Positions 1 through 64,000 of a stretch of DNA of 64,000 nt are shown here, piece by piece (within the stretch, counting starts at the first letter, position 1; each line of letters opens with the position of its first letter). The stretch comes from Cornus controversa (taxonomy: Eukaryota > Streptophyta > Magnoliopsida > Cornales > Cornaceae). The notes below the pieces were generated by a model. The model searched no databases. It was not told where the DNA came from and worked only from the letters and a program-made list of their open reading frames with translations. A program made the translations under genes and the position numbers. Location: NCBI GenBank assembly GCA_026545225.1, contig CM048845.1:53730033-53794032 (forward strand). The letters are read 5' to 3'.

Positions 1-69
1 TTCCCATATATACATTCACTTCTTCTCTATATCAACTCCAAAGTCAATCACATATTATGCCACTTTTAG

Positions 70-180
70 GTGTCAAGAGAAGAGACGCGTTTCACAGAGA
101 AGATGGTGGCAAGAATACAGAATACTTATGATTTGATTGGTAAGGAAGCAGTAACCGATGAAGAAGGAGAGTGTTCTTAG
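70..180 (+). CDS. Possible terminal exon of an unidentified host gene (partial)
   Basis: A pyrimidine-rich tract ending in TTTTAG at 64-69 looks like a 3' splice acceptor. From 70 the frame is open for 36 codons and stops at TAG 178-180. The peptide is hydrophilic and highly charged (it contains MVARIQNTYDLIGKEAV), and a poly-T, UTR-like stretch follows. I do not recognise the family. The upstream exons lie outside the window. It could be a chance open frame, since only 37 codons are available and there is no second exon to compare. It is the only candidate for host coding sequence outside a transposon here. Confidence 0.3.
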   Translation: MSREETRFTEKMVARIQNTYDLIGKEAVTDEEGECS

Positions 181-953
181 TCCTTCTTTGGCCTTTTTTT
201 TTTTTTTTTTTAATTTCTCTGTCTAATTAGACTCTTGGGTGGGCACACAGCATAGGACGAAACGCCCTCACCCACAACTTGATGACTCTTTTAGAAAGCA
301 GTGTCCTGCCCTAATATGTAAGATGCTAAAGTAATTTTCAGTGGTGCGGACAATTGGAGGAAAGTGATTCAAGACTCCATCATGTCAAACAGAGATAAAC
401 CATAATGAATCAAAGTCATGTTGAACAACATGTAAATTTTTTTTTAGTTAAGAAAAATAACCATGTTAGAGGCTATGGCCCATAAGCCACTGGAAATTTT
501 TTTTTTTTAGACCAAATACAACTATCCACTCCACATACAGTGGCAAATTTCATTTAGCAAATGGTATGCCTGGGATATATTAGTAGATTGGTAAATTATT
601 TGGCTTGACATTAATATTATTTTTTGAAGAATCCTTTTATCAGTGGATTGCTATTTCGGTTTACACACTGTATTTTTCTTACATTCTTTTCTTTTTCTTT
701 TTTGAAATCAAGACTTAAGGGTCTCAGGAGTTTGAGAGATCCCCTTTTGAAGTCTCAACTTTCAAAAAAAACATTATTAGATTGTTCTAATACCAATGAT
801 TTCAAACCAATCACTACTTGATATGTAAGCAAACAAATTAGCTTTGTATTAGCATTTTGCTTACGTGTTAAGTGATGATTGATCGAAATCAATGATTCCG
901 AGATTATCTAATAATTTCTCCTTTACAAGATTTCAGTCTTGAAGGTGAGTCTT
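181..953. other. AT-rich intergenic sequence
   Basis: No gene is visible. It contains a T-run at about 195-211 and other homopolymer stretches. The 65-codon open frame at 624-821 has no recognisable protein character. Confidence 0.6.
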
Positions 954-954
954 T

Positions 955-1470
955 ATAAGAACCCTTGTGGGCAGATGCAAAAAAGAGACACTGGGCGAGC
1001 TATCACACTGACAGAGTACAGGGTGCTCAATCCTACATTCACTGGGTGTGAAGAAAGAGATGTGCTTATATGTAGTCTGTTATCTTCAAATGGTAAGCTT
1101 TTAAGATAAAATTTAAGAACAAAATCGTGTGAGTTAGACCCAAAACAAATAATATCATACCATGTATTAAAATGTAGGAGCAATGCTACACATCTAGAAT
1201 AAATATAGAATAAATATCATGAATTTTAACTCGAATCTATGTGGCAGGTGATATAGTCCATTATTTTAGGAGATAAAATTAAATGATAAGTTATTATTGG
1301 TGGGATTCCCCCCATACACAGAGTCCCTATGGTATTATCACCTGCCACATAGATTCGAGTTAAAATTTGTGAAATAAAATTGTGACGTTTAGCATTTATC
1401 AAAATGTAGTATTATTATCCAACCTTAGAGGTTGGGCAGAAGTGTGCCGACTAGGCCGCAGGCGTGCTCA
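955..1470 (+). mobile_element. Degraded TRIM retrotransposon: LTR plus part of the internal domain
   Basis: This stretch aligns by eye to the TRIM LTRs at 37408-38286 (shared words: acccttgtggg, gggtgctcaatcc, atatcataccatgt). After the MITE at 1178-1400 is removed, the LTR end continues at about 1410. It is followed by sequence like the TRIM internal domain (gaagtgtgccgac near 1439). It is an old solo-LTR or truncated copy in plus orientation, with many substitutions and no clear target duplication. TRIMs are short non-coding LTR elements that need trans-acting proteins. Confidence 0.7.
1178..1400. mobile_element. MITE of Mutator type (223 bp), 9-bp TSD
   Basis: The ends form long imperfect terminal inverted repeats: gagcaatgctac at the left is mirrored by the gtttagcatttatc end at the right. 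An almost perfect inner arm (ttttaactcgaatctatgtg at the left, complemented at about 1340-1365) gives a strong foldback. The flanks are AAAATGTAG at 1169-1177 and AAAATGTAG at 1401-1409, an exact 9-bp duplication as expected for MULE-type transposition. It contains no coding sequence. It sits inside the TRIM LTR and is therefore younger than it. Confidence 0.85.
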
Positions 1471-2359
1471 TTAATGATAGCTCCACGTATGGTCCCAGCC
1501 AATAATAATTTAAAAAGGATGACATGCCAGCTTTTTTGACAGCATAAACAATCGGCTAAAAGACGAGCCATTCCACTAAAGCAACCAGTTAAATGATTAA
1601 ACAAAGAAGAGAGTTTCTGTAGTTTTATTCTTATTGACACAAATTATTGAGACATTAAAGTAAAGAATAAAAAAGTACAAAGTCTTCATATCACTCACTC
1701 TCTCACTCTCTCTCAACAATTTCTCATGACCATCGTTGCTTTGCAATTTTTTCTTTTTTTTTTTATTTTTAGACTTGTGATAACTAAAATCGTAGAAAGT
1801 ACATTGATTTTGTTTTTTCTTATATTATGATTTAACTCAGCATATCATTTTCCTACTACAAAACTCCTCACAATTACGATTAAATCACAATTAATAATTA
1901 TTCTAAAAGAAAAATAAGATACAATAACAACGAGATATTTATAAACTCCATTTATGGTTCTGAACCCATAACTAATATAAGATCAGAACTTTCTTAGTAA
2001 CATCTAAGGCAAATTTGGCCCCATTTGAAATATAGAAATACTAAAAAAGATTCTAATTCAGGAAAAACTAAATTTCAAACCTTTTAATTGAGCAACTGTG
2101 AAAACGTAAGCTCAAAAAGACATAAAATAGTCTTTATGGTCCATATCCTAATTCCAGTCATTCATAAATTGCATTAATGTACGTTTAAGTAAATATGAAC
2201 AGGGAAAATGGTTCCAAATTTATTTTTTTTATTTTTTTGAAATTCATTGTTCAATTTTTATTCATTGCAAACTATTGGGTGAAATTAAATAAACAAATAA
2301 ATTGAAGCAAAAGTAAAAAACTTATTAAATGAAAAGAAATGATGATCCAATTTTTGTAT
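1471..2359. other. AT-rich intergenic sequence
   Basis: No coding signal is recognised. There are several short homopolymer runs (T-runs near 1750 and 2221). Confidence 0.6.
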
Positions 2360-2362
2360 CAT

Positions 2363-2660
2363 CACTGCAAAAAAATTTTATATCACCGGCGGTTTAAACC
2401 GCCGGAAAATGATTCTAAAATCGCCGGAAAAATTTTCACCAGCGATTAAAAAATCTGTCGAAAAATGTCATGCCGGTAGAGAATTACCGGCGATTTTGCT
2501 TAATTGCCGGTAATTAACGACGGTTCTATTGTAGCCACCTGAAGTATACAGGCAATTTTTTTCGCCGGTAAATATCTTCAAAGTGCCGATAATGATCACT
2601 ACTGAAAATGTCACTTTTACCAGCAGTTAACAAAAACCACCGGTAAAAGTTGTTTTTTTT
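2363..2660. repeat. CACTA left subterminal repeat block
   Basis: It holds multiple direct and inverted copies of a word around ccggcggttt, gccggaaaa and ccggtaaa. In CACTA elements such blocks are the transposase-binding region. The equivalent block at the other end is at 6910-7104. Confidence 0.75.
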
Positions 2661-2944
2661 TTTTTTTTTTTCAAATTTAAAATTAGGTTATGGTTCTGCT
2701 TGTGTCTTATTTGGAGTTTCAAGACAACATGTTGTTTTTTTTTCTTTCTTTCTCCTTTTGAACAATGATAAGAAATTTGAAAACTTCATATATAGAAGAT
2801 GATAAAAATATACGAGACGAAGCATCCAAGTAAAAAGCTCTGATAAAAATATATATATATACATACGAAAATGTTTGTACAATCTGTAGTTGAAATTTAA
2901 AAATACATATTATAAACAAAGAAATCAAAGCAAGTAAGTGACAT

Positions 2945-3112
2945 TGCAGAAATTCAACCAGCTCGAATTCAAATTAGGCTGCAAAAGTGAGCCAAGACAT
3001 GTGGCTGGATGGATCATCACCACATCCAAATTATGCTTCTCTACAAAGTCCCAAGCAGCTTTTTCCGCTAGTGTCTTTGACACTAGTACCATTTCTGCCA
3101 AGTTCAATAGAG
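2945..3112 (-). pseudogene. Captured exon of a cinnamoyl-CoA-reductase-like / DFR-family SDR
   Basis: The minus-strand reading contains SKTLAEKAAWDFVEKHNLDV followed by a VMIHPATCLGSLLQP stretch. This is the region of the extended short-chain dehydrogenase/reductase family of plant CCR-like enzymes that follows the catalytic YxxxK. Here the Tyr position has become valine (LVSKTLAEKAA). Only about 50 residues are present; the Rossmann N-terminus and the C-terminal substrate domain are absent, and no start codon belongs to the family. It is a transposon-captured fragment, not a gene. Confidence 0.75.
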
Positions 3113-3318
3113 TATTTTTAGAAACAAATACTACACTTTCACATTGGATAAAAATACTACAAGTTCAATAAAGTCCTAATTCGGATTCAGCAAAGTCATT
3201 ACTCTTCTCAAGGAAACTTCCCAAATTTTTATATCTGCAGCAAAATTATAATTTCAGCACTGCAGAATTCATTTCAAGTCATGATCTAAAGCAACCAAGA
3301 GAGAGAGAGAGAGAGAGA

Positions 3319-3470
3319 GTTACTCGCAAGATTCTTTGATTGACAAGATTGAAGATCCTTTTCTACCAATGACACAACCCATTTTTCCAAGGAGGAATGT
3401 TGAGCACTGACAGGATCTCCTCTTCTGGAGCAGTGCCTTCCACAATGAGGTTGTCTGACAGGATAAATCA
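3319..3470 (-). pseudogene. Possible captured coding fragment, family uncertain
   Basis: Two overlapping minus-strand frames look protein-like. One holds DNLIVEGTAPEEEILSVL followed by a stop. The other holds MGCVIGRKGSSILSIKES, which resembles the GxxG loop of a KH RNA-binding domain. A frameshift would be needed to join them. A (GA)n microsatellite lies at 3299-3320. The KH resemblance rests on one short motif, so the identity is weak. It fits the pattern of captured fragments on this strand. Confidence 0.25.
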
Positions 3471-4249
3471 AAATTTATCTTTCGATGCATGATTTCACAA
3501 AAGCCCCAGAAGCAAAAACAAGATTCAACCAAATGCTGAACTCCATCTTGAATAATATGTAGCAGTCCATTGGATAAAATTTGTAGCATAATAAAACCAT
3601 GGTCTACTTAAATCATAACATGTCCTACTTTTATAAAGAAAAAAACACATGTACATAAGTAATTTGGAGCCTACCAGATAAAGACTTTCAATGAATAGAA
3701 TAGTTTTGGCTGCCCTGTTTCCCGCAAACAGTCACCAATAAAAGTTGTGCTACATGGACTCTACTATTCTCCTCATTGCACCAGTGTCGACACAGTACAA
3801 TGAGTATGGATATGAAATTTAGAAAGGTCAGGTTCTTAGGCACACAACCGCACCTTGTACCTAGGTCAGGTTCCACCTCACCTGCTTTTCATCTATCAGT
3901 TCAACACAAGATCACAGACATATATACACCCATATATTTAGTCTTAACACATTAGGATAGCAGGTAAGAGATGACATATATAATTTGGTGGTTATGCCTC
4001 CCTGCAGTCATTGAAGGCAACAAAAGAGTTACATTTTTTTTTCAGTGGTACTTCCTCGCCTTCCAATGTAGAAGGTCAAGGGCTCAAGTTCCTTTTTTTT
4101 TATAGGGGCATGTGAGTGTGAGTTTATTGCCATGATATATAAAATAAGATAAAGATCCTTTAATTTCCCAAATTGTTAGATATATTCACATGTATCTCAC
4201 TTGATAGGATACCATTCTACTTAATTAATAGTTAAACCGCTGTAAAATT

Positions 4250-4732
4250 GGTATTGGTAGTGCACCTTGATGGCATCACATACTGCGTTATGTTCCTTGA
4301 CAAAGAGGGCTTGTAATGTGGAGACACCATCCCAGCTGTTACGAACATCTCCAGACACAGCAGACCCATCTTCATCATGGAGAAGAAGTCCGTTGACATT
4401 CGAAATCTTGAGCTTTCCATCTTTGAAAGTCCTCACTTTCTGCAACCTTTCCTCATTGCTACCATAAATTGCACTTCCATCCCTTTGACATTCACAATCA
4501 ATACTCATTAAAATTAGAAAAAGATAAAAAAAATGGAAATTAAAGGATTATAGACTTATCATATATATATATATATATTGAATTTAATTTCTTACCACCA
4601 AGGTGTTCAAATGTTCAAGTGAGCACTCTTGATCTCATAAAAACCTGTGGTAATATTCCTTTGTCTTGTAAAACTTGAAGGATTTGAGAGGGCACTGATT
4701 TGCAACTTCTCTAGGTGCAGTAAGCTCAACCT
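4250..4732 (-). pseudogene. Captured alpha-dioxygenase (alpha-DOX) fragment, two exons with intron
   Basis: The minus-strand exon at about 4597-4732 reads ELTAPREVANQCPLKSFKFY and continues, with one frameshift, into TGFYEIKSAHLN. It ends at a GTAAG donor (about 4598). After a short AT-rich intron the second exon (about 4250-4498) reads DGSAIYGSNEE, then VRTFKDGKLKIS, then SGDVRNSWDGVSTLQALFVK and EHNAVCD. These are hallmark blocks of plant fatty-acid alpha-dioxygenase, a haem peroxidase-fold enzyme that 2-hydroperoxidises fatty acids. Only about 125 residues of a family of roughly 640 are present. Intron retention shows capture as genomic DNA. The frameshift and missing ends make it non-functional. 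Confidence 0.85.
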
Positions 4733-5284
4733 ACAATCATATATAATATTGTCCAAAACATGAATATCTAAGTCATCATGCAAGGAAAACCAACAGAAAA
4801 AATAAAATTATATAAACCTCTCACATAACATGAATTTGTGGCATTATTGGAAATTTTTGACAAAAATATTGATATTTACAATATAGTATGTGTAGCTATA
4901 TATATATATAGTTGACCTGGTTAATTTTTGACAAAAACAAATTTGTGTTCTTCTCTAGTCCTTTGGGGAAGCGATACATTTTTGCAGCAAATGAAGATCA
5001 ATGCATGCATCAATATAAGTATAATTAATAGGATACGTATATCTAGAAATTAACAGAAGTTTAGCGGAACATTTACATGCACAAGATAAAAGAGGTTTGT
5101 GTATTCTGAATAGTGATTTTGGTGTTCATGAATCACCCTGGTTTTGCTTCAGGCTTGCACAATTGTGTCTTGTTTAGGTTTATCTTGCCAACCTAAGATT
5201 CTTAAATAAAAAACAACAATCCAATACACTCTAAAATAGTGTTGGATGGATTACTATAGATTTTGAAACTCAAAAATTTATTAA

Positions 5285-5645
5285 TATTAATTACCTTAGA
5301 AGGACTAAATAAAGCACAAGCTTGATCAGTTATGTTCAACAAGGATGCTTCTTGCCAAATTGATAATCCAAATGTATTATTACATCAAGACAATCTCAAT
5401 CCAATCAGTTAAAATAACTATTAATTTAGGATTCATCAATGTATGAAGACAGATAAGTAATCACCTGCTTGCACAGATACCAGAGAGAAGAAGTATCCTC
5501 CATTGTGAAATTCAGCTCGTAACGCCTCACTAATGCACAAGTAATTTCATCCAATGTAGGTCACTAATGCACAAGTAATTTCATCCAATGTAGGTTGCTT
5601 GAGCTTATCAACAGCAGGCTCTTGACTTTTCCTAACATTTTGCAT
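5285..5645 (-). pseudogene. Captured multiple inositol-polyphosphate phosphatase (MINPP1-like) fragment
   Basis: The minus strand reads RKSQEPAVDKLKQPTLDEIT, then ALVRRYELNFTMEDTSSLWY and LCKQ, ending at a GT donor (about 5464). A second exon (about 5345-5285) reads EASLLNITDQACALFSPSKV. This matches the middle of plant MINPP1-type histidine acid phosphatases, which dephosphorylate inositol polyphosphates. The catalytic RHG motif and C-terminus are absent. A 34-bp direct duplication (5527-5560 and 5561-5594) lies within the first exon and shifts the frame. Like its neighbours it is in minus orientation inside the CACTA element. Confidence 0.8.
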
Positions 5646-5894
5646 CCACGATTCAAGTTATAAAGACAATAACTACTTTGCGACTTGCAACTACATGGTA
5701 ACCAAAAAGATCGCATAAGAAAATTTTAACAAATGGTAACCATTTGTGGACTTGACTAACAAAAGTTGAAGTGCTCCTACACCACCATTCAAACACAGTG
5801 TCAAGCAGAAGACTTGAATTCAGCCACACCAAAAAAAAACCAGATAGTAATATGCAAATGGAATGTAAAATATTGGGGTTTTGAAAAAGGCTTA

Positions 5895-6007
5895 CTGATA
5901 GAGGTTGTAGTAGATGTCGCTGGGGAGGATGTCACCGTCGGCGACAGTTCAACTCCTTCTTGAGCTAGTCCTTGTTCAAGTTTCTGATATTCTCTCTGTA
6001 ATGCCAA
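5895..6007 (-). pseudogene. Captured exon of unrecognised gene
   Basis: The minus strand reads ALQREYQKLEQGLAQEGVEL followed by a Ser/Thr/Pro-rich stretch (SPTVTSSPATSTTTS). It ends at a GTAAG that would serve as splice donor near 5898. I do not recognise the family. Protein-like composition, the donor site and the shared orientation with the other captured exons suggest a fourth source gene, or a 5' exon of one of the others. Confidence 0.4.
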
Positions 6008-6369
6008 ATCAATTCATCAATACAAATTCAAAAAAGAGACTAAGTTACATAGCTAATTATGTGTATGTTTCTCAATCGATGAATCAAAAAATCAGTGTGT
6101 CTAAGAAAATTAGTATCAACAATGATGCTTTAGGTGATTTCTCTTTGTAATCTCAAAGATATGGAGTATTAAGCAACAATGTCCATGTAAACAGACATTC
6201 AAACAGAGATCGATTAGAATTTTAAGAGACTAGACAAATCAGTAACAATACCAAAAATAAAGCCCTAGATCAATGATACAAACTCAAATCTAAACAATAT
6301 TCAAGCAGATCAAACAAAATGCATCAAAAACCTACCCTCTGAAAGACACAAAATCTAGAGAGAGAGTGT

Positions 6370-6800
6370 AAGAAACTGAGTCTCGCAGTTTGTGCTTGTT
6401 GATTGCTTAGCGAACTACAGAGATGAAGGTGTAAGTCAAGAGTAAGAACCATATAAAAGGCAGATCATAAACAGAGGTCATACACATATCGGATGCCTGA
6501 TGAAGTTGGAGAGAGAAAATATGAGAGAGATCGAGACTGAGTAAGAATCTAGGGCAAAAAGTAAGAACCTGAGTCTCAACAGATTGCTTAGTGAACTTCA
6601 GATCGAAGGTTTAATCGATCGAACACAGATCGAATGCTTGATGAAGTTGGAGAGAGAAAATATAAGAGAGAGAGAGAGAGAATGAGTAAGAATCTAGTGC
6701 AAAGAATAAGAACCTGAGTCTTAGCAGATTGCATAGCGAACTTCAAATCGAAGGTTTAATCGATCGAATGCATGAGAGAACTTCAGATAAAATACGAGAG
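6370..6800. repeat. Tandem repeat of about 145 bp near the CACTA right end
   Basis: A unit containing gatgaagttggagagagaaa, then gtaagaacctgagtct, and a cgaaggtttaatcgatcga segment occurs about 2.5 times, with a more diverged copy at the left. GA-rich microsatellites (6660-6690, 6797-6815) lie within it. No coding signal is seen. Confidence 0.7.
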
Positions 6801-6909
6801 AGAGAGACGATAGAGTGGCTGAGCAAGTGTTTTGTTACTAATTAAGGACAAAACTCCAAATAAGAGATCACATTTGGTTAAACCATGAAAAAGGGCAAAA
6901 TTGGGTTAT

Positions 6910-7104
6910 TAATTATTTTTGACCCAGTCTAATTTTCTGGCGGTTCTTAAAAAGTGCCGTAGATGTAATATTTCTGGCGGTTTTCAAACTAAGTGCAAAA
7001 ATTGCTAAGCGGATTTTAAAAAGCGCCGGTAATATCAACAAATTTTCGGCACTTTTATGACCGTCGATAAAAAATCGCCGAAAAATATTAAATATGTTAT
7101 AGTG
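6910..7104. repeat. CACTA right subterminal repeat block
   Basis: It holds copies of ctggcggttctt, agcgccggtaa and tcgccgaaaaa, in inverse relation to the left block, ending in the terminal CACTA-type inverted repeat. Confidence 0.75.
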
Positions 7105-7107
7105 CAT

Positions 7108-7655
7108 TCCAAACCAGTTAAATCATAATTCATAACACCAGGCCTTTGGTTCACTTATCAAATTACATTCTATTAGAAAAAAAAGAAGTAATAATATCAT
7201 TTTTTTTTTCATTTCATGAACCAAGAAAGCTCTCCTGTAGAATCGGTCTATTGCGATATCCAAATAGCACTAACGACCAACCAATGAGCACCAATTTACA
7301 AATTTTCTTTATCACCTTAATTTGCTTCATCTTAAACAAAAATAATAATAATAATAAAATTAAAGGATAACAATTACGATATATTATCAATCATTTATTT
7401 ATAAATATAATATAAAGATTGAAAATTCATACCTAACTAAAGTTTGAAAAAGGGTGATAAGTTTGATATTATGTGATATTGTTAGATGACTAATTTAAAA
7501 GAAAGGGTTGCATTTGTTTAAAGTTTATAAAAGAGATTGTATGATATCGGATAACCTACAAGGAAGATCATGGAAACCCAAATAAATAAATAATAATTAT
7601 AAGAATATCTTTATATGACTACACGTACACATTAAGACAATTTAAATTATAGCAT
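7108..7655. other. AT-rich spacer between the CACTA element and the FRS pseudogene
   Basis: No coding or repeat structure is recognised apart from short (AAT)n runs near 7340. Confidence 0.6.
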
Positions 7656-7659
7656 ACTT

Positions 7660-8996
7660 GATCACGAGAGTTAGAATCAAAAAATGGATCAAAAGCAAGT
7701 AAAGTTTGTTGCATTGCTTTCGAAATTTGTTACGAAGAAGTAGGAATATGCGAGACATGTACTCTTTGAGATGTTGTTGCTCCTTGTTGTCTTTTTCTTT
7801 CGCTTATCTAAACAACCCTTAACTCTACCAATTGAGGTAGGTATATCATTATTATCATAAACTACATTGAGATCACAACTACGATTCACATTCCTTGTTT
7901 TTATCATTCTAACTTCATGTTTAGTATAGTCTAGATTTGCAAATGCAACTGAAATTGTCTCATCATCTTCAACACTTGCATTGAAAACACTAAAAGCTCT
8001 GTATATAAGCTTGTTAAAGCATATTGCTTTTGTTGATGTTATAGTATTTTGCAATGGTTCACCATACTTATTAGTGGCAATCCCTTCTTTCACACCTTTC
8101 GTCTATCTCTTCAGTATTTTTTTCACTTGAAATTGTTTTGATGGCATAAAGGTTCAACATACTTAAACTATGATGGCACAACCAACCCAAAGCCTCATAC
8201 ATTTGACAACTACAATGAATAATATGATTAGTTTAATGAAACTCAATAATATGCTCCCGCTTACAACCCTTGCCTCTTAAAGTAGATATGAAAAATGGCT
8301 CATTAGAATTAACATTAATAAAATTTTCAATTACCGCTTTCAAGAATTCCTCTTGAAACATCTTTAAAATGGTGTGTGTATAAACTTGGGTTGCATGCAT
8401 TAAAATGTCATTATTAGGTATTAGCAAATGAGGTTTACCTCTAGCACATGAAAAATTATCATTCACTTCAGCTTAACACATTCGATTTGCAATTTTCTCA
8501 TAATGCATTACAAATTCAACAAGATTCTTGATTTTACGAGCAACTTGTTGAAAGACATTATCTCACTTCTTTGTGTTGATCTAATATTGACAGAAAATGT
8601 ATTTTGGCTAAAAAATAGGCACCACTTCTCACGAAGGTTATATAATTTGCTCAACTATTTATTTTTTATAATACCCCAATTTTCATTCATTGTACTCCAC
8701 GTAGAATCAAACTCTTCTTCCAATTCACAACCATGAAAAAGCTTTCTAAACTTCTCTCTAAATTCTGGATATGTAAAGAATGTGGACATCTTTTGAGCTT
8801 CATTTTTTGAGATATGCCAAGTACACAGGCGATGTCGCGAGTTAGGTAGCACCTTAGTTATAACATTCACCATTGTTGCATCTTGATCAGTGAAGATTGT
8901 TTAGGGTGCCTTATATCCCCCATTGCATCCAAGAATGCTTCAAATAATCAAACAAAAGAAGTTGTGGTCTCATTTAGTAAAAATGCACAACCAAAC
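7660..8996 (-). pseudogene. FAR1-related (FRS / MULE-transposase-derived) pseudogene, C-terminal part
   Basis: Minus-strand fragments occur in FRS order. The MULE transposase core comes first (FGCAFLLNETTTSFV near 8990-8950, then VITKVLPNSRHRLCTWHISK near 8860). Then come NDNFSCARGKP and HATQVYTHTI (about 8460-8390). A SWIM zinc finger follows (HCSCQMYEALGWLCHHSL, about 8215-8160; CxC and CxH ligands present). Last is a basic tail with GRVKGCLDKRKKK (about 7840-7790). FAR1/FHY3-type proteins are domesticated transposases acting as transcription factors in light signalling. Stops and frameshifts break the frame in several places. The part nearer the N-terminus is beyond the solo LTR at 11307-12211. 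It may be a decayed FRS gene copy or a relic of an autonomous MULE. Confidence 0.85.
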
Positions 8997-11306
8997 TGTT
9001 ACGCCCTGATTTTTGACTCTCAAAAATTGAAGGTGAACCTGTCCATTAAACCCTAATAAACCGTCTTAACCTTTAATTTACCGCAAAAGCTTAATTACAT
9101 TCTTATAAATGTGTGTGTACAATGCATCATCAACTAATCTTAATGGGCCCCACAACTAGTCTTACATATGTATCCAACACTATGTGGACTGCAATATTTT
9201 GCTCAATCGAAGTTCAAATTTCGCACAATCGAAAACTCAATTTCGCAAGATCGAAATTATTGCTAAATTGAAGTACTTGCAAAGTATTATCGAAACTCCC
9301 TTGGAAATTGGACCCTCTTTTATCAAAATTTTTGATACTATTTCACACAATCAAAGGATTTCGATCATGCGAAATGGGGATTTTGCACAATTGAAACTGC
9401 CTTCGGCAGAATTCCTGATTCATCATATTTGGTCAATTTTGTGCTCAAATTTTATACTAACACCCTAGGGTCATCCATACAACTTGACAATATAATTGAA
9501 ATGGTAATTCTCATACATTCTAGGTAAATGAACTGTCAAATCATAAACATAAGATTCATTCATACTTTGAACCCAAGTTGTACATTTACAAATGTGATCT
9601 CCTTAGTTTATAGTCATCAAATGAATTATATGTATATTGTCTAAAAACATTGACAATTCAACTATGACTACAACTATAATAAAATCAACATGCCACAAGC
9701 CCGTATGGATAGCCACATAAAAAATATCCAAAAATATATCCAAAATGCCGAAAGGAACTCCACTTGGACGTTCACGTTCCATCCGTCATCGATGCCTTAT
9801 CTGTAAAAAAGTTTGGGGGAGAGGGGTGAGCATAGAACTATACTCAGTAAGAGTGCCCCAGCCCACCTAGGCATAGATTCGACACTGACCTACATGATAT
9901 GCAACTATGATGTCACTACGATACATAACATATATCAATGTTCTCATATTCAATACTTTACAAATGCAAGTCGACAAATATGCATTTAAAATCATATAAT
10001 ATACTTAACAGTTAAACCACATAAGCATCAAGATATTTACATCTTCTTTCATCATAATCCGATACATAGACATGATTAGTCAACTTCGACGATCACTACA
10101 CTTGGGGTATGATTGGACATCTCCGACAATCATCCCATTGTGAGTATTCTCACCATTTCAAATACATGGTTGGTCATCTCCGAAATTCCATATATGTCAT
10201 ACTTGGTACTCCGATATAAATATGTACATATGTTCATAAAACACATATACTTCATATAGTATATAATTCTCATGCTCTTCAATGCACATTCTTGCTATTT
10301 GTAACTCTAGCATGCATTCCTTCATCTTCACAATTCCTATATAGTCACATATATGCTACAATTCATACACACTAATCACATATGCATACATTTCACCACA
10401 AATCAAATGTGCTCTCATTTCATATACATTGCATGTATAAATACATAATTCATCACATATCTCAATTTAAACTTTTGTAGCATATATAATTTCATAATGT
10501 AAAGGGGAGGAATAATTCACTCAACTCCCACCACTCACCCATACATGCTAGCATAACTTATAAAATTCCAAATCCACCAAAACACTAGAATTGACAACTA
10601 AGAGGGAAGAAACACCCTTATCTCAAGTTTGGAGCTTTCCTCTAGCAAGCCCCAAAATTGCCAAACTTCAAGTCCCTCCAAATCGAACTTTCTTTTCGTA
10701 GAACCGTAGATCAGAACAAGGAGAATAAACTTTCCTTCTTGGATTTAGCCCGAAACCAAACTCCAATCACCCTCAAATTTTAGAACTCTTTAATGGGGGA
10801 CTTTGAACCCAACAAAGTGAAGAGGAAGATGAAGGAAGAAAATTAGAGAAGATGGATCTTAAAGAGAAACAATGGCTGATCTCTATCTCTCTCTAATCTA
10901 TCTCAGAAATATTCACTTATATGTATTGACACCTCACCAAGTGCAAAATGACTATTTTACCCTTAAGTCACTTAACGTACCTCTTAAGCTCCATTTTCGA
11001 TTTCGAAAGTGACTACGGCTCCGAAATCACTTCTCTAACTCATTAAAAATTTTATTTGGTTCAAAATTAAAATAAGTATTTTTCAGAATATTTTCGGGTT
11101 TTCGGGCCCACCTAACCCACTTCCCGGGCTCCGTCGACCCAAAATTCTCAAATTCACCCAAACGCTCCCAAAACTTCTTAGAACCTCTAAACACGTTCTT
11201 AAACATGTTTTTCACATTTAAAATATGCTAAAAATAATTTAAAATACATTTATGTCAAATATGATGGATAAAAAGAAACCGGTCAAAATTGGTCCTGATC
11301 TCTACA
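8997..11306 (-). mobile_element. Solo LTR of the C chromovirus family
   Basis: In minus orientation it begins TGTAGAGATCAGGACC and ends GGGCGTAACA. It aligns over its length with the 3' LTR of element C (35799-44737 after its insertions are removed). It is about 2.31 kb and has no internal sequence, so it probably arose by LTR-LTR recombination. It interrupts the FRS pseudogene: the protein reading runs from VLFG on one side to GCAFL on the other. The flanks share accaaa, but the duplication is not clean. The LTR interior has a short-palindrome block (9195-9415). Confidence 0.85.
9195..9415. repeat. Short palindromic words in the C-family solo LTR
   Basis: Imperfect copies of a word of the type ATTTCGCAnnATCGAAAT occur at least six times (for example atttcgcacaatcgaaaac, atttcgcaagatcgaaatta, atttcgatcatgcgaaatgg). 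In element orientation the block lies some 200-400 bp before the LTR 3' end. Confidence 0.7.
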
Positions 11307-12211
11307 ACCAAATAACACATTCTTCTAATGATGGTTTACTCCAACAAATAGAGCACAAATCATGTTGTAATTATTTGTATGATAAGTGATATCAAATATG
11401 ACGACATCTCCAAAACATTAGTAATCTAATTTAGACAAACCATCTCTCTAAAAAAAGGATGGTCATTCGATTTTGATCATCCACCTGTAATTTATAAAAG
11501 AACATTGGATTTTTCAGCTTGCTTGCACTTAAAATAATTGATAAGACTTTGCTCATCGCCTACTTCTGTTGTCTTTGACCTTTGAGATTATAAAAAATTG
11601 TGACAATCCCATTCGGTAAACCCAACCTTTTTAACTCCATCGGCCTTTTTGTACAAATATGAGTATCACTTAGTTGCTCTTATGTCAGCTTCGACCATGG
11701 AATTAACTACACCTGTACCAGTATCACTAATCTTTCTCCTTGATCGTAACAAGTGCCTTTTCTCGAGCTTTACGAGTAGATGATTATGTTCAACAATGAA
11801 TTGTATTATTTTTCACACACCATTTTTCACTTTGAATGTAACATGAGCTTTACAACCAGTTCTAGTCAACAATTTTTTTAAAAAAAATTTCTTGAAAAAA
11901 GAAAGCTATCTCTTTTAAATCCCTCATAAGAACATACAAATGAACGTTGACACACTTCACTTATGCCTTTGTGACATCGATATTTATCCTTTCAAATACT
12001 AAAACCCTTGTTTATGGCATAACTATTATATAAATCATACGCTTCTTCTTCACTACAAACTAACATTCCAACTTTGAGCTCAAACTCCTCAATACTTTGA
12101 CATGTAATATAAGGGTAACTATCTTTGTCATCAACTACATCAGGGTTATCATCATCATCAATTATAATAATATCTTTATATCTATCAACTACAATATCAA
12201 CATATTTAATA
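11307..12211 (-). pseudogene. FAR1-related pseudogene, N-terminal part
   Basis: The minus strand reads an acidic leader, then VGMLVCSEEEAYDLYNSYAI, the start of the FAR1 DNA-binding (WRKY-GCM1-like zinc finger) domain. It continues with CKAHVTFKV and VEHNHLLVKLEKRHLLRS (His-x-His of the finger), MVEADIRATK and GFTEWDCHNFL. Internal stops occur (one right after GFSI, others further on). It is the N-terminal half of the pseudogene continued at 7660-8996, and the solo LTR lies exactly between the halves. The true 5' end is lost where element C begins at about 12212. Confidence 0.85.
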
Positions 12212-14611
12212 GGGTCGTGTTTTCACACTTGCTCAGGCAGAAGATTTACTAGGGCCATCAGTGGTTAGAGGTATTTTTCTAGTTTCTAACTCGTGGGCTA
12301 GGGTGTTGATAGATTCGGGTGCATCTCATTCATTCATACATTTGCTTGTGCCTTGGGGCTGGAGGTGTCATCACTTGAATCACCATTGTCCATTGATACG
12401 CTTATTGGGGTAGAGTAAGCTTGGGTAGAGTGTGTTGGTCTTGCGAGATCGAAGTTGCGAGACATCGGTTAGTGTTAGACTTTATGTTGCTAGATATGAC
12501 CACCTTTAATTTCATTCTAGGTATGGATTGCCTATCTATGTTTAGAGCTATGATTAATTATCTCCGTAGGAGAGTGACAATGTGCACACCCGAGGGTGAT
12601 TGCTTCTATTTTATGGGAGAGCATGATGATTTATATATACCATCATTGCTTAGTTCTAGTGCTCAGAATAGGATTGGGTGTTCCTAGCTAGCTTGTTAGC
12701 TGAGGATGATGAAGTTATAACTTATGGAGGGTTTCCACTAGTAGTGTGTGATTTCTTAGATGTATTTCTAGGGACCTGACCGTGTTACCTCCGATCAGAG
12801 ATGTGGTGTTTAGCATTGATCTTACTCCTAGTACTATGCCCATCTCTATGGCACCATACCATATGATTCCAGTAGGATTAAAGTAGTTGAAAGATTAATT
12901 GCAAGAGTTGTTAGAGAAAGGGTTTGTATGACTTATTGTATCACATTGGGGAGCTCCAGTCCTATTTGCTAAGAAGAAGGACGGATATTTGCGGTTGTGT
13001 ATAGATTACCAAAAATTAAACCAAGCAATGATCAAGAACAAGTATCCTTTGCCAAGAATAGATGACTTTTTTTATCAACTCAAGGGCTCAACATGCTTTT
13101 CAAAGATCAACTTGAGCTCGAGGTATTATTAGTTGAGGGTAAGGGAAGAGGACATTCTGAAGACAACTTTTTAAACTAGATATGGACACTATAAGTGATG
13201 CCATTTGGTTTGACACGAACGCATCGGCGACATTCATGGATTTCATGAACTGAGTCTTCAATGTATATCTTGATAGATTCGTGGTAGTATTTGTGGATGA
13301 CATTCTTACTTACTCTTCTTCTATAGAGGAACATGAGATCCATTTGAGAATAGTACTATAGATTTTGAGAGAGTACTATTTGTATACCAAATATGAAAGT
13401 GTGAATTTTGGCTAACGGAAGTGAAATTCCTAGGACATGTGGTGTCGGAAGGAGGAGTCTCTGTAGATCCTTCTAAGATTGAGGCATTAATAAATTGGGA
13501 AAGGCCAAAGAACGTATTCGAGATACGTAACTTCTTGGGGCTAGTGGGTTATTACTGGCATTTCGTGAAAGGCTTTTCAAAGTTAGCGGCATCGATGACA
13601 AAACTTACTCATAAGGGAGTTAAGTTTATATGGAATGATGCTTGCGAGTATTCTTTTATGGAGTTGAAGAGTATACTTAGTAATGCTTTGATATTGATAA
13701 TCTTTGAACAAGGTTTGGGTTATGTAATCTAATATGATGCTTCATGGGATGGATTGGGATGTGTACTAATACAAACCGAGAGGGTTGTTGCATATGGTTC
13801 CCGACAGTTGAAGACATATGAGCAAAATTACCCAACTTATAACTTGGAGTTAGCGGCGATAATTTTTACATTAAAGATGTGGATGCATTATTTGTACGAA
13901 GAAAAGTTTGAGGTTTTCTCTGATCACAAGAGCTTGAAGTACCTTTTCATACAAAAGGACTTGAACGTGAGGCAAATGAGGTGGGCGGAGTACATGGAAG
14001 ACTACAATTTTCATCTTCAGTATCACCCGGGGAAAGTAAATGTGGTTGCCGATGCTTTGAGCAGAAAATCACTTGGTAACTTGGCAAGCATTGCCATCCT
14101 AGAGTGGAAGATGATGGACGACATCTCACTTTAGTGAGGGTTGTGAACCAACAACTTTATTCACAATCATTGCACAACCAACTCTAGTGAGTAGAGTGGT
14201 TGAGGAGCATAGAAATAATAGTTAGATAGAGAGCATTCACACTCGAATTTCGGGTGGCGAAGTGGTAGAAAATTGGAGTGTTCATTTCGATGGAGGGATG
14301 AGGTTCAAAGGTAAAATAGTGTCGGTGCAATGTATCATAAATTGCACCGACACTATTGGTGGAAGGGTATGAAAAAGGACGTCGCACAGTTTGTGGTGAG
14401 GTGCCTCACTTGTCAACAAGTGAAGGCCGAACATTAGGGAAGGATGATTTTATTACAACCATTACCGGTACCAAGGTCGAGAAAAAGTCACAACGCAGTT
14501 TGGGTCATTGTTGACAGATTGACTAAGGTGGCTCATTTTGTTCCGATTCGAATGACAGATGATGTGGATACTCTTAGTCGGCTGTATATTAATCAGATTC
14601 TAAGATTGCAT
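12212..14611 (+). pseudogene. Element C pol, 5' part: protease, RT, RNase H, integrase N-part (Ty3/gypsy chromovirus)
   Basis: Domains run in chromovirus order. The protease has the active site [15 protein letters not shown] (about 12306-12340) and LGMDCLS. RT spans about 12780-13420, with [14 protein letters not shown] and a preserved FVDDIL catalytic box near 13290. The RT/RNase H connection follows ([16 protein letters not shown], 13530). RNase H has YDAS, NLELAA and [10 protein letters not shown] (13730-13970). Then come [10 protein letters not shown] and the integrase zinc finger (MKKDVAQFV, RCLTCQQVK). A deletion just after LLQPLPVP removes the first catalytic Asp of integrase. Frameshifts and stops are frequent. 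Gag and the 5' LTR are missing. The integrase breaks off at QILRLHE, where B-element LTR sequence begins, and resumes at 34895. Confidence 0.9.
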
Positions 14612-16047
14612 GAGTAAGTTCCCTCTACTACCACCCAATAGAGAATTAAAAAACATACCCTCTATATGAGGACAATAAAACATATAGATATAAAAATACC
14701 ATTTAATCCTTTAATCTAATATTATAGAAATAATTAGAACTATGTTCTGAACCAATCCATCCATTATCACAATAAAGGTAGAACAAGTTTCTAAGTTCAA
14801 ACGAGAGGCAATCCTAACATGCCTGAACATATAACTAAAGTTCTTATTATGTATTAGGCAATCCTCACATGCCCCCAAATATAATTTATAAATACCTTAT
14901 TAGGTATTAGGCAATCCTAACATGCTCCCAAATATAATTTACAAATACCTTATTAGGTACTAGACAATCCTGACATCCCCCCAAATATAATTTGTAAATA
15001 CCTTATTAGGTATTAAGTAATCGTGACATGCCTCCAAATATAATTTACAAATACCTTATTAGGTATTAGGCAATCCTGACAAGTCTTCCCATAATCTTAA
15101 ACACAACATATACTTATGTGCTTGAGTGATAACATATTTGAAACTATACCAATCCACAAGAATAGAAATAAAACTATTCAAAACCAAAACTGTCCATTCT
15201 CCACCGTTCACAATAGAAAGTAAATATTCATCTTCCATACAATATAACTACCCAAAGCAAAAACAAAAACAATATAAACAACCATAAATTTAAAGATTTC
15301 TAAAACAAAAGAAAAATAACAAACCCAACTTTAAAGTACACTTTTTGTACTAAATTTACAACAAGGAGGACTTATTTCATCTTGAAATTAAAGTCCCATG
15401 AATATTCTGTCCTAAAAAGATAAATTTGAATTTTCAAAAATTTTCTAGAATTTAAAAGTAATTTAAAATATTTTTTCCATTTTTTTCAATTTAAAAATGA
15501 TTTAAAAATTAAAAAAATATATTTAAATATTTCGAACTTGGCCTAAAATGGGCCCAGAGGTTGGGCTCGGTGAGTTGGACCCAACAGGAATTTTCCAAAT
15601 CCCGATCGGTCGCTAGAACAGGGCCCATGCTCCGGCAGTGCGCGTGGGCTTGCGCTGCCCTGTTCCCCTTTCTTCTCCAGTGCACACAACAACATGCAAC
15701 GCGCTTTTTCGGTCACTTTCCGGATAGTTTATGGCTATCGATCACCTCCATTTTTATACCAAACTTCTCCTCTTAGTCTAAACTACCTATTGGTACAAAA
15801 ATTCCCTTCATTCATAACCTAAATAAAAAACCCCCAATTTTTCAAGTTCTAGGCGAGTTCATTCACAGAGGCTAGAACAACACAATAATCAGACTAAAAT
15901 CCTTCAACACATAAATTTCATGTTTATACAAATTTACATGCTTATAAATATATATATATATATAAAATATATGCATGTATATATATATACACATATATAT
16001 AACTATACACATATACAACATACAACAACTAACCTCATTAGTCTACA
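14612..16047 (-). repeat. Left LTR of element B, outer segment
   Basis: It matches 32619-34250 of the right LTR (agtaagttccctctac start; shared 53-bp tandem repeat; shared caacaactaacctcatta). The segment ends at the CTACA duplication where element A is inserted. The other half is at 26821-27460. Confidence 0.85.
14815..15085. repeat. 53-bp tandem repeat in B-family LTR (5 copies)
   Basis: The unit contains ataccttattaggtattagg, then caatcctgacatgcccccaa, and an atataatttacaa segment. There are five copies here, seven in the other LTR of the same element (32860-33205) and three in the B-family solo LTR (50385-50525). Confidence 0.85.
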
Positions 16048-16299
16048 TGTCACGCCCCAATTCCCGACTCCCGGAAAATCGGATGTGAACCGGTTCATTA
16101 AACCTCAATGATCTTCCTCATATGTCTCGATTACCGTGGAAGCTAAACATGCGCATGTAGTTATCTATGCGTATACTCATCATTATTTGTCCCAATGGGC
16201 CACACATCGGTCTATGTATGCATGACATTTCATTTCCACTCTTAGATCACAAAAAAATCACAAAAAAATACATTTTTAAGGGTTACAGGACTCTCAGTC

Positions 16300-16432
16300 G
16301 CCTGAAAATTAAGTTTGAGTCGCCTGAAAATTCCAGTGAGTTTGCAATTTCAAACTAGCACTTTCAGCCACCTGAAAGTGAACTTTCAGCAGGCTGAAAC
16401 TGCACTTTCAGCAGGCTGAAAGTGCCTGTGTC
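16300..16432. repeat. Palindromic word array in element A LTR
   Basis: Three copies of a palindromic word, actttcagcaggctgaaagt and close variants, are preceded by related half-words (cgcctgaaaatt, twice). The partner LTR (24220-24336) has one 22-bp unit fewer. Confidence 0.8.
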
Positions 16433-17535
16433 TGGACTTTTGACAGCATTCCTCAATCTGACTTCAAATGCTAATATCTCACAATCCGTAAGTCCGTTTG
16501 ACTTGAAATTTGACATGGATCATCCTCAACGTGTCTAGTTTCTAACCCAATTTGAATCACTCAAAAATACCAACCACAACTGAAGTTATACTCAATTTAG
16601 TGGGCGTGGGTCAGATTACCCACTCATGCACTAACACATGCATATCTTTCTCAATTTAAATCCAAACAAGGTCCATAACCTATCAAAATGAAGCTAACAT
16701 AATTCTCTTACTATATACATAAATTCCATTCACTCCTTGAACTCAAAATGGACACTTTTGAGCATTTGTTCCCCCCAATGGCTACTTTAATGCCTTAATG
16801 GCCATCAAGTATATTCACATAACATGCATTTCACATTTGAAATGTAATTCCATCAATTTTTCTTACCATCTTCACTCAAGAACTCGTGCATACATACTTT
16901 CCATAATCCATTTGCTCATGAGCAACCATACAAGAAATCACAACCAAAGAGAAAAATGGTCCTAAGGTGCCATACATCTCCAACACACACTTTTCTCAAA
17001 AGATACATACCATTCATGTGATTTTTCCAAGTTTATAGTCATTACAAGAATTCACGCATAAGGTTCAAAATGCCATAAATTCTACCATGACTAAAACTAA
17101 ATCATTACCGTGCCACAAGCCGGCACAGATAGCCAAATGCACAACTGTCCAAAAATATAGCAAAATACAGCTAGAACTCTCTCCTTGGACACTCAAGTCC
17201 CATCTGTCATCGGCGCCTTATCTGTAAAAGAGTTTATAATAAAGGGGTGAGCACCACTGCGGCTCAGTAAAGGTTCCCCAACCCTCCTAAGTGCCGACCC
17301 GACACGACCTACATGAATGCATGCCACTACATTACATGTATCATCCAACATATACCATGTTCATTCGCAAGCAATGCATATATAAAAGAATGCATTAAAC
17401 ACATAGCATACTTCATAATTTAGAATGGAAGCATTAACCACACTCTTGTCTCTCTCTCGGACTCAATCCGAGACCCTAGCATGATTCTTGATCAACCACA
17501 CAACCTAGGCTATTTTACACCCAAGCTCAGAATTT

Positions 17536-17770
17536 TCATCACCGAGAACATCGGTCCTACCAAGTAATGAAACTATTTTAACACGCATCACCGAGAACAT
17601 CGGTCCTACCAGGTGATGAGATCATTTTTGGAATGCACCATTGAGAACATCGGTCCTACCAAGTGATGAGATATTTTTGAAATGCACCACTGAGAACATC
17701 GGTCCTACCAAGTGATGAGATATCTTCGGACTACACCACCGAGAACATCGGTCCTACCAAGTGATGAGAC
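17536..17770. repeat. ~50-bp tandem repeat in element A LTR (5 copies)
   Basis: The unit core is gagaacatcggtcctaccaa followed by gtgatgaga. It is present five times here and five times at 25448-25680. A related array lies in the A-family solo LTR (48400-48690). Confidence 0.85.
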
Positions 17771-19049
17771 CCTCACAAGATTTTCACCGAGAACTCCCAC
17801 CTCCAAGGTGGTCTAACCACTCCAACGCCCTCACCGAGTGTCCACCTACTCTAGGCAATTCGACCACTTTTCACCATTTCCTCACAACGGTCCCATATAT
17901 ACATTTCGAACATATTGTACTCAAGCACTCAATATTCATGCTTCACAATGCATTATCTAGTTATAAAGAAACATAGCATGCATTTCATCTCCACAAAACC
18001 ACATATACCACATATATGTAAACACATACATATAACCTCTCATATGCATACAACTTCAAAATTTGCATACTTTAGTCATGCCTCACTAAATGCATAATTT
18101 TAGTATATGGAACTAACATGCATTCAACCACCACATATTCCACATATAATCACATATATGACACAAGGTTAGGCATTTGCACATAAACCCCAAATTGAGC
18201 ACATAAAACCTATATACCCAATTTCTTCATTTCACACACTTTAACCCACATGCTAAACCAACACAACGATACCAAATGTGCAAAGATAGGACTTAAGAGA
18301 AGGAGAAAACACAAATTTTCACACCCCTCACCGTCCTAAATCATGTGATACACAACCTACACATCTCCTCTCCACCCGAAACCCTAGAATCGATAATTAG
18401 GAGAGAAGAAGAACCCCTACCTCGAAAATGAAGGTCTTCCAAGCACTTCACCAATTTTCCAGCGGAGTCTACCTTGCCGAATCACCACTTTGATCGATTC
18501 AAAGGGAAGCCCTAGCCGTCCCCTACGTATCTCCCTCCTTCGGCGAGTCTTGAATCCAAGCCGAACGGGTCCGAAATGTAGAGAGAAGGGAGAGCTTTGA
18601 AGATGGAGAACTTTAGAGAGAGAAAGAGGCGTGAGATCTGCTGAAATGTCCTTGCCACCCATATTTAAAATATCTAGGGCTTGCAAAAAGACCAAAATAC
18701 CCCTAGGCCACTTAACGCACCTTCCCGGACTCCTTTTTCGATTCTGAAAACTCCTACGGTCTCGAAATCACTTTCTCTACTCTCTAAACATTTCTTCTCA
18801 GCCATTCTCAAAAATAAATATTTCCAAGAATTTTCTGGATTCCTGGGCCCACTTAAGTTGCACCCCAGGCCCCGATTTGACCAAAAAGTCAAACTTCTCC
18901 AATTGTCCTAAAAACTTCCCAAAACCTTAAAAACATTTCCCAAACATGTTTCCCACACTCAAAACATATTAAACACCACTCAAAATGCATTTATGGCAAT
19001 TATAATGCGAAAAATGCAAAACCGGCCAAAATTGGTCACGGTCTCTACA

Positions 19050-19063
19050 ACCTCCCCCCCCCT
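19050..19063 (-). promoter_or_regulatory. Polypurine tract of element A
   Basis: On the minus strand a G-run with flanking purines directly precedes the 3' LTR start TGTAGAGACC. In LTR elements this primes plus-strand DNA synthesis. Confidence 0.8.
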
Positions 19064-19098
19064 TAAGGGAATTTCGTCCCCAAAATTAGAAACATACC

Positions 19099-22000
19099 TC
19101 AAGTAGAAAACAACTCGGGATATTTTGAGCGGATTTCTTGTTCTCGCTCCCACGTAGCCTCCTCGAGTCCGTGATGTCTCCAAAGGACTTTAACCAATGG
19201 AATAGTCTTGCCCCGAAGTACTTGCTCCCTAGTATCCAAAACCTGTATCGGTCTCTCCTCGTAAGACACGTCCTCCCCCACCTCAAGATCTGTCCAATCT
19301 AGCACATGTGAAGGATCTGGCTCATACTTTCTCAACATCGAAACGTGAAAAGTATTGTGCACATTTGCCAATTACGGTGGTAATGCCAAGCGATATGCAA
19401 CCTCACCCACACGATCCAATATCTCAAATGGACCGATAAAGCGTGGGGCTAGCTTCCCGCTACGGCCAAACCTCATCAAACCCCGGTGTGGCAAAACCTT
19501 CAAGAAGACATGGTCCCCCACCTCAAATGCTAAAGGCCTCTGCCTTCTGTCAGCATAGCTTTTCTGACAACTCTGAGCCGTAAGCAAACGCTGACGTATG
19601 ATCTTAATCTTTTCTGTAGTCTCTCTGACTATATCTGGCCCCAAAGCCACTGTCTCACCGACCTCTGTCCAACAAACTGGTGACCTACAAGGTCTACCGT
19701 ACAAAGCCTCAAATGGAGCCATCTCAATACTAGCTTGGTAGCTATTATTGTATGCAAACTCCACCAATGGAAGGTGATCCTCCTAACTGCCTTGAAAATC
19801 AAGTGCACATGCTCTAAGCATATCCTCCAAGATCTGTATAGTACGCTCTGACTGACCATCTGTCTGAGGATGGAAAGCCGTACTGAAATGGAGATCTATA
19901 TCAAGTACAGCCTGAAAACTCTGCCAAAATCGTGACGTGAATCTCGGATCCCTATCAGACACAATGGAAACTGGCACTCCGTGCAGTCTCAAAATCTGTT
20001 CAATATACAACTGACTAAGAGTATCCACATCATCCGTCACTCGAATCGGAAGGAAATGAGCCACCTTAGTCAATCTATCCACAATGACCCAAACCGCATC
20101 GTGACTCTTCCTCGTCCTCGGTAACCCCGTCACAAAATCCATAGTGACGTGTTCCGTTCCCACTTCCACATAGCTACTGGTAAAGGCTGTAACAAACCTA
20201 CCGGTCTCTGATGCTCGACCTTCACTTGTTGATAAGTGAGGCACCTTGCCACAAACTGTGCGACGTCCTTTTTCATGCCTTTCCACCAATACTGTCTACG
20301 AAGATTATGGTACATCTTGGTACCACCAGGATGTACTGCAAGTTTGGAGCTATGAAACTCCCTCAAAACCTCATCCTTACAAGCCAATGGCACAACCATT
20401 CTGTCTCTGAACCTCAGACCTCCGTCTGAATGGATTACCCAATCCTCCACTGCTTCGGCACCCGTAATCTGAGTGCGAATGCTCTCTAACTCTGTGTCAT
20501 GCCTCTGCTCCCCAACCACCCTACTCACTAGAGTTGGTTGTGCTATAAGCGTGAACAAAGTAGCCTGTTCCTCACTCTCACTGAAGTACAATCCCATTCC
20601 TGAGATATCTTCCATCATCCTCCACTTACGAATAGCAATGCTAGCCAAAGTGCCATGTGATTTCCTGCTCAATGCATCGGCAACCACATTAGCCTTCCCC
20701 GGGTGATACTAAAGATCAAAGTTGTAGTCTTCTATGTATTCCACCCATCTTCTCTGTCTCATATTCAAGTCCTTTTGTGTAAAAAGGTACTTCAAACTCT
20801 TATGATCGGAGAAAACCTCAAATTTTTCTCCGTAGAGATAATGCCTCCACGTTTTCAAAGCAAAAATCACCGCCACCAACTCCAAGTCATGAGTCGGGTA
20901 ATTCTGCTCGTGGATCTTCAACTGTCGGGAACCATATGCAACAACCCTCTCGGTCTGCATCAATACACATCCCAAACCATCCCGTGAAGCATCACAGTAG
21001 ATGACATAACCCAAACCTCGCTCGGGAATAATCAATATTGGAGCACTAGTCAATCTACGCTTCAATTCCATAAAAGAATGCTCACAAGCCTCGTTCCACT
21101 CAAACTTAACTCCTTTACGAGTAAGCTTGGTCATCGGCGCTGCTAATTTCGAAAAGTCTTTCACAAAATGCCGGTAATATCCTGCCAATCCCAAGAAGCT
21201 ACGTATCTCGAATATGTTCTTAGGCCTCTCCCAATCCATTACCGCTTCAATCTTAGAAGGGTCTACCGATACTCCTCCTTCCGACACCACGTGTCCTAGG
21301 AACTTCACCTCCATTAGCCAAAATTCACATTTTTCAAAGTTGGCATACAAACGGTGCTCTCTCAATGTCTGTAACACTGTCCTCAAATGGATCTCATGCT
21401 CTTCCATAGAAGAAGAATACACAAGAATATCATCCACGAAGACCACCACAAACCTATCCAAGTACACCCTGAATATCCGGTTCATCAAATCCATGAACGC
21501 TGCTGGTGCGTTCATCAATCCAAATGGCATCACTAGAAACTCATAGTGGCCATATCTAGTCCGAAAAGTTGTCTTCGGAATGTCTTCTTCCCTTACCCTC
21601 AACTGGTAATACCCCGACCTCAAATCGATCTTCGAAAAACAAGTCGAACCCTTAAGCTGATCAAACAAGTCATCTATCCTTGGCAAAGGATACTTGTTCT
21701 AAATCGTTGCTTGGTTCAACTTACGGTAGTCTATGCACAACCATAAAGATCCATCCTTCTTTTTAGCAAATAGGACCGGAGCTCCCCAAGGCGATGTACT
21801 AGGTCGTACAAATCCCTTATCCAACAATTCTTGCAACTGATCTTTCAACTCCTTCAACTCAGCCGGTGCCATCCAGTACGGTGCCATAGAGATAGGCGCG
21901 GTACCAGGAGCAAGATCAATGCTAAACACAACATCTCTCATCAGAGGTAACTCTGTCAAGTCCTTTGGGAACACATCCACAAACTCACTAACCACCGGTG

Positions 22001-22620
22001 GAAATCCTCCACTAGTCACAATCTCATATTCCTCAACTAATAAGCTAGCTAGGAAGTATCCAACCCCGTCCCACACACCGGAACTAAGCAAAGACGGAAT
22101 GTAGAAATCATCCCGCTCTCCCACAACGTAAAAGCAATCACCCTCAGGGGTGCACACTGTCACTCTCCGACGAAGACAATCAATCGTGGCTCTAAATGTA
22201 GATAGCCAATCCATACCTAGAATGACATTAAAAGTGGTCATGTCTAGCAACACAAAGTCGAACACTAGTTGACGCCCAGCAACCTCGATCTTGCAAAACT
22301 GACACACTCTATCCAAGGTAACCCTACCCCCAACTGGTGTATCAATGGACAATGGTGACTCCAGTGATGACACCCGCAGCCCCAAGGCACAAGCAAATGT
22401 AACAGATATGAATGAATGTGATGCACCCGAATCTATCAACACCCTAGCCCACGAGCTAGAAACCAGGAAAATACCTCTGACCACTGACGGTCCCGGTACA
22501 TCCTCTGTCGGAGCAAGCATGAACACACGACCCCGTGACTGCTGACCAGTCCCCTGTAACCCTGACTGTTGACTAGAAGCAAGCGTGGGACCCCTCGCTA
22601 CTCGCGATCCCTGTACTGAC
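19099..22620 (-). pseudogene. Element A pol: protease, RT, RNase H, integrase, chromodomain
   Basis: On the minus strand in order. Protease: [11 protein letters not shown], and VILGMDWLS further on. [22 protein letters not shown] and [11 protein letters not shown], catalytic Asp pair present. RNase [17 protein letters not shown] and [10 protein letters not shown]. Integrase: HPGGTKMYH with a damaged Cys pair (CLTY), then MDFVTGLP, SDRDPRFTS and SERTIQILEDML giving the D,D,E triad. Chromodomain tail: VLWRHHGLEEATW. Lesions: in-frame stops at about 21699, 20707, 19781 and 19370, and a 5-bp tandem duplication (20151-20160) that shifts frame between the integrase zinc finger and core. No functional polyprotein can be made. 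Gag and pol appear to have been one frame, now split by an indel near 22655. Confidence 0.92.
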
Positions 22621-23716
22621 TGTGCTGGCTGCGGTGATGGTAATGCCCTAAAGCCAGACTGATTGCAGCTGTCTGCCCAGCCCTCTGCTGAGACCCTACA
22701 CCACTCTGCGTCCCCTGCCTCTGCGGGCAGTTAGCCCTAACGTGTCCTAGCTGCTTGCAATAGAAGCATACCACTCCCTTCACTGCTCCAGCTGGCACTG
22801 ATGTCACTGTCTGTCCCTGGGGGCAATCCCTACTAAAATGGCCAATCTGATGGCAATTGTAGCACTCCACAGAAGATCGTAGAGATCCAGTTGGCAAGGC
22901 CAATGAAGGTACCGGGCGAGCTTGCTGTTGTACCCGAAAACCTGACCTGCTCTCCCTATGCCTCTTCCGTCCCTGGCTACCCGAAGATGCTCCTGCGCTC
23001 TTCGCTTGTTGTTTAGATTCCCATATCCTTTGGGTGTCTCTGTCGTCTTCCTCAGCCACTAAGGCTCTGTCAACCACTTCATTATAGGTCCTCAAACCTA
23101 AAATGGATACCCTCTTTTTGATAAAGGTTTTGAGTCCCTTCACGAACCTTTTCACTTTCAGCTCCTCGTTCATTACCATCTCTGGGGCAAAACGAGCCAA
23201 TGATGTGAATTTGGTCTCGTACCCCATCACATCCAAGTCCCCTTGGACTAAGTCAATGAACTCTTGCCTCATCCGGTCTCTCACCGAAGTCAGAAAGAAT
23301 TTATCGAAAAATAACCCCTTAAAGGTTTCTCAGTCCATAGTATCGGTATTGTGGACATTCCCGATGAATTGCCACCACCGATCAGCTTCTCCTTGTAAGT
23401 GAAATGCCGCTACTCCCACTTTCAAATCCTCATCGATTGCAAGAGCAACCATGAGTTTGTGAGTTTGGTCTATCCAACTCTCAGCCACAAGAGGATCACA
23501 CGCGCCATCAAAGGTAGGCGGCTTAAATTTCACGTATTCCTTCATTGCCACCATTTGGCGGCTCAAGGCAACCCTAGGCAATGCCTGAACCGCCTCTTCC
23601 CTAGCTTCCCTAGCCATCCATCTCATAGTGTCCGCCATATCACGCATAAAATGTGTTCCATCTGTTGGCTCCTCAGGAGCATCAGCGCCAATGTCTCGCG
23701 CTCTTCTTGGAGGCAT
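22598..23716 (-). pseudogene. Element A gag with two zinc knuckles
   Basis: It begins MPPRRARDIGADAPEEPTDG at 23716, a usual start for plant chromovirus gag. The capsid-like region FKPPTFDGACDPLVAESWID, LQGEADRWWQ and RQEFIDLVQGDL follows. Two CCHC knuckles come next: CYNCHQIGHFSRDC and [14 protein letters not shown]. One in-frame TGA at about 23330 replaces a Trp codon, and the frame is lost near 22655 before the protease. Gag packages the RNA in virus-like particles in the cytoplasm. Confidence 0.9.
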
Positions 23717-23960
23717 TTCTTTCTATATGCACAACAAGAAAAAATTTTAAGTTCAACAAATTTACACTTCTTACACATATCCATTATGCTTACACATGCC
23801 ATGTCAATTTAATCCACAAAAGCATGTTAAGAAATCGTAAGCATAAATCAAGTTCCACATAAGCAATTTAAAATCTCAAGTTCAAATCCTTATGTTCCGA
23901 TCCTTACCTTCAAGTGATCACTAAATCAAGTCTCACCCTTCGCCCTAGGTATTCCAACCT

Positions 23961-23975
23961 AGAGCTCTGATACCA
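23961..23975 (-). promoter_or_regulatory. Primer-binding site of element A (tRNA-iMet type)
   Basis: The minus strand reads TGGTATCAGAGCTCT, complementary to the 3' end of plant initiator-Met tRNA. It lies three bases from the 5' LTR. Confidence 0.9.
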
Positions 23976-23978
23976 TTC

Positions 23979-26815
23979 TGTCACGCCCCAATTCCCGACT
24001 CCCAGAAAATTGGATGTGAACCGGTTCATTAAACCTCAATGAACCTCCTCATATGTCTCGATTCCCGTGGAAGCTAAACATGCGCATGTAGTTATCTATG
24101 CGTATACTCATCATTATCTGTCCTAATGGGCCACACATCGGTCTATGTATGCATGACATTTCATTTCCACTCTTAGATCACAAAAAAATCACAAAAAAAT
24201 ACATTTTTAAGGGTTACAGGACTTTCAGTCGCCTGAAAATTAAGTTTGAGTCGCCTGAAAATTCCAGTGAGTTTGCAATTTCAAACTAGCACTTTCAGCC
24301 ACCTGAAAGTGAACTTTCAGCAGGCTGAAAGTGCTTGTGTCTGGACTTTTGACAGCATTCCTCAATCTGACTTCAAATGCTAATATCTCATAATCCGTAA
24401 GTCCGTTTAACTTGAAATTTGACATGGATCATCCTCAACGTGTCTAGTTTCTAACCCAATTTGAATCACTCAAAAATACCAACCACAGCTGAAGTTATAC
24501 TTAAATTAGTGGGCGTGGGTCAGATTACCCACTCATGCACTAACACATGCATATCTTTCTCACTTTAAATCAAAAACAAGGTCCATAACCTATCAAAATG
24601 AAGCTAACATAATTCTCTTACTATATACATAAATTCCATTCACTCCTTGAACTCAAAATGGACACTTTTGAGCATTTGTTCCCCCCAATGGCTACTTTAA
24701 TGCCTTAATGGCCATCAAGTATATTCACATAACATGCATTTCACATTTGAAATGTAATTCCATCAATTTTTCTTACCATCTTCACTCAAGAACTCGTGCA
24801 TACATACTTTCCATAATCCATTTGCTCATGAGCAACCATACAAGAAATCACAACCAAAGAGAAAAATGGTCCTAAGGTGCCATACATCTCCAACACACAC
24901 TTTTCTCAAAAGATACATACCATTCATGTGATTTTTCCAAGTTTATAGTCATTACAAGAATTCACGCATAAGGTTCAAAATGCCATAAATTCTACCATGA
25001 CTAAAACTAAATCATTACCGTGCCACAAGCCGGCACAGATAGCCAAATGCACAACTGTCCAAAAATATAGCAAAATACAGCTAGAACTCTCTCCTTGGAC
25101 ATTCAAGTCCCATCTGTCATCGGCGCCTTATCTGTAAAAGAGTTTATAATAAAGGGGTGAGCACCACAGCGGCTCAGTAAAGGTTCCCCAACCCTCCTAA
25201 GTGCCGACCCGACACGACCTACATGAATGCATGCCACTACATTACATGTATCATCCAACATATACCATGTTCATTCACAAGCAATGCATATATAAAAGAA
25301 TGCATTAAACACATAGCATACTTCATAATTTAGAATGGAAGCATTAACCACACTCTTGTCTCTCTCTCGGACTCAACCCGAGACCCTAGCATGATTCTTG
25401 ATCAACCACACAACCTAGGCTATTTTACACCCAAGCTCAGAATTTTCATCACCGAGAACATCGGTCCTACCAAGTAATGAAACTGTTTTAACACGCATCA
25501 CCGAGAACATCGGTCCTACCAGGTGATGAGATCATTTTTGGAATGCACCACTGAGAACATCGGTCCTACCAAGTGATGAGATATTTTTGAAATGCACCAC
25601 TGAGAACATCGGTCCTACCAAGTGATGAGATATCTTCGGACTACACCACCGAGAACATCGGTCCTACCAAGTGATGAGACCCTCACAAGATTTTCACTGA
25701 GAACTCCCACCTCCATGTAAACAAGATTTTCATCGGTCCTAGCATGCATTTCATTTCCACAAAACCACATATACCACATATATGTAAACACATACATATA
25801 ACCTCTCATATGCATACAACTTCAAAATTTGCATACTTTAGTCATGCCTCACTAAATGCATAATTTTAGCATATGGAACTAACATGCATTCAACCACCAC
25901 ATATTCCACATATAATCACATATATGACACAAGGTTAGGTATTTGCACATAAACCCCAAATTGAGCACATAAAACCTATATACACAATTTTTTCATTCCA
26001 CACACTTTAACCCACATGCTAAACCAACACAAGGATACCAAATGTGCAAAGATAGGACTCAAGAGAAGGAGAAAACACAAATTTTCACACCCCTCACCGT
26101 CCTAAATCATGTGATACACAACCTACACATCTCCTCTCCACCCGAAACCCTAGAATCGACAATTAGGAGAGAAGAAGAACCCCTACCTCGAAAATGAAGG
26201 CCTTCCAAGCACTTCACCAATTTTCCAGCAGAGTCTACCTTGCCGAATCACCACTTTGATCGATTCAAAGGGAAGCCCTAGCCGTCCCCTACGTATCTCC
26301 CTCCTTCGGTGAGTCTTGAATTTAAGCCGAACGGGTCTGAAATGTAGAGAGAAGGGAGAGCTTTGAAGATGGAGAACTTTAGAGAGAGAAAAAGGCGTGA
26401 GATCTGTTGAAATGTCCTTGCCACTGATATTTAAAATATCTAGGGCTTGCAAAAAGACCAAAATACCCCTAGGCCACTTAACGCACATTCCCGGACTCCT
26501 TTTTCGATTCTGAAAACTCCTACGGTCTCGAAATCACTTCCTCTACTCTCTAAACATTTCATCTCAGCCATTCTCAGAAATAAATATTTTCGAAAATTTT
26601 CTGGATTCCCGGACCCACTTAAGTCGCACCCCGGGCCCCGGTTTGACCAAAAAGTCAAACTTCTGCAATTCTCCCGAAAACTTCGCAAAACCTTAAAAAC
26701 ATTCTCCAAACATGTTTCCCACACTCAAAACATGTTAAACACCACTCAAAATGCATTTATGGCAATTATAATGCGAAAAATACAAAACCGGCCAAAATTG
26801 GTCACGGTCTCTACA
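23979..26815 (-). repeat. 5' LTR of element A (2837 bp)
   Basis: Partner of 16048-19049. Differences are scattered substitutions, one palindromic unit fewer at about 24320, and a deletion of about 155 bp replaced by about 25 bp of filler near 25714-25739 made of pieces found nearby. Confidence 0.92.
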
Positions 26816-26820
26816 CTACA

Positions 26821-27460
26821 TATGCATTTAAACAAAAATCCCAAATTGTTATACCTAATCATACATAAACCTATATGTATAAACATGAATATGCATGAAA
26901 TCAAACAACACAAAATATTTATCTACGTTTACAAATTCAACGGCGAAGTGTAGAATAAAACTTGCCTTTCATTGAATAAGAACTCGCCCCAACGAATCGC
27001 TCTTTCTCTCCCGCCTCTCTTGTGTCTATTGTTCTTTCCCTCTCTGTTCATGAAACTGACAAAAACCCTAACCCTTTTCTTTTTCTTTTTTCTTTCTGTA
27101 GAAAAACTAATAAAAATTTAAAATAATTAAAAGGAAAAAAATAATAATTATAAACCTTTAGCCCACAATAATAAAAATACCCTTAGCCCAACACGTAAAC
27201 AATTATACTCCAGCCCAACTCAACCCAAACCCGAACTCTCCCTAGTCCAATCTAAAAAAATATTAAAATAAAAGAAAATACAAAAGTATGTCCATCTAAA
27301 AAGAAAATAAAATAAAATAAAACAACCTAAAGCATTTAGCATTTAAACCACCCAATAAACAATTTAAACAAATAAAGCATTTAAAACACCCAATAAACAA
27401 TATAAACAAATAAAGCATTTAAATTAAATTTAAATAATCTCAAAATTATGGGGTATTACA
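26821..27460 (-). repeat. Left LTR of element B, inner segment
   Basis: It continues the B LTR beyond the element A insertion (tatgcatttaaacaaaaatc and following match 34245-34894) and ends at GGGGTATTACA. Confidence 0.85.
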
Positions 27461-27539
27461 TTCTTCCCCCATGAAAAGAGGAATTTCATTCTTGGAATTC
27501 ACCCCATACCTGAAAAAAAAGCTTTGGATACTTTGCCTT

Positions 27540-30500
27540 TATTTCGCCTCCCTTTCCCAAGTGGATTCTGCCTTATTGTGGGAGCTCCACTGAACACGTA
27601 CTAAAGAAATAGTCTTGGAACGAAGGACCTGGTTCCTACGGTCAAGAATACAGTAAGGTTGTTCCACATATGTTGCATCTAGCTACAACTTAATCTCCCC
27701 AACCTCAATGTGCTGATAAATATCCTTATCCTTAAGAAATTTCCACAACAAAGACACATGAAAGACATTATGCACCCTGTGCATTGTATTTAGTAATTCC
27801 AATCTATACACTACTGCTCCAATCCTATCAGTAATCATGAAAGGACCCACAAAACGAAGCGACAACTTCCCCTTTTCCCAAACTGCATTACTCCCTTCAT
27901 AGGAGAAACCTTGAGTAAAACTTGATCCCCTACCTTGAACTCTAATGCTCAAGTTCTCCAATTAGCATAACTCTTCTGTCTACTCTGAGTAGTCTACATA
28001 CGATCTCTAATAAGAGCGACTTTCTCGAATGTTTCCTTAATGAATTCAGGACCTAAGAATCTATTCTCTCCAACCTTAAACCAGCATACAGGCAACTTAC
28101 ATGAGTGCCCATATAAAGACTGGAATGTTGTCATAGCAATAGTCTTCTGATAACTATTGTTATAGGCAAACTCAACAAATGGCAAATAACTTTCCTAATT
28201 ACCCTTAAAGTCAAGAACACACGCCCGTAACATATCATCCAGAATCTAATTAACCCTCTTAGTTTGACCATCGATTTGAAGGTGATAAGCTGTATTGAGA
28301 TGTATCACTGTACCTATAGCCTATTAAAATCTCTCCCAAAACCCTAAAACAAAGTTCGAATCTCTATCCGATATAATGGACAAAGGTATGCCATAGAGCT
28401 TCACTATCTTTGCAATGTAAAGCTTCTTGTATTGCTCTGAGGTACAACTCGAGCGAATTGGCAAGAAATGGGCTGATTTTGTCAACTTGTCCACCATAAT
28501 CCAAATAGCATTATGATTCTACTATAAGGTGGGAAGTCCCACAACGAAATCCATAGAAATGCTCTCCCATTTCCACTCTAGTCTAGGTAGTGGCTACAAA
28601 GATCCTGGCGGTCTCTGGTGATCAATCTTGATCATTTGACAAGTGCTACACTTAGAAGCAAATATAACAACGTCCCTCTTAATGCTTGCCCACCAAAATT
28701 GGTGCTTTATGTTCTGGTACATTTTATCCCCGCCTAGGTGTACCGAAAACTATGAACTATGAGTCTCACTCATCACTGCCCTCCTCAAATCACCCTTGGG
28801 TGGAACCACTAACTGCCACTTATACGTCAATCCTCTATTTGTACCCACTGTATAGAACGATACCTCTCTAAATTTCAGGTCAGCCACTTTCTCTATGCAC
28901 TGCGGGTCTCTAAGCTGATCTGTAATTACTCTTTAATTGATAGCAAATGTAACCACTATACATACTATAAAAGCATCAATGCTGCTCAAGTCATTCCACT
29001 ATGCTTCAAATAAAGTGAAAAGACTAGCATAAGGTCGGTGACTAAGTGCATCAACTACTACATTCACTTTCTTTGGGTTATACTGGATGGAAAAGTGAAT
29101 CTTTAACGAACTCCAACCATCTACACTGTCTCATATTCAACTCCTTCTACGAGAATAGATACTGTAAACTTTTATGGTCACTGAACAATCTGAAGGTCTC
29201 ACCCAAGAGGTAATGCCTCCAAAATTTTAAAGCAAACACCACAACTGCCAACTCAAAATTATGAGTTGGGTAATTAAGCTCGTGAGGCTTAAGCTTACGT
29301 GAAGCATATGATATTGGCCTCTCCTCCTACATCAACACATATTCCAAACCCTGCAATGACGCATCGGTAAATACCAAGTACTCAATTCCACTCTGAGGAG
29401 TAGCTAGAACAGGTGCAGTTGTTAACCTGCTCTTCAACTAATCAAATTCCACCTGACAAAAATCATCCCAAATGAAATGCACACCCCTTTTAGTCAAATG
29501 GGTGAGTGGACAAGAAATCTTGGAGAAGCCCCGAATGAACCTACGGTAAAACTCAGGTAACCCCAAAAAACTACAAATCTCTGAGGGTGAGGTAAGCTGC
29601 CCCCACACCAAAATTACTAACACTTTACTTGGATCCCCTTCTCAGATACTACGTGACCCAAGAACTTCACCTCCCTCTGCCAGAAATCACACTTCTCAAA
29701 CTTTGCATATAATTGATGATCTCTCACTGTCTATAGAACAATACCGAGACGTTTGGAATGATCTTTCTCTTACCTAGAATAAACCAGAATGCCATCGGTG
29801 AAGACAATAACAACCTGATCTAAGTAGGCTATGAACACTCTGTTCATCAGATCCATGAAGACAGTTGGGGGATTCGTCAACCCAAAAGGCATGACTCATA
29901 ACTCATAAGACCTATAACTAGTAAAAAAGGCTATCTTCAGCACATCCTATTCCCTGACTTGTAGCTGATGATACCTGAATCTCAAATCTATCTTTGAGAA
30001 GTAGGTGGCTCCCCTCAACTGATCGAACATATCATCAATCCTTGGCAACGGGTACTTCTTTTGGATTGTGACCTTATTCAACTCTCTGTAATCTATACAA
30101 AGGTGAAGAGACCTATCCTTCTTTTTCACAAATAGCACCGGTGCCCCCCACGGTGAAGTACTCTTGTGAATGAATTTCTGACTGAGGAGTTGCTGAATCT
30201 AATCTTTTAGCTCCCTCATTTCCACATGCGCCATTTTGTATAGGGACCTAGTAATAAGGCTGGTGCTTGGGGCTAAATCAATCATAAAATCTATCTTATG
30301 ACTCGGTGGTAACCCTGGAATTTCCTAAAACACATCCTGAAAGTCTCGCACTACTGGAATGGAATCTAGAGAAACTGTAGTTCCTTCCCAAGACCCCTCG
30401 CTGATAAAGAATAAATGAGTGCTAGACCCTCTATTTGATTACAGCATAGCAACCAAATACATCTCCTGACCCGGTATAGCAAAAATAATTGCTTTATCAT

Positions 30501-30900
30501 AGCAATTAACTTGGGGATGAAAATACGATAACCAATCCATTCCAAGTATGACATCATAAGAATCCATATCCAAGACCAATAGGTCTGCCAAGAACCTGAG
30601 TCCGCCAATGTCTATAGTGACTTGACTACAACATTCCTGTAAAATCGTACTACCCCCAATGTTGTAGCAATACTAAATAAAGAACTACATGACTAAATGG
30701 TTATAATAGATAATCTAACAAATGATCGAGATAAAAAAGAATGGGATGCACCAGTATCGAATAAAGCACGACCAAGTTTAACATTTATCAAAAATATACC
30801 CTTAATCGCTTGAGGAGCCTGCACATCATATGGCATGACGTTGTAGACTCTCCCATAGTGCATCTGCTGACCAAGTTGCCCCACGAGTCATGGCAATATT
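27540..30900 (-). pseudogene. Element B pol: protease to chromodomain, heavily decayed
   Basis: On the minus strand: protease DTGASHSFLSRSFV (about 30765-30720); [22 protein letters not shown] (about 30130) and [16 protein letters not shown] catalytic box altered to FTDGILVYS (about 29795), losing the second Asp; connection FLGLPEFYRRFIRGFSKIS (about 29560); RNase H remnants (29050-29400); integrase VEFAYNNSYQKTIAMTTF (28175) and RFVGPFMITDRIGAVVYRLE (27870); chromodomain tail ISLVRVQWSSHNKAESTW (about 27600-27545). Stops and frameshifts occur every few dozen codons, so this is an old copy. The lineage is chromovirus, distinct from A and C in sequence. Confidence 0.88.
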
Positions 30901-30989
30901 GGTAAAGCTAGACGGTGCTAAGTCTGATTCCGTAGAACTTAGGGTGCTTGCAAGGGTTGTTGTTGTCTCTGTCCCTGCTGACTAAATTG

Positions 30990-32042
30990 TCGCTAAGTAG
31001 TATTAGGGCAGTATATGACTGAATGCCCAAGCTCACCACATCCATAACAATTTTCTCTGAATGTACCAGTAGGCTTCCTCAACTGATTACCCTGTGGCTA
31101 AGATTGATCCATATGTGGTACTCCATTCTGTTTCCTATGAGTAGAGGCTTCCCCTTTCTAAACATCACCGCGACCTCTATGTTTCTTCCATGGTTGTTGC
31201 CCTAGGTAACTGCCCCTGTCAAATTTCCTCCCACCATTACCATTTCTCCTCTCCACTGTTTGATTAGTGGAGTCCTTGTTGTTTTGTTTCTCCCTCTTTC
31301 CTTTTTTGTAATCCCTCCTCAACTGACAGTGTTGCAGTACAACATCAACCAACTGAGCATAAGTCGTATAAGCTGGACTACCCACACTAACCTATCGAAT
31401 ATGCCAATTCAAACTATTCACGAAGCAATTCTTCTTCTTTTCTTAAGTGTTCGCCTCCTCAGGTTCAAACAGAGAGAGACTGGTAAACTCCAGCTCATAC
31501 TTTACGACTGTCCTGCCCCCTACTGTAAGTCCAAGAACTCTCTTTCTTAGCTACCCTCACTACATATGGGAAGTACTTACTGTCAAAATGGGCTTGAAAC
31601 TCTGTATAAGTCAGAGTAGTCTGCTCTACCATGGTAGTAACTGATTCCCACCATTATAAGGCCATCACCCACTAGCTTAAAGGTAGCTAGCATATGATTC
31701 TGAACTTCGGTGAACATAATCATGCGAAGATGGTGTTCAATGTCTTTCCTCCACTGATATGCTTCTTAATTTCACCTCTATGGACCCCAAAAGCTCTGCT
31801 GGATTCCCTTTTGTGAAGGAATTCTAAACCATCTCCTAAGTGTTAGGTTGCTCTACTGGTAATGGAACATGCGCCCACTGTGGTGGCTGCTGAGGTGGCT
31901 TCTGATTCTGTAGAACAGTCGCCACTATTGTAGCTATAGCCTGAGCAATAATGGCTGACAAGTCAGGAGGAAGTTCAGCATTTTCACCCTGAGTATTGTC
32001 CTGACCCCGAATTTGGTTCACACTCCTCCTACGGGGTGGCAT
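30990..32042 (-). pseudogene. Element B gag
   Basis: It starts MPPRRRSVNQIRGQ at 32042 on the minus strand, with a Gln/Pro-rich segment (QNQKPPQQPPQW). It includes a Lys/Arg-rich linker (about 31300-31200) and one CCHC knuckle, CYGCGELGHSVIYC (about 31055-31010). Several stops interrupt it, the first at 31836. Confidence 0.8.
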
Positions 32043-32201
32043 CTGAATAGATAAAGAGAAAGAAAAATTAATACCTCAAGAATAGAGTAAAACGTATAGA
32101 GTACAATGAGTCCTGTACTTGGATTCTATTTATCAAGATACGCAACCCAGAAGATACCATAGGACGGACCCTAAAGACCCGAGAATACTTGAACTTGGAA
32201 C

Positions 32202-32213
32202 GCTTTGATACCA
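32202..32213 (-). promoter_or_regulatory. Primer-binding site of element B
   Basis: The minus strand reads TGGTATCAAAGC, one mismatch from the initiator-Met tRNA complement. It is two bases from the LTR end. Confidence 0.8.
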
Positions 32214-32215
32214 AC

Positions 32216-34894
32216 TGAAATACCCTTACAATCTCACGCATGAGGTGGCCAATATCACACATAAAACATAAGGAATACCTATAATTGATAGCATACAAGC
32301 ATAGAATATAAGTGACAAGCAAAAAGAAAATAATTACAGAAGAAAACTTTACTTGATATAATAAATAAAGTTAAAAAAATTTTTGAGTCTAAACAATACA
32401 CCTTAGAAGTCCTGTAACTCAAGGACCCCTAAACCCAAAATAATAAAGATTAAATAATCTAAACAACGTTCCAATAAACTTCATATCCTGAACATAATAA
32501 AAGGAATATGTCCCAACTTTGAAACTGGTAAGAGAAGACGACTGCAATGATCTACGAACTTAAGACTCTAAACTCGCGGTGGAACCAGCTTGGGACCTGA
32601 AATATCAGCAAAGTGGGTTAAACCCAAGAGTAAGTTCCCTCTACAATAAACCAACAGAGACTTGGTAAACAAATCCTCTATATGAGGACAACAAAACAAA
32701 TAGTTATAAATATTCCATTTTATCATTTAATCTCCTGTCCCAGAAATAATTAGAACTATGTTTTGAACTAATCCATCCATTATCACAATAAAGGTAGAAC
32801 AAGTTTCTAAGTTCAAACAAGAGGCAATCCTAACATACATGAACACATAACTAAATTTCTTATTAAGTATTAGGTAATCTTGACATGCCTATACCCATAT
32901 TTTATGAATACCTTATTAAGTATTAGGAAATCCTGACATGCCCACAAATATAATTTACAAATACCTTATTAGGTATTAGGCAATCCTGACATGCACCCAA
33001 ATATAATTTACAAATACCTTATTAGGTACTAGGCAATCCTAACATGCCCCCAAATATAATTTGTAAATACCTTATTAGGTATTAGGAAATCCTGACATGG
33101 CCCCAAATATAATTTATAAATACCTTATTAGGTATTATGGAATCTTGACATGCCCCCAAATATAATTTACAATTACCTTATTAGGTATTTGGCAATCTTG
33201 ACATGCCTTCCCATAATCGTAAACACAACATATACTTATGTGCACGAGTGATACCATATTTGAAACTATACCAATCCACAAGAAAAGAAATAAAACTATT
33301 CAAAACCAAAACTGTCCATTCTCCTCCATTCACAAAAGTAAATAAATAAAGAACAGAATAGAACACTACATCAACATTCATCTTGCATACAATACAACAC
33401 CCAAAGCAAAAATAAAAACAATATAAACAACCATAAATTTAATTAAATACTCAACCATAAATTTAAAGATTTTTAAAACAAAAGAAAAATAACAATCCCA
33501 ACTTTAAAGTACACTTTTTGTACTAAATCTACAACAAGGAGGACTTATTTCATCTTGAAATTAAAGTCCCATGAATATTCTGTCCTAGAAAGACAAATTT
33601 GAATTTCTAGAAAATTTCAGGAATTGAAAAGTAATTTAAAATATTTTTCCTATTTTTTTTCAATTTAAAAATGATTAAAAAATTAAAAAATATATATTTA
33701 AATATTCGGACTAGGCCTAAATTGGGCCAAAAGGTTGGGCTCGACGACTTGGACCCAACCAAAATTTTTTCGGTCCTAGCCGGCCGCCAAAACAGGACGC
33801 ACGTGCCCCTACGCGATGATAGTGTGCGTAGGCATGCGCTGCCCTGTTCCCCTTTCTTCTCCAGCACGCCCAACGTCTTTTTGGCCACTTTCCAGACAGT
33901 TTTCAGCCACCGTTCACCTCCATTTTTATTCCAAACTTCTCTTAATGGTCTAAACTACCTATTGGTACAAAAAGCCCCTTTATTTATAGGCCAAATCAAA
34001 AACCCACAATTTTTCAAGTTCTAGGGTTCCTTATCTAAAACTTAAAATTCAAGCAAATTTTCTCTACAACCTACATCCCAGAGATCAAGGTTCATTCGTA
34101 GAGGCTAGAACAACACCATAATCAAACTAAATCCTTCAACACATATAAATTTCATGTTAATACAAATTTACATGCTTATATATATATATACACACACGTA
34201 TATATAACTATACACATATACATCACACAACAACTAACCTCATTAATCCACATATGCATTTAATCAAAAATCCCAAATTGTTATACCTAATCATATATAA
34301 ACAAACATGAATATGCATGAAATCAAACAACACAAATATTTATTTGTTTACAAATTCAACGGGGAAGTGTAGAATGAAACTTGCCTTTCGATGAACAAAA
34401 ACTCACCCCAATGAATCGCTCCTTCTTTCTCCTCTCTCTTATGTCTACTGTTATTTCCCTCAATGTGTGTGAAAGCAACAGAAACCCTAACCCTTTTCTT
34501 TTTATTTTTTTCTTTAGAAAAACTAATAAAAATATAAAATAATTAAAAGGGAAAAATAGTAATAATAAACTCTTAGCCCATAATAATAAAAATACACTTA
34601 GCCCAACACCTAAACAATTATACTCCATCCCAACTCAACCCAAACCCTAACTCTCCCTAGCCCAATCTAAAAAAAAATTAAAATAAAAGAAAATACAAAA
34701 GTATAGTCCAACTAAAAAGAAAATAAAACAACCTAAAGCATTTAGCATTTAAGGCACTCAATAAACAATTTAAGACACAAAAAAAATAATTTAAACAAAT
34801 AAAGCATTTAACTTTTAAAACACCCAATAAACAATTTAAACAAATAAAACATTTAAATTAAAATTAAATAGCCTCAAAATTACGGGATATTACA
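32216..34894 (-). repeat. 5' LTR of element B (2679 bp)
   Basis: In minus orientation it begins TGTAATATCCCG and ends GGGTATTTCA. It includes seven copies of the 53-bp tandem unit (32860-33205). It is the complete reference copy for this family; the same LTR occurs as a solo at 47004-52478. Confidence 0.88.
32860..33205. repeat. 53-bp tandem repeat in B-family LTR (7 copies)
   Basis: Same unit as 14815-15085, with a conserved accttattaggtattagg core. Confidence 0.85.
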
Positions 34895-35127
34895 GTTGCT
34901 TACCACTCAAAGTCGTCAGAAGAACTATGCTAATAGAAGGAGGCGGCCTTTCGCATTTGAGGTGGGGGACCATGTCTTTCTAAAGCTCTCGCCATGATGG
35001 GGTTTGATGAGATTTGGGCAGAATGGCAAGCTAGCGCCACGGTTTATCCATATGTTCGAGATATTGGATCATGTGAGTGAGGTTGCATATCGTTTGACAT
35101 TGCCACCACAAATGTCAAGTGTGCATC
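34895..35127 (+). pseudogene. Element C integrase C-terminal part
   Basis: The plus strand resumes element C after element B: a reading equivalent to LLTTQSRQKNYANRRRRP, then FAFEVGDHVFLKLS and GLMRFGQNGKLAPRF, ending SEVAYRLTLPPQ. About 150 residues present in element A between this point and 14611 are missing. It breaks off at an insertion. Confidence 0.85.
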
Positions 35128-35486
35128 TTCTTTTATCGGATGCTAACTATCTTGTATAGGCCCAAAGCCAAACAAGTCCAGATTAAGTCCTTGCTCCTAT
35201 TTTTTATTTTATCCTAACCGAGTCTTAAGAAATGTAATCCCATTGATTGAATTCAATTAGTCACTCTTGTTCTTGTTTAGAATTCAAGAGATCCTTAGAA
35301 TTCAGAGATTCATAGAGAATTAATAATTAGGGCCCCTCCTTTAAAGGTAAAGGATAGAGAATAAGAGATAGGGAATCTAACGGCTTTTATTTCGCATTTG
35401 CATTCAAAATGCATCATTGAAAATTCAATTAGATATGGGACGCAAGGTTTTTATAAGTAACTAACTTCCTTTAGTATGAATATGAA
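35128..35486. mobile_element. ~360-bp insertion of unknown class in element C
   Basis: It lies between the end of the integrase (LPPQMSSVH) and the resumption at TFHVSMLRKYE, where element A has no extra sequence. It contains tatcggatgctaactatctt followed by gtataggcccaaag, and AT-rich sequence. Clear inverted repeats or a target duplication were not found. A small solo LTR or a SINE is possible. Confidence 0.45.
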
Positions 35487-35738
35487 GGGACTGAGCACTT
35501 TCCACGTTTCGATGTTGAGAAAGTATGAGTCGGATCTTTCACATGTGCTAAATTGGACAGATCTTGAGGTGGAGGAGGATGTGTCATATGAGGAGAGGTC
35601 GATACAGGTTTTGGATACTAGAGAGCAAGTGCTTTGCGGCAAAATCATTCCGTTGGTTAAAGTGCTTTGGAGTCATCACGGAGTCGAGGAGGCTACGTGG
35701 GAAGAGGAACAAGAAGTCCATTCAAAGTATCCCTAATT
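35487..35738 (+). pseudogene. Element C chromodomain region
   Basis: The plus strand reads TFHVSMLRKYESDLSHVL, then WTDLEVEEDVSYEERSIQVL, then VLWSHHGVEEATWEEEQEVH. This is the C-terminal chromodomain of a Del/Tekay-like integrase and is close to element A. It is an open 86-codon stretch from 35476, followed by the polypurine tract. Confidence 0.88.
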
Positions 35739-35785
35739 GTTTACCACTTGAGGCATGTTTCTAATTTTGAGGACGAAATTCCTTG

Positions 35786-35798
35786 AAGGTAGGGAGGT
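35786..35798 (+). promoter_or_regulatory. Polypurine tract of element C
   Basis: The purine-rich gaaggtagggagg directly precedes the LTR start TGTAGAGACTAGG at 35799. Confidence 0.75.
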
Positions 35799-36443
35799 TG
35801 TAGAGACTAGGTCCAATTTAGACCGGTTTCTTTTTATTCATCATTTTTGCTATAAATGCATTTAAAATGATGTTTAAAATGTTTTAAATTTGAAAAACAT
35901 GTTTTGGAACTTGTTTAGAAGTTCTGAGAAGTTTTGGGATCATTTGGGTAAATTTAATAATTTTGGGTCGGTGGAGCCAAGGACGCGAGTTGGGTGGGCC
36001 CGAAAATTTGAAATATTTTTGAGAAATATTTATTCTTGATTTTGGACCAAATAAAATGTTTAATGAGTTAAGGAAGTGATTTTGGAGCCGTAGCCGCTTT
36101 GAAAATAAAAAACGGAGCTCGAGAGGTACGTTAAGTGAGTTAAGGGAAAAAAAGTCATTTTGCACTTAGTATGTTGACAATACATTTATATGTATATTGC
36201 TGGCTAGATTAGGGAGGGAGAGAGATCAGCCATTAAAGCTCCACCAAGCTTTTCTTCTTCCTCATCTTCTTTCCTCATTTTGAGCACCTTAGAGTAAGAT
36301 TTGGAGCTTGCTCCAAGAGAGAAAGTCGTTCCCCTCTTCTTCCTCTTCAAGTTGGTGGGTTCAAAGTTCCACTTTAGAGAGTTTCAAAAATTAAGGGTAG
36401 TTGAAGTTTGAATTAGAGGTTCGTCCAAGAAGGAAAGTTTGTT

Positions 36444-37018
36444 GTAATACCCCGCTCCAACACATGGTATGATATTGTCCGCTTTGGGCCTGAGCCCGCA
36501 CGGTTTTGCTCTTGGGTTTTTACCCCAAAAGGCCTCATACCATTTGAAGAGAACATACTACATATAAGCACATCCCCTTTTCCACACCCAGGCGATGTGG
36601 GATTGAGCACCCTGTACCCTGTCAGTGTGGTAGCTCAGCCCAGTGTCTGTCTTTGCACTCGCCCACTCACACCCGTCCACAAGGGTTACTACAATCCACC
36701 CCCCTACGAGGCCCGATGCCCTCGTCGGCACACTTACTTCCGGTTGGGTTCAGGCTCTGATACCAACTGTAATACCCCGCTCCAACACATGGTATGATAT
36801 TATCCACTTTGGGCCTGAGCCCGCACGGTTTTGCTCTTGGGTTTTTACCCCAAAAGGCCTCATACCATTTGAAGAGAACATACTACATATAAGCACATCC
36901 CCTTTTCCACACCCAGGCGATGTGGGATTGAGCACCCTGTACCCTGTCAGTGTGGTAGCTCAGCCCAGTGTCTGTCTTTGCACCAGCCCACTCACACCCG
37001 TCCACAAGGGTTACTACA
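36444..37018 (-). mobile_element. TRIM retrotransposon (575 bp), TSD TTTGT
   Basis: LTRs lie at 36444-36693 and 36768-37018 (250 and 251 bp, about 98% identical by eye). In minus orientation they begin TGTAGTAACCCTTGTGG and end CGGGGTATTACA. The whole internal domain is 74 bp: a primer site GTTGGTATCAGAGCC (iMet type) at one end and a purine tract GGGGGGTGGAT at the other. The duplication TTTGT is at 36439-36443 and 37019-37023. It has no coding capacity and so depends on other elements for reverse transcription and integration. High LTR identity suggests a fairly recent insertion. Confidence 0.92.
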
Positions 37019-37407
37019 TTTGTTCTCCTTATCTCGATTTACGATTTCACATAAAGAAAGTTTGATTTACAGAAACTTGAAGTTTAGTTATTATAGGGCT
37101 TGCTAGGAAAAGTTTCAAACTTGAGGTAGTGGTATTTTTTCTTTCTTATTCATCAATTCTAGGGTTTTGGTGAATTTGGGATTGTATTAGTTGTACTAGC
37201 ATGTATCGGTTAAGAGTGGAAGTTGAGTGAATTGTTCTTTCTCTTTATATTATATAATTATGCATGCTAGGAGTATTTATTATATGATATGTGATGAATT
37301 ATGTAATTATACTTGTAATGTATGCGAAATGAGAGCATGTTTCGCTATATTTTTTTATTGTGTGCATATGTGATCAATATGCATGAACTGAAGTATATAT
37401 ATGGCTA

Positions 37408-38286
37408 TGTAGTAACCCTTGTGTGATGTGGATGGGTGCAAGAAGAGACATTGGGCGAGTTATCACACTGGCAGGCTATAGGGTGCTCAATCCCACATCG
37501 CTTGGGTGTGGAGAACGGGATGTGCTTATATGTAGTGTGTTCTCTCCAAATAGTGTAAGGCCTTTGGGTAAAACCCAAGAATAAAATCGTATGGGCATAG
37601 GCTTAAAGTGGATAATATCATACCATGTGTTAGAGCGGGGTGCTACAAATGTTATAAGAGCCAGAGCCCAGCCGAAAGTGTGCCGACGAGGAGGTCGGGC
37701 CTCTTAGGGGGGTGGATTGTAGTGACCCTTGTGGGTGGGTGTGATGTGGAAGGGTGCAAGAAGAGACACTAGGGTGAGCTACCACACTGGCAGGCTAAAG
37801 GGTGCTCAATCCCACATCGCCTAGGTGTAGAGAAAGGGATGTGCTTATACGTAGTGTGTTATCCCCAAATGGTATAAGGCCTTTTAGGGTAAAACCTAAG
37901 AGCAAAACCATGGGGCTTAAGCCCAAAGCAGACAATATCATACCATCAAGTGGAGTGGGGCATTACAATTGGTATCAGAGCCAGAGCCCAGCCGAAAGTG
38001 TGACGATGAGGACGTTGGGCTTCCTAGGGGGTGGATTGTAATGACCTTTGTGGGTGGGTGTGATGTAGACGGGTGCAAGAAGAGACACTAGGCGAGCTAC
38101 CACACTGGCAGGCTACAAGGTGCTCAATCCCACATTGCCTAGGTGTGGAGAAGAAGATGTGCTTATATGTAGTATGTTCTCTCCAAATGGTATGAGACAT
38201 TTTGGGGTAAAATCCAAGAACAAAATCGTGCGGGCTTAGGCCCAAAGCGGAAAATATCATACCATGTGTTGGAGCGGGGTGTTACA
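37408..38286 (+). mobile_element. Tandem TRIM: LTR-internal-LTR-internal-LTR
   Basis: There are three LTR copies (37408-37647, 37718-37967, 38037-38286) in plus orientation. They are separated by two ~70-bp internal domains, each with an iMet primer site (the second reads TTGGTATCAGAGCC exactly at 37969-37982) and a terminal purine tract (ggggggtggat, aggggggtggat-like). The copies differ from each other by several percent. No clean target duplication is seen (ggcta against actat). Such arrays arise by recombination between LTRs of tandem or unintegrated copies. Confidence 0.9.
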
Positions 38287-39565
38287 ACTATATGGGAATT
38301 GTGTAGATAAAATACATGCTAGAATTATATATAGCAAGAATGTGCATTAAAGGCATGAGAATTATATACTATGTGAGGTATGTGACTTACGAGCATGTAT
38401 ACATGTATATCGGAGTATTGTCCAAGTATGATATACATGAAATTCTGAGGTGACCAACCAGGTATTGAAGTGGTGAGAATATCTACAATGAGATGATCAT
38501 CAGAGATGCTCAATCATACCCTAAGTATAGTGATCATCAAAGTTAGCAAATCACAAGTGTAAGGCTTACATAATGCCATAAATGTATGACCGTCAGAGTT
38601 GCCCAATCATACAAGTGTCATCGGAGTTGACCAACACTTTGGTGTCAACGGAGTTGCACAACACCACATGATCGTTGGAGTTGACCAATCATGTCTATGT
38701 ATCAGAGTATGACCGAATAAGATGTAAATATCTTTATACTTGTGTGTTTTAACTGTTAAGTATGTTATATAGATTAAATGTATACTTGTTGAGTTCCATT
38801 GAGTTGGTTGACATGAGAATTTGGTATATGTCATGTAGTGTAGTGATATTATGGTTAGATATCATATAGGTCAGTGTCAGGTCGGTGCCTAAGTGGGTTC
38901 GGGCATTCTTACTGAGCTCGTTGTTTTGCTCACCCTTTTCTCCCAAACCTTTTTACAGATACAGCACCAATGACGAATGGGATATGAACGTCCAAGTGAA
39001 GTTCCTCATGGCATTTTGGATTCATTTTGGATATCTTATATGTGGTTATCCATGCTGGCTTATGGCATGTTGATTTCATTATAGTTGTAGTCATAGTTGA
39101 ATTCCTAATGTTTTTGGACAATATACATATAATTCATATGGTGACTATGAAGTTGGAAGAGCACCTTATAAAATGCATGATTTGGATTCAATGTATGAAT
39201 GGATTTCATGTTTTTGAATTGAGGATTTATCGTTTGGATTATATGATGATTACTATTTTAATTATGTTTCAAGGTTATATGGATAATTCTAGAGTGCTAG
39301 TGATAAGCGTTGAATGTTATACATTCTCGGGCCTTTACTTATGTATTTTGATCCCATAGCTGCACATATTGTATAGTTTTTACGTGTTTTTATATTTTTG
39401 ATGATTTCAGGTTCAAACTCAGAATTCGGCATATTTCGAGTCCTTTATTAGTTCAAGAATGCATTCATATGTCCAGCCGTACTTTATAGAAAGTCCACAT
39501 CAAGGAATAGTGAATGGCATGTCAAGACCGGAGTCGAAAAGCTAAAGAGTTGAAAACTTGCAGAA

Positions 39566-39640
39566 GAAGAAGACTTTGATGCATCGAAGTACCCACTTTG
39601 ATGCATCGAAGTCCCTATTTCGATGCATCATCCAAACCTA
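39566..39640. repeat. GATGCATC palindromic words in element D LTR
   Basis: The words actttgatgcatcgaagt, then ctttgatgcatcgaagt again, then atttcgatgcatcatcc lie about 270-340 bp into the LTR and some 170 bp upstream of the TATA box. The second LTR (42966-43040) has an extra word (cttcgatgcaccgaagt). Confidence 0.75.
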
Positions 39641-39810
39641 CAGAAGATATTTTTCAACAGATATTTTCTTCACTTGCCACTTGTCCAATTTTGTTTGGAT
39701 AAAGCCTTGAACGGAATTTCTATGATATTTTGAGCCTCAGATCAGTTATACAACTAAAAAATACGTAATAATAAAAGATATCATAATTCTTGTAATAGGG
39801 AGCATGAGCA

Positions 39811-39818
39811 TATAAATA
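39811..39818 (+). promoter_or_regulatory. TATA box of element D LTR
   Basis: TATAAATA in the first LTR; the second LTR has tatatagaat at 43211. It is followed by GA-rich leader-like sequence, consistent with a Pol II start shortly downstream. Confidence 0.5.
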
Positions 39819-40771
39819 ATTCTAGAGAGAGAAAGTGAAGTTCTAGAAAGGGAAAGCTTCAAAGAGGGCTTTGTCAGGCCTTGAAGACCATTTTAAGCAT
39901 GGGACCATCTCTGTCTATGGACTGCTTCCAGCCCACCATGATCAACTAATCCTTCTCTAGGGTTTTGACAACCCTAGTCTTGTAAATATGTTCTAACTTC
40001 AATGAATTGGAGATTTTTATGTATTTTATGTATATGTCTCTTGCCTTGAGCCTTGTATTAATGTAAGTTTACAACTTTTTCATGTTCATGTGTTGTAATT
40101 TATCTTCTTATCTTAGAAATACTTAAATTCCTCACATGCTTCTCAAACACTTGTAAGTTTCACAAGGACTACAAGTGATGACTTGAGACTAGTTTCCATT
40201 ATAACATGCATAGCTAGATTTGCATAGTCCATGCTTAGAGATGGTGATTTAGCTACACTTAGGTAATTCGGTAAGTAGGTAGGTAGGAAAATCACGCTTT
40301 TTGAAGATGGATTATAGTATATTAAGGTGCATGTATTTTATTGGCAACATTGTTGTATGTGGGACTTGTCAACACGTTATTTAGTATATAATTCCATGAA
40401 TTCCTCCAATTTGGTAGAAGTGTGGCATACTACGAGGCTAGTGGTGAAGTCTAACCCTAGTCCTTTACTCTTTTCTCAAAACTTTGTATTTTTAATTATC
40501 TTCTACGCTTTCAAATTAGAGTAAGAAAACAACCAACACTCCGTTGTGATTTAAACAAGAACCAACCCTCAACCTTTAGCGAGTTATACCTACGTAGTCT
40601 CTGAGGGATTGACACCCTCAACTTAGAGCCCTATCCTTCAAGGATTTATTCTATTGTGAATGGTAATTATAAATTACGAGTAGCGAAACTGCACACAAAA
40701 ATTTTTGGCCCCGCGCTGACTACGACTATTTGGCCATGGTCTTAGAGTGTCTCAGTGCTAGCCTTCATTAG

Positions 40772-41011
40772 TTGCAGGTGGAGTTCGCCAAACATCGTCA
40801 GCTGACGAATGATTTCTTGGGTATTATTGGCGAAGGCATGGTTAGTTTGATGCAAGACAACAACCTTGCCTTTCAGCATCGTCGGCAGACTAACGCACGT
40901 CTGGACTCAGTTATTGTGGGCCAATGGCAGATCTAGCAGCTGCTTCGGCAGGCGCTTGGCATGAATGCCTCTACTTTTGTACCACAACCACCGCCACCGC
41001 CTCAGCATTAG
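40772..41011 (+). pseudogene. Element D internal coding remnant of unknown family
   Basis: It is a frame of 80 codons bounded by stops, with one internal TAG. It reads LQVEFAKHRQLTNDFLGIIG, then HRRQTNARLDSVIVGQWQ, and ends in a Pro run before the stop. The pattern resembles a coiled-coil segment with a Pro-rich tail, perhaps from a gag precursor region. It is not assignable to a known domain. Confidence 0.4.
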
Positions 41012-42680
41012 TTTTAGTTATTTTTGTTCTTATTTTTGTTTCGTATTTTGTTTATTTCTATTTCATCTCTATTTTTATGTACTTATAGTCATTGAACGGT
41101 CTATTGCCTTGTTTTGCTCACTTTTGTTGCTTTTTAAGCAATTCTTTTGTATTCCATAAATTCTGGCATTTGTACTCACACATGTTTGAATTAATGGAAT
41201 ATTATCAGCTTGTCCTTGTTTTTACCCTTTATTTTTGTCTTTTCTTTATATTTACTTTCCAGTGAATGTATATTATATTGGTATGTACTTGTATTTGTGC
41301 AGGTTCTGATGCCCCCCTTTGTCCGGCACATACCCGTGTACTCGTGTACCCACTACCCTTCCACGGTTGATGTTTTGACTTTTTGAGACCCATCACCCCA
41401 TCGGTTCCATTGTTCAAACTCTTTTTAGTTCAAACATTAAGGACAATGTTTCATTTAAGTTTGGGGGTACGGTACACTTGCATACACTGGTTGTTTTAAA
41501 AATTTGTGTATATATTGCATTATATTGCATTTTTATTTCATGTTTACCATGATGTCCTTCTATTTGACGATATGATACCCATAACGTCATCAATAAATTA
41601 ATCTTTTAATTAGGAGCTTTAACATCCAAAAATACTCGAACTGTTGAAAATTATGTGTTAGGATTAGAACGGTTTACATTTTTGTTTAGTCTTTGAATAT
41701 TGCACAGTTCTTTCCCTAATTTGTCCTTAACAACACAAACATGCACGCATGCATTCAATTGTGGGGTATACGTCGTTTGGAGAATTTTGAAAATGTGTGT
41801 TTTTATTTGAATTTCTTGAATAACGAATTGCTTTAGAAAAATTAAAAACTAAAAAAAATAGAGAAAAAGAAACAAAAAAATAGAATAAATTGGCAATAAG
41901 CCTTCTCGCTCATTAAACCGGGCCTCTATGCCTCATGAAGCATAGAGTGTTCGCGTTTAAAAGATGTGCAAGGTTGAGCAATAAAGAAACAATTGGTTCA
42001 TTTAAGTTGTAGCCTAGTGAGCTCGATTATTAAGTTCGAGGGGTGTTTCTTCACCCAATGCCCTAAAACTATCCGGTTTAGGAGTCATTGACCCAACACT
42101 GTTACATGGGCTTACTAGAAAGCTTAAAGGACTTAGGCATTGCATGGCCAATTGTGCTTAATGTTTGTAAATATTTTTGCAGTTAGTGTTATGCTTTGGT
42201 GATCCGTTTCGGAAAGTTGTTTCCTTTAACAAAGGATGGTTTCCTTATTCTCCATTAACAACAATAAACCACACATTTAAATATATGTTCACTTTTCAAA
42301 GAGAATTTTAAGGTCTGCACTTGTATGTGTATCGGACTGACCATTATGTGGGGACTGTCGCCTAATTCTAATTTTTGACGGTTATATCTATTGATGTCCA
42401 TATAGCTCCATAATACTTGTTGCACTTGTCATTTTGAGCATAAATTGGGGTATCACTCTTTTCTAGTTGATGACTAAGTAAACCACCATTTTTTCATACT
42501 TTTGTGAGTTTAACAGGCGTGTTAAACCTAATAAGACTTCACTCATCCACTAGACATGTCTAGGGGTTTAAAAGGCTTGTTACATTTGCTAAATGCAACC
42601 GGATTTCCCACGAAAGCGGAATTAGAGTAGTTCCTCTATTTTATTTCATTTTGTATTGCAAAGGGACTAGTAATATCTAA
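41012..42680. other. Non-coding interior of element D
   Basis: AT-rich, with no open frame of note. It holds a polypurine-like aagtttgggggtacgg at 41457-41472 and short A-runs near 41850-41885. Confidence 0.6.
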
Positions 42681-44159
42681 CTTTGGGGGTGTGATAAGCG
42701 TTGAATGTTATACATTCTCGCACATTTACTTATGTATTTTGATCCCATAACTACACATATTGTATAGTTTTTATGTGTTTTTATGTTTTTAATGATTTAA
42801 GGTTCATACTCAGAATTCAACGTAATTTGACTCCTTTATTAGTTCAAGAATGCATTCAAATGTCCTGCCGTACTTTATGAAAAGTCCACATTAAGGAATA
42901 GTAAATGGCATGTCAAGACTAGAGTCGGAAACTAAAGAGTTAAAAACCTACAGAAGAATGAGAGACTGATGCATCGAAGTACCCACTTCGATGCATCACA
43001 GCTTCGATGCACCGAAGTCCCTACTTTGATGCATCGTCCAAACTTGCAGAAGATATTTTTTTGCAGATATTTTCTTCACTTGCCACTTGTCCAATTTTAT
43101 TTGAATAAAGCCTTGAATGGAATTTCTATGATATTTTGAGCCTCAGATCAGTTTTATAGCTAGAAAATATGTAATAATAAAAGATATTACAATTCTTGTA
43201 ATAGGGAGCATATATAGAATTCTAGAGAGACAAAGTGAAGTTCTAGAGAGGGAAAGTTTCAAAGAGGGCTTTGTCAGGCCTTGAAGACCATTTTGAGCAT
43301 GGGACCATCTCTGTCTATGGAGTACTTCCATCCCACCATGATTAACTAATCCTTCTCTAGGGTTTTAACAAACCCTAGTCTTGTAAATATATTCTAACTT
43401 CAATGAATTAAGGATTTTTATGTAGTTTATGTATATTTCTCTTGTCTTGAGCCTTCTATTAATATAAGTTTACAACTTCTTCATGTTCATGTGTTGTAAT
43501 TTATTTTCTTGTCTTAGAAATGCTTAAATTCTTCAGATGCTCCTTAAACACTTGTGAGTTTCATAAGGACTACAAGTGATGGCTGGATACTAGTTTTCAC
43601 TATAACATGCGTAACTAGATTTGCATAGTCCATGACTAGAGATGGTGATTTAGCTACACTTAGGTAATTAGGTAAGTAGGTAGGTAGGGAAATCATGCTT
43701 TTTGAAGATGGATTATAGTATATTAAGGTGTATGTATTTTCTTGGCAACGTCATTGTATGTGGAACTTGTCAATGCGTTATTTAGTACACAATTACATGA
43801 ATTCTCCCAATTTGGTAGAAGTGTGGCATACTACGAGGTTAGTGGTGAAGTCTAACCCTAGTCCTTTACTCTTCTCTCAAAACTTTGTATTTTTAATTAT
43901 CTTCTGTGCTTTCAAATTAGAGTAAGTAAACAACCAATACTCGGTTATGACTTAAACAAGAACCAACCCTCAACCTTTAGCGAGTTATACCTACGTAGTC
44001 TCTGTAGGATCGACACCCTCAACTTAGAGCCTTATCCTTCAATGATTCATTCTATTACGAGTGGTAATTATAAATTGTGAGTAGTACAACCGCACGTAAC
44101 AGCTAGGGTGAGATTTGGACATGAAAATGGACTAAATATTGTTATTTCAGGATCCCAGT

Positions 44160-44440
44160 TGAAGGGCATTTCAAGTGTTTGAAAACCAATTTTCGATTGT
44201 GTGAAATCCTTTGATTGTGCAAAAATCCTTTTTCAATTGATCGAAGACCTTCAATCATGTGAGCTCGTATCAAAACTTTTTGATAGAAATGTGTCAAATG
44301 CTAGAAGAGTTTCGATAGTACTTCGATAGACTATCGATTAATCGAGATATTCGATTGATCAAAAGTCCCACTTTGATTATGCGAAATACCCATTTTGATT
44401 AATCGAAGGGTATATTATGATTAATCAAAACATGCAGTCC
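44160..44440. repeat. Short palindromic words in element C 3' LTR
   Basis: Degenerate copies of ttcgattgtgtgaaat, tttcaattgatcgaag and ttgattatgcgaaat. They are the counterpart of the block at 9195-9415 in the solo LTR. Confidence 0.65.
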
Positions 44441-44741
44441 ACAACTATATGGGATGTGCATGTATGACTACGTGAGGGGCCCATTGAGGTTAGTTGATGT
44501 TGGATTATATATATGTATCTATGTACAAGTGTGTAATAGAGCTTCTTCTGAATTTGAAAGTTAAGATGTTTCATTAGGGCTTAATGGATGGGTTCACCCT
44601 AGGTTTCCTAGAGTCAAAAATAGGGGTGTGATGACTTGGTATTCGAATGGGATATTATAGATACGTTATTGATTCGAGGTGATGACGTGTGACATGATCA
44701 CCCTTCGGTTCCCGAAGTAAAAAATTAGGGCATGACATTAA

Positions 44742-45077
44742 GGTCAGCTTCCGCTGATTCTTACTTATCTGACTTTTGGAGAGACTCTTCCATCACATGA
44801 TAGTATTAAGGATGTGATTGCAACGATTGAGGCTCGTCATATGAGGCATTTAAAGATTTATTTGAGCGATCAGGCGAGGCTTCAGGCCGTTATTGATGAG
44901 TTGAGGGGTCAGGTAAATGCTTTGACTGAGTCATGGAGAGATTATTGTAGGACAGTATAGTTTGTGACTAGCTGCTTCATAGATGTTCAAAGGGCAGATT
45001 CGAGTTCATGAGAGAATGCTTTGGAGAAGTATCGAGATCTGGAGAGGACCATATTGGAGAGGCTTATAGATTTATGA
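44742..45077 (+). pseudogene. Coding remnant of unknown family, antisense to element G
   Basis: The plus-strand frame is open for 72 codons (GQLPLILTYLTFGETLPS, then IEARHMRHLKIYLSDQARLQ and VIDELRGQVNALTES). After a TAG it continues in the same frame with ENALEKYRDLERTILERLID. Heptad-like charge spacing suggests a coiled coil. It lies just beyond the LTR end of element C and downstream of the integrase of element G, on the opposite strand. Some Tat-lineage elements carry an antisense ORF downstream of pol, and this could be such a relic; a gag piece of another element is the alternative. Confidence 0.4.
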
Positions 45078-45640
45078 TCTCTTATGTATTCAACCTGGAT
45101 TACTTATGTAAGATGCATTATCCTTGTTACTTTAAAATGAAAAAGTTTTTGATATGTATATATATTGCTAGTTAAATCAAAAGGATATTGTTTTCCTTTT
45201 TGTCTGCCTTCGTCTTTCAATTTTGAGAACATGAATTTGAACACCGTCTCATTTATCCCTTACTTCCCTTAAATGTCAATCCTTCTAAAGGGTTGAATTT
45301 GCAAGAAAAAGGTAAGGTTCAAAAGAGACAGTGGTTAGGTATCATTTGAGACAAAAAGAATTATGTAGAGTCTTGAAAATCAAAAAGGGTTCTTTTAGCA
45401 AAAGAGATTTCATGGGGAAGAATGTTTTTATTTTGCTGTTGAGACCAAACTTGGGGGAAGGATCCAGGCTGCGTACGTATCTCAAGTTAATCGAGAATCA
45501 GGTTATACGTAGTTCAATACAATTTGATTTTGATTTGACTGGAACTCAATGTATGACGGATTTTTAAAGAAAAGATTGCCCCAGCTAAAAGTTGGGGGAT
45601 ATGTTTTGAAAGAGGGTAAAGAAAGGCCAGAGGTTTTTGG
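45078..45640. other. 3' non-coding part of element G
   Basis: No recognised coding sequence. It shares the motif ggctgcgtacgtatct...ggttatacgtagttc (45468-45514) with the 5' LTR region at 58228-58430, and gccccagct...gggggatat (45579-45602) with the leader repeats at 56340-56690. This suggests it belongs to element G, with the 3' LTR truncated. Confidence 0.5.
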
Positions 45641-46998
45641 CTATGTCCAATTGATCATGCATAGTATCACTTCAACTCCATCTGTGTCAGCATTGATGGG
45701 CTGGGGAAATTCAACTCCATCTATTTCTGTTAAAATGAGTGCACCTCCTATCATGACTTTCCTGACAATGAATGGTCCTTCGTAATTGGGGTCAAACTTT
45801 TCTTTGGCTTCATTTTGGCTTGCTAAGATCTTTTTGAGAACCATATCACATTTTTTGAATTGGCGGGGTGTTACTTTCTTACTGAATGCTCTGGTCATGT
45901 GACGTTGGTAGAACTGACCATAACAAATGGCTTTGAGCCGTTTCTCATCTATTAAGCAGACTTGATCATATAGAGATTGAACTTATTCAACATCTTTGAG
46001 TTGGGCTTCCATAAGAATTCTTATTGAGGGGATTTCCATTTCTGTAAGCAGGACTGTTTCAATCCCATATACCAATGAGTATAGAGTAGCTGCAGTTGAA
46101 GAACGAATCAAAGTTCGATAAGCCACGAGTTCAAATGGGAACATTTTATGCCAATCTTTGTGTGTTTTTATCATTTTTTAAAGCATTTTCATGAGGTTTT
46201 TGTTGGTAACTTCCACAGCTCCATTAATTTGAGGGCGATACACTACTAAAAAGTGGTGGGCTATTTTGAATTGCTTGCAAGTGGCCCAAATTTGGCCATT
46301 CTTGAGATTCTAGGCATTGTTTGAGACTATTGCTTTTGGTACTCCGTACCGATAAATGATATTCTTTTTGATAAAATGATCTATTATTTTATGGGAAATA
46401 TTTCAGAATGAGGTGGCTTCGACCCACTTAGTGAAGTAATCGATCATTACTAAGATGTATCTATGACCATTAGAAGTTGTAGGAGTCATAGGTCCGATGA
46501 CATCCATTCCCCAAGATGAGAAAGGCCAAAGAGAAACCATACAATGGAGCTCGTTAGGGGGAGCGGGGATTTTATCATAAATTTAGCATTTGTGACATCG
46601 GCAAACATACTCATAACAGTCTCTTTCCATTGAAACCAGCCAATAGTATCCTATCCGAAGGATTTTCGAGATAGCAAGTGACCATTCATGTGGGGGCTAT
46701 AAAATCCCTTGTGGATTTCTGTCATGATTTGCTTGGCTTCACCAGTGTTTATACATCTTAAAAGACCTTCCAGTGACTTCTTCTAGAGAGTGTTGCCACT
46801 GATGATATATTACAGAGCCATTCTTCAGATGGTTTTCTTGTTTGCCTAGGTAATTCCTGGTGGATAGGGTTGTTTCTCCAAGAATTGTTTGATGTCATGG
46901 TACCATGGCTGACCAATTGGTTCTTTTTCAACGAATATGCAAGAGGCTTGTAGCTTACTTTGACCTTGGTTGGGGGTATATCTTCATCTTCCAAGATG
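45641..46998 (-). pseudogene. Element G integrase and upstream linker
   Basis: The minus strand reads ILEDEDIPPTKVKVSYKPL (46990), continuing directly from the RNase H part across the inserted LTR. Integrase core remnants follow, then THKDWHKMFPFELVAYRTLI, then SLVYGIETVLLTEMEIPS (46140-46020). The C-terminal domain reads KFDPNYEGPFIVRKVMIGG and EIDGVEFPQPINAD (45780-45690). Several stops and frameshifts interrupt it. Confidence 0.85.
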
Positions 46999-48399
46999 CT
47001 TATTGAAATACTCCCTATATTTTTAAGCATGAGTTGGCCAGTCTCACACATAACATAAAACATAAAGAATACCTACACTTGATAGCATACAAGCATAGAA
47101 TACAAGGACAAAAGAAGAAGAATAATAAATTCTGAAAGGAAATTATAATTGAGATAATAAATAATAACAAAAGCCGAACAATACAACTTGGAAGTCCTAT
47201 AACTCAAAGACCTTGCAGAGACCGTGACTAATTTTGGCCGATTTACATTTTTCTCGTCATAATTGCCATAAACACATATTGAGTGATGTTTAACATGTTT
47301 TGAGCGTGGAGAACATGTTTGGAAAGCGTTTTAAGGGTTTTGATAAGTTTTTGTAAGATTTGGATAAGTTTGACTTTTTGGTCAAACCGGGGCCAGAGAT
47401 GCTGTCTAAGTGGGCCCGGGAATCTGAAAAATTTTGAAAAATAATTATTTTTGGGAATGGCTTAGATGAAATGTTTAGAGAGTAGAGGAAGTGATTTTGT
47501 GGCCGTAGGAGTTTTCAAAATCGAAAACAAAGTCTGGGAAGGTACGTTAAATGGCCTGGGGGACATTTTAGACATTTTAAGCACCAAGATGCCATTTAAA
47601 ACATGCGGCTAAGAGAGAGTCAGCCATTCTCACATCTGTTCATCTCTCTCATCTTCTTCCCTCTTCTCCTCTCTTCCTTCTCTTTAAGTTTCGGAAGCCT
47701 TCAGTTATTATTCGAATTTCGCCGAAGAAGGGAGATACGTAAGGAACGGCTAGGGCTTTAGTTTGAACTGAACAAATGCGGGTTCTGGCAAGATACACAT
47801 CGCTGAAAAATTGGTGAAGTGCTTGGAAGGCCTTCAAACTTGAGGTAGGGGTTCTCATTCTTATTTATTTGTCGATTCTAGGGTTTCGAGTGAAGCTGTG
47901 AGAGATAAAGATGTGTATTGCATGATTTAAAGTGGCAAGAAGGGTGGGATGTGTTGGGTTTCTACTTCTCTTAAATCTCTAATGAACAATAGACATATAT
48001 ATGGTAGTATACATGATATAAGGGGTGAAAGTGTGAGAAATTAGCATGTATGTTTATATGCTAGGTTTTGTGCACGTATGTGAAAATGTGATATATTGGA
48101 CATGTATGTATTATGTGATGCTATGTGGGTTAAATGCATGCTATCTGTTTATAAAAAATGTGTGCATTGGTGAAACATGACTAAAATGTGCTTAGGTGAA
48201 GTTTATGAGCATATGTGAATTTGTATGATAGGTTTTACATGTATAGATAATTTATACGTGTGACTTTGTGGAGGTGAAATGCATGCTAAGTGCTTATATA
48301 ACTAGCTTATGCATTGTGAAGCATGAATTTTAAATGCTTGATCTTTATATGTCTGAAATGCATATATAGGGCCATTGGGAGGAGAACAGGAAAAATGGA

Positions 48400-48690
48400 A
48401 GTATAACCTGGTCATCTGGAGTAGATAAATACTCGGTAATGGTCATGAAACGGTCTAATCACCTTGGAGTACACAATACTCGGTGATGAATTCTGAAATG
48501 GTCTAATCATCTTAGAGTATGTAATACTCAGTGATGTATTCCGAAATTATCTAATCACCTGGGAGTAGGTGGATACTCAGTAAAAATCTTGAAACGGTCT
48601 AATCACCTTAGAGTACGCAGTTATTGGTGACAAATTCCTATATGGTCTAATCACCTTGGAGTAGGTAATACTCCGTGACAAATTCTGAAA
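48400..48690. repeat. ~49-bp tandem repeat in solo LTR F (6 copies)
   Basis: The unit core is ggtctaatcaccttggagta, then a variable spacer with atactcggtgatgaattc. It is the homologue of the array in element A LTRs. Confidence 0.8.
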
Positions 48691-49375
48691 TTGTGTGTGA
48701 AGTGTCCTAAGTCGCATGGTTGGTCAAAATTCATGTTAGGGTATCGGGTTAAGTCCGAGAGCGAGACAAGTGTATGAAATTGCTTTCATTGTTTATTGTG
48801 AAACATAATTCTTGTTTAATCCATTCTTAAATATGGGTTTCTTGTGAACAAACATGATATATGTTAGGTGATACGTGTAATGTAGTGACATATATTCATA
48901 TAGGTCTGTGTCGAGTCGGCATTTAGGTGGGTTGAGGTATCTCTACTGAGCCGCTATGGTGCTCACTCTATTTTTTTTTCTAAACTCTTTTTATAGATAA
49001 GGCGCCGATGATAGATAAGACTTTGAGTGTCCAAGTGGAACTCTAGTAGCATTTTGCTATATTTTAGAGGTTATGTATATTGTGGCTATCCATGCCGGCT
49101 TGTGGCATGAGACTTCATTTTGAGTTGTAGTTATATTTTGGACAAATGTAACGGGGTTGTACGCTTGGACCATAAGTTTCTTGTATATGAACGGATTATG
49201 TTTGTGAAAGAGAATGATTCACATGGATGTATGATTTAATCATAAGTAAGATTTGGAACTTGTAAATGATGTAGGTTTCTTCCATATATGATTTCAATGT
49301 TATATGGATGGATTTTCATGGTAAGAAGGACTTAGAATACCAAAAATGACCATTTGCATAGTTGCAGGATTTTCT

Positions 49376-49560
49376 GCAACTGTATCAGTCCGGACATTTC
49401 GATGCATCGAAATGTCCATCGACCCTTCGTTGTATCGAAACAACAAGGACGATGCATCGAAAAACCTACAGGATTTAGGAATGTCAAAAGTCCCGAGAGT
49501 GTGTTTGGTAGATAGATGATTGATACATGTTCGATGCATCGAAATCATCACTTGGATGCA
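49376..49560. repeat. Palindromic block in solo LTR F, including a 26-bp perfect palindrome
   Basis: At 49392-49417 a perfect 26-bp palindrome has the centre CATTTCGATGCATCGAAATG. Related words follow: cgttgtatcgaaacaac, gatgcatcgaaaaac and ttcgatgcatcgaaatc (49530-49546). The block lies about 360-540 bp before the LTR 3' end. Confidence 0.85.
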
Positions 49561-50202
49561 TTAAAGTGTAAGGATTTTGTATTTTTATAGAGAGAGATGC
49601 AAGGGGATGTTTGAGGGTCCCATTGAGGTTAGTATGGTCTGTTAGGTTAGTATGCTTCTGCGGTACATGAGAGATAGAAAAAGTATGTTAGGGTTAATTG
49701 ACGGGTTCACATTCAAAATTCAGGATCGGCCCGGGGGAGTCTCAGTGGTCCGGATTTCAGGACATGACAGCATGGTATCAGACCATGGTACCTTAGTAAG
49801 AGTGTTAAGGTAAAATCTTGGTATCAAAGTATGATATCAAGAGGGATTATGGTTCGATGTGTGGCTCGGTAAACATAATCACACTCGGTTTTTGGGAGTC
49901 AGGAACTGGGGCGTGACAGACCCCTTAACCAAAAATAGTAAAGATAAAATACTTTAGAACAACATCCCAAAATAGTCCACATCCCAAGCATAATTTAGAA
50001 AAGAATTAAGTCCCTACCCTGAAGTTTGGTAAGGATAGATGGCTACCACGCTCTACGAACTCTAACACTCTAACCTCGAGGTGGAAACGGCCTGGGACCT
50101 GAAATATCAACAAAGTGGTTTAGACCCATGAGCAAGTTCCCTCTACTACCATCCAACAGAGAACTGATAAACATACCCTCTCTATGAGAACAATGCTATT
50201 GC

Positions 50203-50233
<31 letters not shown>

Positions 50234-52483
50234 CATATATATATATATAACATCTTCTCATTTAATCTCCTGTCCCAAAAAAAAAATAAAACAACCAACC
50301 CATCCGTTATCACAATAAATGTAGAACACGTTTTCTAAGTTCAAACCAGAGGCAATCCCTACATGCCTGAACACAACTAAGTAAATGCCTTATTGGTATG
50401 AGGCAATCCTGATATGCCTAAATCCGTATTTTATGGATACCTTATTAGGTATTAGGCAATCCTAACATTCCTCCACATATAATTTACAAATACCTTATCA
50501 GTTATTAGGCAATCCTTACATGTCTTCCCATAATCTTTAAAACATAACACATACTTAAAACCATGAGTAATAACGTATAATGAAAACATGCCCATAGCCG
50601 CAAGGACAAATAAATAAAACAAAAATATAATACAAACGAACGAATCCAAAACTGTTCTTTATACTGATATAAAACAACAAACATTTAAACAGATACTTAT
50701 ACGATTGAAAAGAAAAATAAATACAAGACATCCAAACATATAAAAGCCTACTTTGCTAACCATACAACAAGTGTAACTAAGCCTAGCTCTAACCTATGAT
50801 TTCATGTATAGTCTACCATAAAAAGTCTCATTTGATTTTTTAGAAATTTTCTGGCATTTGTCGGTATTTTAAAAATATCTTTCCTATTTTTCTACATTTT
50901 AAATCAGTTTTAGAAAATATATAAAAAATATTTTTATTTACCAGATTGGGTCGAAACTGGGCCCAGAGGTTGGGCTCGGCGAGTGGGATAGGACCGTCCT
51001 TTTTCCGGTCCTAGATGGACGTCGGAGTAGTGCCCACACTCCCCCACACACCGACAGCGCACGTGGGCTTCACGGGGCACTGGTCTTCTTCTTCTTTACG
51101 CGACTAATGTTCTAGCCGCACCAACAGCGCGCACAGCCCCCTTCTGCCTACCTCATGGCCACTTTCCGGCCACCATACAACCTCAAATTGACCCAAATTT
51201 TATACCAATCAACTCCTTTACGACTCAATTTCATTTTGTTAATGAAATATCCACCAATAAGGATCTAAATTGAAAATCCCCAATTCTTAGTTTCTAGGGT
51301 TCTTACTCTAAAACTACAAATTCCTTCAAAATTTCACAACCAATCAGACCCCAAATATCAAGGATTATTCGAAAGTGTCAGAAAAACACATCAATTGGAT
51401 TAGATTTATTCAAAAACATCAAATCACATGTTCATATATGATTATACAAGTTTACATATATAACACGCATGAATATATATATAAATCTACAGTAGCTACC
51501 CACACAAATTTTACCCCCATAATCAAACAAAAAAACACACTACTACACATATTTATACAAAAGCATGTATATATATCCATGTATACGCATACAATCAAAC
51601 AACAAAAATATTAATGCAAGTTTATATATATATATATAAAAATCTACAATACCTACCCACACAAATTTTACCCCTATAATCAAACAAAAAAACACACCAC
51701 TACACATATTCATACAGAAGCATGTATATATATCCATGTATACGCATACATTCAAACAACAAAAATATTAATGCATGTTTATAAGCACAAAGGGGAGGTG
51801 TAGACCATGAACTTGCCTTATGATCTAAACAAGAAATCACTCCTTCTCTCCCTCCTCTCTTGCATCTACTGTTCTCTCCCTCTTTATGCATGAAAGCTAT
51901 TGAAGGCCTTTTTTTTTTAAAACCCTAGAATTACCAATAAAATACTAAAAGAAATAAAAGAGAAATATATATATATATATATAAATAGCCCAACGCCTAA
52001 ACAATTATAACACAACATGTATAGCAATGATCCAACCCAAACTCCCTTAGCCAAACCTGAAAATTAAAATAAAAGAAATGCAATAATCCAGTCCAACCTA
52101 AAAAATAACATAAAATAAAATAACAAAGAAACCTAAAACAAAACTAAATCCAATCATCCACCGATCCAAACATTTCTAAGCAACCTCCCACATATTTATT
52201 AGTGTATTTATAAATATATGAACATCATATATTCATATGTCGTACAACTATATATACACATATATATAATAACTACCATAGAAGACATAATTTTACCCAC
52301 ATATATTTTCTTATAAAAATATAAAATGCATTTAATAGAGATGCATTTAATGGAAAAATTGCAGACTTATTTAAAACAACTAATGAAATGAACTTAAAGC
52401 ATTTAAACACTCACAAACAAAACAATCCAAGCAAATGAAAGACCCAAATTGAATAACCTAAAAAAATGGGGTATTACACTTAT

Positions 52484-53300
52484 TATGGATGAGAGCGTTG
52501 CCAATGCATCTGCAAAGTGGTTGAATGTTTTGGAAATGTGTCGAAACTCATTGTACTTGAACTGCTTGGAGATTTTGACTAAATATTGATTGTAGCGGAG
52601 GAGTTTGAGGTCTTTTACAAGCCATTCACCAATGATATGTTTGATGAGGAGTTTTGAATTGCCATAAACTTGTATCTTTTTAATGCCCATGTCTAGTGCT
52701 GCATGGAGACCTTGTATACATGTTTCGTATTCAGCTATGTTGTTTGCACATTCGAACTTGATTTTGGTTGTGATTGGATAATGTGTATTGCCCTTGTTGG
52801 TAGTCAATACTGCTCCGATGCCTAAACCTTTCTCATTTATGGCTCCATCAAAGTATATTTTTCACTCATCTTAGGAATCTTCTACTGCCATAAGGACAAC
52901 TTCATCTGAGAATTTTGTTTCCATTGGCTGATAATTCTCTAAACAATTTTCTGTGAGGTATTCAGTGACTGCCCCAGCTTTGATTGATTTCTACGTGACA
53001 TACACAATGTCAAATTCAGTGAGTAGCATCTACCACTTAGAAATGTGACCTGTCAAAGATGGCTTTTCGAAGATGTATTTGAGAGGATTCATTCGGGCAA
53101 TCAAATATGTGGTTGTGGCTAGCATGTAATGCCTGAGTTGGTGTGCCACCCATGTTAATGCGCAACAGGTTCTCTCCAAAGGAGAGTACTTAGATTCATA
53201 ACCAGAGAATTTCTTACTGAGATAATAAATGGCTTGCTCTTTGCAACTCGTAACAACATGTTGTCCGAGCATGCATCCCATAGAGGAGTCAAGCACTAAG
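52484..53300 (-). pseudogene. Element G RNase H region
   Basis: The minus strand reads GCMLGQHVVTSCKEQAIYYL, then KFSGYESKYSPLERTCCALT (53280-53150). After a second RNase H-like domain (FECANNIAEYETCIQGLHAA, DMGIKKIQVYGNSKLLI, 52780-52660) it ends FNHFADALATLSSII, where the LTR insertion falls. Two RNase H-like segments in tandem (a degenerate and an archaeal-type copy) are known for Tat-lineage elements. Stops are present between them. Confidence 0.82.
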
Positions 53301-53401
53301 AGATAAAGGAGTAATGGTTGTCATGGCTTTAGATGAACCAAGATTGGAGGATTTTGCAGGTTTGTCTTGATTTTTTTTAAGGCTTCTTGACATTTGTCAT
53401 C

Positions 53402-54511
53402 CTAGTGGGTGGGTTGGTTCTTTTTGAGGAGTTTGAAGATTGGTTCACATCTGGCAGTGAGCTGAGCTATGAAGCAACTGCTGAAGTCAATTTTTCCCAA
53501 AAATGATTGGACTTCTTTTTGAGTTTTCAGGGGTGACATATCTATGATGGCTTTTATTTTGGATTGGTCGATTTCCATCCCCTTGCGATTGGCCAAAACT
53601 ACATTTTTGTAAGATTGAGCTTAAATTGGTATTTGCGAAGTCGATCAAATAGATTTTTGAGTGTGGTCATGGCTCTTTAGTAGGTGGCTCCTGCATTTTT
53701 CAGTTCGAATGGCATGACCTAGTAGCGGAAAGTTCCCTATGGTGTAATAAAAGCTATTTTTTTCACGGTCTTCTTCTGTAAGCTTGACTTGGTTGTACCT
53801 AGAGAATCCATCAATGAAAGAGAATATGTAGTGTTTTGTAGTTTTATCCACCAATATGTCAATGTGTGGAAGTGGAAAGGCATCTTTTTGGGTTGGTTTG
53901 TTTATATCTCGGTAATCAACACACACCCAGACCTTGCCATCTTTCTTTGGTACCGGCACAATGTTGGCTAACCATTCAGGGTAATTGGACACAACTAGAA
54001 ATCCAGCTTCAAATTGCTTTTGGATCTCTTCTTTGACTTTGAGACTTCATTCGGGTTTGAGTTAGTGAAGTTTTTGTTTAACTGGTTTTATATCAGGCTT
54101 GAGAGGTAAGCGATGGACCACTATGTCAGTACTTAGTCCTGGCATATCTTGATAGGACCAAGCAAAGACATCTTGGTATTGGGATAAAAAAATGATCGCA
54201 TCTTTTTGTGGCTTAGTTAACACCCTTCTGATTTTCAATTCTCTTGAGTTTTCCAAGGTTCCTACATTAATGGTTTCTATTTCTTCAATGTTTGGAGAGG
54301 ATTGAAGATGTATTATGTTAGAAAATTCTATGGATGGATCCTTTAGTGAATCACTATCAAGCTTTGTTTGTTCAAAATCAGTTTCAGTGTCAAAGTCATG
54401 TTCTGCAATTGTGAAGACGGTGGGATTCAAAGGATCCCTGCATTCCATTTGAAGTATCCTGACCAGAAAGATAAATTTTGCAAAAATAAAAGTCCATTTC
54501 ATTAGTTTCAT
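53402..54511 (-). pseudogene. Element G RT region with the catalytic box deleted
   Basis: On the minus strand: QKDAIIFLSQYQDVFAWSYQ and MPGLSTDIVVHRLPL (54220-54100), then WLANIVPVPKKDGKVWVCVD, YRDINKPTQKDAFPLPHID and SFIDGFSRYNQVKL (53970-53790). MPFELKNAGATY and RAMTTL follow, joining directly to KNLFDRLRKY (about 53700-53650). The roughly 30-35 residues that normally separate these blocks, including the YVDD polymerase box, are absent. Then comes KAIIDMSPLKTQKEVQSFLG (53550-53500). The product could not polymerise even without the additional stops. Confidence 0.85.
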
Positions 54512-54773
54512 TTTTCAATGGACCTAGATGACTCAAGTAGATTTAAAATAACAAGGATAATTGGCTACATTCATAATAAAAGTTAAAACATGAGTTTTAA
54601 AAAAAGGATAGGTTTTTGAAAACAAGAGAAAAGTGTAAGGGTTTCTCCCTTTACCATAACTTCTTGGGTTACAAGAGTGGCATGACTTACCATTTGATAG
54701 GTTGGTTAGCTGGAGTGAAAATTGGTTGTGGGAAGGTGGATTGAATCATGGCTAAAAGTTCAGACATTTGGAA

Positions 54774-55465
54774 TTATGTGGCTGTAGTGTAGACTTCAAC
54801 TATTTGTTGTTCTGGGGTAGTGAATATGATTGCACCCCCTGATTTCCCTATGAGCAATACTGGGTCAAAATAAGGACTGTTTGCAGAAACCGTGTAAACA
54901 TAGTGCTCCTGAGGAGGCTTTTGGTTGAGGTCTATCATCAAATTGATTGGAGGGTCATTGAACTTTTCACCCCATCCTGTAGGAATGATGGGTTCAATAG
55001 ACTGAGTATATGGAGGAAGGCTCAACTTGATCCAGTAAGCTTTGGAACAATTCTTAGATTCTATCCAAACTACATCATCGGGTTTCTTTACCATCTTCTC
55101 ATTTTATCTTGATCTTCATTATCTGAGGAGTTATTAGCTAAGACCACATCATCGTTGCTTCCATTAGAGGAGTCACTTAACGAATTATCAAAGCTGATTG
55201 TCATTGGAGTATTCTGGTATGTTCTGGAAGCTCCATGAATAATGAATTATTCATGGTGTCAAAATCCCTTTTCATTAGGGTTATAATCATGTGGTGTGCC
55301 CTTGTTCCTTCTTTCCGAAGGCTCAACTTAGGATTAATTGTGAATCTTTCATCAAGAATCATGTTAACATTATATGCAGGTAAAGGAGTCTTGTTGATAT
55401 TTGGTTCTTCTGGTTTGGCCAAGGTAATTATTCCTGCCTCAAAAGATCCTAAATTTTGTGCTTAA
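54774..55465 (-). pseudogene. Element G protease-region remnants
   Basis: Minus-strand open pieces read NINKTPLPAYNVNMILDE (55400) and AYWIKLSLPPYTQSIEPIIP (55040). They lie between gag and RT, where Tat elements encode protease and spacer domains. I could not find a clear D-S/T-G active site. Placement is by position and composition. Confidence 0.5.
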
Positions 55466-55689
55466 GGGTAAAACAAATTTCAATTGTATGACTAGTGCCC
55501 CTAAATGGTATTCACAGTGTTGAGTTAGGTCATAAATTCATAGTAGTGGATTTGGTGGAGGTCTTGCGGGAACAGAAGGTAGCTGACTTTTCAGTAATAC
55601 ATAAGCCTTTGTGTATGAATATGCAAGTGGTGTGAAGGTTCTGAGTTGCCTTTCCGGTTCTCTTCTTTCCCTAACCCTTGCTGATTATG

Positions 55690-56250
55690 AAATTTGAACT
55701 CTGGGAGATAGATTTCCATTTGCTAAAATAGTAGACACGTCTCCCTCTTTTTGCTCATTCTTCTTGGTTGCAAACCAACGTATTTCTGTTAGTGGATCAG
55801 CGAGAATGATCTTTCCATTGGCAACACCAATGTCAAAGTTTTCTTCTTGAATAATCAGCTCTAAAAAACTCACGCTGGTAGAAGAACAAAACTTCTCATA
55901 GTAGGGATATTTAAGTGCATGGATGAAGGTATCAACCATCTCTCTTTCAGCCATTGGGGGATGTACTTGCGCGACCATTTTGCGCCACCTGTGTGCATAG
56001 TCCCGAAAGGATTCTATTGGCCTCTTTACGATCTGTTATAAGGTAAATTGATCTAGAGTTGTATCGATATTGTAATGGTACTGTTCAAGGAAAATGGTGG
56101 TAAGGTCACTCCAGGATCTGATTTTGTAAATATCCAGTTTGGCAAACCATCGCAGTGAGGCTCCTGTAAGGCTCTTCTGAAGTAGCTACATCCTTAACTT
56201 TTTTTCTTGTCCATATGATCCCAACTCTCAACAGTAAATTTTGAGGTGTT
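55690..56250 (-). pseudogene. Element G gag
   Basis: The minus strand reads AKLDIYKIRSWSDLTTIFLE, then HYNIDTTLDQF, a stop, VKRPIESFRDYAHRWRKMVA and QVHPPMAEREMVDTFIHALK. This is the conserved retrotransposon gag domain with the W-x-D-L-x-x-x-F-L-x-x-Y pattern. At least one nonsense codon (about 56041) interrupts it. Confidence 0.82.
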
Positions 56251-56339
56251 TGTAGGGATAGCCTGTTGTATTTCTTGAAATTAGGTACTTCGAATTTGGA
56301 AGGAAGCTTTGCGTCAGATAAGATACAGAGATTTGAGTA

Positions 56340-56690
56340 TGTACCCCCATAATAATCAATCCCTTTGATGGTTTTGCCCCAGCTAGGGGATTATGGAAAT
56401 TTTGGCACAAATGTGGTTTTGATGGACCTAAAAATTGCCCTTACTAGGGGGCTAGAAAGTTTGGACAAGAATAAGATTTTTTATTGATTCCAAAAGTTAC
56501 CCCAGCTAGGGGGATGGGAATTTTTGCTAGATAGATATGACTCGCTCATGAAAATGATTTAAAATTTGTGACATGATTTTAACTAACTCAAAAAATACTC
56601 CAGGTAGAAGGATATGGAATGTTTTTGGATGAAAATGAAATTTTGATCGACTTAAAATTGCCCCAACTAGAGGGCTATAAGAAGGTGAAG
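56340..56690. repeat. Degenerate leader repeats of element G
   Basis: The word gccccagctaggggatt with trailing gaaattttg occurs about five times at 60-90-bp spacing. A single related copy lies near the other end of the element (45579-45602). Confidence 0.65.
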
Positions 56691-56739
56691 ATATTTTAAA
56701 CAAGAAGATAGATTTTTGAAAAGAGGAGTGGAATGTGAT

Positions 56740-57240
56740 TTGACTAGTAAGTCATGTTTTGAAAATGTAATCTAAGTATGGAAAAACTGTGGTGATGTTC
56801 TAAAAATTGTGATTGGGCATAAAATGGCAAGGTTTGACTTGAAAATGGGTGTTCTGATAATAATGGAATGTTGAAAATGTGATTTTGGAAATGTAATTTT
56901 GAAAATGGAATATGGTTTTGAAAATGTGACTCGACTCGAACGATTGTTATGAGTGGGATTCTAGTTATGACTATTGGCAATAGTCTCTTTCAGGGTTCTC
57001 ATATATGTATGAAATGAATAAAACAATGTATGTACGAATGATGTAAAGATGTATGCAAGTAGCATAACAGTATGAATGACCAGTATAATGGTATGCATAA
57101 CTGATATAAAGGTATGCTTGGACAGCAAAACAGTATACATAGGCAGCATAACGGTATGTTTGGGCAACATAATGGTATGGTAGAATAGAGGCAAAGTATC
57201 CCTCTCCTTTGGTGCCTTAAAAATGCATAATGTAGTATGA
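56740..57240. repeat. Simple tandem repeats in element G leader
   Basis: A gaaaatgtgattttggaaat-type tract lies at 56755-56935. About five copies of a ~33-bp unit around cagcataacggtatgtttgg lie at 57050-57185. The minus-strand open frames here reflect the repeats and are not proteins. Confidence 0.65.
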
Positions 57241-57750
57241 GGCTCACAGTTCACTAATATGTCGTAAAAAGTCTCAGCTCCCGAATCTTCAAATCTCCAG
57301 TTACTCCTCTCCTTGAGGATCTAGAGTAACCTTCAACCAGTTGGGAATTTGAGCAGGGAGACGTCCCTGTGATACAACATTTTTCTAATATCATACTTTG
57401 TTGCATCACAAGGATGTACACAAAACCCCTATCTAGTTATATGGTTTAAAAAGGGCATGTAGTGCATTATGAAGTGTAGTGTGTGCAGTAAAGGAGAGGC
57501 AAACATGATTGAACAATTAATAAAATGATGAATGGAAAGAGGTAGAAAAAGGAATGCCCCTTGTTAGGCTTTTTGAACATATTTTACTCAGCGTTATTTC
57601 TAATACATGTACCTATGCAAAAGAAATGAAATGTTAGACCTCATAATATAGATGTAAAGAAATGAATGTAAATGAATATAATCATATTAAAATGAAATGG
57701 AAAGCATCATAAAGACTTATAAGGCTTAAACCCTTTGAAGCGTATGTTAG

Positions 57751-57768
57751 TCCCTAGTGGAGTCACCA
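57751..57768 (-). promoter_or_regulatory. Primer-binding site of element G (tRNA-Arg type)
   Basis: The minus strand reads TGGTGACTCCACTAGGGA, close to the primer site used by Tat/Ogre elements. It lies two bases from the LTR end at 57771. Confidence 0.75.
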
Positions 57769-58424
57769 GCTGTCGCACCCATGAACTTTTGCCAGCTCGG
57801 ATGGTACCCCTCTGGTGGATTTGGGATCACCCTAAGGTAATCGTTTCATGTTTTGCAAAGCAGTCGGCGCACACTGGAGTTTTTTATATAGAGCTAAAGA
57901 AAAAGATATGTTCTTGGAGTCGACACCTAACATCGAGTTCTGGTGTGCTAGGTCACCTGAGATGTAAATGTATGCACGAGCCCAGATGAACGACTACCAT
58001 GTGATCTTTCAAAAACTAGATTAGTGAGTCTGGGGTTTTGGTTATGTGTGGGGAAGGTGTTAGGCACCCCACAACATCCGTACTAAATACCATTACCTAA
58101 TCCTCATGATGCTTTGCTATTTCAATAATAACTATGTTCACAAAAAGGGTCTAATACGTATATGTATATAATTTAGAAGGGAAGAAAGAAGAGGGTGAGT
58201 TGGATGGGAAATGTGACCAAACCAGAGGTTGTCCGAGCTGCCTACGTATCCCGATGAAGGGAATCAGGTCAAACATAATTCCAATGACCTAGACTGAATG
58301 GCTATTGGATGAAATGTTTGCAATGTAATGGAGATGGATGGAAAGTAGTGGTGGGACTGAATTTAGGGCTGCCTAGACTACATACATACCTTAGGGCTAT
58401 CTAAGGATCAGGTTAAACGTAGTT

Positions 58425-59220
58425 GGGTAGAAAAGGTTTTAGGTCCCCAAGAACGTTTAGGAGAGATTTAAGGTCCTTGTCAGACCATGAATGTTGGGTT
58501 AAAGGTCTTCGAAGACCATTCTTGAATCTTCAACAAGTCATGGATGACTTGGTTAAATGTGCTGGGTTTAAAGTCTCCGTGGACCGTGAATTAGTCTTCA
58601 ACAAGCCTTGGATGAGTTAGTTGAATGCACTGGTTTAAAGTCTCTATGGATCATGAATGAGTCTTCAACAAGTCGTGGATGACTTTGTTGAACGCGCCAA
58701 GTTTAAGGTCTCCGCAGACCGTGAATGGGAGGAGAGACAGTCACGGATCTCAATTGTATTGAAAGTGAGTTTAAGGTCCTCATGACCATGAATTGAATGA
58801 GAATGTGTTTAAAGTTCCCATGACTGTTATTGAATCTTCAATAATTCATGGATGACTTGGTTGAACGCGTCAGGTTTAAGGTCTCTGCGGACCGTGAATG
58901 AAGGAGAGACAGTCGTGGGTCTCAATTATATTGAAAGTGGGTTTAAGGCCCCCGTGACCGTGAATTGAATGAGAATGAGTTTAAAGTCCCCGTGACTATT
59001 CTTGAATCTTCAACAAGTCGTGGATGACTTTGTTGAATGCGCTAAATTTAAGGTCTTAGTGGACCGTGAATTGAAGTGAAATGAGTTAAGAGACTTGAAT
59101 GAAATGTAAGTGCAATGGGTTTAATTGATTTGAAATGAGTCGAGGGACTCGAATGAAATGTAATCGCAATGGCTTTAAGGTCCCATGACCATGAATTGAT
59201 TTGAAATGAGTCAAAGAACT
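58425..59220. repeat. Minisatellite array 1 (~172-bp higher-order unit)
   Basis: The sub-units begin gtttaaggtctccgcggacc or gtttaaagtccccgtgacta and carry gaatcttcaacaagtcgtgg followed by atgact. A higher-order period of about 172 bp shows in starts at 58701, 58874 and 59045. Confidence 0.8.
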
Positions 59221-59329
59221 CAAATATATTGAATATAACTTCAAGAGAAGTTTGATGAGGTAGAATTGTCCTAGGGAATGTACCTAAGAATGGAAGGTGT
59301 GTTTAGAATCCCTAAAGCTTGAAAATAAG

Positions 59330-60225
59330 CAAGTAAGCATAGATTGAACATGTATTGAACAAATAAACATGTAATTGAACATATGAGCATGTATTGAAAG
59401 CATGTGTGGACACGTGTGAGCATGTAAGCATGTGAAGAGCATATAAGTTTGTAAGCATGTGAGCATGTATAGAAAGCATGTGTGGAGAATGTGAGCATAC
59501 ATTAAATGAATAAATATATATTGAATAAGAAATCATGTCTTGAATAAGAAATCATGGATTGAAGATGTACTGAACAAGTATGCATATAATTGAACATGTG
59601 AACATGTATTGAAAGTATGAATTTGAACATGTGTTGAACAAGTAAACATGTATTGAATAAGAAAATATAAACTGAACATGTATTGAACAAGTAAGCATGT
59701 ATTGAATAAGAAAATAGGAATTAAACATGTATTGAACAAGTAAGCATGTATTGAATGAGAAACTATGATTTAAGGATGTTTTGGACAAGTAATCATGTAT
59801 TGAACAGGAAAGCCTTAATTGAACATGTATTGAACAAGTAGGCATATATTGAAGGAGAAAATATGAATTGAACATGTATTGAACAAGTAACCATGTATTG
59901 AATGAGAAAACATAAATTGAATATGTATTGAACAAATAAGTATGTGTCGAATAAAAAAATATGAATTGAGCATGTATTGAAAGAAAAAATGTGAATCAGA
60001 CATGTATTGAACAAATAAGCATGTATTGAATGAGAAAGCTTGAATTGAACATGTATTTAATAAGTAATCATGTATGGAATATGAAAACAAAGCTTGAATA
60101 AAGAAACATGTATTGAATAAGTAAACATGTATTGAATGAGAAAACATGGATTAAAAATGTATTGAACACGTAAGTATGTATTGAATAAGAAAACATGGAT
60201 TGAACATGTATTGAACAACTAAGCA
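59330..60225. repeat. Minisatellite array 2 (~50-bp unit)
   Basis: The unit tgaacatgtattgaacaagt followed by aagcatgtattgaataagaa is repeated about 14 times, with a looser half-unit zone at the left. Minus-strand open frames of up to 127 codons here are Phe/Cys/Tyr-rich by-products of the repeat. Confidence 0.85.
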
Positions 60226-60412
60226 TACGATAAGTGTTCAATTCTATGCATTTGAACCCTCTTTATTGCATATGTTAGTTCCGTTTTTGCGTTTACCGAG
60301 ATATGTTTACGGTATTTTTGTGTTTTTGATGTATTGCAGGTATTGGAGTAAATGGAGCAAAGTTGGAAGCTTTCTGCAGTCAAGAGATGAAATCAGAAAA
60401 TGTTGCCAAGGC

Positions 60413-60528
60413 ATTTCAATCAATCGAAATTTGGATTTCGATCAATCGAAATTTCGATTGATCGAAATCTCATTTCGATTGATCGAAATCTCGATCAATC
60501 GAAATGCAATTTCGATCAATCGAAATGC
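60413..60528. repeat. Six-copy palindromic word array in element E LTR
   Basis: There are six copies of the 18-mer ATTTCGATCAATCGAAAT or its exact reverse complement ATTTCGATTGATCGAAAT in 116 bp, some overlapping. They lie 120-240 bp upstream of the TATA tract. This spacing and repetition suit a protein-binding or foldback element. Confidence 0.9.
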
Positions 60529-60650
60529 TGCAGAGCCCACTTGGCCACTTGCTCACCTGCTCTCCCACTTGCAACAAAATCCCCCTTTTTGCACGACTTA
60601 GGGGGATTGTCTGACTTGAACAAGACTTTTGGGGGCCTTCTTGATACAAG

Positions 60651-60680
60651 AGATATATATAATGATATATATATATATAT
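60651..60680 (+). promoter_or_regulatory. TATA region of element E LTR
   Basis: agatatatataatgatatat plus a (TA)n run, followed by gtgggcccaaaggagcc. This is the likely core promoter for the genomic transcript. Confidence 0.45.
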
Positions 60681-61654
60681 GGTGGGCCCAAAGGAGCCAA
60701 AAAGCATACAAAAAGCACCAAAAAGCCACATATCTCATATATCTCTCAAGACACACAAGAAGATCAGTAGAGAGACCTTCGGGAGAGGAAGAGGATAGCT
60801 GAACCAGACCAAGAAGCTTCATTCTCTTCATCAATGGAAGGGTGCAAGGCAACCATGAGCAACTAACTCTTCTACTAGGGTGTTGGTTTCAACCCCTAGC
60901 CATGTAAACTTGTTCATCTTTGTAGCTCTTGGGACTTGTAATTAAATGTTGATTATTTAGCCTAGTGATTATGTACACAAATACATTTCTTTTATATATT
61001 CATTTGATATGGAATTTATTCTTATCTTAGAGTAGGTTTTGTCACTTGAATGCACAACAATTGCATATTCCACAAGAAGTGCAAATGATGGCTAGATAAT
61101 GGTGTTTAAATGAATGTGTGATGCTAGTTTGTATAGACCATGCCAAGACAAGGTAGTTTGGATGCATGTAGTGTTCACTTAGAGAGTAGAGTAAGTAGGT
61201 AGTTAGTTAGGTTGAAGAGCTATGCTTGTTGAAGATGGATTATGATAGGTTAGCACACACATTGATCTTTTGATATGTCATTGAGGTCACAAGCCTAATG
61301 ACATTGTTAGGCATTTAATTAATGAATCCCTTGCTTGCTACACTTATGAACATGTGAATGGCTAGTGGTGGAAACCAACCCTAGTTCTCTCTCCCAACTT
61401 TACTCTTTAATTTTATTGTCATTTCCTTTATGCAATAGCCTTAAACACAAAACCAAAAACCTATTTTTTTTAGAATTAAAGTAGAATTAATCTTTCTCTA
61501 TGACAATTAACGACTAGTCCTCGTGGGATCGATACCCTCTACATAGAACCTTATCTACAAAGATTTTTGCTCTTGCGAGTGGTTAAATTATATTTTGATA
61601 AAAAGGGCAAAATTAAGCTTGCAATATAATTTAGTTCCGACCACATCAAAATTT

Positions 61655-61672
61655 TGGCGCCGTTGCCGGGGA
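61655..61672 (+). promoter_or_regulatory. Primer-binding site of element E (tRNA-Asp)
   Basis: TGGCGCCGTTGCCGGGGA, the standard Asp-tRNA primer complement of Athila/Tat elements, is preserved without obvious change. Confidence 0.92.
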
Positions 61673-61936
61673 CTACTGTTTAATTGTCGCCATTGGAAGA
61701 TTAAATCTGGTTTAATTCTTAGGCTAGAAATTCTTTCATTCTTTGTTTGTATATATCTTGTTCTTACATCTCAAACTTCTTGATTTTAGGTATACCACAT
61801 TGTGGGCATCTAAAAGAATTCAAATTGGAACCCTTTGTGAGTATAACTTCCAAAACTTGGTGGTTTGAATCATTCACATTCTTTTGTATATATGATTGTT
61901 ACTTTGTGTGTAGAGGTGCTGTTCAATTGTTAATGC

Positions 61937-64000
61937 ATGCTAGGTAGACGGTCATTGTCACTTCCTTTGCTTCCTTGTAATAGTGAACTTGAACGAACAC
62001 TTAGACAACGTAGAGGAACCTCTAGGGACCCTATTTTGCCTAGAACTGAAAACATGGAACCAAACGAGAGACAACCTCCCGGTCTACCTCCTTTTAATCA
62101 TGAACAACCGCCTCCACCACCACCTCCTCAAGGAGAGTTGCTTATGGACTTTTACCTTCCGACTACATTTGAAGTACCTTCGTGTATTCAATTTCCGGAT
62201 GTAGCGGCAAATCAATTTGAAATAAAGTCCTCCACCCTCAACCTTCTTAACAGCTTTCACGGTCTTCCTAATAAGGATCCATACCGGCACTTAGATTACT
62301 TCTTTTCCGTGTGTTCCACCATTCGTGTACCACACTTTACGGAAGATGATCTAAAGCTACGTATGTTTCCATTTTCCCTAAAAGATAAGGCTAGAAGTTG
62401 GTTCAATTCCCTAGAACCCAACTCAATCCATTCTTGGGCGGAAATGCAAATAGAGTTCTTAAAAAATTACTTCCCAATGGGTAAGACAAGTGATATTCGG
62501 CGAGCAATCACCGGATTCACCCAAATTGACCAAGAACAATTCCATGAGACGTGGGAGAGGTTAAAAGATCTGTTAAAATCTTGTCCGCATCATGCTGTCC
62601 CAAAATGGCAGCTAGTGCAAAGTTTTTATGATGGGGTGAGTGAGCAACATAGACAAATGATAGACTCCGCGTGTGGGGGTGGGTACCTCTTGAAAAGCCC
62701 CGATGAGGCATGGAAACTCTTTCAAACCCTAAGCAACAATTTAGCTCAACGCTCCTCCACTAGGAAAGGGAAGGCCACCCAACCTTGTAGAGGAGTGCAT
62801 GAGATTTCACGGGTAGATGAGGTAGCCATGCATGTAGAAGCCTTGTCCCGAAAAATGGATTTAATCATGAAAAATGGGCTACCTATTCCTAACCAATCTG
62901 TCCAAAATCAGGAGGGGTGTTCGTTTTGCTATAGCACTTCGCATTTTGTGCGAGATTGTCCTATTGCCGGGCAATCTCCCGATTATGCTCAAGAGCAAGC
63001 GAATGCCTTGTACGCTAAACAAATGAATGATCCATATTCGAACACGTACAATCCTGGTTACAAGAATCATCCGGCTTTTTCATGGAAGAATCAAGAATCA
63101 AGTCCCCCTTTCCAAGGGCAAAATTCTTTTAATCCCCAATCTCAACAGCCTCATTATAGGCCAAACCCTCAACCTTACAATCAAAGATCAAATTACCAAC
63201 AACCACCACCTCCTCCAAGAAGCCAAAGCTTTGAAGAACGAGTGATAAGCAATCTTGAGGCCAACACCCGCTTATTGCAAACTCACTCTCAATTAATCTC
63301 TAAGCTTGAGGCCAATGCTCAATCTATGGCTAGGTTAGAAGCTCAAATCGGGCAACTAGCTAATGCCTTAAACAAAAGGGAGGAAGGTAAGTTGCCAAGT
63401 CAACCGGTGGCGAATCCCAAGGGTGTGCATTTGATTGAAGATCCATCATCTTCAACTTGTAATGCTCCTCCAGAGCAAGTTCAATCAATCACAACCTTGA
63501 GGAGTGGAAAAATCATTAACTCCAAGGTAGGGGAGGAAGAGAGAAAGGAATTTCAAGAGCAACCTAAAAATCCAAAAGAATCCCAATTAAATCCAAAATT
63601 GTTTCCGTTAAATCCAAATTTGCAAAATACCCCTTCAAATCCAAAAGGAAAGGCAAGTGAAGTTATGTCACCATCGATTCCAAATCTTGACACCTCTTAT
63701 GAACCTCCGGTTCCTTTTCCTCAACGATTAAAGGAACCTTCTCATTTCGGGAAGCAAGAAGAGAAAATCCAAGACATGATGGAGATCTTCAAACAAGTAA
63801 AGATCAATCTCCCTCTCCTTGATGCTATTCGACAAATTCCCTCCTATGCGAAATTCTTGAAGGACTTATGCACTCAAAAGCGCAAATCTAGGAATAATGT
63901 TCCTAAGAAAGTCCTCTTAACCGACCACATAAGCTCCATTTTCCAACACCAAGCCCCTCCTAAATTCAAAGATCCGGGTGCTCCGACCATTTCGTGCACC
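61937..64000 (+). CDS. gag: Gag(-protease) polyprotein of element E, 5' part, uninterrupted
   Basis: An ATG at 61937 follows an in-frame TAA (61931) and opens 688 codons without a stop to the last base of the window. The N-terminus reads MLGRRSLSLPLLPCNSELER, the usual Athila-type leader with C-N-S-E-x-E-R-T. A Pro run follows (PPPPPPP, about residue 60). The retrotransposon gag domain (HLDYFFSVCSTIRV, FPFSLKDKARSWFNSLEP, WAEMQIEFLKNYFP) spans about residues 110-270. A CCHC knuckle CSFCYSTSHFVRDC lies near residue 330. A Gln/Asn/Pro-rich linker and a coiled-coil-like LEANTRLL/LEAQIGQLANAL stretch come at about 435-480. The end KFKDPGAPTISCT is the sequence that leads into the aspartic protease in this group. 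The second ATG at 62065 is a possible alternative start. A clean frame suggests a recently active copy. Confidence 0.9.
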   Translation, partial: MLGRRSLSLPLLPCNSELERTLRQRRGTSRDPILPRTENMEPNERQPPGLPPFNHEQPPPPPPPQGELLMDFYLPTTFEVPSCIQFPDVAANQFEIKSSTLNLLNSFHGLPNKDPYRHLDYFFSVCSTIRVPHFTEDDLKLRMFPFSLKDKARSWFNSLEPNSIHSWAEMQIEFLKNYFPMGKTSDIRRAITGFTQIDQEQFHETWERLKDLLKSCPHHAVPKWQLVQSFYDGVSEQHRQMIDSACGGGYLLKSPDEAWKLFQTLSNNLAQRSSTRKGKATQPCRGVHEISRVDEVAMHVEALSRKMDLIMKNGLPIPNQSVQNQEGCSFCYSTSHFVRDCPIAGQSPDYAQEQANALYAKQMNDPYSNTYNPGYKNHPAFSWKNQESSPPFQGQNSFNPQSQQPHYRPNPQPYNQRSNYQQPPPPPRSQSFEERVISNLEANTRLLQTHSQLISKLEANAQSMARLEAQIGQLANALNKREEGKLPSQPVANPKGVHLIEDPSSSTCNAPPEQVQSITTLRSGKIINSKVGEEERKEFQEQPKNPKESQLNPKLFPLNPNLQNTPSNPKGKASEVMSPSIPNLDTSYEPPVPFPQRLKEPSHFGKQEEKIQDMMEIFKQVKINLPLLDAIRQIPSYAKFLKDLCTQKRKSRNNVPKKVLLTDHISSIFQHQAPPKFKDPGAPTISCT

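What the first reader, a model, noticed from the sequence alone, without database searches (positions are those of the whole stretch)
9195..60528. The same kind of palindromic block recurs in LTRs of four different retrotransposon families, each with its own spelling
Blocks lie in family C (9195-9415, 44160-44440), family A (16300-16432 with CTTTCAGC..GCTGAAAG; solo LTR F 49376-49560 with GATGCATC), element D (39566-39640) and element E (60413-60528). Word length is about 16-20 bp and the architecture is alike, but the sequences are not homologous between families, and even two A-family LTRs use different words. In D and E the block lies upstream of the TATA box; in A, C and F it lies 200-570 bp before the LTR 3' end. 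This looks like convergent or exchangeable cis-modules. I know of no standard LTR feature that explains it.
Basis: partly seen in the sequence, partly recalled or inferred. Interest (0 to 1): 0.75.

Follow-up and report, generated by a model that had tools for sequence, protein, structure and literature searches.

The report
Shared palindrome arrays in retrotransposon promoters
Two distant groups of jumping genes in one plant genome carry the same strictly spaced arrays of a 16-letter mirror-symmetric DNA word in their control regions, which looks like a shared, swappable landing platform for a DNA-binding protein and extends a feature known from another retrotransposon group.

Summary
C, D, E and F do not use unrelated words: they share one dyad, (T/C)TCGAT-N2-ATCGA(A/G). 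TTTCGATNNATCGAAA occurs 12,789 times in the 771.7 Mb genome, against 1 for the reversed, equally palindromic control. Only A is spelled differently (CTTTCAGCNNGCTGAAAG, 340 against 0). The architecture is stricter than described: 7+2+7 dyads, fixed 2-bp spacer (spacers 3-12: 47 sites, control 67), neighbours mostly 16 or 21-22 bp apart, whole units gained or lost. TATA-like boxes follow the blocks in C, D, E and F alike; none was found for A. E-type elements carry a second array of the same words before a TATA-like box and an accessory ORF. A non-palindromic link is shared by E's internal array and F's LTR, although E's and A's reverse transcriptases are only 40% identical. Best reading: enhancer arrays for a dimeric DNA-binding protein, partly exchanged between Ty3/gypsy lineages. 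Closest known: Sirevirus (Copia) palindromic repeated motifs; superfamily and CGG-CCG core are not met. Binding, expression and the factor are untested.

The parts
60414..60526 (+). E LTR array: six dyads TTTCRATYRATCGAAA / TCTCGATCAATCGAAA, starts 22-16-21-16-21 bp apart (60410-60534 aligned in A2)
   Evidence: fold rank 1 of 4023
60228..61650 (+). E LTR (approximate, read by eye), followed by primer-site-like TGGCGCCGTTGCCGGGGA at 61655 and a gag ORF at 61934-64000
   Evidence: Retrotrans_gag E 9.4e-21
49392..49543 (+). F LTR array with GC-centred dyads TTTCGATGCATCGAAA and the link AACCTACAGGATTTAGGAATGTCAAAAGTCCCGAGAG shared with E's internal array
39574..39629 (+). D 5' LTR array, CTTTGATGCATCGAAG x2 (22 bp apart) plus TTTCGATGCATC
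42967..43036 (+). D 3' LTR array, longer than the 5' LTR array by exactly 16 bp
44192..44430 (+). C2 LTR array, decayed dyads with TTTCGAT-type half-sites, several 22 bp apart; contains TTCGATAGTACTTCGATAG, nearly as in E's internal array
9195..9415 (-). C1 LTR array, asymmetric words (TTTCGAT..TGCGAAA), several 22 bp apart, weak as palindromes
16359..16425 (-). A LTR array, word ACTTTCAGCNNGCTGAAAGT, neighbours 22 bp apart
24290..24332 (-). A second LTR array, shorter by exactly 22 bp
20712..21698 (-). A reverse transcriptase/RNase H ORF (Ty3/gypsy)
   Evidence: RVT_1 8.5e-32, RT_RNaseH 7.4e-35; homologues 60-82% identical in the 120 listed

Best explanation
The blocks are promoter-upstream enhancer arrays. 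Each unit is a two-fold symmetric site of 7+2+7 bp bound by a dimeric DNA-binding protein. Units mostly sit 16 or 21-22 bp apart (about 1.5 and 2 helical turns), so that neighbouring dimers can cooperate and activate, or keep open, the promoter just downstream. In E-type elements the same words are used at two promoters, in the LTR and before an accessory ORF between pol and the 3' LTR. Shown from sequence: the word, the fixed spacer, the spacing of units, the position before promoter-like sequences, the symmetric changes and the sharing between lineages. Inferred: the protein, the activation, and that a common factor (host, or encoded by an element) explains why two lineages use one word. Arrays gain and lose whole units, and at least part of the array cassette moved between lineages. 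A's word would reflect a switch to a factor of different specificity, with the same geometry kept.
For: 12,789 sites of TTTCGATNNATCGAAA against 1 for the reversed pattern, itself a palindrome of the same composition. Spacer 3-12 bp: 47 sites, control 67; in 264 kb 12 of 12 TTCGAT/ATCGAA dyads have spacer 2 among spacers 0-15. Spacing: E-LTR neighbours 16, 21 or 22 bp apart in 57 of 67 pairs, 37-38 in 8; A-word neighbours 22, 44 or 70. LTR pairs of one element differ by exactly 22 bp in A's array and 16 bp in D's. Symmetric variation at -1/+1: 72 of 83 E-LTR units (shuffle mean 44.3, p 2e-4), 35 of 46 internal units (27.7, p 0.01), 17 of 18 F-group units (13.7, p 0.017); 9 both-side cells against 3.9 shuffled, 0 of 500. 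Second array: TATTTAAA 34 bp after the last dyad in 4 of 5 internal loci and 50 bp in 1; GAGGTAAGT, like a 5' splice site, in 4 of 5 (the fifth stretch, L025, ends before); accessory ORF downstream in L045 and L046. Shared link between E-internal and F arrays. T[GA]CAG within about 10 bp after the last dyad of a (sub)array in 11 of 12 blocks looked at, A being the miss; background 0.001 per bp (noticed first, counted afterwards, and blocks of one family are not independent).
Against: No binding, expression or chromatin data. Spacing is looser outside the E LTR: 25 of 41 internal and 5 of 12 F-group neighbours are 16-22 bp apart. Position -2/+2 shows no symmetric excess (29 of 46 against 29.5; 11 of 18 against 11.1; invariant in E LTRs), and -3/+3 only in the internal array (33 of 46 against 25.1, p 0.001). 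Two of five measures do not exceed shuffles (pairs changed on both sides 145/500; further pair types 499/500), and its covariation score (0.101) is exceeded by a slide of -1 (0.111). Units and copies are related by descent, so p-values overstate independence. No TATA-like word was found for A, L014 or L029; the one for L022 lies past the LTR end. C1 is not palindromic beyond background. No factor was identified.
Confidence: 0.6

Rival explanations
1. The blocks are selected, or noticed by the host, as RNA hairpins: transcripts through the 3' LTR fold and feed small-RNA production, as proposed for maize Sirevirus palindromes.
For: Blocks have some of the strongest folds in 264 kb (E rank 1 of 4023); smRNA excess over palindrome clusters in maize Sireviruses is summarised in PMC10760457 (passages).
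Against: A hairpin does not need a 2-bp spacer or regular unit spacing, yet the spacer is fixed and E-LTR spacing is quantised; the same word is kept in different families. C1 has lost fold strength (rank 391).
Confidence: 0.15
2. The arrays are a by-product of copying: template switching on inverted repeats (quasi-palindrome correction, recalled) and slippage keep arms matched and duplicate units, with no function.
For: Units are gained and lost whole between LTRs of one element and between copies; arms change together.
Against: Does not explain the same word in two lineages, arrays at two promoters of one element, or the fixed spacer; the equally palindromic reversed word is not amplified.
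Confidence: 0.15
3. The array binds a protein made by the elements themselves (for example the accessory ORF of E), which counters silencing, as VANC does for VANDAL transposons; sharing of the word lets other families exploit it.
For: The accessory ORF sits behind an array; [quoted passage not shown]
Against: The accessory protein's Pfam matches are weak: Transposase_32 below the curated cut-off (36 against 45 bits) and a still weaker HisKA_3; its homologue gave a useless model (pLDDT 36.8). No DNA-binding domain was shown.
Confidence: 0.1
4. Chance or composition.
For: C1 alone looks like background.
Against: 12,789 against 1; 340 against 0; 20 against 1.0 long arms.
Confidence: 0.01

Closest known systems
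Sirevirus repeated motifs (RM) in LTRs and upstream of env (Bousios et al. 2010, PMC2829016; abstract and passages read)
   Same: High-copy palindromic words, a different word per element, clustered upstream of the TATA box in the LTR, with additional copies before an extra gene between pol and the 3' LTR.
   Different: Here the hosts are Ty3/gypsy elements of two lineages; core is TCGAT-N2-ATCGA (or CAGC-N2-GCTG) not CGG-CCG; one word is shared across lineages; the spacer is fixed at 2 bp and neighbours are mostly 16 or 21-22 bp apart. The paper reports the RM as Sirevirus-specific and absent from classic Copia elements.
Maize Sirevirus palindrome-rich cis-region (Bousios et al. 2016, not held; known here only through PMC10760457 and PMC5311732 passages)
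   Same: Palindrome clusters in LTR regulatory regions, variable, strong predicted folding.
   Different: Copia; CACCGGACNNNGTCCGGTG; small-RNA data exist there and not here.
VANC target motifs of VANDAL transposons (PMC5735166; passages read)
   Same: Short motifs accumulated as repeats in non-coding parts, units changing together, words differing between related elements.
   Different: VANDALs are DNA transposons (recalled); motif YAGTATTAY is not described as a palindrome (no occurrence of 'palindrom' in the main text); a cognate protein is known there.
Accessory genes between pol and 3' LTR of plant Ty3 elements (PMC7264820 passages; PMC11963269 abstract and passages)
   Same: Long pol-3'LTR region with an extra ORF; own promoter reported for maize Grande gene23.
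   Different: Here the ORF is sense and preceded by a palindrome array, a TATA-like word and a splice-site-like sequence; the passages I read mention no palindromic array (in PMC11963269 'palindrom' occurs only in one reference title; PMC7264820 was not searched for it).

Membership tests
Sirevirus repeated motif | carried by Ty1/copia Sirevirus elements | tested here: not met
   A has RVT_1, RVP_2 and RT_RNaseH (Ty3/gypsy type); the RT between two E LTR arrays (L067) aligns to A's RT at 40% over 333 columns; E gag is Retrotrans_gag. Not tested for D.
Sirevirus repeated motif | core CGG-CCG signature | tested here: not met
   Words are TCGAT-N2-ATCGA and CAGC-N2-GCTG. The paper itself lists Tnd-1 without CGG-CCG.
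Sirevirus repeated motif | several palindromic copies clustered in the LTR | tested here: met
   not met for C1.
Sirevirus repeated motif | cluster shortly upstream of TATA box | tested here: inconclusive
   TATA-like word within 200 bp downstream in 8 of 14 items (D5, D3, E, F, C2, L040, L025, L036), C1 too on a recheck; not in A16, A24, L014, L029; L022's hit lies past the LTR end. A word match only, no TSS data.
Sirevirus repeated motif | additional copies 5' of an extra (env-like) gene | tested here: met
   Internal array with TATTTAAA in 5 of 5 loci of that flank type; the accessory ORF itself was read downstream of 2 of them (L045, L046). Whether it is env-like was not tested.
Sirevirus repeated motif | array forms a CpG island | not tested
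   No CpG-island criterion was computed.
VANDAL/VANC target | YAGTATTAY-type motif in a VANDAL transposon with a VANC gene | tested here: not met
   Words differ; carriers are LTR retrotransposons; accessory protein has only weak Pfam matches. A VANC-like protein elsewhere in the genome was not searched for.
Athila/Tat-type Ty3 element (for E) | RT phylogeny within the lineage | not tested
   No reference tree was built; the lineage name is inferred from the primer site, long pol-3'LTR region and Transposase_32 (recalled associations).
Chromovirus (for A, C, F) | chromodomain at the integrase end | tested here: inconclusive
   Chromo E 1.1e-4 in 1 of 48 window fragments; the table does not say which.

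The most novel reading that the evidence does not exclude
A single dimeric DNA-binding factor (host transcription factor or element-made activator) has become the shared control point of distant Ty3/gypsy lineages in this plant. Its composite enhancer cassette (dyad array, TRCAG, link, second array) travels between lineages by recombination or template switching and is used both in LTRs and before an accessory gene. A-type elements escaped by rewriting the word while keeping the 7-2-7, 22-bp geometry, an arms race or niche split readable at more than 12,000 sites.
Probability: 0.33. Interest if true: 0.78.

Novelty: new variant of a known kind. Interest (0 to 1): 0.62.

Why it matters
It takes a feature reported as specific to Copia Sireviruses into Ty3/gypsy elements, shows one word shared by two lineages with a part of the cassette apparently exchanged, and gives precise geometric rules (2-bp spacer, 16 or 21-22 bp between units, symmetric change) that make the open question of what these palindromes are for testable by ordinary protein-DNA assays. 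If one factor reads them, it could act on thousands of retrotransposon copies in this genome at once.

Tried and rejected
Rejected: chance. Rejected: words unrelated between C, D, E and F. Rejected: the loci L025/31/36/39/44 as a further TE family; they read as the internal array of E (and their spacing to E LTR sites). Set aside: insertion-site palindromes (PMC6911290, passages), which concern target sites, not LTR content. D grouped with E only through L026, where a D-like LTR (89% over 314 bp) lies beside the E LTR; D and E themselves share 74% over 85 bp. Led nowhere: literal search of the word in papers (258 papers hold both strings, only the 15 listed were seen, as titles and abstract starts, none about plant LTRs); paper searches (none found), 100, 124 and 125: apart from the Sirevirus and maize papers cited, I saw in the listed titles and abstract starts no report of such arrays in Ty3/gypsy LTRs, which is not proof of absence. 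Structure model of a Transposase_32 homologue, pLDDT 36.8, not used. tRNA scan, nothing. The whole-genome counts of TTTCGATNNATCGAGA and TCTCGATNNATCGAGA and a further palindrome control (TTTCGTANNTACGAAA) did not complete. The sampled word sites come only from the first 4.45 Mb of C1.
Full report
What was checked. The window lies in a 771.7 Mb genome (G000:C1:53730033-53794032). It looks like a plant genome: most of the named sources among the 120 listed relatives of A's reverse transcriptase are plants, e.g. Solanum, Stephania, Cucumis. I read all six blocks, scanned palindromes in the window, and compared the window plus 20 ten-kb stretches taken at fixed steps on C1-C3 without regard to content (L005-L024; 264 kb in all) with dinucleotide shuffles and with fold-energy shuffles.

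The blocks exceed chance. Perfect arms of 10 or more (low-complexity arms left out) number 20 against 1.0 per shuffle; clusters of three palindromes in 150 bp number 8 against 0.4. Five of those eight clusters are not the words discussed here, so other palindrome clusters exist too. In the fold scan E ranks 1, D3 6, D5 12, F 29, A 35 and 43, C2 59 of 4023 windows, but C1 only 391. A word-blind count of 16-bp dyads (7+2+7, at least 6 of 7 pairs) gives, per block of 75-281 bp, E 9, A 6 and 5, F 4, C2 3, D5 2, D3 2, C1 1, against a mean of 0.47 per 250 bp in 780 control windows, 4 of which reach 4. That count also picks up dyads formed between neighbouring units.

One shared word. TTTCGATNNATCGAAA has 12,789 sites in the genome. 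The control, the pattern read backwards (which is also an inverted repeat of the same composition), has 1. E uses TTTCGATYRATCGAAA, F and D use a GC centre (TTTCGATGCATCGAAA, CTTTGATGCATCGAAG), and C uses decayed and asymmetric versions. L022, one of the 20 stretches, carries the E words in an LTR of the A/C/F type. A alone is different: CTTTCAGCNNGCTGAAAG, 340 sites against 0. Of 17 A-word loci fetched (chosen from the sites listed on C1), 16 group with A by word-masked flanks and 1 (L058) with nothing; none carries a TCGAT dyad. At a loose threshold (60 bits, single linkage) A, C, F and the L022 group form one LTR superfamily, while E and D stand apart. So inside one LTR superfamily the word changed and the geometry stayed, and between two lineages the word is the same.

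Where the word lies. One search listed the first 50 sites, in 31 loci, all in the first 4.45 Mb of C1. I looked at 23 of these loci (L001-L003 and L025-L044; L004 overlaps L003). By word-masked flanks 15 are E LTRs, 5 are E's internal array and 3 belong to the F group. None of these 23 lay elsewhere; the other 8 loci were not clustered. D fell into the E group only because L026 holds a D-like LTR beside an E LTR; D and E share 74% over 85 bp.

Geometry. In 264 kb all 12 perfect TTCGAT/ATCGAA dyads have spacer 2 among spacers 0-15. Genome-wide, spacers 3 to 12 together give 47 sites, below their control of 67; spacers 0 and 1 were tested only in the 264 kb. E-LTR neighbours lie 16, 21 or 22 bp apart in 57 of 67 cases and 37-38 in 8; the internal array is looser (25 of 41 at 16-22) and the F group looser still (5 of 12). 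A-word neighbours lie 22, 44 or 70 apart. The two LTRs of A differ by exactly 22 bp inside the array, those of D by exactly 16 bp, and the extracted E arrays differ in length by 16, 21 or 22 bp.

Symmetric change. In 147 units with a perfect core, the base just outside the core matches its partner in 72 of 83 E-LTR units (shuffle mean 44.3, p 2e-4), 35 of 46 internal units (27.7, p 0.01) and 17 of 18 F-group units (13.7, p 0.017). The next position shows no excess, and the third only in the internal array. On seven aligned E arrays (those of 125 bp, out of 10 extracted from 16 sources), 96.6% of cells pair, with 9 both-side changes against 3.9 shuffled; but the number of pairs with both-side change (145/500) and of pair types (499/500) does not exceed shuffles, and the covariation score (0.101) is exceeded by a slide of -1 (0.111). 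Copies are related, so these are supporting rather than decisive numbers.

Two promoters. Five loci (L025, L031, L036, L039, L044) carry internal arrays of the same words. TATTTAAA follows the last dyad by 34 bp in four of them and 50 bp in L044. GAGGTAAGT, like a 5' splice site, follows in four of five (the L025 stretch ends before it). In L031 and L036 the array lies behind what reads by eye as the end of a pol frame. Downstream lies a sense ORF (430 aa between stops in L046; Transposase_32 E 8.4e-9, 36 bits, below the curated 45; 340 aa and 28.9 bits in L045), then the next E-type word site about 4 kb on, taken as the 3' LTR (site spacing). In the LTRs a TATA-like word follows the block within 200 bp in D5, D3, E, F, C2 and L040, and about 90 bp after C1's last half-site. 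A16, A24, L014 and L029 have none, and the one listed for L022 lies past the LTR end.

Cassette exchange. The dyad-free link between E's internal sub-arrays, taken from L036, was scanned over both strands of 264 kb. The best of 7026 windows is F's block (score 44, z 10.5), the second is L022's array (32), and the others are 28 or less. With the L044 and L025 links F is again first (z 8.0 and 9.8), but L022 does not stand out. The 10-mer GTCCCGAGAG occurs in all five internal loci and in F, and nowhere else in the sequences then held. A half-site-containing stretch of L031's array is best matched by C2 (z 10.7), of L039's also (8.3), of L036's not (C2 second); here shared half-sites help the match. 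The reverse transcriptase lying between two E LTR arrays (L067) is 40% identical to A's. T[GA]CAG follows the array in 11 of 12 blocks examined, A being the exception (counted after it was noticed, and blocks of one family are not independent). I read this as homologous cassette pieces in two lineages; direction and age are unknown.

Mechanism. A fixed dyad with fixed spacer, in a half-turn or full-turn register just upstream of promoters, is what an array of dimer-binding sites looks like. An RNA hairpin would not need the spacer or the register. This is inference: no factor, binding or expression was tested. That Sirevirus palindromes and repeat arrays in LTRs are thought cis-regulatory is taken from PMC2829016 and PMC10760457 (passages).

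Comparison. Sirevirus repeated motifs share the look, the place before the TATA box and the second cluster before an extra gene, but belong to Copia and have a CGG-CCG core; both of those features were tested here and not met. So these arrays work like Sirevirus motifs, as far as sequence can tell, and are not members. VANC targets are a second analogy (passages).

The internal spacing count was corrected to 25 of 41, the TATA tally to 8 of 14, and D's place beside E was clarified.

Noticed in passing
L048:2685-2743 and L049:6405-6463 (viral contigs): Two IMG/VR contigs carry three palindromic words each (CTCGATGCATCGAG in L048, TTCGAT(T/C)TATCGATAGG in L049), 22-23 bp apart; they resemble iterons of a replication origin (recalled, not tested; genes around them were not annotated).
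   Followed up: partly
window 39296-39300 and 44102-44106: Element D (39301-44101) appears inserted in a C-type LTR with a 5-bp target duplication GCTAG; block C2 is the part of that LTR right of D.
   Followed up: partly
L047:1271-1879: In the stretch 3' of the window's E copy, array words run in frame into the accessory ORF, as if the stretch between array and ORF were lost or rearranged.
   Followed up: no
window 59574-60262: Tandem repeats with a 49-bp (30+19) period, about 14 periods, end near the E LTR start.
   Followed up: no
window 14790-15195, 32806-33317, about 50395: 53-bp tandem repeats at two places with a related copy at a third; a short inverted repeat AATACCTTATTAGGTATT recurs in several copies.
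   Followed up: no
window, one of 48 ORF fragments: Animal haem peroxidase Pfam match (E 1.9e-15) among the fragments, perhaps a remnant or captured host gene; which fragment was not determined.
   Followed up: no
downstream of the blocks in A, C, E, F, L014, L022, L029: GGCCCA-type motif after the arrays, similar to the plant Site II promoter element (recalled).
   Followed up: no
words TTTCGAT and TTTCAGC: The A half-site differs from the common one at three positions, all transitions; whether this reflects deamination history is open.
   Followed up: no
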